Positions 1 to 64,000 of a stretch of 64,000 bases of DNA are shown here, piece by piece. Below the pieces are notes generated by a model, which saw only the letters and a program-made list of their open reading frames with translations, was not told the origin of the DNA and ran no database searches. Position 1 is the stretch's first letter. Every line of letters begins with the position of its first letter. The stretch covers positions 95,186-159,185 of the forward strand of contig RDEW01000028.1 in the NCBI GenBank assembly GCA_011109175.1, given 5' to 3'. A program made the position numbers and the translations under genes. The stretch comes from Dicyema japonicum (Eukaryota > Dicyemida > Rhombozoa > Dicyemidae).

Positions 1-1164
1 TTGCTTTTTCTTTCCTGAGTTCATCTATTGTAAATTTATTCATAGTTTTCTTTCCCTGTATTTGCAGTCGAATTTGCCTTTGCAGTTTGATTAGATTAGA
101 GATATCTTGACTTGCACTATTCACATTTATCCAGCTTAGAATCTCCATATACATTTCATCATATGTTTTATGCATCGCCATTGATACGTTTTTCCATACG
201 TTTAAACATGATTGGTTCGTGTTAATATTCTCCAATTTGTTGGTTATTCGTTTTCTGTATATCTCCTTAATTTGTGGATCTGAGAAATTAATAGTCTTAT
301 TGTAGGCGTATTTTTTGGGTGGGTAGTATTGGAGTGTTTGTAATAGCTTACTCGAAATTTCGCAATGACCATCTTATGGTCAGTGTCAATGGACGAACCT
401 CCGTAAGATCTCGCATTTGTCAATAATCTCTTATCTTTGCATCGACATATTATATAATCGATCTGGTTAAAAATATTGATTATTTCTCCGTTCTTTTTCT
501 TGGTTGTCCCACACCAAGTCGTCATATGTCTTGCAGCGTGAGCGAATGCTGTATTACATAAGAACAAATCGTTTGACCGACAGAAGTTTCCTAACAGCGT
601 TCCAGGAAGGTTTCTTTTCCCCCTGCTGAATCTCCTCAAGAACGTTTCGTCAGTATCTGTTCTCCTCTCCACCTTGGCGTTCATATCACCAGCTTTAAAT
701 AAAAGTGCGGAGTCGGCCAATTCTAAATATAAATCTGATAAATCTGAGTAGAAGTCATCAAATAGAGCCGGATCTTTGTTAATCCAACCACTGTGAGGTG
801 CGTATACATTGATAATGGAGACAATGTCAGTGCTTGCTTTGGCATTCATAAACTTCATTTGTAGAACTCCGATGCGGTCATTAACTGCCCATACTCTGTA
901 GATATGGGGGAAAAATTCCATTTTGATGGCAAAACCCAGTCCATAGTGCCTGTTGACAGTCGGAAGAAAGATCAATTTGAATTTACCACATGTTTCTTCG
1001 TGGTTATCTTGGATTTTGGTTTCCTGTAGGCAACCGATTGCGACATCGTAATTATGTAGGTCTTGACAGAGGGAGGTCCTTTTCCAAGAAGGGGTTAGGC
1101 CTCGGACGTTGAATGAGAGCAGCGAGAATTTCTCCAAAAGATAAGGTTCGTACTTTTCAGACAT
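1..1164 (-). mobile_element. LINE-A retrotransposon, endonuclease end, frameshifted
   Basis: The minus strand encodes an APE-type endonuclease/exonuclease/phosphatase domain: SLLSFNVRGL, CLQETKI, YGLGFAIK, NVYAPHSGW, AGDMNAKV, NQIDYIICR and DTDHKMVIAKF occur in that order, the usual metal- and DNA-binding blocks. The frame stops at 244. A shift at the T6 run (311-316) restores a lysine-rich reading frame that stays open to position 1, which is the linker leading toward the reverse transcriptase outside the window. The ATG is near 1164. One homopolymer indel is the only visible break, so this copy is young, or the break is a sequencing error. Confidence 0.9.
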
Positions 1165-1315
1165 GTTAATACTTTATTAGAGCCACGTCACCAGCTCAAC
1201 CAAAAAAAACTGTGTCACATGGAAAATAAATTAAAAATAATAAACTTTGTTTAATTGTATAAACAATTTATTTTAAAATAAAAATAAATTTGGTAAGTTT
1301 TTGTTGCTTATTACA

Positions 1316-1792
1316 ATGAATTCTATACTTTATAAAGCACTTGGTTTATTGTTTTCGAATGATCCAAACTCAACTCAAACACTAAGGAACCTTACATATA
1401 ACGTTTTATCATGCGGGAATAACGAGACAGTAGCAGAGCTCATTCAAACACTTCAAGATCAGCAATTAATGGTTGAGGGTGTTGATCCCCCCTCTTTATT
1501 AGTTCCCCCATCGGATACCCCTGTCGATTCTTCGATTGCTTTTGATATAGCCCAGGATTTTGGATTGACATGTGCTCTATGTAATTCATATTCCAGTACG
1601 CCCGATAATCAGTTGGTTGAATGTACCAAATGTCAGCAACTATACCACCGAAACTGTCATCTCCCTCCTGTAGTTAAATTTGATGTTAGTTCTTGGAAGT
1701 GTATTAAATGTCTACCATCCACCATTAAGGGTGTCAAGAGATTAAAGTCTAAACTTCCAAACGGAAACAAAAGGAAAGTTAAAAAAATTTGA
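1316..1792 (+). CDS. INTS12: Integrator complex subunit 12 (PHD-finger protein)
   Basis: A 158-residue single-exon gene starting at ATG 1316. The N-terminus ILYKALGLLFS matches the conserved INTS12 N-terminal helix (family: FLKALGLLHSKS), which binds the Integrator core. A PHD finger follows, near residues 87-134: CALC, CTKC, YHRNC, WKCIKC, with the typical NQLVEC between the metal pairs. The basic tail KRKVKKI resembles the lysine-rich family C-terminus. INTS12 is a nuclear subunit of the complex that cleaves snRNA and other nascent RNAs. The protein is about a third of vertebrate length because the long low-complexity regions are absent. A poly(A) signal AATAAA lies at 1803-1808, 10 bases after the stop. 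A run of several hundred bases upstream is shared with LINE-A DNA. Confidence 0.88.
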   Translation: MNSILYKALGLLFSNDPNSTQTLRNLTYNVLSCGNNETVAELIQTLQDQQLMVEGVDPPSLLVPPSDTPVDSSIAFDIAQDFGLTCALCNSYSSTPDNQLVECTKCQQLYHRNCHLPPVVKFDVSSWKCIKCLPSTIKGVKRLKSKLPNGNKRKVKKI

Positions 1793-2149
1793 TATTTTTA
1801 CTAATAAAACTATGTTTTGTCGTTTTTATTCATCTAATTGATCAGAGGCGGCGGTTTGTAGCTTCACACTCGGGGGAAGTTACGATTAAGTGTACACATT
1901 CCCTACTGTACCAGAAACAAGTACTCTCATAACTACAGTTGGGGAAACCCCTTCCAAAGAGTGATACAGTTATTTCAGGGTCGGAGAATAATCTTTTTTA
2001 TGTCTTCCTGGCGCTGAATACCTACGAGAAGTGCGGACCACATGTCGCAAATTAATCAAACGAAGGACAAGATAGAAAGAGAACCTAAAACCAAGTAGAC
2101 ACGGGGAAATCGTACACATGATTATAACCACTAAGTTATTTGTTCTTCA

Positions 2150-2375
2150 TAATATCCCGGTGAATAAATAATAATGATAACACCAGATACCACGGTTACA
2201 CAAACTAACTAATCACGTGATCCCAGTACGCTCTAGCAGGGACCTCATCTTGGCCCGATCCTCCTCCCTCGAACCCACACAAGCACGTATCGGTCGATTG
2301 ACTGGATCTTCGAAGTCACGACGCCTTGTGCCATGGTTCATTCGTATCATGGCTTCAAGAGGCCGGTGAATAAAG
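2150..2375 (-). mobile_element. LINE-C 3' end fragment
   Basis: The minus strand reads an arginine-rich C-terminal segment ending RSLLERTGIT-stop (stop at 2213-2215), followed by an AT-rich tail with ATTATTATTTATTCACC. The same ending (R-x-GIT-stop) closes the LINE copies at 20.5, 38.9 and 39.5 kb, so this is a severely 5'-truncated insertion of that family. Confidence 0.7.
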
Positions 2376-2536
2376 GAAATATAATTATGTCAAATTAAAT
2401 TATTTTAAATATTTTTTTAATTTTAATATAATTTAAATTACATATAAATTGGCAGCTTATCTTTTAATGGACAATATTTTATCATCTGCCTTGTTGTATC
2501 ATACTGAATGCATAAATAGTACTAATAATCAGTATA

Positions 2537-2776
2537 ATGTTAGTTTATAAACAAAATATAAGCAAATCGACCGAGAACATAAAGAAAGCGTTGTCCTTGG
2601 TGGAATCAAGCACAGATGAGAGGGACAAACAGATAGAACAGTATTTGAAAGAGTCACTAGTGCTTTTAAATGAAGAATCCGATGGAACATTCAGCACTCC
2701 AAAAAAGTTAAATAAAAACGAGGAGTCTACAGATTGCAGAGTATTAAATGTCTCATTTAAAGAAAGGGAAAAGTGA
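2537..2776 (+). CDS. Hypothetical 79-residue helical protein
   Basis: Not recognised. ATG at 2537, highly charged and predicted helical (KALSLVESSTDERDKQIEQY and KESLVLLNEE). An alternative start at 2467 would add a short helix if a 46-nt GT...AG segment from 2535 were spliced. The combined product would look faintly like a three-helix MIT-type domain, but that is a guess. It lies between a LINE tail and unassigned DNA, with no poly(A) signal seen nearby. Confidence 0.3.
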   Translation: MLVYKQNISKSTENIKKALSLVESSTDERDKQIEQYLKESLVLLNEESDGTFSTPKKLNKNEESTDCRVLNVSFKEREK

Positions 2777-2912
2777 CAGAATTAACGGGGGGAAGAGCAC
2801 TCCGAATAACTTTTGGTCACTATCTTTTGATTAGTGCTTATTTATTGGTCACTTTATGTCAATTTTGTAAAATTCTATACTTGCTTATTTCAATATTATA
2901 GTATCACATGGA

Positions 2913-3136
2913 ATGATGGCTAATGTGGTAAGATATCCGAACCTGGCTAAGATGAAGCCAATGGGTACTCTTTTGCAGGGTCTGACGTACATATTGATTG
3001 TCGAAGTTGTGCATATGCAAACTTGTAGCTAGTTCTCTCAGAAAATCTTCTCAAGCTGCCCCTGGAGACTAATATGTTGAAGGGAGTTATTAAGGAAATT
3101 GTGCTTAAACGGATCCAAACTATTACCAAACTTTAA
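2913..3136 (+). CDS. Possible short-intron gene fragment
   Basis: ATG at 2913. Removing GT...AG segments at 2928-2951 (24 nt), 2965-2978 (14 nt, unusually short) and 3009-3032 (24 nt) gives a continuous 48-residue reading frame containing FLSENLLKLPLETN and IKEIVLKRIQTITK, ending at TAA 3134-3136. Further open sequence with GT...AG pairs continues to about 3330. No family is recognised. The 24-nt spacings match the confirmed introns of this window, but the 14-nt one is doubtful and this may be a decayed copy. Confidence 0.3.
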
Positions 3137-3139
3137 ACA

Positions 3140-4479
3140 AATGTGAAGACTGTCAAGTGTGTCAATTATGGTAAGCATGAGTGGCTCTCAGCACAGAAAG
3201 CTTCGGATGAACGTAGAATTATTGTTGAATCTTGTTCAGCTCAAATTGGAAAAATTTAGAGTGCCATCTGTCGTAAGCTGTACACATAGGGTGATATTTA
3301 ATATGATTGTGTAATGCAGACTGTAGTTTCAATCGTCTTCAAAACATAGAGTGATTGGGAGAATGAGTAAAGAAGTCGTTACTGTAGCTGTAACATGATT
3401 TATTAGTAATGTCCTTGTTTCCGAATAGTCAATACTATGTAAAAATAGTTAATGATTTTATACTGCTAGTAGTATAAGATGACGTCATACGATCCAACTG
3501 TTTTAAAATAATCAAAAATTGTGTTCCCAAGGATGAGACAATCATACTCCCCAAGGTCTTCTTTAGTGGTTATGATTGTAGATAGGCATATGTGCTCTCA
3601 CTTGTGGTCAATGAGGCTGCATATTTAGTATGATGTCACCATCAAAAGTGAGGACTATTGGGACAACCCTTACCTTAACATGCCGGGTTAAACTCTAATT
3701 CTTTAGATAAAATCTCATATTGTCTATATTTCTCCAATTCAACTGTTATAAATTATCCGTATGGACTTTTAATACGTTTCACTGTTTGGGACAAAATATC
3801 AATAGCCATATTTGAATTCTTATGGATATTCAGCAACCCCAATCACTTTTTTGACAAAATTCAAAATTTCGTTTTTCCTCTAAAAAGGGAGATAGTTGGG
3901 ATTAAAATTTCATTTTAATAAGACTTAAATATATTTTTGTTCATTTAAAACATTTTTAAAAAATTCTTTGTTCATTGTTCTTCAAAATTATTATTATTTT
4001 TTTATTTTTTTTATTAAAAAAAATTTATTAACGAAAGAAATGTTAGTTGAGGAAACCGGCTGCATGGATAGCGAACAAGTTCCATCGGAGTATGGCCATT
4101 CCAATCTTTTGTCTCAGCCATAAGGTTTCTCGTTGATCACTTTTCTTTCTGGTGAAAATATCCATTGACTGATATAGCATATTACTTCTAGTCAATGCCG
4201 AGAAGATCAAGGCTATCCATAAAGGGGTATAGAGTGAAAAAACGTTACTGGAATTAAATGTCCTTTATCAACTCCTTTGAAATACTAATTCGTGTAAACG
4301 GAACAATAGACCGTACAGTTCTCCACCCATCGCGTACTAACATGGGCTCATGGGGAGCACATGAGGTTTCTGAGTAAGAATTATTATGGTTTCTCAATAA
4401 GTCACAACTAATATATTAATTATCTAAGATTATTAAATGTAATCACCATTTTTTATTAACTTATCTTCATTCTTTCATT
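3140..4479. other. No gene recognised
   Basis: AT-rich DNA with long A/T runs near 3960-4025 and no coding frame or repeat that I could assign. The right end is the flank of the hAT insertion. Confidence 0.5.
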
Positions 4480-4614
4480 ATTATACTCAGTGATTCTCAA
4501 CCTTTTTTTTGTGTACCAAAAAAAAGTCAGTGTACCAAACAAAGTTATTTCGTGTACCAAAGTAACAAAGACTTATTTAATTAAATTTAGGGACTTAAAA
4601 TCTTTTTTAACTAT

Positions 4615-4959
4615 TCAATGAGAGCCTTGGTTTTCATGCATTTTAATTAGTTTCTGAATATCAGGGTCCAAGCGTGTTAAAAATAATCTGACATCTCCTC
4701 GCCAGCAGATATCAAGCTTGTTACGTTCATCGCTCAATATCCTGATTCCACAATATATGTCGTTGGAAAACATAATAAAATTTTAATTATTTGTTCCCAA
4801 ATCTTTGGATATTTGTCTTTAAATTCCTTTTTTGGCAAGAGGTTCATCAATCTTGTTTTTTATATTTTGAAAATATTCAAGCGAAGATCTTGACAATTTC
4901 ATAAAACTATTGGTCAAAGAATTTTTGCAGATTATGCAAAAAGGCTTAAATTTGTCTCC
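4615..4959 (-). pseudogene. hAT transposase remnant (BED-like finger and C-terminus, middle deleted)
   Basis: From 4959 to 4819 the minus strand reads a degenerate BED-type finger (FKPFCIICKNSLTNSFMK, then a helix ending EYFQNIKNK) typical of the ZBED5/SCAND3-like hAT transposases. From 4761 to 4615 it reads the very C-terminus of the same protein: DIYCGIRILSDERNKLDI, then VRLFLTRLDPDIQKL, ending in SH-stop. In the family these two parts are separated by about 500 residues, including the DDE domain, so the middle is deleted and the copy is dead. Confidence 0.8.
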
Positions 4960-5059
4960 ACTGGAATGGATAAATCTATATTTCAGTAATAGTCCGAAAC
5001 AGACAGTCCGAAACCAATTTATTCAACAGTAAATAAGGAGTTAGTTTGAGGGATATTTA

Positions 5060-7590
5060 AACGTGTCCGCATATGCGGACTGGACACTTCCGATGCACCC
5101 TGTCTCCATTTAGTCTCCTTCTATTGTCGGATCCCATCAATCCTTTTTTCTACAATATTTTTGACTTCAGTACTGAGAACATCAAAAAGCCTTTTCCCCA
5201 AAGCCAACTTTATTGCCGACCTTCTGGTTTTTTCCATAAGTAACATAATTCTTTCTCTTTGGCAAGAAAAAAACCATGCTTCGCATCCATATGGCAGCTC
5301 CGGAGAATGATTCTCATGAAGATGAACAAGAAGGTTTCCAGGCTTACAAACAACTTTCTTGTACATAAAAATGTTGAAGCGCCTTCTTCATCTAATGTCC
5401 TCCATGAAGATCTCTATCCCGAGGTAGGGCAGTGAATTTACTTTAGGAATCTCTAGTGAGTAAGGCTGCATCTGATGCCTCCTTAGGCGACTGACTCTTA
5501 AATAGCTGGACTTCTCAGTGGACAGTCTCATCCCCCTCTTGGTGCACCAGTCCTGTACTTGTTCAATGAATGACTTGATTTTTTGTCCGAGAGAGTTGAT
5601 TTCCCGGATATATCCGTGATCAGCGTATATCAATAATCTGGTGTTCATCTCCGGTGGAGTTGGGAAGTCTGACAAAAATATGTTGAACAGAAGTGGGCTC
5701 AAGACAGAACCCTGTGGAACTCCCTTCTTCAATATGATATCTTTTGACATATTTGCTCCAACACGTACTTGGGAAGTCCTTTATCCACATGAAAAGTTTC
5801 TTTTGAATATCAGCAGCTGCTAGCCTTGGACAGATCCAAACATACCAGGTTGACTAGTCTTTTGAATTCCAGACCTCTCAATACCATTGAATGCATCTGG
5901 TAGATGCAGTCCGTGCATGATTTTCCAGGTCTGAAGCCACATTGTTCTGCGAGGAGCAAACCACTTTCTTCTATGTGGTCGTTTAGCCTTCTGAAGATAA
6001 TTCGTTCGATAATCTTGGAGATAGAACAGATGAGGCTTATCGGCCTATAGCTGAGTGGGTCCCTCCTCGATTTTCACGGTTTCAGTATCATTCTGACTAT
6101 AGAAGATTTCCAACATTTTGGGACATGACCATGATGAATGCTTGCATTTAATAAATAATTCAGTATGAGAAATAGAGCCTCTGGGGCTTCCTTTAACAAT
6201 CTCATGCTTAGATGGTCAAGTCCAACAGCGTTAGCATTGCTTTTCATGATGACAGTCATGATTTCTTCCGTAGTTATTTTCATTTCAGTATCTTTGAGAT
6301 CGTCCAAACAGAGGTTAAAACTTCACGTGAAGAATCTAACATCTCCCTCGGAATAAGCTCAATCGGGTTGACCCCTAAATGCGGTCCAGATGCTTCTTAA
6401 AAATATCTGGGGCTTCTTCCATAGAACATAGTCCACCTTCTGGCTTGCTCAAGGAGATTTTTTTTGACATTCCTTTCTGGCCAGTTATTCTTTTGTAGAA
6501 CTTCCAGAACGAGGGGTCTTTGGTGTTTACTTTGCTTGCCTCTACCCTCAAACATTGTTCTTGAGACAGTCTTGTTCCTTCTTCAATGGCTTTCTTGATT
6601 ATCTTCAGTTGTCCGGTCAATGCAATCCGGTCTATCCAGTCCACACATCTTCTGAGTTTGGTCCTCAGGCGATTCCTTTCATTGATCAAAGATAGAGCGC
6701 AAAAAGACTGATGCTCTTTCCATGATTGGTACTTGAGGATCTCCTCCTTGCGTAAGCATTAAGTATGTCTCCATCAGTCCATGGAGTCTGGAACTAGGTT
6801 CAATAACATATCTTGGGGTATATGGTCACTCCCGATATCCCACATGATCATCGGCTTCTCTACATAAGTGTAGAGCAGTTGTGACACCAGGAACACCTCA
6901 AGCATGTCTCCCCGTAGTGCGAGTAATTATTCGGTTTTTCCGATGTCAAAATTTCAAAGCCAGTCTTATCACTCAATTTTCTTAGTCTGATTCCATCATC
7001 GTTAGTACCGAGGCACCCATATTTAATGTTCTTGGCATTTACATCACCCACTAGGATAGACATATCGTTTCTTGTAAAGAATTCTTTAATTTATGTGGAA
7101 CACTTTCTAAGGTCTATTGAATACATTCCACCGACGTGTATTCAACGGCCACAGCATCTCACCTCGACGGAAACAAATTCACAGTGTGTATTCATAATAA
7201 TTTTTGGCTCACGTATCTGTAGAACTTCATTGTAGGACAATGTGGTTCCAGTACCAGCTTCTGCACCTTCGAACCATGGTTTTTCTATAGAATTGTATCC
7301 CTGTAGCATTGTGGTGTTGGTCTTTTTCACCTTGGTCTCGCTGACCACCAGGATGTCAATCTTGGTGGACGATGGTAGTAGTGCCAGGTCATGACGCCTC
7401 TTCTTTAGGGATCGGGCGTTCACCAGCACTATCTTGAAGTTTCTTTTCAATTTTCTTGTTGGTGGCCCGGGCTCTCCATGGCCAGGTCCACCATACTGCG
7501 TAAATTTACCCCGAGTATGCCGCTTAGTTCTTTCAGTCTTGATATTATTTCCTTTAGTTCTTTTGTACCACCAGAAACGAAAATTCCTCT
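5060..7590 (-). mobile_element. LINE-B (jockey/CR1-like), near full length but decayed
   Basis: Reading 7590 to 5060: a basic leader; the APE endonuclease start KIVLVNARSLKKR with ILVVSETKVKK (about 7450-7150); GDVNAKNIKYG (about 7060); an arginine-rich linker (6689-6375); RT fingers ending VPKCWKSSIVRMILKP (6307-6074); RT palm GVPQGSVLSPLLFNIF and LLIYADHGYI (5750-5620); and a C-terminal region to 5121. The catalytic YxDD is YADH and several frameshifts separate the blocks, so it is inactive. It sits inside hAT-I, head-to-head with LINE-C. Confidence 0.82.
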
Positions 7591-7639
7591 ATTGTTTGTA
7601 TTGATTGAAATAATGTCATGTGGCTCGCCGACGACGTGG

Positions 7640-10410
7640 TGGCATTTGAAAAAAAAGAACCACACTTTCCCCTATCTTCACGGGTGGACCAATAAGGAAG
7701 GCCTGCGCCGCTGCGAGGACGTTGAGGCAAACCCTGGACCAGCCAGAATAGTCCAACTGAACATAAATGGAATCAAGAACAAAATACTCGAACTTCGGAC
7801 ATTTGTGAAAGAAAATCACATTGATCTGTTGCTAATTCAAGAATCTAAACTTTCTCCAAAGAATTCAACACCAGTATTTCCGGGATTCACAGTAATTCGC
7901 CGGGACAGAATTGGCAAACTTGGTGGGGGTCTTCTCACAGTTATTCGCAACGGCATTCCGTTTGAGGACATAACCAACAGTGCTTACACTATGCTTAAAG
8001 GATATGGAAATCTCGAACTTTTGGTTACCAAAATACGATTCCCAAGACTATCAATAACAATTGTCAACGCATATCTCCCACCACCGAGTTCCTGCTCGTC
8101 CAGTGCCTCCAGACTCACTCCTCTCGCGTCACCAAAGGATGTGATTATCTGTGGTGACTTCAATGCGAAGCACCCACTGTGGCTGACAGGACAAACCTAC
8201 GACAAAAGAGGGAAGATGATAATTGAGGACCTCCACAGCCTATGTATACTCAACGATCCTGCATCTCATACAAGAACACCTACTCGACGTAATGATAAAC
8301 CTTCTTCTATCGACATCTCATTGTCATCACCGTCCTTGGCCCCACTTATTGACTGGTCAGTGAAGTATGACACCAGTAGTGACCACAACCCAATATTTTT
8401 GGAGGTCAAAACAAGGTCACGGATAAAAGGACAATGCCCAACAATAACTAACTACAGCCTTGCGAATTGGAAAGGATTCAAGGAATACGTCGATAATTGT
8501 ATTGGACTATTAAATTTCCCCACTTTTCCCTCCGTCGAACAATTAGTGAAATGGTTCAACTCCATTATAAACGATGCGAAAAAGAAGTACATTCCTATGG
8601 GGAGACAACCAACGTCATCAAAACGTTTTAACACAACGACGAAACATCTGATCGAGAACGAAATAATCTAAAGATGGTAAAATCGCCAACAGAAGAGAAC
8701 ATCAGGAAAATACGAGAATTGAACAGAGAGATCGACAACAACATAAAGACAGAAAATGCAAATAGATGGACGAGACTATCGAAAGCTCTCTACAAAAACC
8801 CCCCAATGCAAAGAGTGTGGAAGTGGATCAAAAACATCAAAAGACCTCCCCAGAGAGAAAAGTCGAAGTCTACATAAAACCAGACACTCTGATAAAATAT
8901 TACACATCTATATCCTACAGGAAGTTTTCAAAAGAACACCAAGTATTCCTGAAAAAGATTGAACCGAAACGCTCCGATAACTGGATCCTATTTACTAGTC
9001 AGGATGTTCGCAGAGCCATATCTAAGGCCAACAACTCAGAGGCCAAAGGACCAGACAACATAACCACATGTGAACTGAAGCACCTAGGCCATCGAGCCCT
9101 GGAACTATTAGCCTATATATTCAACCTATCCATTAACACAAATACAATCCCTGAAATATGGAAGAAGTCTCTAATCAGACCTATCCGAAAACCCAACAAA
9201 CCAATAGATGAACCATCTTCCTATCGCCCAATATCTATTCTAAGTCCGGTCTCAAGGATCCTTGAAAGGCTTGTTTTGGAAAAAATACAAGACTCAATCT
9301 CAATACCTCCGACCCAGCACGGATTCCGGGACAACCATTCGACGACAACACACCTTACAACCCTCACACAATTCATTGCGGAAGGATTTAACTCCCCCAA
9401 ACCCCATCAGAGGACAGTACTTATATCCGTGGACATCACAAAAGCGTTCGACTCAGTCCCTAGGAAACTCTAACAAAGAAAATATATGAAACCAACATCC
9501 ATCCGAACCTGAAACTTTGGCTTGGAAACTTCCTAAATGGAAGACGAGCACAAGTACTCTGCAACAACATCAAATCAAGATCTCGCTATTTCCCAAATGG
9601 AGTCCCTCAAGGCTCACCACTATCACCCCAACTCTTCAATCTCTACATAAACGACATGCCACAAACCTGTAATGAAAACTGTCTAATCCTCTCATATGCC
9701 GACGATATCATTCTTGCCTCCAAGACAGAAACATTCAATCAGCGACTCAGTTGGCTCAACAAATGCTCGACAACTTGGAACTATGGCTCTCGAAGCGGAG
9801 ACTTGACACATCAGCAGCAAAGTCCTTTGTCACACTGTTTACCACCTACAAGAGACAGCTCTGTATCGAACCAAAAGTCTTTATGAAGAACGAAGCTATC
9901 TCTATTAACAAAACACCGAAGATTCTGGGAGTAACCTTTGATCAGGGACTCACCTTTATCCGGCATGTTGAAAACAGAGTAACTTCTGCTCTGAAAAAAT
10001 TAAGAATCTTAAAAGTGCTCTCAAAAATATTTAGAGATCAAACTGGGATCCTTGCCACGATATACAAACAATTCATCCGATCAACGATGACGTATGCAAG
10101 TCCTTCATGGGCAATGCAAATGTCACGATCTTCCACATTGAAGTTATCTGCAATCGAGGAGACCTGCAATGAGGTTAATTGGACCAGATCACAACATCCA
10201 ACCTATTGAAAATTTTTTTAATTGAAATACAACGAAAACTATTAAAGGAGGCTGTTTTACCGAGCTGCCCTCTATTCCAAATACTATCGAATTATCTACA
10301 ATCATACAGAAATTGTGAGCCGATGCCATGTCCTATGAGAAGAGCTGTTCAGGATTCTCGACCCCGCCGGACTCGTCCTCACCTTTGTCGGTCTGGGATC
10401 ACTTAGTTAG
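7640..10410 (+). mobile_element. LINE-C (jockey/CR1-like) with 2A-type leader, decayed
   Basis: A frame open from 7478 to 8671 carries RRCEDVEANPGP at about 7706-7741, directly followed by an APE endonuclease (IVQLNINGI, LLLIQESKL, VIICGDFNAKHPLW, SSDHNPIFL). After frameshifts near 8650, 8848, 9470 and 9745 it continues: RT fingers SYRPISILSPVSRILERL, QHGFRDNHSTTTHLTTL, VDITKAFDSVPRK, GVPQGSPLSPQLFNLYIND, LILSYADDIILAS, a thumb region, and a C-terminus ending CRSGIT-stop at about 10404. All RT catalytic residues remain, but four or more frameshifts prevent expression. It lies within hAT-I. Confidence 0.88.
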
Positions 10411-10614
10411 ATGAGAACTTTTATTTCTTTCTCTTTGACCCAGTGATCCTGGGGTAATAATAATAATAATAATCGTAATGAACTAATTATTGATAATAAA
10501 AAATATTTAAATAATAATACCATGTACCAATTTTTTTTCCATGCACCATTCGAGTATTTTTCATGTACCAAAAATGGTGCACATGCACCACGGTTGAGAA
10601 TCACAGATTAAACT

Positions 10615-11090
10615 TATCCTTTATATTACTGTTAATTGTGAGATATCTCAGTGTGTGCTATTTCTGTGAAATTATTGATTGGAGGAAAATGATTGCCTAG
10701 GAGGATAGATAATTGGTCAGAGGTATAGGCTAACCATAATTGTATTTGTCTATAATCATGGAGATACTCAAACGATAGGATTACGTCGTCTAAATTGAAT
10801 TAACTCAACAAGGATGCGTTAAATAAATAAATTAAAAATTGGCTATAGAAGAGGAAATTATTGGAGAACATCAGCAGAGAGAAAGAGGAAATCCAGATCT
10901 TAGAAGATCACATATATTAGGTTTGTGGGTTCATACTGGTGACGAAAATTTTCTTGGTCAACATATTCCCCAGAATACTTTTCTAAGGCTTTTTGAATGA
11001 TTAATGAAATCGACTGATGTTCTTTATTGCTAACAAACAGACTCAAATTATTATGTGTCACGTTTGAGATTCTCTTTAGCATCTCCCGTC
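10615..11090. other. No gene recognised
   Basis: Right flank of hAT-I. AT-rich DNA with a short open frame on the minus strand (11082-10900) that matches nothing I know. Confidence 0.4.
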
Positions 11091-11094
11091 AACT

Positions 11095-11600
11095 TTGTGC
11101 CTCTATGATTGTCTCTGCCTTCCAACCTCAGATATTCTAGAAACCAACTTGGACAATCAAATTAAATCTGCAAAACACTCTGTTATGTTCAAATGTATGA
11201 ATGAACCAAATGTCGACCTATCTACTTCCTCAGAATGGTTATCCAAGGGAAATGACGGCCCACGGAGCGAAGCATTGTCTTCTGCAAAATAGGAATTTGT
11301 TTTTCACACACATTATGCAACTATTGCAATAGAAACAGGAAAACTGTCGATCATTTGTGGTAAAATGCTAAACATGTGATCCACCTGTCTAGGTGACGCC
11401 CAGTGCCAGGCCGGAATAAAAAGGATCATTTGCTCTTCCCCACTCCACTGGAGGGGTTTCCACAACTGCATGTAATGGACGTCTTTCCTTTTATGTTGAT
11501 TCCGGATGGACTCTGTAGAAGTGGAAACTGGATACACTTAATTAGTTGTTTACTTTAACTTCTTTCTCGGTGTATTCGGGGTTAATAAATAAATAAAATG
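11095..11600 (+). mobile_element. LINE-C type C-terminus and 3' tail, decayed
   Basis: The plus strand reads GDAQCQAGIKRIICSS, a cousin of GDAPCLAGIKRIQLFF at 21.6 kb. It then has a degraded C-terminus and a 3' trailer (LVVYFNFFLGVFGV in translation) equivalent to the trailer after the GIT-stop at 38.9 kb. It ends in AATAAATAAATAAA (11586-11599), the tail of this family. Confidence 0.55.
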
Positions 11601-11609
11601 CTAAACAGT

Positions 11610-12200
11610 CTCCAAAGACATAATGAAATGGTAAAGTGTATCCATCTTCATCTTTGTCGAGTTTATGGAATCAAAGAAGCAGTAAATTGAAAGGACAGAA
11701 ATTGAAAGGACATTCGGTTCAGTCAATATTGACGACTCAAATTGTCGAAATCAGAGTTGACACGTCAATTATGACAGAAACAAAATTCCAATTCAATAAA
11801 CCTGATATTTTTGTTTAAGAAGAAGTAACTTTAATCGAAGTGGGGATTACCTCACAAGACCGACTAAAGCAAGTTGAAATTGAAACTTCACAATATGACT
11901 TGCAAATGAACTTTGGCTGCTCTATGAATGCCAAGTGAAGATTATTCCAGTGGTTTTGACATGGGATGGAGTTGTCTCAAAATGCTTCGAGAATTATATG
12001 GATAAATTATCTATTGAAGAATCAACGAGGACTTTCATTAGAACGCTCGAAAGTATGCTCATTGAACATAAACATGGGATAAAGGTGAAGAGTACGTCTC
12101 TGCCGTAGACCAATTTGTGGAACATTCGACTGAACGAAGATATAACTTTAAGATGAAGAAAAGGAAATTATCAGCAAACTCTTATTCTGAGAGAGAGATT
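11610..12200 (+). mobile_element. LINE-F restriction-like endonuclease remnant
   Basis: The plus strand reads FNKPDIFV, then LIEVGITSQDRLKQVEIE with YDLQ, then KIIPVVLTWDGVVSK and a helical tail. PD...E...K spacing is that of the restriction-like endonuclease at the C-terminus of R2/NeSL-type retrotransposons. Several stops interrupt it. The fragment at 27.9 kb (TSQETLKHTEVEKPHKYDLL) is the same domain. Confidence 0.6.
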
Positions 12201-12579
12201 ACCGACGATCTGGATTAAATTCTTGATTAGATATACTATATTGCGTATTGCCAAATAAATTATGGTTTGATTTCATGGAGTACATCATAGGGTCACTTCA
12301 CAATACATTCACTCCCCTTACATTCATCCAATCATAGTGAACTATACAAATTTTAGCAGTGACAACTATGATTACTTGATCGAAGAACATTTCGAGTTTA
12401 TCCACAGAAACTGAATGGCGGATGTGGATTGGAAGAAATGTGGAACTTGAATAAAATGTTCATAGAGGACGTCGAGGTTTTTTGTTCATCATAAGTTCTA
12501 TATGATGATGAGTTTTCCTGTTAGAACATATACATGTCCTTCACTCAAAGTCCAACATTCTGGGGAAATTAGTCCTTTC

Positions 12580-13600
12580 GAAAATCAAGTCGTTCCAACA
12601 TGGTTTTGGAAAAGTTAACATCTACTCATCCCTGACTCAATTCATCCCTTTGGATTCTCGTATAAGCCTTTAGTCTATTGATATTAGCGAAGCATTCAAC
12701 TCAGTCCCAAGAAATAATCATATATGGATAATTGGTCACATGTGAATCTCCTGACATATAAAACTTAACTTTCAAATTGTATTCAACTGTTATTCCAGTC
12801 AGCTTACTCCCGATGAAAACCATATAAGTGCCACTCCCGATAGGGACATTCTGTCCACGAGTTCAAGGGGGACTAAAACGCAACAACGTTCTAATTGACT
12901 ACAGTTTTGGTTACAGCAGACTAACGACTAGCCAAGTCCGTCATTTCACCTCAGACAAGACACTGGGAAAATACTAAGTTGATATAAAGGCAAATAATTC
13001 AATAATTTCCTTAGTTAACTCATAAAAATTGTGGAGTACCCATTGATGCGAAGAGACTAGTTACTGATGAGCTTCTCTGGGCTATACAAAATGGGAAACC
13101 ATCCTATCAGATAATCATAAAGTCATGTATTATAACACTTGCACATACAAACATCAGGACAAACTCAGAGAAGATCGTGGCTAACCAAAAAGGGAGTACA
13201 GAGTGACGAAACAGCAAATCATTGGAAATAATGTCTACGAAGCACTATGCCAGTTACTCAATGACCATACAGATATCCCACTTGAGGACTTTTATGGGCT
13301 CAAGGGGAAACATTAACCAATCTGAGAACACTGATATCTACTTGTGGTCTCGGAATTAAATAAGAAACAGAAATGTATAAATTAAGCAAAAGGGGAAAAT
13401 TTAAGAGATCCAATGAATTTGTTACGTCTCTGTACTTTCCTAAATCCCTCAATAATGTGCATAGGTTTGAGGGATCCAATCTCCCCAGTACCATCCCTCA
13501 CACTCAGAGCTTCTTCAATCACTTCCCCGACGAACAGTTTAGTGATTCCAGAAATGGCTATAAGAACGTTTTGATTTAAAGAGACCCCCACGGAAGAATT
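12580..13600 (+). mobile_element. LINE-C reverse transcriptase remnant
   Basis: Recognisable pieces: FQHGFGKVNIYSSLTQFI near 12595 and SIDISEAFNSVPRN near 12675, both RT palm landmarks shared with the copy at 9.3-9.5 kb. Downstream a 68-codon open stretch (13373-13579) is probably the decayed C-terminus. Multiple stops show it is long dead. Confidence 0.65.
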
Positions 13601-14035
13601 TACAATCTTTGGTTAATCGACTAATACTTTCTTAATTGATGAACGTAGAAAAGTGGCTCTACGGAACTGTTCGTAACGACTGAGCTGATCATCAGAGAAA
13701 TGGGCGATTAGGAACCTTATATTTAGTTACATTGTACTGAAGTTTGGTATCCTCAGATATTGAATTTATATCAATTTGATCACTTTGAGTTTTCTCTGTT
13801 TCCTCATTCTTAACATCAGACATAACTATTTTAATTTTAAATAATAAAATATTTATGTATAAATTATAAAATTTATTTTACCTTATTTTCAGAAATGATT
13901 TGTTGTGTTATTTAAATCATTATTTTTCTGGTTGAGACTGTTTGTGCAGGGCTTTCCAAAGATTGTAAGCCTTGGGTTACTAATGATAATATTCTGGTAA
14001 GTGGTGACGTCCCTCTTTGAAATATGTCTTCTTCA
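13600..14035. other. No gene recognised
   Basis: AT-rich spacer between two LINE remnants. No supported feature. Confidence 0.4.
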
Positions 14036-14039
14036 CGCT

Positions 14040-14560
14040 TGACTACCCATTCTCCCTCGTTATTTTCAACACTCAATGTCTAAGTTCATAACCAAAAAAA
14101 CATCATCTCATGGGGTCAGCATTTGCTCTCTTCAAGAAACGAAAATTACCGCATATTCTACTACGAAATTGGATGATGATTATATAATTACTTAGGACTA
14201 TGATTTTAGACATTATGGTATTGGATTTACTGTCCAGAGATCTTTGTGACACATGTATGGGCTGTCTCGGATCGTATTGCAGTCATGCAACTCAAGTTCG
14301 GAACGAAACCTAATTCTGTCATCAATGTCTATGCTCCGATCTCTGCCTGGGTTGATCCCAACCATGAAGAGCTCGATGCGTTCTAATCATGTTTGACTGG
14401 GACATATGACTCACCTTCGTCATCATTTCTGACGTTTATTGGTGGTGACTGGAATGCTAGAGTTTGTAAAGTGAGGAATGAGAAGACCTTATTGGATCTC
14501 ATGCTAGGAACCACCGAAATTCCTCTGTTGTTTTATTAGTCCAATGGGCAGATGCTTGGT
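14040..14560 (+). mobile_element. LINE-A endonuclease remnant
   Basis: The plus strand, with frame changes, reads VSICSLQETKITAYS, FRHYGIGFTV, VINVYAPISAWVDPNHEELD and FIGGDWNARV. These are the LINE-A APE endonuclease blocks in order, followed by unrelated sequence, so the reverse transcriptase part is missing. Confidence 0.7.
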
Positions 14561-15119
14561 TGCAAGGTCTTCGTTATTCCAATAGAAATGACGTGGGAAG
14601 GAATTGCAACAAAGTACCACAAAGGTTATCTGAAGCAGTTAGGGGTAGATAGGAAGCTCCAGGTATACAGTCCACTGTATTAAGCGGACACTTGAATATA
14701 GGAGGCAATGCCCGGAGATACTATATATGGAGGGGGCTCAATTTTAAAAGACGCTCTCGGAGCTGTTTAAGCAATCAGAATCTAACTTGTCTAAGGATTC
14801 TGGCCAATAGGCAGGTGATGAAGGTTATTGATTGCTAGATGTTAACTTTTTTGTTGGTTAATAAGGCTGAGTTTAATTTGTACTCTATTTCAACTTTTTT
14901 AAAGACTGTTGAGAGGTGATACAAACATGGCTTTTTTCCACTTTTTAAACGCGAATACATCCTGGTTATTATTATGTAATTTGTCTTTTTGCTTATTTTC
15001 ATATCCTAATTTTTCATTATTGCTCTCAAATCCCGCAGTTTCAAAGAGGACCTTTCTTCATTATCGTATTTTCTGGAAAATATGTTTAGGTTTTCCTTGG
15101 GAAAATATGTTCAAGAACC

Positions 15120-15200
15120 TTTAACCGAATGGACAGCAAGGGGATTCGAACCTGGACCACATGATTTTTGTTCGACAATCGTAACACTGCCCAAACACAA
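15120..15200 (-). repeat. tRNA-derived SINE head
   Basis: The minus strand carries an A-box-like TTTGGGCAGTGTTACG (15195-15180) and a B box GGTTCGAATCCCC (15152-15140), spaced as in a tRNA. It continues TTGCTGTCCATTCGG, matching the post-B-box sequence of the SINE heads at 36.1 and 41.4 kb. The T stem does not pair well, so this is not a working tRNA gene. Confidence 0.5.
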
Positions 15201-15409
15201 CATATAGAAAGGTTTAATCCAATTAAAATTATTGCAGAATGTGAGGTAGTGCTAAATGGTATAATAAAATAGAAATGGTAACCGATTGAAACCATCTAAA
15301 CAGCTATTTCGCCAAGTTAATGTGAAAACATAATAACGTCGAATTCGATGGACTATTAGTGGGAATAAGGAATTTTCGGCCTCCAAACTATTTATTATTA
15401 TTTAAGCAC

Positions 15410-18235
15410 TTCACAAGAGCCATACTAATTATAGCCCCGCATGTGCAGCAAAAGAAACAAGGTTAGATGTCATCCTTTTCCATCCTCCCCTGTTCCTAGC
15501 CAAGGCTTTCATGTTGTCCAGGTCGGATTTCTTGACTAACATAGTATGTTTCCATAGATATGTTCGATGGGGATGTTAATTCCATCATCAGCACGTGTCC
15601 GAAGAGGTTCCATCGGGATTCCAGTACTTTTAAGCTGATAGGTCTAGTGCTGTATCTCTTATATAAAGCATTCCTCGATATTCTCGTAGGCCAAGTAGTT
15701 CCTGTTATTTTTCTCAGCTGACCTCTGTGGAACGAGTCTAGTTTTTCCATATCCGCTGATGAGGTCGTCCAAGTTCCAGCGTTATATAAAAGTACGGGTT
15801 TTATGGATGAGTCGTATAATAGGATTCTCATTTTCGATACCTCTTTGATTCTTCAGTTTATATAACGCATCATTGGCTAGAGTTTTCCTACGTAAATTAT
15901 CTTCGCTATCTCCCATTGTTGAACCGAGTTTCTTTACTTGTCGCCACTTCTCTTCTAGGATGTTACTCATCCTTTTTATCTCTGTGAGTTCTGTTATCTC
16001 TCTGTTCACAGTAAGAAACCATTTCCCCAGTACATCTGGTCTTTTTCTAATAGGTGTTCCAGGACCTCTTTGTCTTCAGAATTAGGTCTACATCGTCCGC
16101 GTAGATCACTTCTTCCGTCTTTCCTTGGTAAACGGTCTAAGTTCCCTCATAGCTGCTTCCAGGTAAATTGTGAATAGTAGAAGAAAAAGAGTCTCCTTAT
16201 GGAGTACTCGTGTTTGTTTCAAATTTTCTTGATTGGTCTTTCCGACTCTCACAAGGAGCTCAGTGTTGGAAAGTAAAATTCGGGTCATCCTTAGAGTCGA
16301 CACATCAAGAAATCCACTCAGTACCCCCATTAATTTGTTCCTGTTAACCGTATCAAAAGCTCTTGATAGGTCAATTCCGAGAATATTGGTAGCGTCACGG
16401 TATCTTTGATGTGTTGCACACCTCCATCTGTGACTCCAGACCGCATCAGTTGTGGATCTCCCTTCTCGAAAACCACATTGACTATCTGGTAGGTATTTGT
16501 AAGCAGGTTTTTTTATTCGTTCAAGCACAATGTTTGCCAAGAGTTTGGGTAATGAATTTAGTAGTATGATGGGTCGCAAATTTTCGAGCGGTCCTCTGGT
16601 TTAGTTGATTTTTTGTATGGGGATTAGTAGTCCCGTACCCAGAGGTAGAGTCCAGTTGGTGGAGAACATTCAATTTAGTAGCATTGCAATTTTGTCATTC
16701 AGGCAGTCGGGTCCGTATTTTATTAGTTCGGGATCTATTTTGTCTGGTCCAGGACTTCTGTTATTCTTGAGTTTTCGGCAGGCAGTTTTGATTTCCTCGG
16801 CGTAATTAAAATCTCCAGCCGCAATGGCTTCAGTTTGTTCTTCGGTGTTCAGTATCAGCTTACCGTTCTCGTCTTTTATGGTTAGTCGACTTAGGTTTGT
16901 TCGTCGCAGCAAACGGGCAGCGACGTACACCTGTCGTTGTCTTTCATATTGTTTACCTCTTCTATACAGGAGGCTATTTCGTCTAGGAAAGCTTCTTGTT
17001 CAGACTTTATTTTTCTTCTGACAAATTGTCTTTCCTTGAAGGGCTTTTCTCGTATTAGCGTCAGTGGCATTTGATTTTCTCATGTTTATTTCTTTTAAAC
17101 TTTTCGCAAGCTCAGGAACATCTGGATGAATAGCCTTCAGGTGCATTTTACTGTTTTCCCTTTTGCCAAGACATGCCTTAGCAGCTTCGTTGATGGTATC
17201 CTTTGTGCGTTTCCAGCGTCTTCTAACGAGATATCGACCAATACGTCCTGCAATTAAGTCTGAATGTATTGTTGATATTTCTCAGTAGTCTCCGGTTGAG
17301 AAATAAGCCTTTCAGTCGCCTCTGATTTTCTCATAATTGTGATTTTTGCATTCTTGTATTTTATGGCATGTTTTTCAGGGTGAAGGTCGCAATAACCATA
17401 TTGTGATCGCTGACAGTGGTTGAGCCTTCACATGAACTTGCGTTTACTAGAAGGTGTTTGTCTTTACTCCAGCATATGACATAATCTATTTGGTTGTATA
17501 TTGGACCAGCTTTCCTCTGAGTTCATTCGCTTCCCCATCCACGTAGTTTTGTGGCAGGATACGTAAATGCAGTATTGCATAGGAAAAGGTTGTTTGCCAT
17601 ACAAAATGACCAAGTATTGTCCCGGGTAGGTTTCTTATTTCACGTCCATGTTCTCCCAAGAAAACATCATCCGGGTTATTCTTCATCCCGATTTTCGCAT
17701 TCAAATCCCCAGAATGAGTATTAGTGATGACGACTCATATTCGTTGTACGTCCGTAACAGTGTTGAATAGAAGTTGTCTAGTTCTGTCGGATCTTTCGCT
17801 ACTCTCCCGCAGTGTGACGCATAAACATTTATAATTGTCAGAAAGCTCTTCGAAGGAAGTAAGTCGTTTAGACGGATTTGTATAACACAGATGTTGTCAT
17901 TCACACTCCATGTACGGTGGACTGCACTTGTCAACTTTGAGTGGATGGCAAATCCAAGTCCATAATATTTTGAGTCACTGGTAGACATATTATTCGATAT
18001 TCGCCATAACTCTCATCAAGGCTACAAGTAACTTTTGTCTCTTGTAGGCACGCAATGGATACGTCGTATCTCTCCAAGTCGTCACAAGAGAATCTTCCTT
18101 GACCTGGTCGTAGATAAGCCTCTAGCATTGAACATAAGGAGCTTTAGACGAGATGCATCCTTTGTATCCCTTGCTTTCTAGACATTTTCTCAACTGTGAT
18201 CCATCCAATTAAGAAACGAGGCACGTCACCACCTC
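15410..18235 (-). mobile_element. LINE-A, near full length, frameshifted
   Basis: From 18128 to 17486: APE endonuclease (ACLQETKV, YYGLGFAIHSK, IINVYASHCGRVAKDP, MNAKIG). 17480-16930: linker. 16930-16106: RT (KNNRSPGPDKIDPELI, RPIILLNSLPKLLANIV, QCGFREGRSTTDAVWSHRW, GIDLSRAFDTVNRNKL) with an intact VIYADDVDLI near 16100. 16009-15496: thumb and C-terminal block with LLYNAGTWTTSS and SRWNLFGHVLMM. At least five frameshifts. The 3' end at about 15430 resembles the one at 49.23 kb (GCCCCGCATGTGCAGCAAA), which fixes the family boundary. Confidence 0.88.
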
Positions 18236-18251
18236 ACCTACAAACTATTTA

Positions 18252-18905
18252 CAGGGTTTTCCTATTTATTTAATAACTTTGTCAAAATTTGTCAAAATCT
18301 TTAATAATTCGTCAAAATATTTAATAAATTTGTCATAAAATTTAATAACTTAGTCAAAATGTTTAATAATTTTGCAAAATATTTATGGGATTATTATTTA
18401 TATTTTTTGGGAATATTATTTATATTTTTGGATCATTATATATATTTTTAGATCATTATATATTTATTGGATTATTAAGTCCCTATAAAAACAACTGGTA
18501 TCCAATTAATTTTTAACGTGTATAGGGTATGAATTGTATTTTTTGCCTCTTTACACTCCTCAACTTAATCCAATTGAAGAGTTTTTCTGTTTGGAAAAAT
18601 AACATAAAAAAATGTAGGATCTCCGAGAAATTAATAAACGCAATTCAAAACATTGGAGAAATTCCATCAGATGTGTGCAATAATTTGTATAACCACATTC
18701 GAAGCTATTTAGTTAAAGCATTGGATTATGAAGAATTTTAATTTATAGTTGTTTTTTTCAATTAATTTTAAAATTGGTTTTTTTAATTTGACCCTTGACA
18801 AAGTTATTAAGCATTTTGACAATTTTATTAAATTTTATGACAAAGTTATTAAATTTTTTGACAGTTATTAAATTTTGACTGTATTAAATAAATAGAAAAA
18901 CCCTG
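18252..18905 (+). mobile_element. Tc1/mariner-type element with transposase C-terminus
   Basis: Bounded by TA dinucleotides and inverted repeats: CAGGGTTTTCCTATTTATTT from 18252 and, in inverse, CAGGGTTTTTCTATTTATTT ending at 18905. Subterminal AATAACTTTGTCAAAAT-type tandem repeats flank both sides. At about 18530-18741 the plus strand reads LYTPQLNPIEEFF in one frame, then VWKNNIKKCRISEKLINAIQ in the next. This is the C-terminal end of a DDE_3-type transposase including the conserved NPIE block. The catalytic core is deleted, so at 654 bp it is a non-autonomous element. Confidence 0.85.
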
Positions 18906-19289
18906 TATTATTAAATATTATTAAAAGGATATTTATATTAAATTTTAAATTTTCGTAAGGGAAAATAAATTAAAATATTTACTTTTTAACTAAAAAATTT
19001 ATTTTTATTTTATTTAAAAAATACGATATGTTGATTTTGTTGCAGGAAAGTGGCATCGAAGGAAAGTCTATCCTACTCCAAGACTACAAAAACTTAGATT
19101 GGAGAGTGTTTCCCATACTTTTTCGACTACAACTTGTATGGTTTTTATCCAAACAACTTCAAATCCTTCGATAACTCATTATTCATTTCAATAGTGTAGT
19201 GCGTGAGGATTTTTATAAAATGTAAATCAATTCATTTCACTAAGAAGCCTTCCTGCGCAACCGATTCATTTACGATGGAAAGAAATTGA

Positions 19290-20560
19290 TTAAAAAGTCT
19301 AAAGATTCAATCCTGGGAAACCATGGTAAGGAACAAGTCCAAGAGCAGACAGGAGAGTGTCTGGAATAACCTCATGTCCACCCAAAGCAAACATTCCTCC
19401 CTCATGAAAATGTGGAATACTCTTCTAGGCTTCACCAAGTGAGGACGCCTCCTTGCGAAGACCTAGAGAACAAGAACTTTTTAAACAAGATCATGAAGGC
19501 TTATTCTTCCGTGAGTTTTATCCCTCACCAGAAAATTGAGGGTCTTTCTAATTATAGAAATACTCATTCTAGATCAGATTAAACCTTACCTTTCGGACGT
19601 ATCCTTCCAACATGGTTTAGGAAGAGTCACTCTACAATTACTCACCTTCCATGCTTAACGATATTTATAAAGGAGGACCTACAATGAAAACCTCGGTATC
19701 AAAAGACCCTTGTGTGCTCCATTGATATACAGAAGGCTTTTGACTCAATTCCGAGGAAATTACTTACTAGGAAGATTTATGGCTGTAACATGACAAACAA
19801 TTAGAAAATAAATTTCTAAATGGACCAAGAATAATTTCATATTACACATTATCTATCACTACATTGTTTACCAAATGGGGTCCCACAGGGATCATCACTG
19901 TCACCCATTCTTTACAATTTTTATGAGCGATGTGCCTTCCCGCAGCAACACTCTGATCCTCGCTTATGCTGATGACATAATCCTGGCAACAAGAGTATTT
20001 ACATAGCAGGTATCCGTTTACAAGATTTACTGGACAATCTGAGCTGTTGGCTTACGAGGAACCTATCACACACAAGTCCTGAAAATTCTAGATGATTTTT
20101 TCATCAAACATATGAATAGCAAACTCGTCACCTTTTTTACCCTTAATGGAATGTCAATCCCCTCCACCAACTCTATCAAAATACTGGGGATCACATACGA
20201 CCCCCTTATGAGTTAAACATGTCAGCAACGTAATTTCCTACTCCCAAAGAAAACTAAATTGTGTAAAAATACCTGTTGGATACTACAAAGGCTGTTTCTA
20301 CTAACCAATAAGCCACCTTTATACAAACCTATAAAGTCAATGTCTTACAAGAAACAGTCACGAGGGCCCTAAAAAGATTCTCTTTGTCACTAATGCCAAC
20401 TCCGTTCGAGGAACGGTTACCAAAAATTCCAAAGTGTCTCATTCATACAGGAAGAGCGTCGGTTCTTGGGAGAACACAGAGAGAGAATGAGACGAATGCT
20501 TAAGAATGCCGGGATCACCTGACGACCACCCTTTTATTTTGTCGATGATTTTTATTTATT
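19290..20560 (+). mobile_element. LINE-C remnant (RT to 3' end)
   Basis: The plus strand shows FQHGLGRVTLQLLTFHA (about 19607), CSIDIQKAFDSIPRKLLT (about 19705), LPNGVPQGSSLSPILYNF (about 19870), a split YADD region near 19965, and the ending RRMLKNAGIT-stop at about 20521. Stops and frameshifts are frequent. Confidence 0.75.
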
Positions 20561-20735
20561 TAACAACCCAAGACCACGGTGCAACCTAACTAATTATCAC
20601 GTCATCTCGATACATCTAACAGTGGCCTCATCTTCCTCGTTCCCGCGGGAGAATGACAGGACGACTGAATGATTTTTCAGAGCCACATTCTCGTGATCTG
20701 GGGTCTTGTCTCATAAGAGTTCGGTGAATTAAGTA
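20560..20735 (-). mobile_element. LINE-C 3' end fragment
   Basis: Reads on the minus strand as IHRTLMRQDPRSRE and then an arginine-rich C-terminus, parallel to the fragment at 2.2 kb. It lies tail-to-tail with the plus-strand LINE-C just left of it. Confidence 0.5.
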
Positions 20736-20759
20736 CCGACTTCCCTAGATTAGTAGATG

Positions 20760-20925
20760 TACCTGATGTAACGGGAAAATTAAAGGCTAACCAGGACAAG
20801 ATATGCCCATGTGGTCGTTAAAAACACGGAACACCGAGAAAAGATGCGAAGACTGTTGAGGGAGGCCGGGATCACCTGAATTTTGTTTATTTTGGATATG
20901 ACGGTGGTTTTCTGGTTAAATAATA
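20760..20925 (+). mobile_element. LINE-C 3' end fragment
   Basis: The plus strand reads EKMRRLLREAGIT-stop at about 20878 followed by an ATAATAATTAAA tail. This is a second short insertion of the same family, next to the previous two. Confidence 0.55.
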
Positions 20926-20929
20926 ATAA

Positions 20930-21600
20930 TTAAAAACTAATTTTGATTTATGGATAAAACCATAATGTCACGAAAATTAACCACAATAATATAATCTAAA
21001 TATTTATATTTAAAATCTTATTATTATAATTGCAGAATATTATTATTAAAACACAATTAATTCACAAAGTAGACTACTTCTTTGAGAGCCAAGCTATGCG
21101 CCCACTCAATAGCTCCAATAATCCAGTCCGACTTCCCAGAAGTTGTTAGTTTGACAGGGGAATAATTGTGGTTCTTTTATTTGTCAGATTGAAGCTGGTA
21201 TCCAATTTCTCTTAGGAAATTATCGAAAAGACAAGATGCCGACTCAAAAAATATGGGAGCGACCGGCATTGCTGCGTCCTATTTAATAGCTGCTGCTCTT
21301 CTACAAGTTAGTGAGGTCGGGGTTACTTAACTAACTAAAGTAGACCATGTGCGGTGCTAAGAATACGTGTGAATATTAAATTATGACATCACGTAAAGCT
21401 ACAGCACGTGTACTACACGATTAAACTTTAAAACCACAAATTTTCAAATACTTACAATTGAAGTCAATTAATGAGGAATTAAAATATGAAATTTCATATC
21501 GAGGATTTATAGTGAGACATCTCCAAGTTACTAAATTTTTATTGAATCCATGTGGCGTCATGTGGTGCTATGTGGCTAAATGATTAAAAATGCATCTTCC
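20930..21600. other. No gene recognised
   Basis: AT-rich sequence without a supported frame or repeat. Confidence 0.4.
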
Positions 21601-21609
21601 TTTCCTCTA

Positions 21610-21770
21610 TGGCGTCATTGGATCCACCTTACTAAGGAGACGCCCCATGCCTAGCCGGCATCAAAAGGATCCAACTATTCTTTCAATCGGGAGACAATTT
21701 CGTTACCTGGAGACGAGTCCTGGAATCGCTGCAACGCGTCAGGATCAAGGAGTTAGTTAGTTTTACCTTT
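21610..21770 (+). mobile_element. LINE C-terminal fragment
   Basis: Reads GDAPCLAGIKRIQLFF, then FVTWRRVLESLQRVRIKELV, related to the piece at 11.4 kb. It ends by a (TTTA)n-like stretch at 21779-21795, consistent with a LINE 3' tail. Confidence 0.5.
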
Positions 21771-21774
21771 GGAA

Positions 21775-22750
21775 TAATTTTATTTATTTTATTTACCAAT
21801 TTTGTGTCAAATGAGATTATAACCCCAGTGTATCAGACACTTCCTCGTTACGTAAATTTTTATATTCAATATCTCCCGTGTCCATAATTTCGTCCATTTA
21901 CAAGAAAAATGAAACATGAGATCTCATCCATCATGAGGAGGTGAGGAAATTTCCTGTCATAGAGGTGCATCACCACCTCAATCATTTGTATAATCAACCT
22001 AGATATGCTCAAATAACCGTAGTTAACCCTATAAGTTGACCAAATAAATAAGGAATAACACAGGTATAACAATTTTCCCTTGAATTATAGCAGTGGGACT
22101 AATTTAATAGCCATGTGCGCAGTTTTGATAATTAATATGTGTTTTGTGTCTATGTTTATTTGGTTTTGTATTCTGGCAAACCGCCACAAGAAAGTATTGC
22201 GTGTTAATAGTCCAGACGGTGCTAATTAAAGTTCAATAAAGACATATTGATGGAAAAATAACAAAAAATTACTGATAAATTATCGAATAAAAAATCTGAC
22301 GACAGTAATGCTAGATGACTTAAATTGAACAAAACCTCAGAGTTCCTGTAATAAATGCTAGGAAATGAGTCAAAAAAGAATTCGAACATATTTTTTTGAA
22401 AAATCTCGTTAGCATTCTAAATCGTTATTAGTAAATAAACGATTCCTGAGGCGGAGGGATTCCTCGTGGGCCGTGGAGATATTCTGTTTGGTCGTGAATC
22501 TCAAGAAAATTTCTCATTAAGGATTCAGAGGATGAAATATCATTTCTACAATATCAATCAACTTTACACATTTCAATGGATTGAGAATCATTGCTTGATG
22601 AGAGAGAATAGATATCAGAAGAGGTATCCATTTATATGTTAACTTGATTTGATAATAAATATTATGAAATCAAATCTGGTTCGCCATTTTAAAATTAATT
22701 TATTTTCAATAATTTAATTTTATAAAATAATAAATTTTATAAAATTAAAA
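21775..22750. other. No gene recognised
   Basis: Contains a 68-codon minus-strand frame (22072-21866) that I do not recognise. The rest is AT-rich DNA without supported features. Confidence 0.35.
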
Positions 22751-22754
22751 AAAT

Positions 22755-24145
22755 ATAAAGTTAGCTCCTAAAATATGGGCCAAAAAAAACTTAGCGACAC
22801 AATTGCAAAAACCCTAAATGACGTCTTTGAAACTAATACCGATCTAGGACTTGGAAATGGATTAATTAATACCCATACAAAAACCGAACAAATCAAAAGG
22901 ACCAGTAGAAAATCTCCGCCCGATAATACTTCTGAATTCGATAGGCAAGGTGCTGGCAAACATTGCACTAAGCCGAATAAGGGTGTGGTGGATCTATACC
23001 AACCAGCAAGTCAAAGTGAGTTTCGAGAAGGGAGGCTACGGCAGTACATTGTATGGAGCCACAGATGGCGCTGCGCAACGCACCAAAGATTCAAGAGCGC
23101 AACAACCGTGTTGGGAATAGATCTCTCCAGAGCTTTCGACTCAATAAACAAACAGAAACTTATGAATGTGGTTGAAAAAATATTGGATGAATCGTCGGTT
23201 AGGATAATCAGACTACTACTAGCGAACACAAGACTATCTGTGAGGACATAAGGAGCAACTTCCAGCAGTTTCAAAACAACGATTGGGACACCCCAGGGTG
23301 ATTCCTTTTCCCCTTTAGTATTCATCATATACTTTGAATATGCACTCCGCGATCTCCGTAAATGCTATATAGGAAATATAGAAGAGACATCTTATTAGGA
23401 TGATGTGGATTTCGTATCACGGGACGCGACCGCACTCCAACACCTGCTCTAAAATACATTTGCAGAACTTGAGAAATGGTTTCTCAGCGTAAATAAACTG
23501 AAATTACGGAAATCAAAAAAGAAGACGATATTACTCATGACAAATGGAGACGTACTAATAAGCTCGGCTCTCTACTAGGAGATGCTGAAGATGTACTAAG
23601 GAGGAAAACACTGGCATATGTGGCAATGGCTAAACTGAAGAAAAGATGGTTAAGAGCCAAAGGACTTGGAATTGACATCAGATGCATGCTTTACAACGCG
23701 TTTGTGAAACCGATCCTACTGTGCAACGCTGGGACATGAGGAAGTTCCTTCAACGAACTATTGAAACATGATTCGATCCATAGAAGGCAACTAAGAAGCT
23801 TACTCGGAATGGAGTGGCCACGTAGAATATCAACCACTGGTATCTACAACAAGTGTATGTGTTCTTACATCAGCAAGGATGTGATAGATGTTTGGGCATG
23901 TACTAAGAATGAACCCAGACGCACCCGCTAACAAAGCGATGGAAGATTATTTTGACAGTTGCGAAAAACCCTTCCACGGACGGCCTAGATCGACACTTCC
24001 GACAGTCCTAAACAAAGACTTAAATCGTGTGAGAAAAAATCTAAAGACGGGAGACGACCTGGACGAATTGAGATCACTCGCATTCGACAGAGGAAGATGG
24101 AAAAGACTAACTAATAAATGCGGGGCATTATGGCTTTCGTGAAAG
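22755..24145 (+). mobile_element. LINE-A, 5'-truncated
   Basis: RT landmarks: SEFREGRLRQYIVWSHRW (about 23005), GIDLSRAFDSINKQKL (about 23120), TPQGDSFSPLVFIIYFEYAL (about 23285). YxDD reads Y-stop-DD near 23395. The C-terminal part has MFGHVLRMNPDAPANKAMED and ends with the C-terminal block DELRSLAFDRGRWKRL at 24142. The 5' half is missing. The stop inside the catalytic box and several frameshifts make it inactive. Confidence 0.85.
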
Positions 24146-24149
24146 TGCC

Positions 24150-24900
24150 TTTAATAATAAATAATATATTTCTCCCTATACCACTTAGTGGGGCTTATAG
24201 CAGACAGTTTTGTGAGAACTATGATTGAACAAATGGAGATCATTGACTAAATGAAATACTACAAATTAAATATATATTTAAGATTTCAGCCACAAGTATA
24301 AGTATAAAACAACTGTATTGACTAAGACAATCAATTATATTATTAGTGTTATACAATACCTTTGTTAAACCAGTCCTACTAAGTCATCAACCTGGGCAAC
24401 TTCAAGACTGAGCAATAGGAGATAGATTCGTTTCATCGAAAACACCTCGGTTTTAATTGGCCAAGGAAAATATTTAATAATGGAGAATTTTATTAAGTAA
24501 AGTGTCAGTCAATTAAATTTGAGAGAGTTTCAATATATTTGATGGTTTCTCTCAAAATGTGGTGTTGATCCAAAGAGAGTACGTCTGATAACCCTGGGAC
24601 CAGGTTTTTTAAAATAATAAAATACTCTTCTTCTAAAGTTTTATAGCAACATTGAGCCATCAAACGACCGCGTGGATGTTCAAAAAATAGTTATGGGTTG
24701 TACAGCTGTTATGAGCGTTCCTTACTTGAGTAACACATATTGTATGCAGCTGTGGGCACAACAAATGGGCAAACTCAACCATCTGCTTTAGATAAGTTTG
24801 CTTACTATTTTCAGCTTTTATCGATTAAACCACACACTAACCACAATTAAAAATAAATATTTTAAAATAAAATATTAATAATACATCAATATGGGGTCTT
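24150..24900. other. Mostly non-coding; small LINE-A C-terminal remnant
   Basis: About 24355-24480 on the plus strand gives NTFVKPVLLSHQPGQ, a decayed version of the LINE-A segment FVKPILLCNAGT. The remainder up to the PPP2R5 stop codon has no recognisable feature. Confidence 0.4.
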
Positions 24901-24908
24901 CTGAGGAC

Positions 24909-26148
24909 TCATATTTGGGGGACACATTGACGGAAAAGGGCAAAATTTAAATTTCTGAGGAACCTAATTGCGTTTAATGTTATCATCTTGATTTGTGGGG
25001 ACCAGTGGGTTAATGATGTCCTGTACAAAGAGGGTACAAATTCGCTAAAGGCTTCGATGCAGTTATTCTTTATTAGAGTGAGCATCCAATCTTCATGGAG
25101 ACTAAGCAGTGCGTGTTCAGATATCTGTCGTTAGTCACAGATGTACCTGCATTTGCTGATTTTCCAAGCAGGACCCCCAGAATTTAAAGAATTTAGCCAA
25201 GAGTTCCTTTGAGAAGCCAGAAGAGTCCAACTGGGAGAAGAGTCTGTGTATTTCTAGGACAAAGTATTTCTAACTAGCAAATAGACACCAACCCCACGAC
25301 GGGAGTCACGACGATGGAAGTACTTAATCAAATACTGAACCAACTCTGGAAACAATGTTTTCTCCTTTTTAACGAATACCAGGACACAGTCAGACAGTTC
25401 CTTGTAAAACAGGGGAATTGATCTGGTCTTGTGAAGTGGGAACAAGAGTGTAACGACTACGTCATTGTGATGAGGCTTCAATGGTTGAGGAAATCCTTCA
25501 GCGAAACTATTTATGAGTTTCTTAGTACTTTTTGTAAACATTGAGAACTTGGGCAATTCCGTGAAAGTGTTCTCCGTCGTAAATGAAGGTCGAGAGGATC
25601 TCCTCTATTTGCTTGATGACATGTGACCGAACCCACAAGAACTTGTAGTACATTTTATGTATGACCTTCTCAAGGTACTCCCTTTCTCGAGAGTCCTCAG
25701 AATTGAATAAACTCATAATCTGCATCAGCACACGTGCTTACTCTTTTAATATAATGCTTGTTTATAATTTTACGGTCCCCTTTTAGACTTTCTAAGTTCA
25801 ATATTTGGAGGAGGAATTGGTAGACCAACTAAGGTTAAGAATAAAATCAACTTCCAAATGGGGCCACGTACTCTCAGCATATTGTTCGGTGACCTCAACG
25901 TCTATACCGTTGTAGTACTCACTCACTGAGAATTCTCTGAAAATGTTTAAATTGATCATATTGAAGGAGGCTGTGAAGAATGCTTCACTGAAGGGATATT
26001 TTTCATTTGCCGCACAAAAATCGACGATTTCACACAAAAGCGATCTCTTAACTTCCTTCTCCCTCAAAAGACTCAGTTTATCTTCAAAATTGAAGATGAC
26101 ACAGCATGCCTGTATTTTATTAATACAAATGGATTCTTTATTATTCAT
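24909..26148 (-). CDS. PPP2R5: PP2A B56-type regulatory subunit, five ultrashort introns
   Basis: ATG at 26148, TGA at 24911-24909. GT...AG introns at 25829-25851 (23 nt), 25720-25741 (22), 25521-25539 (19), 25270-25292 (23) and 25125-25146 (22) leave 377 codons in one frame. The product follows the B56 HEAT-like repeat fold from start to end: IQACCVIFNF, ESTWPHLELVYQFLLQI, FNSEDSREREYLEKVIHKMY, EHFHGIAQVLN, LLFPLHKTRS, SLYRTSLTHWSPQIK. In the substrate-groove region His, Tyr and Arg of the family HRIYGKFLGLR appear kept, with Arg to Lys after the His. B56 proteins choose substrates for PP2A. At 376 residues it lacks the usual N- and C-terminal extensions. I saw no break other than introns. 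Confidence 0.92.
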
Positions 26149-26149
26149 A

Positions 26150-26930
26150 TTACCAATATCTAGTTACTATAAGCTTGGGAGATAACCCTTAAGGAGTTTT
26201 CCACATCCGTAATTGTATGGGACCTGAATCTCCCTTGATTGACGACTGATGAGTTTTCTCACATTCAAATATTGTCTATCGACGTTCATTACACGGTTAA
26301 TGCGCTTGTAACTTTAATATATGTGTGTTTGGTTTCCATAGAGATTAATTTGATTTATTGACGTTTACGTAATTTCATGGACTGCTTGCACCATTCAAAT
26401 ATTAGGGACTATTCAAAGGAGTGGGGAGTATTACCCACAAATGACCACATTGAGGCGTGCCATGACTCATGTGCGGATAATCTTCGGTTTACTAGTGCAA
26501 TAACACTATCGATTTTAAGCTACTTTTTTAGAATGTACTTATGAGGGTATCCACCATGTAAATCTCTGTGGATATAAATGATTTATTATTTTGGCTATTA
26601 GTTGAGCGGCAAATTTTAATAATTTTTTTTCAAACAAATTAGTCGTATAACCACAAATTGTTCAATAATTTTTTAATTTTTTAATAATTTTACAATAATC
26701 AAATATTAAATTAATAAATTATGTTGGGTCCACCAAAAGTATTGCAATATTCATACTATAACTACCATAATCCATCTCTATATCCGTGGACATTAAATTG
26801 ACTAAAGTTGGTGGTTAATTGGTCGGAAGGTTGAGGTGGTGACGCATTAAATTGGACAAAATATATACTTAACCTCATTATTAAGCCTTTGTCCACCATT
26901 TTGTGCGCATGAAATAGGTGACGGACACAG
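26150..26930. other. No gene recognised
   Basis: Upstream flank of PPP2R5, so it should hold its promoter, but no core element stands out. The stretch 26600-26720 is very AT-rich. Confidence 0.4.
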
Positions 26931-26936
26931 GAATCC

Positions 26937-27278
26937 TTGAGTTCGAGTCCTGCCAAAATTGAAATAACTTGGTGGATAATCTTAGAGACAAAGAGTGGAC
27001 TTGTAAAAAATAAAATTACGCACTCTCCTGGAGACGCAGTCGACAAGGCGGAGGCCAAGAAGATCCGTAAATACGAATCCCTCGGAAACCAATACCATTT
27101 CACCCCCATTGCTGTGGAGACAACTGGAACCGTGGGAGCTAAGACAAACGCCTTTCTCTCCAGCATTGGAAGCAAACTCGCCTTAAAAAGGTGTGAGCCA
27201 CGGATGGGACTCTGGTTGAGACAGAGGCTTGAAATGGCGATTATCAGAGGTAACACCTTCGCCATTCTGTTGTCATAA
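26937..27278 (+). mobile_element. LINE-E C-terminal domain
   Basis: The plus strand reads DKAEAKKIRKYESLGN, FTPIAVETTGTVGAK, FLSSIGSKLALK and LRQRLEMAIIRGNTFAIL-stop. This is the C-terminal domain found after the RT of LINEs that carry the QLGVG...GCEAAVH motif (family form: VPVAIETTG...QRISVAIQRGNAAAVLGT). The RT part is missing. Confidence 0.7.
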
Positions 27279-27439
27279 TTATTTATAATTTAAAAAAAAT
27301 AAAATTATTTTGTTAGTTTTATTAAAAATTATAATTTGGGCAATTTTTGACTAATTTTTTAATTAATTTTGACTTTTTTGCTTGATTGTTATTACATTAA
27401 ACATTCAATAAATTTTAAATAATAATATATCAAAGATCT

Positions 27440-28330
27440 TTCAACGTTGTCGGAAAATGTATAACTGGGGTGGAAGATAACACGTGACTTCATCAAGAAC
27501 ATAATGGAATGTCTACCGAATTGGAAATCCTGTGGGTGCGATGGTGTCCATTGTTTTTTGTCAAGAAATTTGGGCCCTTCATGATATTATGTGTGATGAG
27601 CTATTGAACTTTGTTAGTGGAGAATACTCATCGTACATGTGGATTTACACTGGAGTAACCTATCTAATTCCAAAAAATAACATGTGGATCACCAGATAAT
27701 TTGCACCCAATCACGTGCATGCCTATTTTATATAAATTGCTCACTAATGTGTTAATTCGTATATTACACTCAGTTCTATCAATTGTTACGACGTAGAGGG
27801 TGGAAATCCGAGTTACACTTTTATCATGACTGACACTGCAAAACAATAAGCCAGACATTTTATGACAAATTAAAAATAGGTTGTGATTATACAAGTAATA
27901 ACCTCACAAGAAACACTCAAGCATACAGAAGTGGAAAAGCCACACAAGTATGACTTGCTCGCTGGAGAATTGAGAATATTATACAATGCTCATGTGAGAA
28001 TTATTCGTGGTTTTGACATGGGATTATCTCCTCGTGCTACAGAAATCATTCGATTTATATGCCAATAATAGCTTGTATTCAATCGGTGGTGTTAAAGAAA
28101 ACATTATAAAGTATTATTGTCGAGCACGAACATGGAGTCAAATCCTTTACGCATCGAGGTTACTGGAAGAGCGGATAACTCATTACATTGGCGAAGCGGC
28201 GGACCCACAGTCCGAGGAGGAAGTGGTAGTCAGGTGGATGTCTGGTGAAGACCTCGTAAAAGAAGAAGGATGGTTTAGTCCAATCATAGTTAACATTATT
28301 TATTCATTTACGTTTTTGACATAAAATTAA
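27440..28330 (+). mobile_element. LINE-F (restriction-like endonuclease type) fragment
   Basis: 27490-27800, with frameshifts, reads KNIMECLPNWKSCGCDGVH, TYLIPKN, then LHPITCMPILYKLLTNVLIR: the finger and palm blocks of R2/NeSL-like RTs. After a deletion, 27883-28070 reads TSQETLKHTEVEKPHKYDLL and AGELRILYNAHVRII, the restriction-like endonuclease core, and the next frame continues VLTWDYLLV. The catalytic RT blocks are missing. Confidence 0.65.
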
Positions 28331-28439
28331 AGAAAATCTTCTAAAATGTATACTTTTTGGCAGAAATTTCCTAACATAGAAAAGCTTTGGTCAACTGTAA
28401 GGGTTGTTGAGTCAACCAAAACAGGGAGTTTATTTATTT

Positions 28440-29570
28440 ATTAACCCCTGGACCACCGAGAAAGAAAAAAAAGAAATGTCAACTAGTTAGGTGATCCCAG
28501 TTCCCGCAACCAAATGTGTCATCCAAAGCCTGTGCGTCTCCATTGTTCCCACTGCCGAACGAAAGTGCCTTCTTTGATCCTTGCAGATGAAGCCGATTGG
28601 AGACGGAAATTTCTTTGCCAATCGATTTTCTTTTGCGTGGAACAGTGAGAGGCTGAGTGGGTACCCATCTTCATCGCAAATGCGGAGAAATCCGAACCAC
28701 ATCTACGGGTTGTAGATTCCGTCAGCAATGGAGGTATTTTTGTTCCACATTGTGGTCCCAGCATACGTATTGTTTTCCTTTGCAGTAAGTTTAGTTTTTG
28801 GATAGTGGCCTCTGATAATGCGAATCTCCACGCAGCATAGGCATATTCCACATCCGGCGCTGACGATATATAATTCCGGTTGCTTCATTTATATTCACTG
28901 GGGTCTTCTGGATAAGACACCGTGTGACATCCATTTTCTGCAGTCCTTTGGTGAGGACTTGTTTGGCATGGTAGGTAAAATTAAGAGTCTGTCGTATGTC
29001 ACTCCCAGGATAGAAGGGTATCTTGTGACAGGTATCCGAGTATGTCAGATGAAAATTCTGGTCCTTCTTTGGACCGACTGTTGGAGGTGAATAGAGTGCA
29101 TGTTGATTTTGGAGCCGATACCGAGAGACGGTTAGCTATCAACCAATCATGGACACAATCTACTTTCTTCTGTGCGAGTGAGACTGCTTTTGATGTCGAA
29201 CTGCTTCTTGTTTCAATGATGATATCGTCAGCATAAGAAAGCAGTAAGAAGTCCTTGTCAATGTCTGCGGGCAGGTCGTGGAGGAAAAGGTTGAATAGAG
29301 TGGGGGGACAAAGGCGAACCTTGGGTCACTCCGTTTGGTAGTAAACGTGATCTGATGTGACCACAGATGACCCTCCCACGTCTTCCAGATAGAAAATTGG
29401 CGAACCATAGCTTCAAGTTGAATTTTTGAATCAAAGATTTTTCCAATTAAATGTTTCCTCGGTACCGAGTCAAACGCCTTGCTGATGTCAATCGAGACCA
29501 TTGTTGTTCGCATGTGTTTTGGGGCAGTGTTGAACTGCGAAAGCGTTAATAGGAAAGTCGTGGTTATTAT
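28440..29570 (-). mobile_element. LINE-C, 5'-truncated
   Basis: Minus strand: MVSIDISKAFDSVPRKHLIG (about 29500), FLSGRRGRVICGHIRSRLLP and GVTQGSPLSP (29400-29320), LLSYADDIII (about 29245), DVEYAYAAWRFALSEA (about 28850), ending LVAGTGIT-stop at 28487. Catalytic residues remain but the frame changes several times. Confidence 0.82.
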
Positions 29571-29574
29571 TATT

Positions 29575-29930
29575 ATTAACCTTAGGCTAACCATTGTGAG
29601 CCCAGCACAAACAGTCACAACTAACTAATCCAAGGAAGGAACCAAAGGAAGAACATCTGCTTGTGCCGACCAAATCCATCTTCCAATATTTCATTACAAG
29701 GTTCCGCTTCCGAAGAGAGGTGGGGAAGTAGGTCCGCCCTCTTCCATTTGGTCCCACGCCCAACCCGTCGCGGACATCACTTCATTCCTTAGCGGAATAG
29801 TTTTCATAATGCAATTTTCATCAGAGGATTTGGTCAGGAAGAAAGGTAGGAAAATCCCTTTTTAACTACTGTGTTGTGCCAGAAGGACTCGTCGCCTCAC
29901 GGGTGGAATCTGTTTGACAAGAATTGACCT
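29575..29930. other. No gene recognised; probable repeat body
   Basis: Begins with ATTATTATTAACCTTAGG, a LINE-like tail, then sequence that may be the body of the SINE whose head lies at 29.95-30.0 kb. Confidence 0.3.
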
Positions 29931-30012
29931 TCGCTGAAAATTCCATTATTCGAATTCGAACCCACGACCTTCAGATCCGATGTCATCAGACGTTACGTTC
30001 AGCCAGAAGGAA
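29930..30012 (-). repeat. tRNA-derived SINE head
   Basis: The minus strand holds an A-box-like TGGCTGAACG (30005-29996) and B box GGGTTCGAATTC (29962-29951). The anticodon arm region CGTCTGATGACATCGGATC resembles tRNA-Arg(TCG) but cannot fold properly. The downstream body ends near AGTAGTTAAAAAGGGA, similar to AGTCTAAAAAGGAC downstream of the head at 36.1 kb. Confidence 0.45.
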
Positions 30013-30201
30013 AGTCGTGGATGAGGGGTTTATGTATTATCTCAAAGAATAAATATTAAAAATTAATTTAAGAAAGTAATCGGTTATTGCCAGATTTAAT
30101 TTGTTTCGAATTTAATGGAAATTCTTAGAAATCTTTAGATGACTTGGGTAATACACAGAAAATTTTCTTCTCCAAAATCAAGTGCATGACCGATGTCCTG
30201 G

Positions 30202-30543
30202 TCAGTAGAAGGGAGTTAGAATTTTCTTGACATGGGTATTACAAGCCAGTAGCGACAAGAGATATGCAGGTAGAGAAATGTCTATAGCTTTGTGAATTCC
30301 AAGCCCTCTGAATCTGACAAACAGTGTAGCCTGCTTCCACGAGTTTTCCTCAAACCGTACATTGAAGATACGCTCCATTGTTGAAAGGAAAATCCCATCA
30401 ATGTCTGCGAAATGGTCATATGAGTGAAATAGAATGACATCATCAGAACATCCATACCACGTCTCCTTCTTATATATTGAAGCATGAACACCTATTCTGT
30501 TATTCATCTTACAATTGATGATAAGAATTAAATAAATAATCAT
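30202..30543 (-). mobile_element. LINE-E fragment (RT C-terminal side)
   Basis: A 113-codon frame from ATG 30543. WKQATLFVRFRGLGIHKAID with PAYLLSLLA matches the conserved post-RT block of LINE-E relatives (family: W.QA.LPVR.GGLGIR.A...ALPAFLAS). No other part of the element is adjacent. Confidence 0.65.
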
Positions 30544-30544
30544 A

Positions 30545-31204
30545 CTAATTCGTGGACTCGTCTGACAAATTATTGACTGTAGAAATCTAAAAAGGTGTAA
30601 AACCTAGAAATATTTAAGAATATCAGTAAATGTCTTAGAAATATCCCATTGACGTGGTAGTCCAACTGGGATGATCTTATATTTAAAAACGTCTAAATGG
30701 TCTTATAATTCATCAATATTGATGTCTTAAACTCAATGTTGGACTGTTAATATTTAAACATGCCGAATTTTGACATTTTTCTTATTTTGGCCATACTCAG
30801 ATCGTTCTTGTCCCTTAAATTTTTCATACTTCTTAAAAACTTCCGGGATGTTTTCTTGGTAATCATTACTTTATCATTATCTAAATTTTATTTTCATTTA
30901 TATTTGTGTTTCAGCATATAAAAGTTCACTGGTCTCGTAGTTGACTATATGGTTTGACGGAGATGGTCAATTACACTGAAATCTCTCACACATTCTGTAG
31001 AGACATCCTGTCTTCCTTCTTTGTTTCTTACCTTATTTTAGTGCTAATGCATAAATATATGAGATAGTCTTGATAAGAGCCATTTTGGCATTGCCATACT
31101 AAANTATATGGGATAGTCTTGATAAGAGTCATTTTGGCATTGCCATACTAAATTGATATGATCTTTGAATATCACTATGGATCGATTTCGATAGTATTTT
31201 AGAT
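30545..31204. other. No gene recognised; assembly junction
   Basis: AT-rich spacer. An 'n' near 31104 separates two almost identical ~50-bp stretches (TATGAGATAGTCTTGATAAG / TATGGGATAGTCTTGATAAG). Confidence 0.45.
31104..31104. other. Single-N assembly junctions (first of eight)
   Basis: Single 'n' characters occur near 31104, 32018, 37588, 39419, 50506, 58032, 59840 and 62316. Each is flanked by a near-identical duplicate of 50 to about 650 bp, with small differences between copies. This is what arises when overlapping contig ends or alleles are joined without merging. Confidence 0.75.
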
Positions 31205-31212
31205 GTCATCAC

Positions 31213-32721
31213 TAGGGCGATTTTTATTTTGACTTTATAAATACAAAATTTTGGCCTTTTTCGACTTTATGAAAAATTTATCTAGAAAAAAATTTTTTTA
31301 ATATGAAAAAAACTAATCTAAACTTTATTAAAATATAGAATAATGTAATTAAAAACTTTTTCGAGTTAAAAATTTCGGTCTTAAGATAATAATTTTATCA
31401 ATAATAAAAATTTTTTCTGAATAAAATCTTTTCTGATGCGAACGGATATTGTTCAAATAGTATATGCATGGAGAAATCTGTTGTTTTCAAATTTTAATAC
31501 AAAAAACTTATTGACAGAAAATCTAGATTCCAGATACTTCTTAATTCTGCATAAATAGTTACTGAAATATAATTTTTTAATATGCTCGTCTTCTACTGTG
31601 TAGTAAGTTTTCATTGTCATCTTTATCAATTTATAAACCAATATTGACATAAGGATAAATTGCTCCGTAGTTCATTTTAATTGATTACTTCCAAGTATCT
31701 TTATATTAAAATTCCATTTCTATCAAAATTATAGTTATTTTTTATTTTATGCAAGGAAAATCATATTCGACTAAGCATTAGTGACCTCATTGATCGTAGA
31801 GTCAGTGAATGGAATAAGAAATCAGTTATTTTTACAGTAACACATGTGAAATACTAATAAAATGATAAACTTGTTAGTTTGAAATGTTTATTAGACAAAA
31901 GACTCAATAAAAAGCTGTTGTTAGAAAAATCGTGAGTTGATAGAAAAGTCACCAGGATATTTTCTAATAACAGTCTTAATCTTTTCAACGACCTTCCTGA
32001 TTTGAATGCGGCATAACNGATAAATTGCTCCGTAGTTCATTTTAATTGATTACTTCCAAGTATCTTTATATTAAAATTCCATTTCTATCAAAATTATAGT
32101 TATTTTTTATCTTAAGCAAGGAAAATCATATTCGACTAAGCATTAGTGACCTCATTGATCGTAGAGTCAGTGAATGGAATGAGAAATCAGTTATTTTTAC
32201 AGTAGCACATGTGAAATACTAATAAAATGATAAACTTGTTAGTTTGAAATGTTTATTAGACAAAAAACTCAATAAAAAGCTGTTGATAGAAAATTCACCA
32301 GGATATTTTCTAATAACAGTCTTAATCTTTTCAACGACCTTCCTGATTTGAATGCGGCATAACAGTTGATGGCACATTAGTATTTTATCCAAAAACTTTA
32401 AAAATTAATTATTTTCTAATAACAGTCTTAATCTTTTCAACGACCTTCCTGATTTGAATGCGGCATAACAGTTGATGGCACATTAGTATTTTATTCAAAA
32501 ACTTTAAAAATTAATAAATAAAAAATCAATTAAAAATTTGACTTTATTGACCTAAAGATTAAATTTTGACATTTTTTGACATTACCCAAAATTTTTCCTT
32601 TTTTGATTTATATAATATTTTTGGTTAAAAATCACATTTTTATAACTTTTGGACAATTTTAAAGAACATATGAATTTTCTGTTATTATGAATTTTTGACT
32701 TTATTGACAATAATCGCCCTA
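31213..32721 (-). mobile_element. hAT-II element with perfect 8-bp target duplication
   Basis: Inverted ends TAGGGCGATT (31213) and AATCGCCCTA (to 32721), flanked by identical GTCATCAC at 31205-31212 and 32722-32729. The inner side of the right end (AATTTTTGACTTTATTGACA) recurs in the element starting at 47282. The minus strand inside reads VMPHSNQEGR, like the family dimerisation block LPHSNAxVER, but the frame is broken. An 'n' near 32018 and three copies of TTTTCTAATAACAGTCTTAA show internal duplication, part of it likely from assembly. Confidence 0.82.
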
Positions 32722-32889
32722 GTCATCACATATTCATGTAAGCTTTCTGTTCTCGACTATCAAAAACAATTTTTCAAAAATAAAATCTCCATTTCTTAAT
32801 TTTCCCAAAATATGCTATTTATTGTACTAAAATCACAGAGTTAAAGAAAAGTGACTCCAACTAAGTGATACCGGATCGCTCTAGTCAAG

Positions 32890-34310
32890 TCATACGTCAT
32901 ATTAAGTATATTGTCATTACCAAGCCTCTGTACGTTGAGACTGTTTTTCAGGAGGAATAATGAATTATGCATGTCAAGTAGACACAGGCGGTCCAGAGTT
33001 TCTCTGAGTAATAGTCGATTTTCTCACATAGCTATCCCCCATTGCATTTATGGTAATTGTGAATCCAAGGAATATAATGTCATCATCGAGTGTGAAAATA
33101 CTTCCAGGCGGTAAATTCTCGCAAATTGTCTTTCCTTAGACTATTGAAAGCGTTCTTGATCTCCAATTTGACCAGGATATGTCCCCGGGAATCTTTTATA
33201 CTGTGAATGTCCTCACTGAATGGACAGCGGCCTCGCATCCCATGTGAATACCGACGCCTACTTGAGGTGGGTTCAAGAATTTTGTGACGAGTGGAATAGA
33301 ATGTTTGGAGGAATTTTTAGCAGCCAGTTTTCTGAAGACAAACCCGACCGTTCTTACTACGCCGCCCTTCTTATCGAAGGCTATCAAATTGGCGGAGAAC
33401 AGGACATGGCGGATAACTTCGGGAAGAACTCTAGACAGGATCGATTCATAAGTGAAGTAATTGAATACGTAAGACCAATTCCCTGGTCTCCTACGGATAA
33501 AGAGGTTAGATCCTTCAGATAGCTTGCTCTTATTCCGTCGAGCCTGCCACTGCTACTAGGCGCAGAACTTCATCGTTTGATGCAGTCAGGGGACTCACAT
33601 GGATGGAGGAGCGACTGGGCGTAGGTTTTGAGGTGACAGATGCTTGTTTTGTAAAATATTGTAAGCGTCCGATGTCGGCTTTCGCGGTCTACTTGAGGAA
33701 AGTGCCCTGATGGGTGCGCGGGTACTATCTTCGATTAACTTCGACCGAACAGTTCTTTTAAGACGGAGCACTTCAACTTCCTCATTCGGACCACGTTTCT
33801 CCTTTGTACGGTTAGAAGCTGTGGGCAACTGGAGATGTGGGTTCCTCCCATAAAAGAACTAATGTTGGTCCTCATGGTGCTATGGAGAGACTTCTTTCCG
33901 TGACTATCTCGATCAAGTCCCAGTGCTGAAGACGCAAATCTGAATAAACGCTCCCAATCCTGTACTGCGTTAGTCCGAAGGGCATCTTCGATCGTTTTGG
34001 ACCTCCGTCGAAGGTCGTACGGTCTTGGGTATCCTCAAAGGGATAGTCCGTAAAAACGAAACTCAGAGATGAGGCGTAAGAATGTTTCGAGATCCGTGGT
34101 TGATGGGTATTTAACGGAAGAGTTAACATTGCTGCTGGCACGGGGAACCTCCCTGCATAGGCCGAGGCATGACTGGCAGTGTCATACTCCAATCACGTTC
34201 TCTGCAATGGGATATCTTGATACACCTGAGGTAGAAGAAATCTTCACAAGCAAAGCAGGAGATCCCACGGTTCAGAGTTCTAACAAGCCGACAGGATGAA
34301 CACATCTCAG
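32890..34310 (-). mobile_element. LINE-E with cysteine-rich finger and RT, decayed
   Basis: Minus strand from 34305: a PHD-like Cys cluster (MCSSC ... ISCFACEDFFYLRC), an arginine-rich stretch with LSSSRPRKPTSDAYNILQNK (about 33690), TASNDEVLRLVAVAG (about 33570), then RT blocks NPPQVGVGIHMGCEAAVHSV (about 33250) and HILVKLEIKNAFNSLRKDNL (about 33150). The 3' part is absent. The family normally ends with the domains seen as fragments at 26.9 and 30.2 kb. Confidence 0.7.
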
Positions 34311-34314
34311 GTGA

Positions 34315-35155
34315 CTTGGCCAGTACCTTTTAAGTGAGAACATTTTTTTATGTGATTTTGTCACAACAGACATAATCACAGCAAAACAACTGTCAGAATT
34401 TCGCATTTAGTGCATTTATTAAACCAATTAAAGACAAAAATTAACAGTTAGCAATTATTGGCTGTTCTCATACTCGAGAACGCATTTCTCTTGACGATTT
34501 TCAAAGAAATACAGTCAATTAGCCAGTTCCTTCCTCTTCTCCATCAGATATCCGATTCAGCATAACAGGGTTAGTGAGCTTTATTATCTTTATTAGAATG
34601 GCCTTGACCTTATTTACCATTGTAACCGTTATGGCATGCGACATTAAATTAATTAAACCTTGATCAGAATTTAAAAGAAAATTCCTGACAAGCGAGGTGA
34701 AAGAAGCTATGGTACAAACTTTTGATAAAAAATAAAGTCATGAGTTAGTTATGAGGGTCATCATTATCATACACTCTCCCAGGGCTGTAGAAAGCTTTGG
34801 CACGCCCCTGACAATATCTCAATTTTCAAATGCACTCATGTGCATAAAAAGCAGCTATTGATGCCGGTCAATTATATTGTCATGCTAACCAGATATATAA
34901 CCCTATATTATAATGAGGTTCTTGTATAAAAATCTACCTTCATATATTCAAGGTATGATATACTTCACAGTCAATTCAAATGGGTCACGACTGCAAGATT
35001 TCATTAAAATGGACAAGAATATGCTCTTTGGGTAAAAGTCAAAAATACGTGAAAACTTTTCCTTATGAGATAATCCATGATTCTAAAACAAACCATATGA
35101 GGAATCGAGGAATAAACATCATAATTATTTAATTAAAACAATGAACCCTGTGGTT
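34315..35155. other. No gene recognised
   Basis: AT-rich spacer with no supported feature. Confidence 0.4.
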
Positions 35156-35159
35156 AAGC

Positions 35160-36045
35160 TCTATTACGCAAGATGCCTAATCCCCCAGGGGATATAACTC
35201 CCATTCCAGTTTTGACGGGCAAAATGTAGGAATTTGGACACATGAGGTTTCTGACCATGAAGAGTCGGATGTACAAAACTTCGTCTAAGACAAATTTAAA
35301 AGTCTTCCCTGAGAGAAAACAAGAGAATTACTACTTATCAGTTACTGTTGGGAGAGGACTCAGCTGAATAAAATAATATTAAAAAATAAAAATCAGGAAA
35401 ACATAAACTTAGGAATGGCAGATATGGGAATTTGGAAGTATGAGAAGAGCAGACAATTCACATCATGGAAGAAGTAATTTACAAGATCAGGCATATAAAG
35501 AGTTGGGATATAAGTACGGAGTAATATGGATAACTCCTTCATAAAAATGAACCCTTTATAATGCACAAGCAAAAACGTCTCCCTTTCCACGGCCATCAAC
35601 GAAGAGTTCCCAAACATGTCTCCAACAAAATAGTCGTGAGACTCCAAGTCATCCCCAATTATAGCGACTGACCTATTCACAACATAGAGGGTACAATCAC
35701 TGGTCATGTAAAAGACTCCTTTCATTGGAAAGTGCACAGCATAGAGGGATTCAAAGAGAGACAAATGAAACATTGATACCCGACCTGTCAACCACCCAAA
35801 CGAAATATCAAACACCTTCATTATATAAGAAGGTATTATATAGGCTGGGTATCTGTTTCTTATAAAATTTGAGATTACTATGTTATAGGGTTCGTTTTGG
35901 AAATCTAAATTTGTGTAATGTAGTATACCTTTCACGTATGATGCACTTTATCTGAGAATACCATCACTAAATATGGGAGGAGTACATGAGAAGTAATAAT
36001 TGACCGAATAAAATAAAACAAGTAAAAGTGAGAGACAGCATAACA
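35160..36045 (-). CDS. Unrecognised host gene, possibly secreted, exon structure uncertain
   Basis: The core is a 180-codon minus-strand frame (35935-35393), hydrophobic and aromatic, with FGWLTGRVSMFHLSLFESLY, VFYMTSDCTLYVVNRSVAII and GDMFGNSSLMAVERETFLLV. It opens at a GTG, so an upstream exon is expected. At 36045-35990 an ATG begins a signal-peptide-like segment (MLSLTFTCFILFGQLLLL) that could join by a ~40-nt intron. Downstream, 35310-35160 holds a further open block (FKFVLDEVLYIRLFMVRNLM, GMGVISPGGLGILRN). No family is recognised. It does not resemble the LINE families here. Confidence 0.4.
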
Positions 36046-36124
36046 TAATTTTTTAAATGATATTAATTAAATAAAAAAACTTTAATTATTAACTTAATAA
36101 ATTTTATCTACCTCCACCATTTGC

Positions 36125-36325
36125 AGGTTTGGCATAGTGGTAAGGTGTCGGGCTAAAGTGGCTTAGGTTACGGGTTCGATTCTCACTGCTGTTTACTTGG
36201 TGGAAGGTTCCACGCATCTACGATGCTAAAAGAGTTTGACAAGTGACGCCGTCATCAATGGACATTTACTGCGGAACTGGATAGTCTAAAAAGGACCCAC
36301 ACACAAAAAAAAGAAAAAAGAAGTG
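36125..36325 (+). repeat. tRNA-derived SINE
   Basis: A box TGGCATAGTGG (36130-36140) and B box GGGTTCGATTC (36172-36182), then CACTGCTGTTTACTTGG, a ~110-bp body, and an A-rich tail (CACAAAAAAAAGAAAAAAG, about 36303-36321). T-stem pairing is poor, so it is a SINE and not a tRNA gene. It would be transcribed by RNA polymerase III from the internal boxes and moved by a LINE. Confidence 0.6.
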
Positions 36326-36329
36326 AAGA

Positions 36330-36925
36330 TCATTCCTTGGTTCTACAATTAGTTAAAATCAACTGTTTTTTACTTAAATAAAGTGTTTTTCCTGCTTATG
36401 GGAACTATAAATATTATGGCTCTCGTGAAAAGGCTGTTATTATTATTTACAGGTTTTGGAGAAAGAATGATATCTCAAAAATCACAACAAAAACTCTCGA
36501 AAGCAGCGTTGGGGGCCTCTTTACCATATGCTGCTAGTTTATCCAGGTATTGTGCATCGTTATGCAGCCTTGTCCTGGTCAATAGTCATCTCAGGTTCTT
36601 CTCTACAAATTATCCACCAGCAGAGTCATTGGACCTGATTTCGAGTCCATACTTCTTAAACGCTAACGTAAACTACAAGAGGCAGCAAGTCGATCTAACA
36701 AATTCCTTTTTTATTGTGGTATGCTTAATCTATAGAGGCACCCAATGACCAACCAATGTGAAAAAGACTACCTTCCTTATCAAAAGTATATAGACATGGT
36801 CTCCTTCCATGTAATCTCAATATTTAAATAGTGGTTGTCAGTCATGTCAAACAAAACTAAATCGTTGTAGTGAACAGATCCTCGATCCCTCACGAACCAG
36901 TAATATTATTATTGGTGGCTATTTT
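36330..36925. other. Unassigned; 121-codon open frame
   Basis: A plus-strand frame (36383-36748) contains ALGASLPYAASLSRYCASLC, but the neighbouring frames also look partly coding and the stretch lies between repeats. I cannot assign it. Confidence 0.25.
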
Positions 36926-36929
36926 ATTT

Positions 36930-37800
36930 ATTTACCCCTTACTCTTCGAGTTAAAGAAACTAACCAAAACGTCACAGCCAAGAGCGGACGTTCCCAGATA
37001 TCAGACATGTATATTTGGTTTTGTACAAAATTAGAAGACCTGTCTTCTGGACCCAGGAAGAGAAGAAGTGACCTGTCTTCTGGTCGTCGGGTAAGTTTGA
37101 TTGGCATAGTAGAGAGGACGATTGTAAATTCTGTACAGATAAAAATGTAACTCCATGTAGTGACCACAAAGTAAGCGCCCAAGTGGACACTAGATTCCCG
37201 TGGATGAGAAGCTTCGCTTCCGTCAATAATAAGTGGAATACGTCCCAAAGGGTTGTTGATACCAAGGCTTCTGATGGTTTTAGTTGATATCCATTCGTGG
37301 GTTGTTTTCTGTCGCGACTGAGAGGGCCCAGTCTCTGAGATAGTTTGTAGAAACCGAATTTGTTTACTGAGAGTTGGAATAATTCTCCTTTTGTTTGTGG
37401 AGACCCAAAGGCAGTGTGCTGCTGTCCCAGCGTTTTACACTTGTCAAAAAATTGTAGACTGAGCATTTGAAAAAGTCCCTAGTTTAGAGAATTTTTGATT
37501 CCCGGTGTAGATCAGTTGGTGCGGTTTTTAGAAAACCAATAATTATTCTTATAGCAGAGTTTTGAGTGTATTTTTAGACGTTTTTATNTTTGTTTGTGGA
37601 GACCCAAAGGCAGTGTGCTGCATGTCCCAGCGTTTTACACTTGTCAAAAAATTGTAGACTGAGCATTTGAAAAAGTCCCTAGTTTGGAGAATTTTTGATT
37701 CCCGGTGTAGATCAGTTGGTGCGGTTTTTAGAAAACCAATAATTTTTCTTATAGCAGAGTTTTGAGTGTATTTTTAGACGTTTTTATTGATAAACAGGGA
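36930..37800 (-). mobile_element. LINE C-terminal region with RNase H-like start (jockey/I-like)
   Basis: Minus strand reads QNSAIRIIIGFLKTAPTDLH (37770 side and its duplicate), the post-RT block of jockey/I-type elements (family: QN..LR...GA.KTTP). It then reads IRSLGINNPLGRIPLIIDGS (about 37250), where LIIDGSEAS resembles the first strand of a retrotransposon RNase H. Duplicated around the 'n' at 37588. Confidence 0.65.
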
Positions 37801-37959
37801 CCCCATGCAGGGTTAGGATATTCCATCACTGTTCTGATAAACGGTCAGTAGATAGTGGGCAAGCTATCTTTCTCTACTAATTAAATGACGTGCCCACCAC
37901 GGCCCAGAGTGAGTTGAGCGTTCGAGATTTTTCGCATACATAAGAGACATGTTTTGAAA

Positions 37960-38965
37960 TTGATAAGAAAATATCAAATATCACACAATGTATTTTAGGG
38001 TTTTTAACCACAAGAAGGAGAACGTTGTTTCCATTAATCCCGTCTCCTACCAAATGCCGTCCCTCAAGGATCGCCCCTCTCTCCGACGTTATTCAACTTA
38101 TTCCTCAACGATTTACCCTGCCCTGGAGGATAAGATTCAATGCTTCTCACTTATGCTGATGACCTAATCATCGAAGCAGGAACAAATACGTGGCTATAGC
38201 AAAATCAGAGCTTCAGTCACATATTGACGACCTGGGAGCCTGGTTGAGTTTGAATTGTCTCTCCATATCCAGGGATAAATCAACGTATACAATCTTCACC
38301 ACAGACAGAAAAAAAATACATACACTGGATTTGAACATTTATGGAGACTCTTTACCATAACAGATTCATCCAACTATTCTGAAAGTGACATTTGACACTT
38401 TAATGACATTTTCTCAACATGTGAAGAACGTTATGACAAAGGGTCTCAGGAAACTAAATATAATCAAACCGCTCTTAAAGTCCAGGCCGTCACAGGAATA
38501 CGCTGTCGTCTTGTTCAATCAACTCCTAAAACCGACGATAGAGTATGCTTGTGCCTCATGGGCCTATGGAGCTTCGATATCAAATTCATTCAAGATCAAT
38601 TCCCTAATTGGCAAACTTGCACGTCTAACAAATTTATCCCCGATCTTTCCCCCCAATGCTTGACCACGCCGCAATCAAAAATAATGACTCCGGCTTCATC
38701 GGTCTGTGTGGCCAAAAAACAAGTAGTTTCTTCCATTCAAGCCTAGAAACCTCAAATACACGAAATTTGAGGAAAAAACCCACCCCTCTTCAAACTCTAA
38801 TGAAAGATGATCGTCGTCTATTCATGAAAGCCGTGGGTACTCTGGTGGAACATAAAAAAAACCTCTCGATCCTGTTGAGGCGTACCGGAATCACTTAATT
38901 AGTTGGTTTACTCCTTTATTGGTGTTCCCTTTTCGGGGTTATTAAATAAATAAATTTTTTAAAAA
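37960..38965 (+). mobile_element. LINE-C, 5'-truncated, intact 3' end
   Basis: RT end APLSPTLFNLFLNDLP and LLTYADDLIIEAG (38080-38180), then thumb-side HVKNVMTKGLRKLNIIKPLL, TIEYACASWAYGASIS, and the C-terminus KAVGTLVEHKKNLSILLRR followed by TGIT-stop at 38898. The 3' trailer TTAATTAGTTGGTTTACTCC leads to TTATTAAATAAATAAA. This is the cleanest view of the family's 3' end. Confidence 0.82.
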
Positions 38966-40135
38966 TATAAAAATTTAAAAATAGAACCACAATTTTAATT
39001 CAAGTATAAATTGTTAAACTAAAGCTTATGTGAAATGAGTAACAAATATGACTGTGGGAAACACAAAACTGAGGTAAAAACCACAATTTTGAATAAATCC
39101 AACCGTAGAAGGTCATCTAAATCGGTTAAAAAGTTAAATTAAATTGTAAATCGAGGATAATGAGGAATATGCTTTACTGTTTTTTTTGTTGTGACATTTG
39201 CACGAGCAAGGCAAACAAATTTTCAGATTCTAAGCGTAAAATCCCAAAAAATGGTTATAACGGCGCGGAGATGCCGGGGAGAGATTTTTCGTCGGTTGAT
39301 TCATATGAGATTTCCCTCCACAATTTCAAAACATCTAATTTAAGAGTTGCCCTGCTTTGTCATTTAGGATGCTAAAAAGTACGCCGAGGACATTCTCGGC
39401 AAATGTAACCTCACATCANAAAAACCCACCCCTCTTCAAACTCTAATGAAAGATGATCGTCGTCTATTCAGGAAAGCCGTGGGTACTCTGGAGGAACATA
39501 GGAAAAACCTCTCGATCCTGTTGAGGCGTACCGGGATCACTTAATTAGTTGGTTTACTCCTTTCTTGGTGTTCCCTTTTCGGGGTTATTAAATAAATAAA
39601 TTTTTTAAAAATATAAAAATTTAAAAATAGAACCACAATTTTAATTCAAGTATAAATTGTTAAACTAAAGCTTATGTGAAATGAGTAACAACTATGTCTG
39701 TGTGAAACACAAAACTGAGGTAAAAACCACAATTTTGAATAAATCCAACCGTAGAAGGTCATCTAAATCAGTTAAAAAGTTAAATTAAATTGTAAATCGA
39801 GGATAATGTGGGAAACACAAAACTGAGGTAAAAACCACAATTTTGAATAAATCCAACCGTAGAAGGTCATCTAAATCGGTTAAAAAGTTAAATTAAATTG
39901 TAAATCGAGGATAATGAGGAATATGCTTTACTGTTTTTTTTGTTGTGACATTTGCACGAGCAAGGCAAACAAATTTTCAGATTCTAAGAGTAAAATCTCA
40001 AAAAATGGTTATAACGGCGCGGAGATGCCGGGGAGAGATTTTTCGTCGGTTGATTCATATGAGATTTCCCTCCACAATTTCAAAACATCTAATTTAAGAG
40101 TTGCCCTGCTTTGTCATTTAGGATGCTAAAAAGTA
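38773..40135. repeat. Locally duplicated block around an assembly gap
   Basis: Sequence from about 38778-39375 recurs from 39424-40129, with the 'n' at 39419 between. A ~108-bp piece (about 39700-39806) is additionally repeated in tandem (39807-39914). The duplicated part covers the LINE-C 3' end and a 71-codon frame (39160-39375 and 39914-40129) upstream of RAF. The copies differ at a few bases. This looks like unmerged contig ends or alleles. Confidence 0.7.
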
Positions 40136-40260
40136 CGCCGAGGACATTCTCAGCAAATGTAACCTCATATCAAGTAATTTAATTTTCAGAATCGCAGATA
40201 TTTCAAATACTTCGGATAATATTTCTTACTCGGATATCAGCGTAAATTTGGGAGTTACTT

Positions 40261-41248
40261 TTGTCGAACTACCACAAAACAGTGACCTGGGAGATTTCAC
40301 AGAATAAGATAGAAATAAAGGAATTCGTTGGGAAGGGGACCTATGGGACAGTATACAAGTGCGAATATTACGGAAAAGCAGCCTTGAAGAAGATCAACGT
40401 GATTGACCCATCGGTGGAAGACTTGAAATCCTTCCGGAATGAAATCTCCGTTTTGCAGTAAATTGTTAACAAAGTCAAGACAACTTCGTCATGAATACAT
40501 TTTGATATTCATTGGATGCATCGTTAATCCTTATTTGGCCATAGTCACTGAATGGTGTGATGGGTCCTCACTTTACAAGGAACTCCACGTCAAGCAAGTG
40601 GTCTTCAAACCATTAACAGTTTTATATATTGTTAGACAATTTGCTGAGGGGATGTCTTATTTGTATGAAAAGTCGATCATTCACTGTGATCTCAAGTCAG
40701 ACAGTCTATTGTTACACTTATTACAGACGTATTCCTCACTGACATGGGGGTCATCAAAATTGGAGACTTTGGTCTTGCCACATTGATTAAGACCAGAAGG
40801 AACCCCAAGCTTGTGGGATCCGTGTATTGGATGGTCTCTTATCACCTAAATTCAGGCACCTGAGATAATTCGTCAGCGTAAAAACTGCGAACCCTCACAT
40901 TCTTCCGACGTTTATGCGTTTGGGATTGTCATGTATGAGCTAACCATGGGATGTTTCCCCCATTCAGAGCCTGACCATCCTCATCAAGTTAGCATTCCGC
41001 TATATTCAAAGATTTTGTTCAAAGTTGGAAGCTCTAAGGAGCCTTTAAACTTGGATGGGATGAGATCAGATCTTCCACCTAGTTTGGGAGATCTCATACA
41101 TAAATGCTGTCAATATGATTATGAATTAAGGCTTACATTTGACGTGGTTCATTTATTTTTTGATTTAAAGGTACTCCAAGAAATTCTCAATATGATCAGT
41201 AATTCCCCCAGATTCAACCGTTCTTTATCAGATTCACATCTTTTATAA
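40261..41248 (+). CDS. RAF: RAF-family Ser/Thr kinase domain, 4-5 ultrashort introns, 5' end unresolved
   Basis: Introns at 40458-40479 (22 nt), 40704-40726 (23), 40834-40855 (22), 40988-41011 (24) and probably 41144-41170 (27, in frame) give one frame to TAA 41246-41248. Features: TWEISQNKIEI entry, glycine loop GKGTYGTVY, lysine in GKAALKK, LAIVTEWCDGSSLY hinge as in B-Raf, catalytic loop HCDLKSDN, DFGLAT, WMAPEII, SDVYAFGIVMYEL, and a C-terminal RSLSDS like the 14-3-3 site of Rafs. The HRD arginine is Cys and the activation loop is about four residues shorter than B-Raf. Upstream exons may lie in 39914-40250 (a 22-nt intron-like gap at 40104-40125 gives an open Ser/Asn-rich stretch), but no Ras-binding or C1 domain is recognisable. 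Confidence 0.88.
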
Positions 41249-41269
41249 GGAACAATATTTTTTTAATAT

Positions 41270-41500
41270 TACTGTTACCCCCAACTATAACAGTAGGGGG
41301 AGGCTGGTACTTCGAGAGCGTTAATTATTGAATCTCACATTATCACGTATAAGAAATTTCCTGTACGTCTACTTGTGTTTTTCCCGAGCGTATGAATTAT
41401 GTTTAAGATACGTAATAGACTAAAGGGTGATAACCCCCTACAACTAAGTTTACAGCAGGGCAATCGAACCCAGGAGCATTGTGATAGACACGACATAGTA
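41270..41500 (-). repeat. tRNA-derived SINE copy
   Basis: The minus strand has B box GGGTTCGATTG (41471-41461) followed by CCCTGCTGTAAACTTAG, nearly the same as the SINE at 36.18 kb (CACTGCTGTTTACTTGG). The A-box side (about 41505-41495) is weak. It lies between the convergent RAF and MTRFR genes. Confidence 0.45.
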
Positions 41501-41531
41501 AAAAATGCATAAAAATTACAAAAAATCTAAA

Positions 41532-41957
41532 TTATTTAGATAACAAATTCTTATAAGATTTCATTAGAGTGTGTCTTTCTTTACTTCGTTCTTTGCTTAG
41601 TTTGGTCTCCGTAATCCTTTTAAGGAAATCAATGTTCTTCCAGCTGTTTTCCCCCTTATAAAATGTATCCACTCTCTCAGAAAGCAAAATCTTGGCCTCC
41701 TTAAGATTCCTTACTGCTGATCTCGACATTTGACACTTAACTTTAAACCAAGTATATACCTTGACTGCGATCCTCGTCTCTTTATGGCGCATAAAACAAC
41801 ATGTATTCCTTTTGTTGACATTCTGACCGCCAGGACCAGAACTTCTTATATTTTTGAACTTAATGTCGCTGTCTTTAACAATTGGGAATTTGGTTACGGA
41901 TAAACACCTCTTTTTAAGCAAGACAAAATTATATGGCAACAAAGACGACCGAATCAT
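41532..41957 (-). CDS. MTRFR: Mitochondrial ribosome-rescue release factor (MTRFR/C12orf65 type)
   Basis: ATG 41957-41955, stop 41534-41532. The GGQ loop SSGPGGQNVNKRNT is followed by CQMSRSAVRNLKEAK and LSERVDTFYKGENS, which match the C12orf65/MTRFR family (KCHQTRSVDQNRKLA, VDVFYNGENS). A 24-nt GT...AG segment at 41736-41759 inserts eight residues between IAVK and CQMSRS where the family has none. It is very probably an intron, but it is in frame without a stop. Spliced product 133 residues with a basic N-terminus suited to mitochondrial import. The protein lacks codon-recognition domains, as expected for a factor releasing peptides from stalled mitoribosomes. Start codon lies 52 bp from that of THG1 on the other strand. 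Confidence 0.9.
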   Translation of the reverse strand: MIRSSLLPYNFVLLKKRCLSVTKFPIVKDSDIKFKNIRSSGPGGQNVNKRNTCCFMRHKETRIAVKVYTWFKVKCQMSRSAVRNLKEAKILLSERVDTFYKGENSWKNIDFLKRITETKLSKERSKERHTLMKSYKNLLSK

Positions 41958-42009
41958 TTAATTATTAATTTATTATTATTAAATATAAATTAAAAAAAAT
42001 TAATAGATT
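41958..42009. promoter_or_regulatory. Shared 52-bp divergent promoter region MTRFR/THG1
   Basis: Only 52 bases, almost entirely A/T, separate the two start codons. Both 5' leaders and core promoters must overlap here or extend into the opposite coding sequence. No TATA box can be singled out in such AT-rich DNA. Confidence 0.6.
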
Positions 42010-42853
42010 ATGACTGGAACCCGTTTTCAATATGTGAGAAAATTTGAGGAGGACCGAGAATGCTTGTACAGCACATACATTGTTGCCAGACTCGATGGGA
42101 AATCATTTCACAGGTTCTTACTTGTATAACAACTAGATTTTGTGATACCCATGAGTTCAAAAAGCCTAATGACAGTCGCTGTCTCGGTTTAATGACACGT
42201 GCTTCTGCAGCTGTATTCCAACAATTTAAGGACATTGTGTTGGCATATGGACAATGTGATGAGTACAGCTTTTTATTTAAGAGAACGTCCGATATTTTCA
42301 AACGTCGTAAGATGTAATCTCGGTTAGTTAATTATAGGAAGATTCTGTCAATATTGGTCAGTTCGTTCACGTCTGCCTTTGATTTTTATTGGTCAGATTA
42401 CTTTGAATCAGTAAAATTGCAGCATCTCCCTGCTTTTGACTGCCGACTTATATGCTATCCCCATGTTCAGAACGTGAGAGACTATTTCTCGTGGAGACAG
42501 GCTGACTGTAATTAAGTGATCTCACTGTAGGTCATATCAATAACTTGTACAACACCGTGTTTTGGTCCTTGATTAACGACAGAGGGAAGACTCCGCAGGA
42601 AAGCGAAAAAATTCTCAGAGTATGCGTAATGATTATATCTTAGGGGACTCTTTCCTCAGATAAGAATGAAATATTGTTTAGAGATTACGGCATAAATTAT
42701 AATAATATTCCCCAATTGTTTAGAAAGGGGACTGTTCTTATCAGAAGTAACCAAACTATGGGTGATGCTGAGATTGTCACTGAAGATGTATATTCTCTCC
42801 ACTGTGATATCATTAAAGACGATTTCTGGATTAAACACGACATTCTTGATTAA
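42010..42853 (+). CDS. THG1: tRNA-His guanylyltransferase, four ultrashort introns
   Basis: ATG 42010, TAA 42851-42853. Introns 42114-42136 (23 nt), 42314-42337 (24), 42508-42530 (23) and 42620-42643 (24) leave 250 codons. Landmarks: FQYVRKFEEDRECLY, metal-binding Asp in VARLDGKSFHRF, KKPNDSRCLGLMTR, second acidic pair in [33 protein letters not shown] (the HINNLYN signature), LSSDKNEILFRDYGINYNN, RKGTVLIRS and LHCDIIKDDFW. The enzyme adds G-1 to the 5' end of tRNA-His, the identity element for histidyl-tRNA synthetase. 249 residues is close to yeast length. All visible catalytic residues are present, so it should be active. Confidence 0.95.
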
Positions 42854-42889
42854 TTGTTTTATAGTTTTTTAATTATTTGAATTTTGGGG

Positions 42890-43125
42890 GATTAACGATT
42901 GGATTCTTTTGCGGGAATGAGAGAAGGATCTTTCATTCGATAGGGACAATGGAGGACCACATATGTTGAAAGGCCCAGTTGATTGCGGGAACTGGGATGC
43001 CTAACTGTTTGACGTTATTATGAGAGAAGGATCTTTCATTCGATAGGGACAATGGAGGACCACATATGTTGAAAGGCCCAGTTGATTGCGGGAACTGGGA
43101 TGCCTAACTGTTTGACGTTATTTCA
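42890..43125 (+). mobile_element. LINE-C 3' end fragment, tandemly duplicated
   Basis: 42916-43019 and 43021-43121 are near-identical ~104-bp units. In translation GTMEDHIC then AQLIAGTGM parallels GTMGDQRRWMARLIAGTG at 46.8 kb, the C-terminus of the LINE-C family. Confidence 0.55.
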
Positions 43126-43162
43126 GTCAATCTTTCCCGATGACCTCGAAGATAAAAATTGA

Positions 43163-43430
43163 CTAGATTTTGGGTTCAATAAATTTGGTAGTTATATCGC
43201 TTTTTTGTGAAATTTGGGGAGAGGTACCTCGAAGTGGACTGTTGTTATAACTCTGGACCAGGTAGCTTAGATGTTTGAATTCTATACGATGGTCTGTCAA
43301 ACAGAATACCACGCCTTTGCAATATGGAGGAGTTTTTTCCTTTTCTAATAGAGATTGGGGGTGTAAAGAACGTCGGATATCTAAATGGACCTTCAAACTT
43401 AGTAATAAATGAGTGACAAAATTCAAATAA
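43163..43430. other. Unassigned open stretch
   Basis: A minus-strand frame (43426-43163, opening at a non-ATG codon) reads THLLLSLKVHLDIRRSLHPQ. It could be a trailing part of the gene to its right or nothing. No family is recognised. Confidence 0.2.
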
Positions 43431-43672
43431 TTATTGTTTTAATTGTCCATATTTTCTTAGCATTTCTTGGTGGTTGATTCTTGATTCTTCGAGTTTCTTT
43501 TTCTTTACCTCCATAATGTCATTCCAATTCCTTTCAGCGTTAAGAGCTATCCCAATATAAGCGAGTATGCTAAGTCCAAATAATGAAGGTCTCCTAATTA
43601 TTACACAATTTACATTATAACTACTAGTTTCTTCCCTATTTTACGTGTAACATCAGGCCTTATATTCCTCAT
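43431..43672 (-). CDS. Small single-pass membrane protein, one 20-nt intron
   Basis: ATG 43672-43670; a GT...AG segment at 43594-43613 (20 nt) joins a basic start (MRNIRPDVTRKIGKKLVVIM) to SLFGLSILAYIGIALNAE and a lysine-rich helical tail (IMEVKKKKLEESRINHQEML), stop at 43433-43431. 73 residues: positive N-terminus, one membrane segment, long charged helix. This is the layout of small mitochondrial inner-membrane assembly proteins, but I cannot name a family. Phase across the intron is consistent. Confidence 0.5.
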
Positions 43673-43679
43673 TATTTAT

Positions 43680-43925
43680 TTTGAAAAATATTTAATTATA
43701 TTATAATTATTATTCAGATTCATTATGGTCTGGGATTAAGTCATCTCTAGTAAGGCCACGTGTTCCCAACAGAACTAACGAGGACTTACAATCTCCCAAG
43801 CCTATCTACAACTGCATTTTCTTATACATAGCAGTGGCTAGAACTCTTCTATAAATCATGTCCTCACTATCACCAAGTAAAAATCCCAATTTCCTTTTTT
43901 CCTCCTACTTGATCAATATATTTTA
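43680..43925. other. Upstream flank, no feature
   Basis: Short AT-rich spacer between the small membrane protein gene and a LINE-A copy. Confidence 0.4.
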
Positions 43926-43929
43926 ATTC

Positions 43930-45640
43930 CCTTGTGATTCCTATGTGCTCACTCTTTTCCTGATTAACTCGCAATTCTTAAATTCTCCAGGGATTTTCTC
44001 TAAAATAAGTCCAAGTTCCAGATGATTTTCTGACACAAAATATTTGTCATTTGCAAATATAATCTCCATCGGCATGCATTCTTCACATTTTGTTATAAGA
44101 GCTCTCAATGCCGCTTCCAGGTATACGACGATTAGCACCAAAGATAGAGAATCCCCTGAGGTATTCCAACTGCTGTCTCGAAAGATGTCGTGTTCCCAAC
44201 TCGTACAATTAATTCTGTGTTCAATAATAGGAAACGAATAAGTCTTGTGTTATCCTCGTCAAGGAAACTCCCAGCAACGTCCAACAATGTTTTTCTGTTG
44301 ACAGTGTTGAACGCATTGGACATGTCCACTTCCAGAATTTTAAAATCACTTTTGTATCGCTGACACATGGCACATCCATCTGTGAGACTAAACAGCATCT
44401 GCGGTCGAGCGTCCTCTTCTGAACTCACTTTTTCCCGGCGACAAAAAATCATAAACATCAGAAGATATCCGACTAAGGGTTATCAGAGATAGTATCTAAT
44501 GAGGGTTGTCAGTTCACCTAGTGCATATATGATCATTTTTCCATGTATGTTGTCTGGTCCCGAACCCTGTTGTTTAATTTAATGATTGCCAGGTTAGTTT
44601 ACTTTGTAGAGATCGGTAGGTTCAGGCTTTTTGGTGATTTCTCAAATGGCTCCACATATGAGGTTTTATTTTCACTCAAAAGTCCTGAAAAATGTTCGGC
44701 AATAATTTCAGTTTTTCCTTTATTATCCAATACATTTCTTCCTTGACTGTCGTGAATACAAATATTCGTAGGTTGAACTCCCCTCTGCAAAAGCGAACAG
44801 CACGCAATATTTGTGTTCAGTATTCCAACTTCTCAATTTCACTGACACGTTAGTCAAATTTCTTGACATAAATTTTCTTCTTCCTCCTTCTAATCTCCTT
44901 GACAATACGATTTTTTATCTTCTTAACTCGTTGTATCATTCTTTGTACACGATTCCATTCTCAGCCGCAATTTTTTTGTTTAATTGATAATGTTTAATGA
45001 TCCGATTTAGTGATCGAAGACTTTTTTAAATCCTTCTGACCTTTTTTCCCAAAGCACGTCAATTCTTTCCTTATTTATTCCCCCAACAATAGCATTCTAA
45101 ATCATCGCTGGGGGATTTTTCATATTTATGTTCACAATCTCCTTCTTAATTTTTCCATGATAAAATCATCCACAATAAAACGATCCAGATAAGCTCTCTT
45201 CCTTCTATCTCCATCTATTACGATATATCTTTTCATTCTGAAGCGTGTAACAAGCATTTTATGATCACTATGAGTGATGGTGCTTCCGTAGCTGCGGGAG
45301 TCTGTTAATAACACACGAAAGGATCTTTTGCATAAAACATAGTCTATCTGGTTGTATTGCGGACATAATCTCCATTTCCATTTTTTCTGAGTCCAGTCCA
45401 CGTAGTCTTATGCCTCGTATTGAGGCTGAATGCCGAATTACAATAAGGTAGTCAAACATGGTACTAAATTGCACGAGTGACTCTCCTGATATGTTTCCCC
45501 TCCCCCTGGCCTGCCTACCCATACAGGGTTCACTCCAAGGACAGTGACCCACTTTTGCTTTCTAATCTCCACATAAAAAGGTCATAAATGAGGCAGGGAT
45601 GGTATCCATTATTGGCATGTAAACAGATCATGTTCATCGG
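43930..45640 (-). mobile_element. LINE-A, decayed
   Basis: From the right: endonuclease blocks in broken frames (ARGRGNISGESLVQF; NQIDYVLCKRSFRVLLTD; THSDHKMLVTRFRMKRY, 45550-45200), linker (NICIHDSQGRNVLDNKGKTE, 44790), RT (LTDGCAMCQRYKSDFKILEV, DMSNAFNTVNRKTLL, 44400-44270) and IIFANDKYFVSENHLE (about 44070), where the active copies have YADDVDLISE. Loss of the YADD box makes it inactive. Confidence 0.78.
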
Positions 45641-45644
45641 GTTT

Positions 45645-46695
45645 TGTAGAAACCCTCGCCAAGTTAGTGAGACTGTCTCGAATGCTATCATCCATCCCTT
45701 CAAGCACCAATAACCGTGATCGTCTGCAATACAATTTTGTTTCTAAGAGAACCATCTGACTCGGTGGCCCCCTTCTCAAATAGACCAATCAGAATCCTCT
45801 TTTCTGAGAACATCCTAGTAAACCTGGCTCGTCTAAGATGTGGTCACCACCCCCTACCATGTGTCTAGTTTATTATAAGTAAGTGTCTTTAACATTTAAG
45901 GAATTCAATATATGCTAAACCTTGGACAGACCTAAAGAAGATTGAAGACCTCTAATCCGCAAAAGTTTTCAAGCTCTGTAAGGGATCTTGTTAGAAACAG
46001 ATTTTGCAATCCATTCCCCATGTGCATTTGCTAGTGACGCGACCACGTAATCTCTGGAAAATATCAAGTGAAGATAAGAGGCTACTGAAAAACCCGAGAC
46101 TATGGTAATAAATGATTACAAGGAAAAGATTGATGAGCAACAGTAATGATTGTTTATATTATAGAGTTACTCCTTTTGAGGGTTAAGCAAAGCTGAGTGA
46201 TTTATTTATTTCCACGGGATCAGGAGGTTAAATAAAGGTGCTCAAATATGTAACCCCAGTAAACACTGATAAAGTGAGACGTCATTGTGAATCTCCTCTA
46301 ATGGAGTAGGGATGAATAAGATCCATTGTATATGGCTACCAGGGAGTAATCGTCTCAAAGGATAAGTTTAAAATGTTATACTTGGTCATAATTGGATATG
46401 AATGTAATTGAAAAACAAACTTGTGTTACCAATGATTGAATTAAAACGATAACAATCCACATGTGTTGCATAATTTGATTATGGTTAACTTGAATAATAT
46501 AATATTGATGGTTATATTCATTGTAATATTTGAAATATCTCCTAATTATGTACAAAGAGATGAACGAGGATTTTTCATCCCCCTATATAATGGATTTATT
46601 AATTACTTTCATTGACTAATATATATTTTAATTTATATTCGGGGACCACTAAGGAACATAATCTACCTTCTAAGAATTACTGACAAATCACTCAT
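45645..46695. other. No gene recognised
   Basis: AT-rich spacer. Scattered open stretches near 45650-45900 may be LINE-A remnants but carry no motif. Confidence 0.35.
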
Positions 46696-46699
46696 TGAT

Positions 46700-47275
46700 A
46701 AGTGAAAATCTCAAAGTTTATTTATTTAAAACCCAGGTATATTGAGAAAGACAGAAAAACGTCACAGTTGAACAAATCACTTCCCAGTTCCCGCAATCAA
46801 TCGAGCCATCCAACGTCTTTGGTCTCCCATTGTTCCAACTACCGTACAAAAGAGCCTTCTCTCATCCCTGTGGAAAAATCCAATTGGGGAGGGGAAATTC
46901 TTAACCAATCGATTATCTTCTGCCTTGGAAAAAGACAGGCCAGGCGGTTTTCCATCCACCTTGCAGACCCGAAGGAATCCGGATCCGCGATTACGGGTTG
47001 TAGCTTCCGTGAGTAAGGGACTAACCATTGATCCAGAATGAAGGCCTATCATATGAATAGTTTTTCGGTATATTGAATTGAGTCTGTGGAACATAGTCTC
47101 TGATATCGAGAATCTCCAACCAGCAGAGGCATACTCCACATCCGGTTTGCCGGTATTGTGTTGCAACAGTAGCATCCAAATTCAAAGGAGTCCTCCGAAC
47201 AAGAACGCGTACAACCTTAAATTTCTGCAGGACTTTAGTAAGGACTTTATTTGCGTGGAAGGTTTAAAAACTAAA
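46700..47275 (-). mobile_element. LINE-C, C-terminal part
   Basis: Minus strand reads VEYASAGWRFSISETMFHRL, NSIYRKTIHMIGLHSGSMVS, LLTEATTRNRGSGFLRV and KNFPSPIGFFHRDERRLF, ending MARLIAGTGK at about 46777. It is colinear with the copy at 28.5-28.9 kb (AYAAWRFALSEATIQKL, FPSPIGFICKDQRRHF). The GIT-stop is lost here. 5'-truncated at about 47275. Confidence 0.75.
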
Positions 47276-47281
47276 CATTAT

Positions 47282-49205
47282 TAGGGCGATTTTAATCAAT
47301 AAAGTCAAAAATTCATGTTTTTTTTAAATTGTTTAAAACTTATAAAAATGTAGTTTTTAATCAAAAAATTTAATTTTTTAGGTCAATAAAATCAAAAATT
47401 TTATTGATTTTTTTACTTTTTCGAGTTTTTAAATAAAATACTAGCGTGGTATCAATTATCATTATTCACTGTGATGCCGCGTTCAACCAAGAATGAAATT
47501 GAAAAGAATAAGTCTGTTGTTAGAAAATATGCCAATGAATTTTCTATCAATTCACAAGGAAATCTCTTTTGTAATTTATGTGGGACATTTGTAACTGCAA
47601 AAAAACAAATTTTTTTATTGAAAAGAATGAAATTGAAAAGAATAAGTCTGTTGTTAGAAAATATTTCAATGAATTTTCTATCAATTCACAAGGAAATCTC
47701 TTTTGTAATTTATGTGGGACATTTGTAACTGCAAAAAAACAAATTTTTTTATTGATTCACATCGATCGTCTAAGAAGCATATCAAATTAGCTGGTTTATT
47801 ATTTTTATTACTATTTTACAGGTGTCAATACCATAAAACTAACTGATTTTCTCATCCCATCTGCCGACATGGGTCGATAAAGTCACTAAAGCCTAAGTCG
47901 AATCCGATATTTCTTGCATAAGCTGAACAGTAAAAGCTTACGAGACTTGTTTGAGAATATTGGACATAATCTTTTTCCTGCTTACGCTTGCTGAAAAAGT
48001 GTAGAAAATTTATGACAGATGTAGCTTGACAGAATGGATCACCTGTAAAGTAACCCTCCTTTTCGATACAACCGTAAATTAGTCCCCTTCACGAAAAGTA
48101 TAAAAAGTTCCAAAATCATTTAATGGTTTTTCCGAACAACTCGAAAAAGTTATGGTGTTTTTTAAATTATAATTGGAATACCAACACCAAATAAGGCTTA
48201 ATATCCAAATATATGCTAAAATCCGAAAGACAACTATCGTTTCTAATTGATTGAGTTGTTTTGTAATTAGTACACATTGCATTTGTAGATTTCCAGACAT
48301 ACTTATCCACATGTTTCGTTGCCGTCACTTCTTTCATATGCAACAGGCAATATATACAGTGCATGATACTCTTAAACCTTTTCTTCTCAAATCCTCTATT
48401 GGACCTGCAATCAGGTGTCTTAACTCATTAACGAAAACGGACATGACTAAAATTTTTAAAGTAAAAATTATTATTCATTATTAAAACAAATTAAATTTAA
48501 TAAAATTTCATCACCTGTAAAGTCCCCGGGGAGCTACTTTACAGGTGATCCGACAAAATTAAGCTATTTCGGAGGTTTTATTTGCATTTATTATTGATCT
48601 GATAAACAAGTTTTTGTTTTGATTGACGAAACTGATATCCGGGGACACAAATATGTCACTTATTGGTAGATTTTCCGATCCCAAGAAAATATTTTTAATA
48701 TCTTGTCGCCCATTGTCTTGTGCGGTTAACTCGTCGATTGTCAGATAATTGACGATATGCTAAGGGATTTTGCGATTGATCGCGATAATTTAGTATTACT
48801 GGTATCTGATGCAGATACATGGTAGCTGCCGCACAGGTATTGAAGGTTTTATACACGAATTTGCATCATGTAACATGTGTTCTTCATCTTCATAACTGTT
48901 GCATTAAAATAAGAGGATATTTTAAGGATGTGGATTTTTTAATTTCATTAATATAAGCGACTGTCAAAAACAAGACACGAAGAGAAAAATTTTCTGAAAT
49001 TGGGTATCCACCTGAAGATATTTTAACAAGATGGGGGAGTTGGATGGATGCAGCCCGCTATTATTACAAAAATTACAGAGAAATAAAAAAATAATTGAAG
49101 GTTTCGATGGAGAGGGGATTTGAGTCGAAAAATGTTTGCAAGCGGTTTGTAAAAACGAACTACGTACAAATTTATTATCAAAATTATGCCAATATGACGA
49201 TATAT
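47282..49205 (+). mobile_element. hAT-II element with transposase, interrupted and truncated
   Basis: Begins with TAGGGCGATTTTAATCAATA, the terminal repeat of the element at 31.2-32.7 kb in the other orientation. ATG 47474 starts a hAT transposase: KNEIEKNKSVVRKYANEFSI, a BED-type finger (LFCNLCG...HRSSKKH), a region split by a Merlin insertion, then VLIDETDIRGHKYVTY (about 48620), LVSDADTW (about 48800), REKFSEIGYPPEDIL and TRWGSWMDAARYYYKNY (48970-49070). The finger exon is duplicated (about 47500-47740). Stops and frameshifts abound. The right end is cut by LINE-A at 49.2 kb and no right terminal repeat is seen. Confidence 0.8.
48036..48551 (-). mobile_element. Merlin-like DNA transposon inserted in hAT-II
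   Basis: Inverted ends GGATCACCTGTAAAGTA (from 48036) and TACTTTACAGGTGATCC (to 48551), with flanks GACAGAAT (48028-48035) and GACAAAAT (48552-48559): an 8-bp target duplication with one change. The minus strand inside reads WKSTNAMCTNYKTTQSIRND and SDFSIYLDIKPYLVLVFQL, like the start of the IS1595/ISXO2-type transposase domain (C..C, SIR.gSff, L.L..iL.l.Y.w) used by Merlin elements. The catalytic part is missing. Confidence 0.75.
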
Positions 49206-49231
49206 TATTATTAGCACTTTTGCCATAATAT

Positions 49232-51480
49232 TTATAGCCCCGCATGTGCAGCAAATAATATAAGAGAATTAGATAGGTTGCTCCAAGCTCTTCTGTTCTT
49301 TGCTAGGTCCCTCAGTGAGTCCAGATCGTCACCAGATGCCAATGTTTTTTTCACGGCTTTCAGATCGTTTTGTAGAACGACCGGGAGGGTAGTTCTCGGT
49401 CTTTCACGAAAGCGTTTTACATTGGAGGAGTAGTAATCTTCCATTGCGATATTCGGAAGGGGTATCGGGACCAATTTCAGGACGTGTCCAAAAAGTCTCC
49501 AACGAGAGCTAATGATGTCGTGACTAAATGGTGTACAGTCACACTTATTGTACAGTCCATTCCGCGAAATCTTGGATGGCCAGGACATTCCAGTTATGTT
49601 TCTTAGATGATTCCTGTGAAATGAGTCTAGCCTTTCCAATTCCTCTTTAGAGGTGGCCCAAATCCCAGAGTTGTATAGTAGGATTGGTTTGATGAAGGTG
49701 TCGTATAACATAATCCTTTGTTTTATGTTATATCCTTTCCGTTTTAGCCAAAGATTTTTTAGTCTGTGTAATGCCGCATTGCTAATGTTTTTCTCCGTAT
49801 GATGTCTTCGTTATCTCCTAGTAGAGAGCCAAGATTCTTTATGTGTCTCCATTTCTCTTCGAGTGAGTTATTCATTCGTCTTATTTCTGTCCGTTCTGTT
49901 TTTTCCGTGTTCACGGTGAGAAACCATTTCCAAAGTATACCTGGTGCTTTTTCTATTACATGTTCCAGGAGTTCTTTGTCTTCAGAAATTAGGTCGACAT
50001 CATCAGCATAAATCACTTCTATTTTTTCTTGGTATAATGGTCTCAGTTCCTTCATAGCGGCATCAAATATATTGTGAATAGTAGCGGAGAGAGGGAGTCT
50101 TTTTGAGGAGTGCCTGTGTTTGTTTCAAAGTTTCTTGAGTAGGTTTTTCCAACTCTCATAAAGAGCTCTGAGTTAGATAGAAAGATTTGAATCATTCTTA
50201 GACTCGATTCGTCAATAAACCCTTCAATTTGTTCCTGTTAACCGAGTCAAAGGCTTTTAATAGATCTATTCCCAGAATGTGGGTGGCATTGCAATATCTT
50301 TGATGTGTTGCACATCTCCATCTGTGACTCCAGACTGCATCAGCTGTTAATCTTTCTTCTCTGAACCCACTTTGACTTTTGGGTAGGTATTCATAGGCGG
50401 GTCCTTTTATTCTTTCCAATACAATGTTAGCTAAGACTTTCCGTAGAGAAGTGATAATATAATTGGTCGTAAGTTTTCAACCGGTCCTTTCGGTTTATTG
50501 GGTTTTNCCCACTTTGACTTTTGGGTAGGTATTCATAGGCGGGTCCTTTTATTCTTTCCAATACAATGTTAGCTTTGACTTTCCGTAGAGAAGTGATAAT
50601 ATAATAGGTCATAAGTTTTCAACCGGTCCTTTCGGTTTATTGGGTTTTTGTATAGGTATTAGTAATCCCGTTCCCAGGGGCAGAGTTGAGTTAGTTGAAA
50701 ACATTTCATTTAGTAGTGTAGCGATTTTTTCAAAAAGGGGGTCAGGCCCGTATTTATGTAGTTCTGGGTTTATCGTATCTGGTTCAGGGCTTCTGTTATT
50801 TTTTAGTTTTTGACATGCTGGAGTTAGTTGAAAACATTTCATTTAGTAGTGTAGCGATTTTTTCAAAAAGGGGGTCAGGCCCGTATTTATGTAGTTCTGG
50901 GTTTATCGTATCTGGTTCAGGGCTTCTGTTATTTTTTAGTTTTTGACATGCTGTTTTTACTTCCAAAATTGAAATTGGTTTTTTAAGGGTCTAGACTTTC
51001 CTTTGAATGGGGGGATTGCTGTAGTCACATTAAAAAGTTTCTCAAAATGTGTTGCAATTACCTCTGCTTGCTCTTCAGTATTCAGTAATGTCTTGCCATT
51101 TTTGTCTTTGATGATTATTCGTTCCTTCCGGTTTGTGTGGCGTAGTAAACGAGCGGCCATATCCCCTGAAGGACTTTTCTCTTGTTAAGGACTTTCTTTT
51201 TAATTAGTTTTTTTGTATGGATTTCTTTTAACTCCTTTACTAGTTCTGTATGTATCGTCCGACCCTTACTGGCCATCTCCCGCGTGCCGAGGTACTGGCT
51301 TGCTGCTTCGTTTATTATATACTTTGTGTGATCCCACGAAATTCCTACTGTTTGGTCCTTCAGATGAGAGCAGATGTATTTTTGGCAATTTTTGACTGTG
51401 TCTGGATGAGAGATCAGTTTTCCCGTTACTTCCATACTGACAGTTTTCGATTTCAGTTGCTTTATCGTCCAAATATTTGT
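49232..51480 (-). mobile_element. LINE-A, linker to 3' end, with internal duplications
   Basis: From 51435: linker (YICSHLKDQTVGISWDHTKY, KELKEIHTKKLIKKKVLN), RT (MERIKGPAYEYLPKSQSGF, REERLTADAVWSHRW, GIDLLKAFDSVNRNKL), intact VIYADDVDLISEDKELLE near 50020, and the C-terminal block 49711-49232 (PILLYNSGIWATSKEE, SSRWRLFGHVLKLVPIPLPN). 50395-50640 is duplicated around the 'n' at 50506, and 50690-50950 contains a ~133-bp tandem repeat. The endonuclease is missing. It cuts off the hAT-II element at its left. Confidence 0.85.
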
Positions 51481-51568
51481 GCCAAAGGATATTTGATCGT
51501 CTTCTTATCAGATGCGATATTTGATTGCGTTTTCTCCTTAATGCACATTTATTCGAATTTGAACTTCT

Positions 51569-51709
51569 TTTGACAAAGTTATTAAGTATTTTGACGAATT
51601 ATTAAATATTTTGACAAAGTTATTAAATATTTTAACAAAATTATTAAATTTTTTGACAAAGTTATTAAATTATTTGCACGTTTTAAAAAAAATAAATAGG
51701 AAAACCCTG
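51569..51709 (+). mobile_element. Right end of a second Tc1/mariner element
   Basis: Tandem TTGACAAAGTTATTAAATAT units followed by AAATAAATAGGAAAACCCTG and TA at 51710-51711. This matches the right end of the element at 18.25-18.9 kb. The left end is not present. Confidence 0.7.
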
Positions 51710-51803
51710 TATTAATAAAATACTATTTTTCAAATAAAAAAAATATTAATTTAAAATGAATAAAATTTTATTATCTGGATAGTTGAATATCTCGTGCTAG
51801 AAA

Positions 51804-53328
51804 ATGGCTAGACATTGGCTTAACACAAACATCCGAACACTATCATTGGAAAATGTAGTCTCGGGGAGACTAAGCGATATTGAAAAGGCAGGGACAATGA
51901 AAAATGAAAGAATCATTTCGTCAGTACAAGGACCCACTATTGTGGTCTCCTCGCGCCCAAAAGCCGTCACTAATTTTTGTGCCAATAATTATCTCGGCCT
52001 CTCTGTTTGCTGTTTTCGAATAGCTTAGGGACATCCCGAAGTTATCAACGCTGCGGTTTCCGCGTTGAAATCCCACGGGGCGGGACTTAGTTCTGTTCGG
52101 TTCATTTGCGGTACCCAGGTTAACATGATTATTTAAATTAGGACATTCACAAGAGTTTGGAAAATAAAATATCTCAATTCCATGGGAGAGAGGATGCTAT
52201 TCTCTATCCTTCTTGTTTTGATGCAAACGCTGGACTTTTTGAGTCACTTTTGGGCTCTGAGGATGCAATCATATCCGACGAACTCAATCATGCCTCGATT
52301 ATTGACGGAATTCGTCTCTGTAAGGCAAAAAGACTGAGATACTCCCACAGAAACATGAAAGGGACTTGTTAATAATGAAACGTAGATTTGACCGAAAAAC
52401 TGGACTCTGTCTCCGATTCGAGGATCAAATTGATCGTGACTGATGGTGTCTTCTCGATGGATGGGAATGTGGCTCCACTTAGGTTTTCTAACAATGATTA
52501 CTATCAGGGATATCATTGAGATTGCGAAGGAGAGGAACGCCTATACTTTCATCGACGAGTGCCACGCGACTGGGTTCTTTGGTAGGACTGGAAGGTGACT
52601 GTAACGATGATGTTATAGGGGAACTGAGGAACATTTAAATGTCGTTAATCAAATCGATATTATAAATTCAACTCTTGGAAAGGCAATGGGTGGGGCTGCT
52701 GGGGGATATACCACTGCTTCCTCCAATATAATTAAACTACTGAGGCAAGTCTCAAGACCTTATCTCTTTTCTAACAGTATTCCTCCACCTGTGGTTGCCT
52801 CAGCCTTAAAGGTACTGAATATAAGCTTCCTCCAATATAATTAAACTACTGAGGCAAGTCTCAAGACCTTATCTCTTTTCTAACAGTATTCCTCCACCTG
52901 TGGTTGCCTCAGCCTTAAAGGTACTGAATATAATGAGGGCAGGCATTTGAACTGATTATGAATAGTGATGAGTTTTTTAGCCAATTGCAGACCAATACAT
53001 ACTATTTCCGCGATGAAATGACATCCTACGGATTCAATTTACTCGTTAAGTTGCCTTAATTATTTCAGGGGGACAAAGAACACCCAATATGCCCGGTGAT
53101 GATGCCGGATGAGTTTACTGCCATCAAATTTGCGGATATGATGCTCAACGAGGACATTTACGTGATTGGATTCACATATCCTGTAGTTCCAATGGGTGAT
53201 TTTGGTGTTTTTATCAAGGAAACGCAAGAATAAGAGTGCAGATTAGTGCCGCCCATTCGAAGGATGATGTTGAGAGGGCTATCAAGGCCTTTATTAAAGT
53301 TGGGAGATCTTTAAAGGTCATAAACTAA
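51804..53328 (+). CDS. GCAT: Glycine C-acetyltransferase (2-amino-3-ketobutyrate CoA ligase), eight ultrashort introns
   Basis: ATG 51804, TAA 53326-53328. Introns: 52005-52028 (24 nt), 52119-52141 (23), 52368-52385 (18), 52483-52507 (25), 52595-52618 (24), 52921-52942 (22), 53045-53068 (24), 53196-53218 (23). Counting one copy of a 109-bp tandem duplication in exon 6, the exons total 411 codons. Conserved blocks: [121 protein letters not shown] (PLP lysine), [35 protein letters not shown]. The enzyme completes threonine breakdown to glycine and acetyl-CoA in mitochondria. The basic N-terminus fits import. Confidence 0.95.
52716..52933 (+). repeat. Exact 109-bp tandem duplication in GCAT exon 6
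   Basis: 52716-52824 is repeated as 52825-52933. The unit covers the end of exon 6 and 13 bases of the following intron. The first copy keeps its own GT at 52812, so splicing from 52812 to the AG at 52942 would still give the normal protein. It may also be an assembly artefact, as short duplications are frequent in this window. Confidence 0.85.
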
Positions 53329-53329
53329 T

Positions 53330-53695
53330 ATTACAACTTTTAACTAATTGGGAATTTAATTGGTCTCACTAAAATTAATTGTATTTAGTGGTAGCCTTCT
53401 TAGAGAGATTAGTACATACACTACCTCTATTGTGGGAAGCCCTCTAGAATGATGAAGTGAAGTAGAGGGAGCTGAGGATCCTTTTTGATGCCGTTCTTCC
53501 AATGGATTCCTCCTGAGAGATTTGAGTAACATTATTTGGACGAAGAAAAAAAGAGTCAGGGATCAGGAGGGAATTTTAAGCAAGTAGTGAGAGTGAGTGA
53601 AACCCATGACCATAGGTATGATATCCCGACAGCAAAAGTAACTTTATATTATTAATGGGTCCCTTATGAACATTATTTAAAGTTTAGTTATACGT
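53330..53695. other. No gene recognised
   Basis: 3' flank of GCAT. No supported feature. Confidence 0.4.
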
Positions 53696-53699
53696 ATTA

Positions 53700-54700
53700 T
53701 TATAAAAAATGGATGAATTATGTCTTGTGGTGGTTACATTCAGTTGAATAGAAGAGATGGCTGACTGATGTGGAGTGTAAATAAGGATAAGTTTGCGGCT
53801 AACTTTAGGAGGATAATGATTTCCAACGATTTGGGAGGATTGCTGAACCCATCAGCGATATATTGAGTTAGCGAGATGTGTTGAATATTGTGGACGAAAG
53901 CCATGTTGATGTGAAGAGAAGATTATTAGTTTTGATACAACACGTTCAACAATTTTCGATACTACAGATAGTAGTGAAATCGGTCTGAAAGATCCCGGAT
54001 TCGAAGGATCTTTCTTGGGCTTCAGGATTGGGATTATTTTGGATTTTTTATGATGCAGGAATTCGGTAGTTGTTGGTGGAGACAGAAATGATGTTTGTTA
54101 TTGCCTTAAGTCCTTGCATTCCGAGTTACCTTAAATGCAGAATCCATCAAGCCCTTTGGCAGGTCAGAGTGAAGGTCATATATAACTTTCCAGGATATGA
54201 AAATAGCGATGGAGAACATAGAGTGTATTGGAGTGTCCGGCTTTGGAAGTTGTCTGAGTGTGTGATTTTTGTCATTGAAGATAACTATTTGAGAAAGTAT
54301 CTGAATTTGGGAATATTGTTCCGTACAGTGACCTTGTGGTGGGATGTAAATATTTAAAAATGTGTACGTTGTGTTAATTATTTTGACCAGGACTGAAGTA
54401 TATTCAATGTAATTGTCACCATCAAACAGAGCGTGTTTCTGGGTGGAAATATCAGAGAAAGGAATAGATTTGTTTATGAGTACATTGTCATTGAATTCGG
54501 TCGATCACGGGTGATAATTAAATAATTTTTGAAGGAAGAATTGATTTTCTGGATACTTTATTTTTTTCTATGAGGGCAATATCGATTTTGTGGGTAGTGA
54601 GAAAGGCAACAAGTTCAGTGGATTTGTGTGCGAGGCTTGTGGTGCTCAGTGTTCTGTTTGATGTCTTAAATAATACTTGTGTTTTTCAAATGCATAAAAT
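53700..54700 (-). mobile_element. Jockey/CR1-like LINE, endonuclease to early RT, decayed
   Basis: From the right: endonuclease-like INTTYTFLNIYIPPQGHCTE (about 54380), then RT approach HHKKSKIIPILKPKKDPSNP (about 54040) and FRPISLLSVVSKIVERVVSK, ending HQHGFRPQYSTHLAN near 53850. Beyond that the frame is lost. Stops interrupt the endonuclease. Confidence 0.7.
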
Positions 54701-54769
54701 AATCCACAGATTTGAATAGTCCGGTGCTTGGAAGTAAAATGTATATTTAGTTTGCTAGGAACCATTTAT

Positions 54770-55110
54770 TTAATTTTGTATTTGGCTGGCGGCGCACCAC
54801 TTGACAATCTCTGACATAGAAAAGCTATAATTCCATTCCCGCCGTGTTTGTATGATCCGAGATACTAGTCTCTCCCACCATCTCCTATTCGATTCCAGAC
54901 TCCACAGACTGTTGAGGTATTCACCGTCTCTTAGTTCTATGTTTACTGATCTCAAATTTCCATTAAGGACTTCAGGAATGAATTAGACACTTTGGAATTT
55001 TGGAGATTTCAATTGGGCTCCTATTATCCTCACAAGTTCCTCGAACGGAGTTGGTATTAGCGGGGAGGAGAACCTGTCTAGGATCCTCGTGACTGTTTCT
55101 CGGAAGATAT
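54770..55110 (-). mobile_element. LINE-C type C-terminal fragment
   Basis: Minus strand reads FRETVTRILDRFSSPLIPTP, FEELVRI, then LRDGEYLNSLWSLESNRRWW and ERLVSRIIQTRREWN, ending before 54770. The first part parallels SRGP...PTPFEE in the copy at 20.35 kb. Confidence 0.55.
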
Positions 55111-55114
55111 TGAT

Positions 55115-55355
55115 TTTATTTAGGTTCTTATAGATATTGAAAATAAAATAATCAATAAAATAATTTTACTATAAATTTTATAAAATTAAAATTAAATAAA
55201 TTAAAGTAAAACGTAATTTGTAGTAAAAATAAAAATTTGAAATAAACTAATGTCCATAGCATACAAGAGGGATTTGGTGCCTTGTTTTATTAAAATACTA
55301 GACAAAGATAATAAGCAACTTCGATTACATTTGTCGGGGCGAGGGTAGGGAGTTA
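55115..55355. other. Upstream flank of the Rap-GAP gene
   Basis: Very AT-rich to 55245. An ATG at 55250 opens a 33-codon frame (KRDLVPCFIKILDKDNKQLR) that could be a first exon, but no GT...AG pair joins it in phase to the next exon. Confidence 0.35.
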
Positions 55356-56794
55356 ATGTACACGAATAAAGTTTAGTTGGTGATATTTTCAGCCGCCTTC
55401 TGAAATGGTAAAATTGAGTGAGGGATGTGGCTTTTCCCTAGAAAAACTGAATGATAATATATTCGTTGAAGTGAGGAACAAGGGGGCCTATCTCTTCGAG
55501 TTTGAAAAGGATCGACACTTTTTATCGAACTACTACAGATTATATGTGAGCAAACAAGTAGTGGTCGCTGACATTTCAGCCTCATCACAACTTTATATCC
55601 TTCTGCAGTAATCTGGGAATTGTGGTCGTGTCTGTTATTTCCAGCAGAAGCATATCAGATGTCATCCTCAGGTATCCACTTGTATGACATGATAGGACAA
55701 CAAACTGTTGTTATGTGGTGAGAACTCATTCTAACAAGGATGTGAAGACTATTGTTCTCGGTGTCTTACAGGTATCTCCAATGCTAAGCGGCAGACACTC
55801 ACTCGTGGCAAAAAGGAATGGAGGAAACTCGTTAAAATATGTGATAAGGCGATACCACGTGCCCTCATGGACTTGGATAGGGCTCTTCTGCCCAAAAGAC
55901 ACAGAATTGGGGTTTTGTACCAAAAGTATGGACAGGTATATTCTCTTCTACCACCTTTGAGGTAACCGAGGGTGAAATGCTGGCGAACGAATTAACTGAC
56001 AACTTTAGCGAATTTTTATCTATTCTACGATCCCCCAATTCTTATGAAACTAAGAGTGAGACCCTCTTGCTGAAGAACAAAAAATTAGCTGGGAGTTTTG
56101 AAACTTTTTCGACAAAGGATAACATAGTGAGTGTGAAGAATGAGGGATCCCCCACTGAAAACGGTGATAATCTTACGATTAAAAGCTTCTTTGAGGAGTT
56201 TGAGTTAATATTCTATGTATCCCCAATGATGTCTTCTTTGAGTGATAAAGTCTGCCTTTGCTAACTTTAGAATATTATTAGGAAGAGATTTGTTGGGAAC
56301 TGTCCCGTGGTGCTGGTCTTCCAGGAAGAGGGATGTGTATTCGGTGTGGATATGTTCCCCTCGAAGGTCGTTCAGGTGTTCATTGTCGTACAGCGGGATG
56401 GGACGGGAGTATACTCAGTTATGTGTTTTCTGTATTTGAGACCACCTGCTTGTATCGGGAGTCAGTGCCCAAGTTCGGTCCCAGTTCTTCAATTTGGGGT
56501 CACAATCTTCATTTCCGACAATTTTTGATGACGAAGGTCCTAAATGCTTCATTTGCTGCTCATAAATCGCCAGAGATGCTGTCACTTCAGATTAGAGCAA
56601 GGGGATCCTCTTTGGCTAATTTGTGGAGGTTGTCAGGATTATCCTTTAAAATCTCATGTTTTGAAACTGATCGATTGAATTTAACCCCAACTATATTGGT
56701 CACATTTGTTTATTACTTAGATATCGCCAGAGTTGGTTGTCCCCAACACGCAGTTCTGTTATCCTCCCTTCTTCGTGTATGTCCCTATTATTGA
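55356..56794 (+). CDS. RAP1GAP: Rap GTPase-activating protein (RAP1GAP-like), seven ultrashort introns
   Basis: Introns 55371-55392 (22 nt), 55558-55579 (22), 55672-55695 (24), 55772-55788 (17), 55936-55961 (26), 56250-56270 (21) and 56418-56440 (23) leave 428 codons. The product follows the Rap-GAP fold: NYYRLYVSKQPHHNFISFCS, RALLPKRHRIGVLYQKYGQV, TEGEMLANELTDNFSEFLSI, FFEEFELIFYVSP, IIRKRFVGNCPVVLVFQEEG, SKVVQVFIVVQRD, VPKFGPSSS, FLMTKVLNASFAAHK. The asparagine of the family KRHIGND helix, the catalytic 'Asn thumb', is kept, while the preceding His is Phe. The loop around residues 215-290, richly divergent, replaces the usual FKGFRGGLD block. Start and 3' end are uncertain; open sequence continues to about 57130 and further exons are possible. 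It switches off Rap GTPases. Confidence 0.88.
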
Positions 56795-56799
56795 ATGCT

Positions 56800-57400
56800 A
56801 GTGACTGCCGAGTTATTAGATTTGACTGGCAGAGTAAATTGTTCTCCCAGATTTTCAATTTATCAGAATTGCACGCCAATTATGTGTCCTCCCACATGAA
56901 TTATTCGATGTATTTATTGTGACTAATGCAGTACATTGGGGAGATGTGCTGAGTATAATGAACAGGTCGATGGAATATGTGACTCCTCAGTACTTTACTC
57001 GTATAATCTATTACCAAACTTCCCTTCCCATGTCCTAAACAAGTTGTGTGTGGGTAATTTAGTAGACGTGAATATTACAATGAAAATAATATTAGATTTC
57101 TCAATCCTAGATAATTTATATATATTTTTATAAATTTACCATTTATTACATGTTCACTATTTGTGCCTTCTAAATAATATGCTTCGTTAAGGCATCCACT
57201 CTGTGTCGTCGATGTACAAAATCACTTCCTGTGAAGACTCTACACCTTTTATGGAGTCGAGCAGATCATATGGTTGTGGATTTCGGAAGTTCTGTCAAGG
57301 GTGAAAGAATCCACTATGTTCATCCGTATTACTATCTGAAAATTAACGTTTTTTCCTTAGTCATCGGTCCCCAATCGACTTCCTGTGTAGGTACAAGCGA
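56800..57400 (+). other. Possible trailing exons of Rap-GAP, otherwise unassigned
   Basis: GT...AG segments near 56776-56802 and 56841-56857 could extend the gene through TAELLDLTG and SELHANY-like stretches, but no homology confirms them. 57180-57400 shows nothing recognisable. Confidence 0.25.
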
Positions 57401-57401
57401 A

Positions 57402-59390
57402 GGGTACTAGGACATTTGGACGACAATTCAATTAATCATAAATGATCCAAAAATACACTATGTATTTTAATAACGGTAAAAAATGGAATTTACACAAACC
57501 ACCCGTGGAAAGAGAAAACTTGTGCATGATGGCTATGCGTACATTATGGATAGACAGAGAAACAATGTCATATATTGGAGATGTGAGCTGAAAGGAAAAT
57601 GCAAAGTAAGAACTGTCGACGAAGAACTTAATGGAACTATGACACCACACGAACGTCCACTAAATGCAGGACGTTTACATGCGCTGAAAACCGTCAATAC
57701 GATGAAGAAAAGAGCGAGAGATTTTGAAGAAACTACATCCACAGTTATCCAAAATTGTTTAAGCATATACCCTATTGATGCTGCTTGTGCGCTACCCAAA
57801 AAAGAAACCATTGCATGTACTGTTGGACGACAGCCTACAGATCAAATACAAGACTGTAATGTTCTAACTGATGAACTTAAAAGTACTCTCAGAGGATATG
57901 ATTTTGTGCTACACGATAGTGATGGATTGCTTATATTAACAACAGCAAGAAACCTTGATCTTATATCTATGAAAGAACATTGGTTATGTGTACATTTAAT
58001 TAAGCTCCATTAGGTTTTCAGTTATACAAATNATGCTGCTTGTGCGCTACCCAAAAAAGAAACCATTGCATGTACTGTTGGACGACAGCCTACAGATCAA
58101 ATACAAGACGGTAATGTTCTAACTGATAAACTTAAAAATACTCTCAGAGGATATGATTTTGTGCTACACGATAGTGATGGATTGCTTATATTAACAACAG
58201 CAAGAAACCTTGATCTTATATCTATGAAAGAACATTGGTTATGTGTACATTTAATTAAGCTCCATTAGGTTTTCAGTTATACAAATTTTACATTATGTAA
58301 AACATGTACGGTTCCATTAGTGTACTCTATTGCTCGAGAAAAATCTCAACAAATGTATGAACAAATATTTTCAACACTGAAAGAGAAAAGGCCACAATTG
58401 AATCAACTATCATTTACCATAGATTATGAGAGAGCAGCGATCAATGCTATCAACATAATTTTTCCAAATGCAAATGTGTATGGCTGCTACTTTGGGCAGT
58501 GTTTATAGCGAAAAATACAAAATCTAGGATTGCAGGCATGATATAATGACCCAGCAAATGCAAACTTAATTAAAAGTATTCAAGCACTGGCATTTGTTCC
58601 TGTACCTCAGGTCATTGAAAGTTTCCGAGCGCTCTTTGAAACTATAGATGACGAGACTGATGACGTGTTGGGAGATTTTCTGACCTATTTTGAGACAACA
58701 TGGATCGGAGCCTTGCATCTTGGAAGAGAAGAAGTTTAAAAATGTGGAATGTACACGACAGACAGGCAGAAGGCTTCCCAAGAACTATGAATTCACTTGA
58801 AGGATGGCACAGATCTTCTTCACAAAAAGTGTCTATAGAACATCCAACCGTTTGTCGGCTTGTTGCAAAAATACGAAAAGAACAGTCAGAGTGGGAGCTC
58901 ACAGTAGAACAAGTGATGGCCGGAGCGTTGGATTTATGAAGATCAAGAAGAAGTACCAGGATGCCAACAAAAGGATAAACAGTATTGGAAAATATGAATA
59001 CACTCCAGTAGAATTTTGGAGTGTGCTCTCTCATAACCTTTAAGTAAATCTTAACTGTTTCACCTACAGAACAATGAGTATTGATGTAACTTTTTAGCAG
59101 AAGTACCAGGATGCCAACAAAAGGATAAACAGTATTGGAAAATATGAATACACTCCAGTAGAATTTTGGAGTGTGCTCTCTCATAACCTTTGTAAATCTT
59201 AACTGTTTCACCTACAGAACAATGAGTATTGATGTAACTTTTTAGCTCATTTTATTTCATGTTTTTATATTGAATTTTAAAACAATATGCTAATAAAAAG
59301 TATGACATATTTCTTTGTTATTTGTGCTAATTTTCCTTTAGGCCAAATGTCTGTTGGCTAAATGTCTGTCGGCCAAATGTCTGGACACCC
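57402..59390 (+). mobile_element. MULE-type transposon with FLYWCH finger
   Basis: The left end GGACATTTGGACGACA (57410-57425) and right end TGTCGGCCAAATGTCT (59367-59382) are inverted repeats; the right end has further copies of the GGCCAAATGTCTG unit. The coding part starts at ATG 57483 and is followed by MULE transposase. Two internal blocks are duplicated (57775-58020 with 58033-58280 around an 'n'; 58950-59090 with 59100-59240). A target duplication is not clear. Confidence 0.7.
57483..59000 (+). pseudogene. FLYWCH-MULE transposase, broken
   Basis: Residues 1-60 form a FLYWCH-type finger: FTQTTRGKRKLVHDGY, VIYWRCELKGKCKVRT, with His residues near TPHERP. Then GYDFVLHDSDGLLILTTARN and MKEHWLCV (start of the MULE core), LVYSIAREKSQQMYEQIFST, FTIDYERAAINAINIIFPNA, VYGCYFGQCL (family GC.FH..Q) and the tail NSLEGWHRSSSQKVSIEHPT with WELTVEQVMAG. 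A one-base frame change before the second block, internal stops and the duplication at 58032 prevent full translation. Confidence 0.75.
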
Positions 59391-59520
59391 AACCGAAGCC
59401 ACTTCCGGGAATCTGCCTAGTCTCTCAATTGCACGAAATTTTATTATTGGGCTTTTTCGATTAACCTTATTAAAATACGTGACAATTTATTAGAAATCCG
59501 AAATATTCTAGCCATCTAAT

Positions 59521-60020
59521 TAATTAACAACTTCCGGACTCTCCAACCAGTCCATCAGCCATTGCGATTTTCTTGCTAGCATTTCCGTTTCTTCCCCCCA
59601 TTTTCTGGACCATCCAGCTCTTTATAAGTGTCATGTTCCATCCTACCGACTTGTAACCAATAAGAAGATTCCTCACCACTCTCCAGTTTTTATTGATCCT
59701 CTTTGTTAATTCATCCAAGTCGTGCTTATATTCGATAGTCATGTTAGGGTCTTTTTTAGCGCAATCGTTTGGATGTACGCTCGATTGCTACCCGTAATTC
59801 TAATGATGTTCACGTCTGACTTGAAAAATCTGGAGACAANAAGAAGATTCCTAACCACTCTCCAATTTTTATTGATCCTCTTAGTTAATTTATCGAAGTC
59901 GTGCTTATATTCGATAGTCATGTTAGGGTCTTTTTTTAGCGCAATCGTTTGGATGTACGCTCGAGTGCTTCCCGTAATTCTAATGATGTTCACGTCTGAC
60001 TTGAAAAATCTGGAGACAAT
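59521..60020 (-). mobile_element. LINE-F C-terminus, duplicated around a gap
   Basis: Minus strand reads VNIIRITGSTRAYIQTIALK, then MTIEYKHDLDELTKRINKNW and RVVRNLLIGYKSVGWNMTLI, ending at about 59524. AYIQT...LKKTL is the tail that follows the restriction-like endonuclease in LINE-F relatives. Two near-identical halves flank the 'n' at 59840. Confidence 0.55.
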
Positions 60021-60024
60021 CCCA

Positions 60025-60635
60025 GGTCAGAACAATGGGCAGTATTTTCACTTTGGCTTGTTATATGATCACTAATTCGCTGGCAAGAATATCATATTTA
60101 TGAAGTTTTTCTACTTTAACAGCCTTAAGATTGTCCATTGATGTTACTTCAACCAGCCATATTTGACTTAAAATCCATGATATTATAATGTTATGGGTTT
60201 ATTTAGAAAATGGGCATTTATCAGTAAAGAAAAATAGAAAATGCACAAAACATGTTTTTAAATATAAGGAGGGTGGTTTGCAATAACAATACACAAAAGT
60301 AATAAATTCTACAGGAAATTATAGGTAATTTAAAAGTACGTGCATACTACAAGAAAGTTATTCAAAGGTATGGTTAATGAAGTAGAGGAATTATAAATTT
60401 AGTTTTATTAGTACTAACCATATAGTGTGTGCCACAAAGAAGACATTTTCATAAGGAATTGAGCCACAGTAAAGGAATTATAAATTTAGTTTTATTAGTA
60501 CTAACCATATAGTGTGTGCCACAAAGAAGACATTTTCATAAGGAATTGAGCCACGCTTTTAAAAGATAGAATTCTGTTCATTTGATTTTTAAGTTATCGT
60601 ATTATTAAAAACACTCCCGAGAAAACATAGTTAAT
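60025..60635. other. No gene recognised; short tandem duplication
   Basis: An ~84-bp unit beginning AAGGAATTATAAATTTAGTT occurs twice in tandem (about 60388-60471 and 60472-60555). No coding signal. Confidence 0.5.
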
Positions 60636-60639
60636 TAGT

Positions 60640-61650
60640 TCTCCTTGTGCCATATTCCTAATCATCCTTTCCGTCATCCTCGACCATCATCTTCTGTTTT
60701 GCACTAGTTCTCTTAGGTCGTTCCGGTAGTCCGCCCAAGTTAGTCTCATACCAACCGCCGACAGGTCTCATTCAAGATAGTCGGAAGTGTCAAGGTAGAC
60801 AACAAATAGGACAGGGGATAGCGAATCCCCTTGTGGAACTCCACGTCAAGTCGGAAAAAAGTTGGAAGCACATTTTCCAATTTTGACAGAAAGATGAGTG
60901 TTCTGCGTGGGCAGTGTATTATTTTAACGTCTTCAGGGTGAAGAAAACTCTTCAGAACTTTTATAAGTTTTCCCCGGTGTACCGAATCGAATTAAGGGGA
61001 CATACCAATTCCAAGTATTTCAATAGATTGTTTATACTTTTGCCATAAGGCACAATAATGTCAGTGACCCACACTACATCGGTTGTAAACCTGCCTGTCT
61101 GAAATCTACATTTGCCGGGAATTTGTTCATTTTGTTATTTATCCGGTTTAATGCAATTAGAGACAGTGTTTGCATATGGAAGTTAGTAGAATTATTGGTA
61201 TAAGCTTACAGAGGAAACCTTTAGCTTTCCCGGGTTTTGTAATGGTATTAGCCACCCTTTTCCAAGTTCCAACGCATTGTCTTCCTGGAGAGATCGATTG
61301 AAAACATTGATGATCATTTTGGCTAGCTCCTCCGGGGCATGTTTTAAAAGTTCTGCGGGGTATTGTCTGGTCCTGCAAATCTTCCGGTATTTAGTTTTTC
61401 AGTAAAGAGTTTCCGAAATGGTTATTGGGTGCAAATGTGTGGATTTGTCAGGTTTGAGTGGTTTCATTGTGTAATCAGTTTCACTGTGCATTTTGAATAT
61501 ATCAAAGTGTGAAGCCATTATATTAGCTTTATTAACGTCACCAATAGCAGTATCACCGAGTTTTTCATGGACAGTGACTGAGGTCGAACTCATCCCTCTG
61601 TTAAGTAGGCAAATTGCTCTCAACATCCTTGGTCCGTCCTTATATTTCGT
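60640..61650 (-). mobile_element. LINE-A fragment (linker and RT)
   Basis: From the right: linker MLRAICLLNRGMSSTSVTVH with GDVNKANIMASHFDIFK (61626-61480), the equivalent of the ARLLRRTN block at 16.9 kb, then a broken RT with GVPQGDSLSPVLFVVYLD at about 60830-60780 (frames shift). YADD is lost. Confidence 0.65.
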
Positions 61651-61654
61651 TATT

Positions 61655-62650
61655 TCAGATTTTTTGCTTCACTTCTGGCAAGGAATTTTGTATTTGTTTG
61701 ATCAGGTAAACACTAATTAATAGGAAAAGACAGGTGATCCCGATCTTTATCAGTAACATTCTCATCATCTTTTTCCCGCTCTCAGGAACCGATACATTTT
61801 CAATAACATCGTCCTCTGACGGGTTTCCATTTTGTGTGAATGTGCAGCCCGACTTCCTCACAAGATCCTCAAATGGGATTGCTCTTATTGGTATTCCTGT
61901 GATTTGAGAGACTGTTTGGTCATACTGGATTGAACGGAGTTGATCTTATCCATGTTTGTTTCGGCAAGTTCTGTTCCCAAGCTGCACATCCATAACTTAT
62001 AGTTGGCTAGTGACCAAATTTTGAGACAAACACCTTCACGATGTTAAGCTTTGCCGAGGCACTGATTACGCTTGACACATGTGTAAAGGTCATGAGAATA
62101 TCAAATGTTATTCCCATAATCTTAGCTTGTTTCTTGTGTGGAATTAGTTTACCAGTCAAAAATAGTTAGGACGGAAAATCTTGATAGTCTTCCATTCGAC
62201 GTAAAAAAAGAAGTCGAGGACTTTTCTGTGGATGTCGAATTTGGGTTCATCTATTTATGAAATCTGCCCAGAGTAGTTTGAAATTTGTTCGTAGCTGCGG
62301 TAACACAAATATCCTNTATCAAATGTTATTCCCATAATCTTAGCTTGTTTCTTGTGTGGAATTAGTTTACCAGTCAAAAATAGTTAGGACGGAAAATCTT
62401 GATAGTCTTCCATTCGAAGTAAAAAAAGAAGTCGAGGACTTTTCTGTGGATGTCGAATTTGGGTTCATCTATTTATGAAATCTGCCCAGAGTAGTTTGAA
62501 ATTTGTTCGTAGCTGCGGTAACACAAATATCCTTGCAAGACATACCAAGGTTTATCTAATCTTTGTCCGAACCGATTGGAGTATCATAAAAGAATAAGTT
62601 AAAAAACTACGATGACAAGGGGGAACCCTGAAGAAATTTTAAGACCAATG
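61655..62650 (-). mobile_element. LINE-C, C-terminal half, duplicated around a gap
   Basis: Minus strand reads LTGKLIPHKKQAKIMGITFD and ILMTFTHVSSVISASAKLNI (about 62150-62060), SYGCAAWEQNLPKQ (about 61990), then MMRMLLIKIGIT at about 61735, where the usual stop after GIT is TGT. 62100-62310 and 62317-62530 are duplicates across the 'n' at 62316. Confidence 0.65.
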
Positions 62651-62789
62651 ATTTTGTTACGACTTTCCCTCTTTTATAACTGATAAAGTTCTCGAACTAT
62701 CTTTTGAAAATGCTTGGGATTTCTGAGCAGTAAATCTTAATTTTTTGGTTGAGGTTGGTGACGCATCTCAAATTGCACTAATATCTTTT

Positions 62790-64000
62790 TCACTCTTTTC
62801 AAACTCTTTGTTCATCCTTCAACGTTCGAGGAACTAAATTCGTCGGTCAAAAGTATCTAGCCGGATCTGAAACGATACAACATTACTATCTGCTGCCTGC
62901 AAGTGACAAAGAAGGATTTTACGAAAAAAATGCTTACTACGACCTTATCTTGCTTTCTTCGGACTGGCACTACTACGGAATGGGTTTTGCGGTAAATATC
63001 AGACTCCGGGAATATATAAAAAGAATATGGAAAGTGAATGACAGAATTTGCGTAATTCAATTGGAACCTGGATCTAACTCTACAATTATAAATGTATATG
63101 TTCCAATATCTCCAAAAGTCTCTAAAAACCCAACGGAACTGGATTACTTTTACAGTTCACTATCCACAACCCTTATGGAAATATCCACGAGCTATCTACT
63201 TTACATAAGTGGAGATTGGAACGCGAAGGTCGGAGAAAGGGCCGGAGAACTGAGCTTCATTAGTACCCATGGGAGATGTCGGAGGAACATGTCTGGAGCA
63301 ACTATGGCTAACTTCGCGATTAATGAACAATTATTCATTTGCAACACAGTTTTCCAGCACGCTGCAAGGCATATCACGACCTGGACTGGAGAACGCCGAG
63401 ACTCAGATGGACATTTAATCAAAATATATAACCAAATTGACTACAATCTGTGTCGACAATCACAGAAAGCCATAATCTCAGATGCCCGAACATATGGAGG
63501 AACGCCAACATCGAGTGACCATAAACTATTGGTAATCAAACTTCTCCTAAAGAGAAGATTTTGGATTAACAGAGTCAAAAACAGACACAGAGAAGTTAGA
63601 TACGCAGTCGAACTCTTAAGAAACAATCCTGTCCACAGAAATAACTATTCAGTTAAAATATCACAAACCATAGAACCGATCAATCTACCTGCTGGACGTT
63701 TATGGAATAAACTCGTAAACAAGATAAAATCAGTAACACGATTGGACATACTACTCAACTCACTGCGCAAAATTCTATCGTTAATCGCCCTGGACAGAAT
63801 AAAAGCCCCACTACGTGGATTTATCGGAGCTAGCCAAAGTGGGTTTGCCTCTGGAAGATCAACTTCCAATGCCGTTTGGATCCACAAATGGATGTGTGCT
63901 TCATGCCAAAAATATAAAGAGGAGTACCAAATAATGGGAATCAACCTATCTAAGGCATTTGACTCAATCAGCAGAGTCAAGATGATACAAATATTAACAC
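62790..64000 (+). mobile_element. LINE-A, open frame to the window end, internally deleted
   Basis: One frame is open from about 62,800 to 64,000 (about 400 codons): SSFNVRG, YYGMGFAVNIRLREYIKRIW, STIINVYVPISPKVSKNPTE, YISGDWNAKVGERAGEL, QHAARHITTWTGERRDSDGH, NQIDYNLC, SSDHKLLVIKL (endonuclease), then after only about 70 residues LNSLRKILSLIALDRIKAPL, SQSGFASGRSTSNAVWIHKW and MGINLSKAFDSISRVKMIQI (RT). The linker of about 350-400 residues in other copies is missing without loss of frame. Confidence 0.85.

Follow-up and report, generated by a model that had tools for sequence, protein, structure and literature searches.

Tiny introns are an established feature of dicyemids, since they have been in print from 2007. 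In Dicyema acuticephalum, intron lengths were given as 26.2 +/- 1.9 nt (n = 16) and as a mean of 24.93 nt with an SD of 2.51 and a median of 25 (n = 41) (PMC2222250; PMC2483917), and Irimia and Roy (2008) reported that the 41 introns had no branch-point signature (PMC2483917). The median intron was 27 nt in Dicyema sp., with 4.9 introns per gene (PMC6543705), and the mean was 38.2 nt in the gene models of D. japonicum, with 6.2 per gene (PMC6736024). The published D. japonicum assembly, produced with SSPACE, GapCloser and HaploMerger, has 67.5 Mb, 4.1% gaps and a GC content of 36.7% (PMC6736024). Elsewhere, the GT-AG introns of Paramecium splice best at 23-26 nt (PMC12862383), and the shortest productive donor-to-branch length in human test introns is about 46 nt (PMC11291888).

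The window analyzed here is a stretch of 64,000 nucleotides from D. japonicum. Its introns, pooled with those of Prp8 (35 introns of such size), the B56 paralogues (26) and SLU7 (6) of the same genome, which was searched over 64,672,829 bases, gave a set of 92 that were placed by homology and measured 20-28 nt (median 23, SD 1.50). They had in common with the D. acuticephalum introns the GT-AG ends, the narrow lengths, the weak 5' consensus and the presence of up to several per gene, but they were shorter (mean 23.40, n = 92, versus 24.93, n = 41; Welch p 0.0007) and showed a T-N-A signal where the published set was reported to have no branch-point signature. The 92 introns, all from conserved genes, were also shorter than the Dicyema sp. 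median and the D. japonicum model mean, but all of these introns are miniature and dicyemid. With a probability of about 0.88, we read the introns of the window as ordinary U2-type GT-AG introns of a dicyemid, most likely D. japonicum, that have shortened to an almost constant length of about 23 nt.

Placement of the introns by homology

An earlier note on this DNA had described about 30 introns of 17-27 nt, most of them 22-24 nt. Homology placed introns of the dicyemid type in the genes of the window (Table 1), which confirmed the observation and supported its reading as real introns, and the count agreed well, with 26 placed, one of them of ambiguous length, two that were weaker and one candidate. 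The preferred size was also borne out by the pooled set, in which 71 of 92 fell in the 22-24 nt class. The range stood in part, in that lengths of 20-28 nt were placed by homology while the low end, 17-18 nt, was without support. A 17-nt candidate called by the gene finder in PPP2R5 (25037-25021) proved to be conserved coding sequence, VPSLYR, the counterpart of FPSLYR in human B56.

Table 1. Genes and introns of the window, with intron lengths (nt) in brackets
Feature	Position	Strand	Introns	Remarks
PPP2R5 (B56) gene	24909..26148	-	25851-25829 (23), 25741-25720 (22), 25528-25507 (22), 25292-25270 (23), 25146-25125 (22)	376 codons including stop; spliced alignment, GT-AG imposed
RAF-like kinase domain	40308..41248	+	40458-40479 (22), 40704-40726 (23), 40834-40855 (22), 40988-41011 (24), 41147-41170 (24)	start approximate; spliced alignment
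MTRFR-like gene (RF-1 domain)	41532..41957	-	41759-41736 (24)	intron without in-frame stop
THG1 gene	42010..42853	+	42114-42136 (23), 42314-42337 (24), 42508-42530 (23), 42620-42643 (24)	250 codons including stop; spliced alignment
Small predicted membrane protein	43431..43672	-	43613-43594 (20)	candidate intron
GCAT gene	51804..53328	+	52005-52028 (24), 52119-52141 (23), 52483-52507 (25), 52595-52618 (24)	411 codons including stop; spliced alignment
GCAT, further introns		+	52921-52942 (22), 53045-53068 (24), 53196-53218 (23)	spliced alignment, 4 templates
GCAT, ambiguous intron		+	52368-52385 (18, GT-AG) or 52362-52385 (24, GG-AG)	homology favors 24
Exact flush 109-bp tandem duplication in GCAT	52716..52933	+		copies 52716-52824 and 52825-52933
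Rap-GAP gene	55405..56801	+	55936-55961 (26), 56250-56270 (21), 56418-56440 (23)	ends uncertain; Rap_GAP 68.6 bits; firm, 4/4 templates
Rap-GAP, weaker introns		+	55558-55579 (22), 55672-55695 (24)	2/4 templates each
TAF11 gene	13382..13823	-	13737-13716 (22), 13627-13607 (21)	gene-finder model

The genes were identified by their matches to human B56-gamma (200 bits) and PF01603 (306 bits) for PPP2R5, to B-Raf (231 bits) and Pkinase (181 bits) for the RAF-like kinase, and to human THG1 (277 bits), PF04446 and PF14413 for THG1; the identity of GCAT to animal GCATs was mostly 61-66% among the best 120 of 7,997 matches. Comparison of the spliced exons with homologues, which the earlier note had proposed as a check, raised the local alignment scores from 170 to 568 for PPP2R5, 186 to 643 for THG1, 218 to 517 for RAF and 334 to 1261 for GCAT, while reversed-DNA decoys scored 31-53. 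When THG1, RAF and PPP2R5 were aligned jointly under each of 256 boundary pairs, GT-AG ranked first with a score of 1728 (runner-up 1549, median 1353). The codon counts previously stated for GCAT and THG1 were reproduced after splicing; that for PPP2R5, 377, was not, and that for Rap-GAP, 428, is provisional because the ends of the gene are uncertain. With the 24-nt segment claimed as an intron in MTRFR taken out, the RF-1 domain of Pfam scored 65.3 bits, compared to 57.1 bits with the segment in place.

Spliced alignment with free boundaries, that is, with no rule on length or dinucleotides, cut segments of 22-25 nt from PPP2R5, THG1, RAF and GCAT. It departed from this size in a few places: two gaps, of 9 and 13 nt, were spurious, one template out of four made a 24-nt GCAT intron 27 nt long, and a segment of 131 nt was cut from GCAT. 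The last appears as 131 nt because of the tandem duplication, probably an assembly artefact; with the duplication counted once, the intron is 22 nt long, and it was entered as such. In Rap-GAP, a divergent gene for which four of the 13 homologues returned were used as templates, unconstrained alignment gave scattered lengths, and the segments other than the firm and weaker introns (17-321 nt) varied with the template. For the small membrane protein, an intron of 20 nt is plausible, in that by eye the frame is continuous only when the segment is taken out; a search of the spliced 73-residue protein for a Pfam match found none. TAF11, whose spliced gene-finder model matched PF04719 with 100 bits, is an eighth gene with tiny introns and lies beyond the 24909..56794 range covered by the earlier note.

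Apart from TAF11, the lengths were taken from homology only, because de novo gene finding did not work under a flat prior on intron length: it called over 100 "introns" across the Prp8 stretch and drew no usable signal from random stretches. The set of 92 excludes, within the window, TAF11, the small membrane protein, the GCAT intron of 18 or 24 nt and both weaker introns of Rap-GAP. Also excluded are a 614-nt end artefact (L003), a B56 locus (L006) that holds the same gene as another (L004), and a 20-nt call in Prp8, where the assembly has probably lost one base.

Splice signals and spliceosome

The donor was weak, consisting of GT followed mostly by A or T, with 0.26-0.51 bits at +3 to +6 and a G at +5 in 13 of 82 introns; the acceptor was mostly T/C-AG. 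In 60 of 88 introns, the 92 less four near-copies among the B56 paralogues, a T-N-A trinucleotide placed its A 7-9 nt before the 3' end, compared to 36.5 expected from shuffles that preserve the overall composition of each intron. With the A at -7 exactly, 33 of 88 were observed and 13.8 expected. An A at -7 was present in 15/21 introns of 22 nt, 10/21 of 23 nt, 16/26 of 24 nt and only 3/8 of 25 nt; in Prp8 by itself the tendency was weak (20/35, z 1.9). The implied distance from donor to branch A is about 13-17 nt. The earlier note had held that such introns leave almost no room for a branch point and polypyrimidine tract. That is correct for a long tract, but the weak T-N-A 7-9 nt from the 3' end means that a branch site can be accommodated. 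We found no branch-site signal for dicyemid introns in print.

The signal was replicated in a second set of 53 predicted introns from other genes (59 less six from SLU7): 34 had T-N-A at -7 to -9, against 17.2 expected. In the same set there was no significant excess at -10 to -12 (22 versus 17.2, p 0.10) or at -4 to -6 (13 versus 17.4), and A alone at -7 was weakly enriched (21 versus 14.4, p 0.03). These introns were called by a gene finder whose prior favored lengths of 20-28 nt, in genes only partly checked by homology, and two derive from a retroelement-like model. The acceptor scores of the gene finder left out positions -8 to -5, and on known genes it recovered 74 of 83 introns with eight false calls.

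The genome encodes a largely canonical spliceosome, with Prp8, SLU7, Prp18, U2, SF1, U1 and U6 all found. The best U1 score was 69.0, slightly below Rfam's 69.5, and U2AF-like pieces were below the full-length cut-off in a search that also matched two of 14 prokaryote controls, again below the cut-off. U1 had an intact ACUUACCUG end and U2 had GUAGUA, which we take to be the pairing sequences; that both are intact and that 60 of 88 introns have the T-N-A signal assigns the introns to the U2 type. The U12-type consensus comprises an RTATCCTT donor and a CCTTAAC branch site. The minor-class U12 and U6atac snRNAs were detected in the genome, and among 98 introns none started with RTATCCTT, two started with GTATCC and one contained CCTTAAT. 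Loss of Slu7 or Prp18 might accompany a short branch-to-AG distance, but both genes are present.

Interpretation

In the proposed mechanism, each intron would be recognized whole, by intron definition, through its fixed spacing, with U1 and U6 at the donor, U2 at a branch A about 13-17 nt downstream and the AG about 7 nt further. If recognition does operate by fixed spacing, the spacing would therefore hold information that is missing from the weak sequence signals. On balance, we favor the view that the branch A in Dicyema is kept 7-9 nt from the 3' site, that an otherwise canonical animal spliceosome, which also retains minor-class snRNAs, works with only about 13-17 nt between donor and branch, and that spacing would outweigh sequence in the choice of splice sites. 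The human spliceosome has the same core, as judged here from the genes, but needs about 46 nt from donor to branch.

Several other explanations were considered. The introns may be real but read by length and GT/AG alone, the T-N-A excess reflecting the base composition of the 3' end. D. acuticephalum, for which an absent branch signature and the weakest 5' consensus are in print, fits this explanation, as does the lack of enrichment of general motifs, such as YTNAY at any intron position (45/83 versus 46.2). We consider it unlikely, however, in that the excess is position-specific, was replicated, and was measured against shuffles that hold the composition of each intron.

Far less probable is that the DNA belongs to another short-intron lineage, either an orthonectid or a ciliate such as Paramecium, in which introns are likewise GT-AG with medians of 24-25 nt (PMC12862383). 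The evidence against it is that 1) the named best matches for GCAT and Prp8 are animals, 2) this animal genome has U12 and U6atac, whereas ciliates reportedly lack the U11/U12 snRNP, 3) the gene models use the standard code, 4) the median intron of the orthonectid Intoshia is 57 nt and 5) Prp8 is 78% identical to that of Intoshia compared to 81% to that of Lingula, with 100% of the query covered. Paramecium-type introns are under stop-codon selection, so that those with a length divisible by three are seldom free of stops. Here, 8 of 29 introns of such length were stop-free, compared to 22 of 54 others, numbers too small to weigh either way.

The assembly does contain flush duplications, Prp8 has a probable one-base deletion and an assembly error probably accounts for the 131-nt GCAT case, but that the segments in general represent indels, lesions in pseudogenes or errors of assembly is scarcely credible given 92 near-equal segments with GT-AG ends whose removal is required for conserved proteins, the first rank of GT-AG and the failure of the decoys.

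As a general caution, gene finders with a larger minimum intron size would skip introns such as these. An animal whose introns are close to the minimum while its spliceosome is canonical provides a test of what an intron requires at the least. If the branch A is indeed 7-9 nt from the 3' end, the donor-to-branch distance of about 13-17 nt would be about one third of the human minimum, and Dicyema would offer a natural example of major-class introns spliced far under the distance at which human introns fail.

Homology test of the introns in the window

GT...AG pairs about 23 nt apart are frequent by chance, so the introns were tested by homology. The spliced protein-to-DNA aligner, used with animal or human templates, charged a fixed cost per intron that was independent of length and boundaries. 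This boundary-free alignment excised segments of 22-25 nt from PPP2R5, THG1, RAF and GCAT, the exceptions being one 131-nt GCAT segment, a 27-nt variant seen with a single GCAT template, and two gaps, 9 and 13 nt long, that were spurious. For all four genes, the spliced alignments scored far above the unspliced alignments and the reversed-DNA decoys. When 256 dinucleotide pairs were forced on the boundaries of THG1, RAF and PPP2R5 jointly, GT-AG scored 1728, compared with 1549 for the runner-up and a median of 1353.

The spliced exons matched known proteins: the PPP2R5 product matched human B56-gamma with 200 bits, the THG1 product matched human THG1 with 277 bits, and the GCAT product had mostly 61-66% identity to animal GCATs among the best 120 of 7,997 matches. 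The spliced RAF product matched B-Raf with 231 bits; this RAF-like kinase has HCD in place of the B-Raf HRD. Removal of the 24-nt segment of MTRFR, also proposed to be an intron, added 8.2 bits to the RF-1 domain score. Rap-GAP was divergent, with 13 homologues at 23-29% identity; all four templates tried agreed on three introns, and two more were each recovered with two of the four. TAF11 had two additional introns, outside the range of the earlier note.

The earlier note proposed some 30 introns, 17-27 nt long with GT-AG ends, across seven genes. Spliced homology alignment supports such tiny introns, but differs from the note on two points in GCAT. The third intron is of ambiguous length: it is 18 nt if bounded by GT-AG, but the conserved spacing is recovered when 24 nt are taken out from a GG donor. 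The 131-nt reading is due to an exact, flush 109-bp duplication; if that duplication arose in the assembly, the intron would be 22 nt long. The finding of miniature introns is right; it is a published property of dicyemids.

Intron lengths and the assembly

The sampled genome comprised 64,672,829 bases in 191 contigs, the window being bases 95186-159185 of contig C113. Prp8, with 81% identity to Lingula Prp8 across 100% of the query, contributed 35 introns, each between 20 and 26 nt (one more call is probably a one-base assembly deletion and was left out), four further B56 loci 26, SLU7 six, and the window 25 of unambiguous length. The lengths of these 92 introns, a non-random sample from conserved genes, were 20 nt (3), 21 nt (2), 22 nt (22), 23 nt (21), 24 nt (28), 25 nt (8), 26 nt (5), 27 nt (2) and 28 nt (1), with a mean of 23.40 and an SD of 1.50. 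Gene finding with a flat length prior in random 10-kb stretches gave no usable result, and longer introns elsewhere in the genome are therefore possible. The AT content was 88% in the Prp8 introns and 60-73% in introns of other genes. B56 matches were found on six contigs (C113, C111, C87, C101, C138 and C110); this phosphatase subunit appears to be expanded.

Introns of Dicyema acuticephalum are reported to be 26.2 +/- 1.9 nt (n=16; PMC2222250), and the medians given for Dicyema sp. and Intoshia are 27 nt and 57 nt (PMC6543705). Paramecium medians are given as 24 and 25 nt, and Stentor introns as short as 15 nt are described (PMC12862383).

The published D. japonicum assembly is described as 67.5 Mb in 377 scaffolds with 4.1% gaps and a GC content of 36.7%, produced with SSPACE, GapCloser and HaploMerger (PMC6736024). 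The GC content of the window was about 37%. Six of its eight single n's come directly after one copy of a nearby repeat and may be a trace of scaffolding of this type. Exact tandem duplications are also numerous in the window; in several the copies adjoin directly or with one n between them, and they look like unmerged contig overlaps. In one region, overlapping duplications with offsets of 365, 346, 452 and 106 bp surround an n at 32018.

Donor and putative branch-site signals

The U1 donor consensus is CAG|GTAAGT. Donor positions +3 to +6 carried 0.26-0.51 bits each, G was present at +5 in 13 of 82 introns, and matches to the consensus averaged 2.80 of 7, compared with 1.95 in shuffles.

Position-free branch motifs showed little or no enrichment in 83 introns: YTNAY occurred in 45 (46.2 expected from composition-preserving shuffles) and TAAC in 9 (4.3 expected, z 2.4). 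Among 88 introns, the 92 less four near-copies, A was found seven nucleotides from the 3' end (-7) in 47 (28.2 expected), with no enrichment of A at the other positions from -4 to -14. T-N-A with its A at -7 occurred in 33 of the 88 (13.8 expected); for an A anywhere from -7 to -9 the count was 60 (36.5 expected).

A second set of 53 introns came from gene-finder models of a beta-spectrin-like gene, SF1, a kinase, Prp18, a Cys-loop receptor, one further gene and a retroelement-like model (two introns), four of the models having Pfam support. T-N-A at -7 to -9 was found in 34 of the 53 (17.2 expected), compared with 22 (17.2 expected) and 13 (17.4 expected) in the control zones on either side, and at -7 alone in 14 (6.3 expected, p 0.0045). 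The -7 site was noticed in an earlier count; the -7 to -9 zone was picked from single-base counts that included it, so that the zone, but not the site, was selected partly on its own test data. The set was also predicted with a length prior, and its single-base enrichment was weak. The Cys-loop (neurotransmitter-gated) ion channel model matched PF02931 (110 bits) and PF02932 (100 bits); dicyemids have been described as having no nervous system.

For human introns, about 46 nt is reported as the minimal productive donor-to-branch length (PMC11291888). A full-text search for dicyemid branch points or U12, with most subscription papers outside its reach, yielded an intron study and a paper on nuclear receptors; the intron study, of 41 D. 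acuticephalum introns, gives a mean of 24.93 nt, the weakest known 5' consensus and no branch signature (PMC2483917). In contrast, the D. japonicum introns have a T-N-A signal at -7 to -9. What is new here, as predicted from DNA, is the position of the branch signal and the lower median length.

Splicing machinery

The genome had matches to Prp8 (PROCN domain, 559 bits), SLU7 (335 bits against the human protein), Prp18 and SF1. The best of 47 U2AF-like matches, pieces lying on one contig, scored 82.6 and 79.4 bits and so did not reach the full-length cut-off of 310.3. Matches above the cut-off numbered 22 of 25 for U2 snRNA and 9 of 10 for U6 snRNA; none of the 11 U1 loci exceeded it, the top score being 69.0 against 69.5, and ACUUACCUG was intact in that top-scoring locus.

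Coordinates of snRNA matches and of other features (L numbers denote loci of the genome)
Feature	Location	Strand	Score	Cut-off
U12 snRNA	L049 1629-1501	minus	85.4	53
U6atac snRNA	L050		37	33
Cys-loop channel model	L047 919-2430	reverse complement		
RAF-like kinase, HCD	window, about 40675-40700			
Tandem duplication (109 bp, GCAT)	window, 52716-52933			
Tandem duplication	window, 42917-43122			
Tandem duplication	window, 50688-50953			
Tandem duplication	window, 62099-62533			
Overlapping duplications	window, 31654-32494			

Among 14 prokaryote controls, weak matches were found in three with the U12 search and in eight with the U6atac search, none above the cut-off. The presence of both U12 and U6atac suggests that the minor spliceosome has probably been kept in a genome with introns of about 23 nt.
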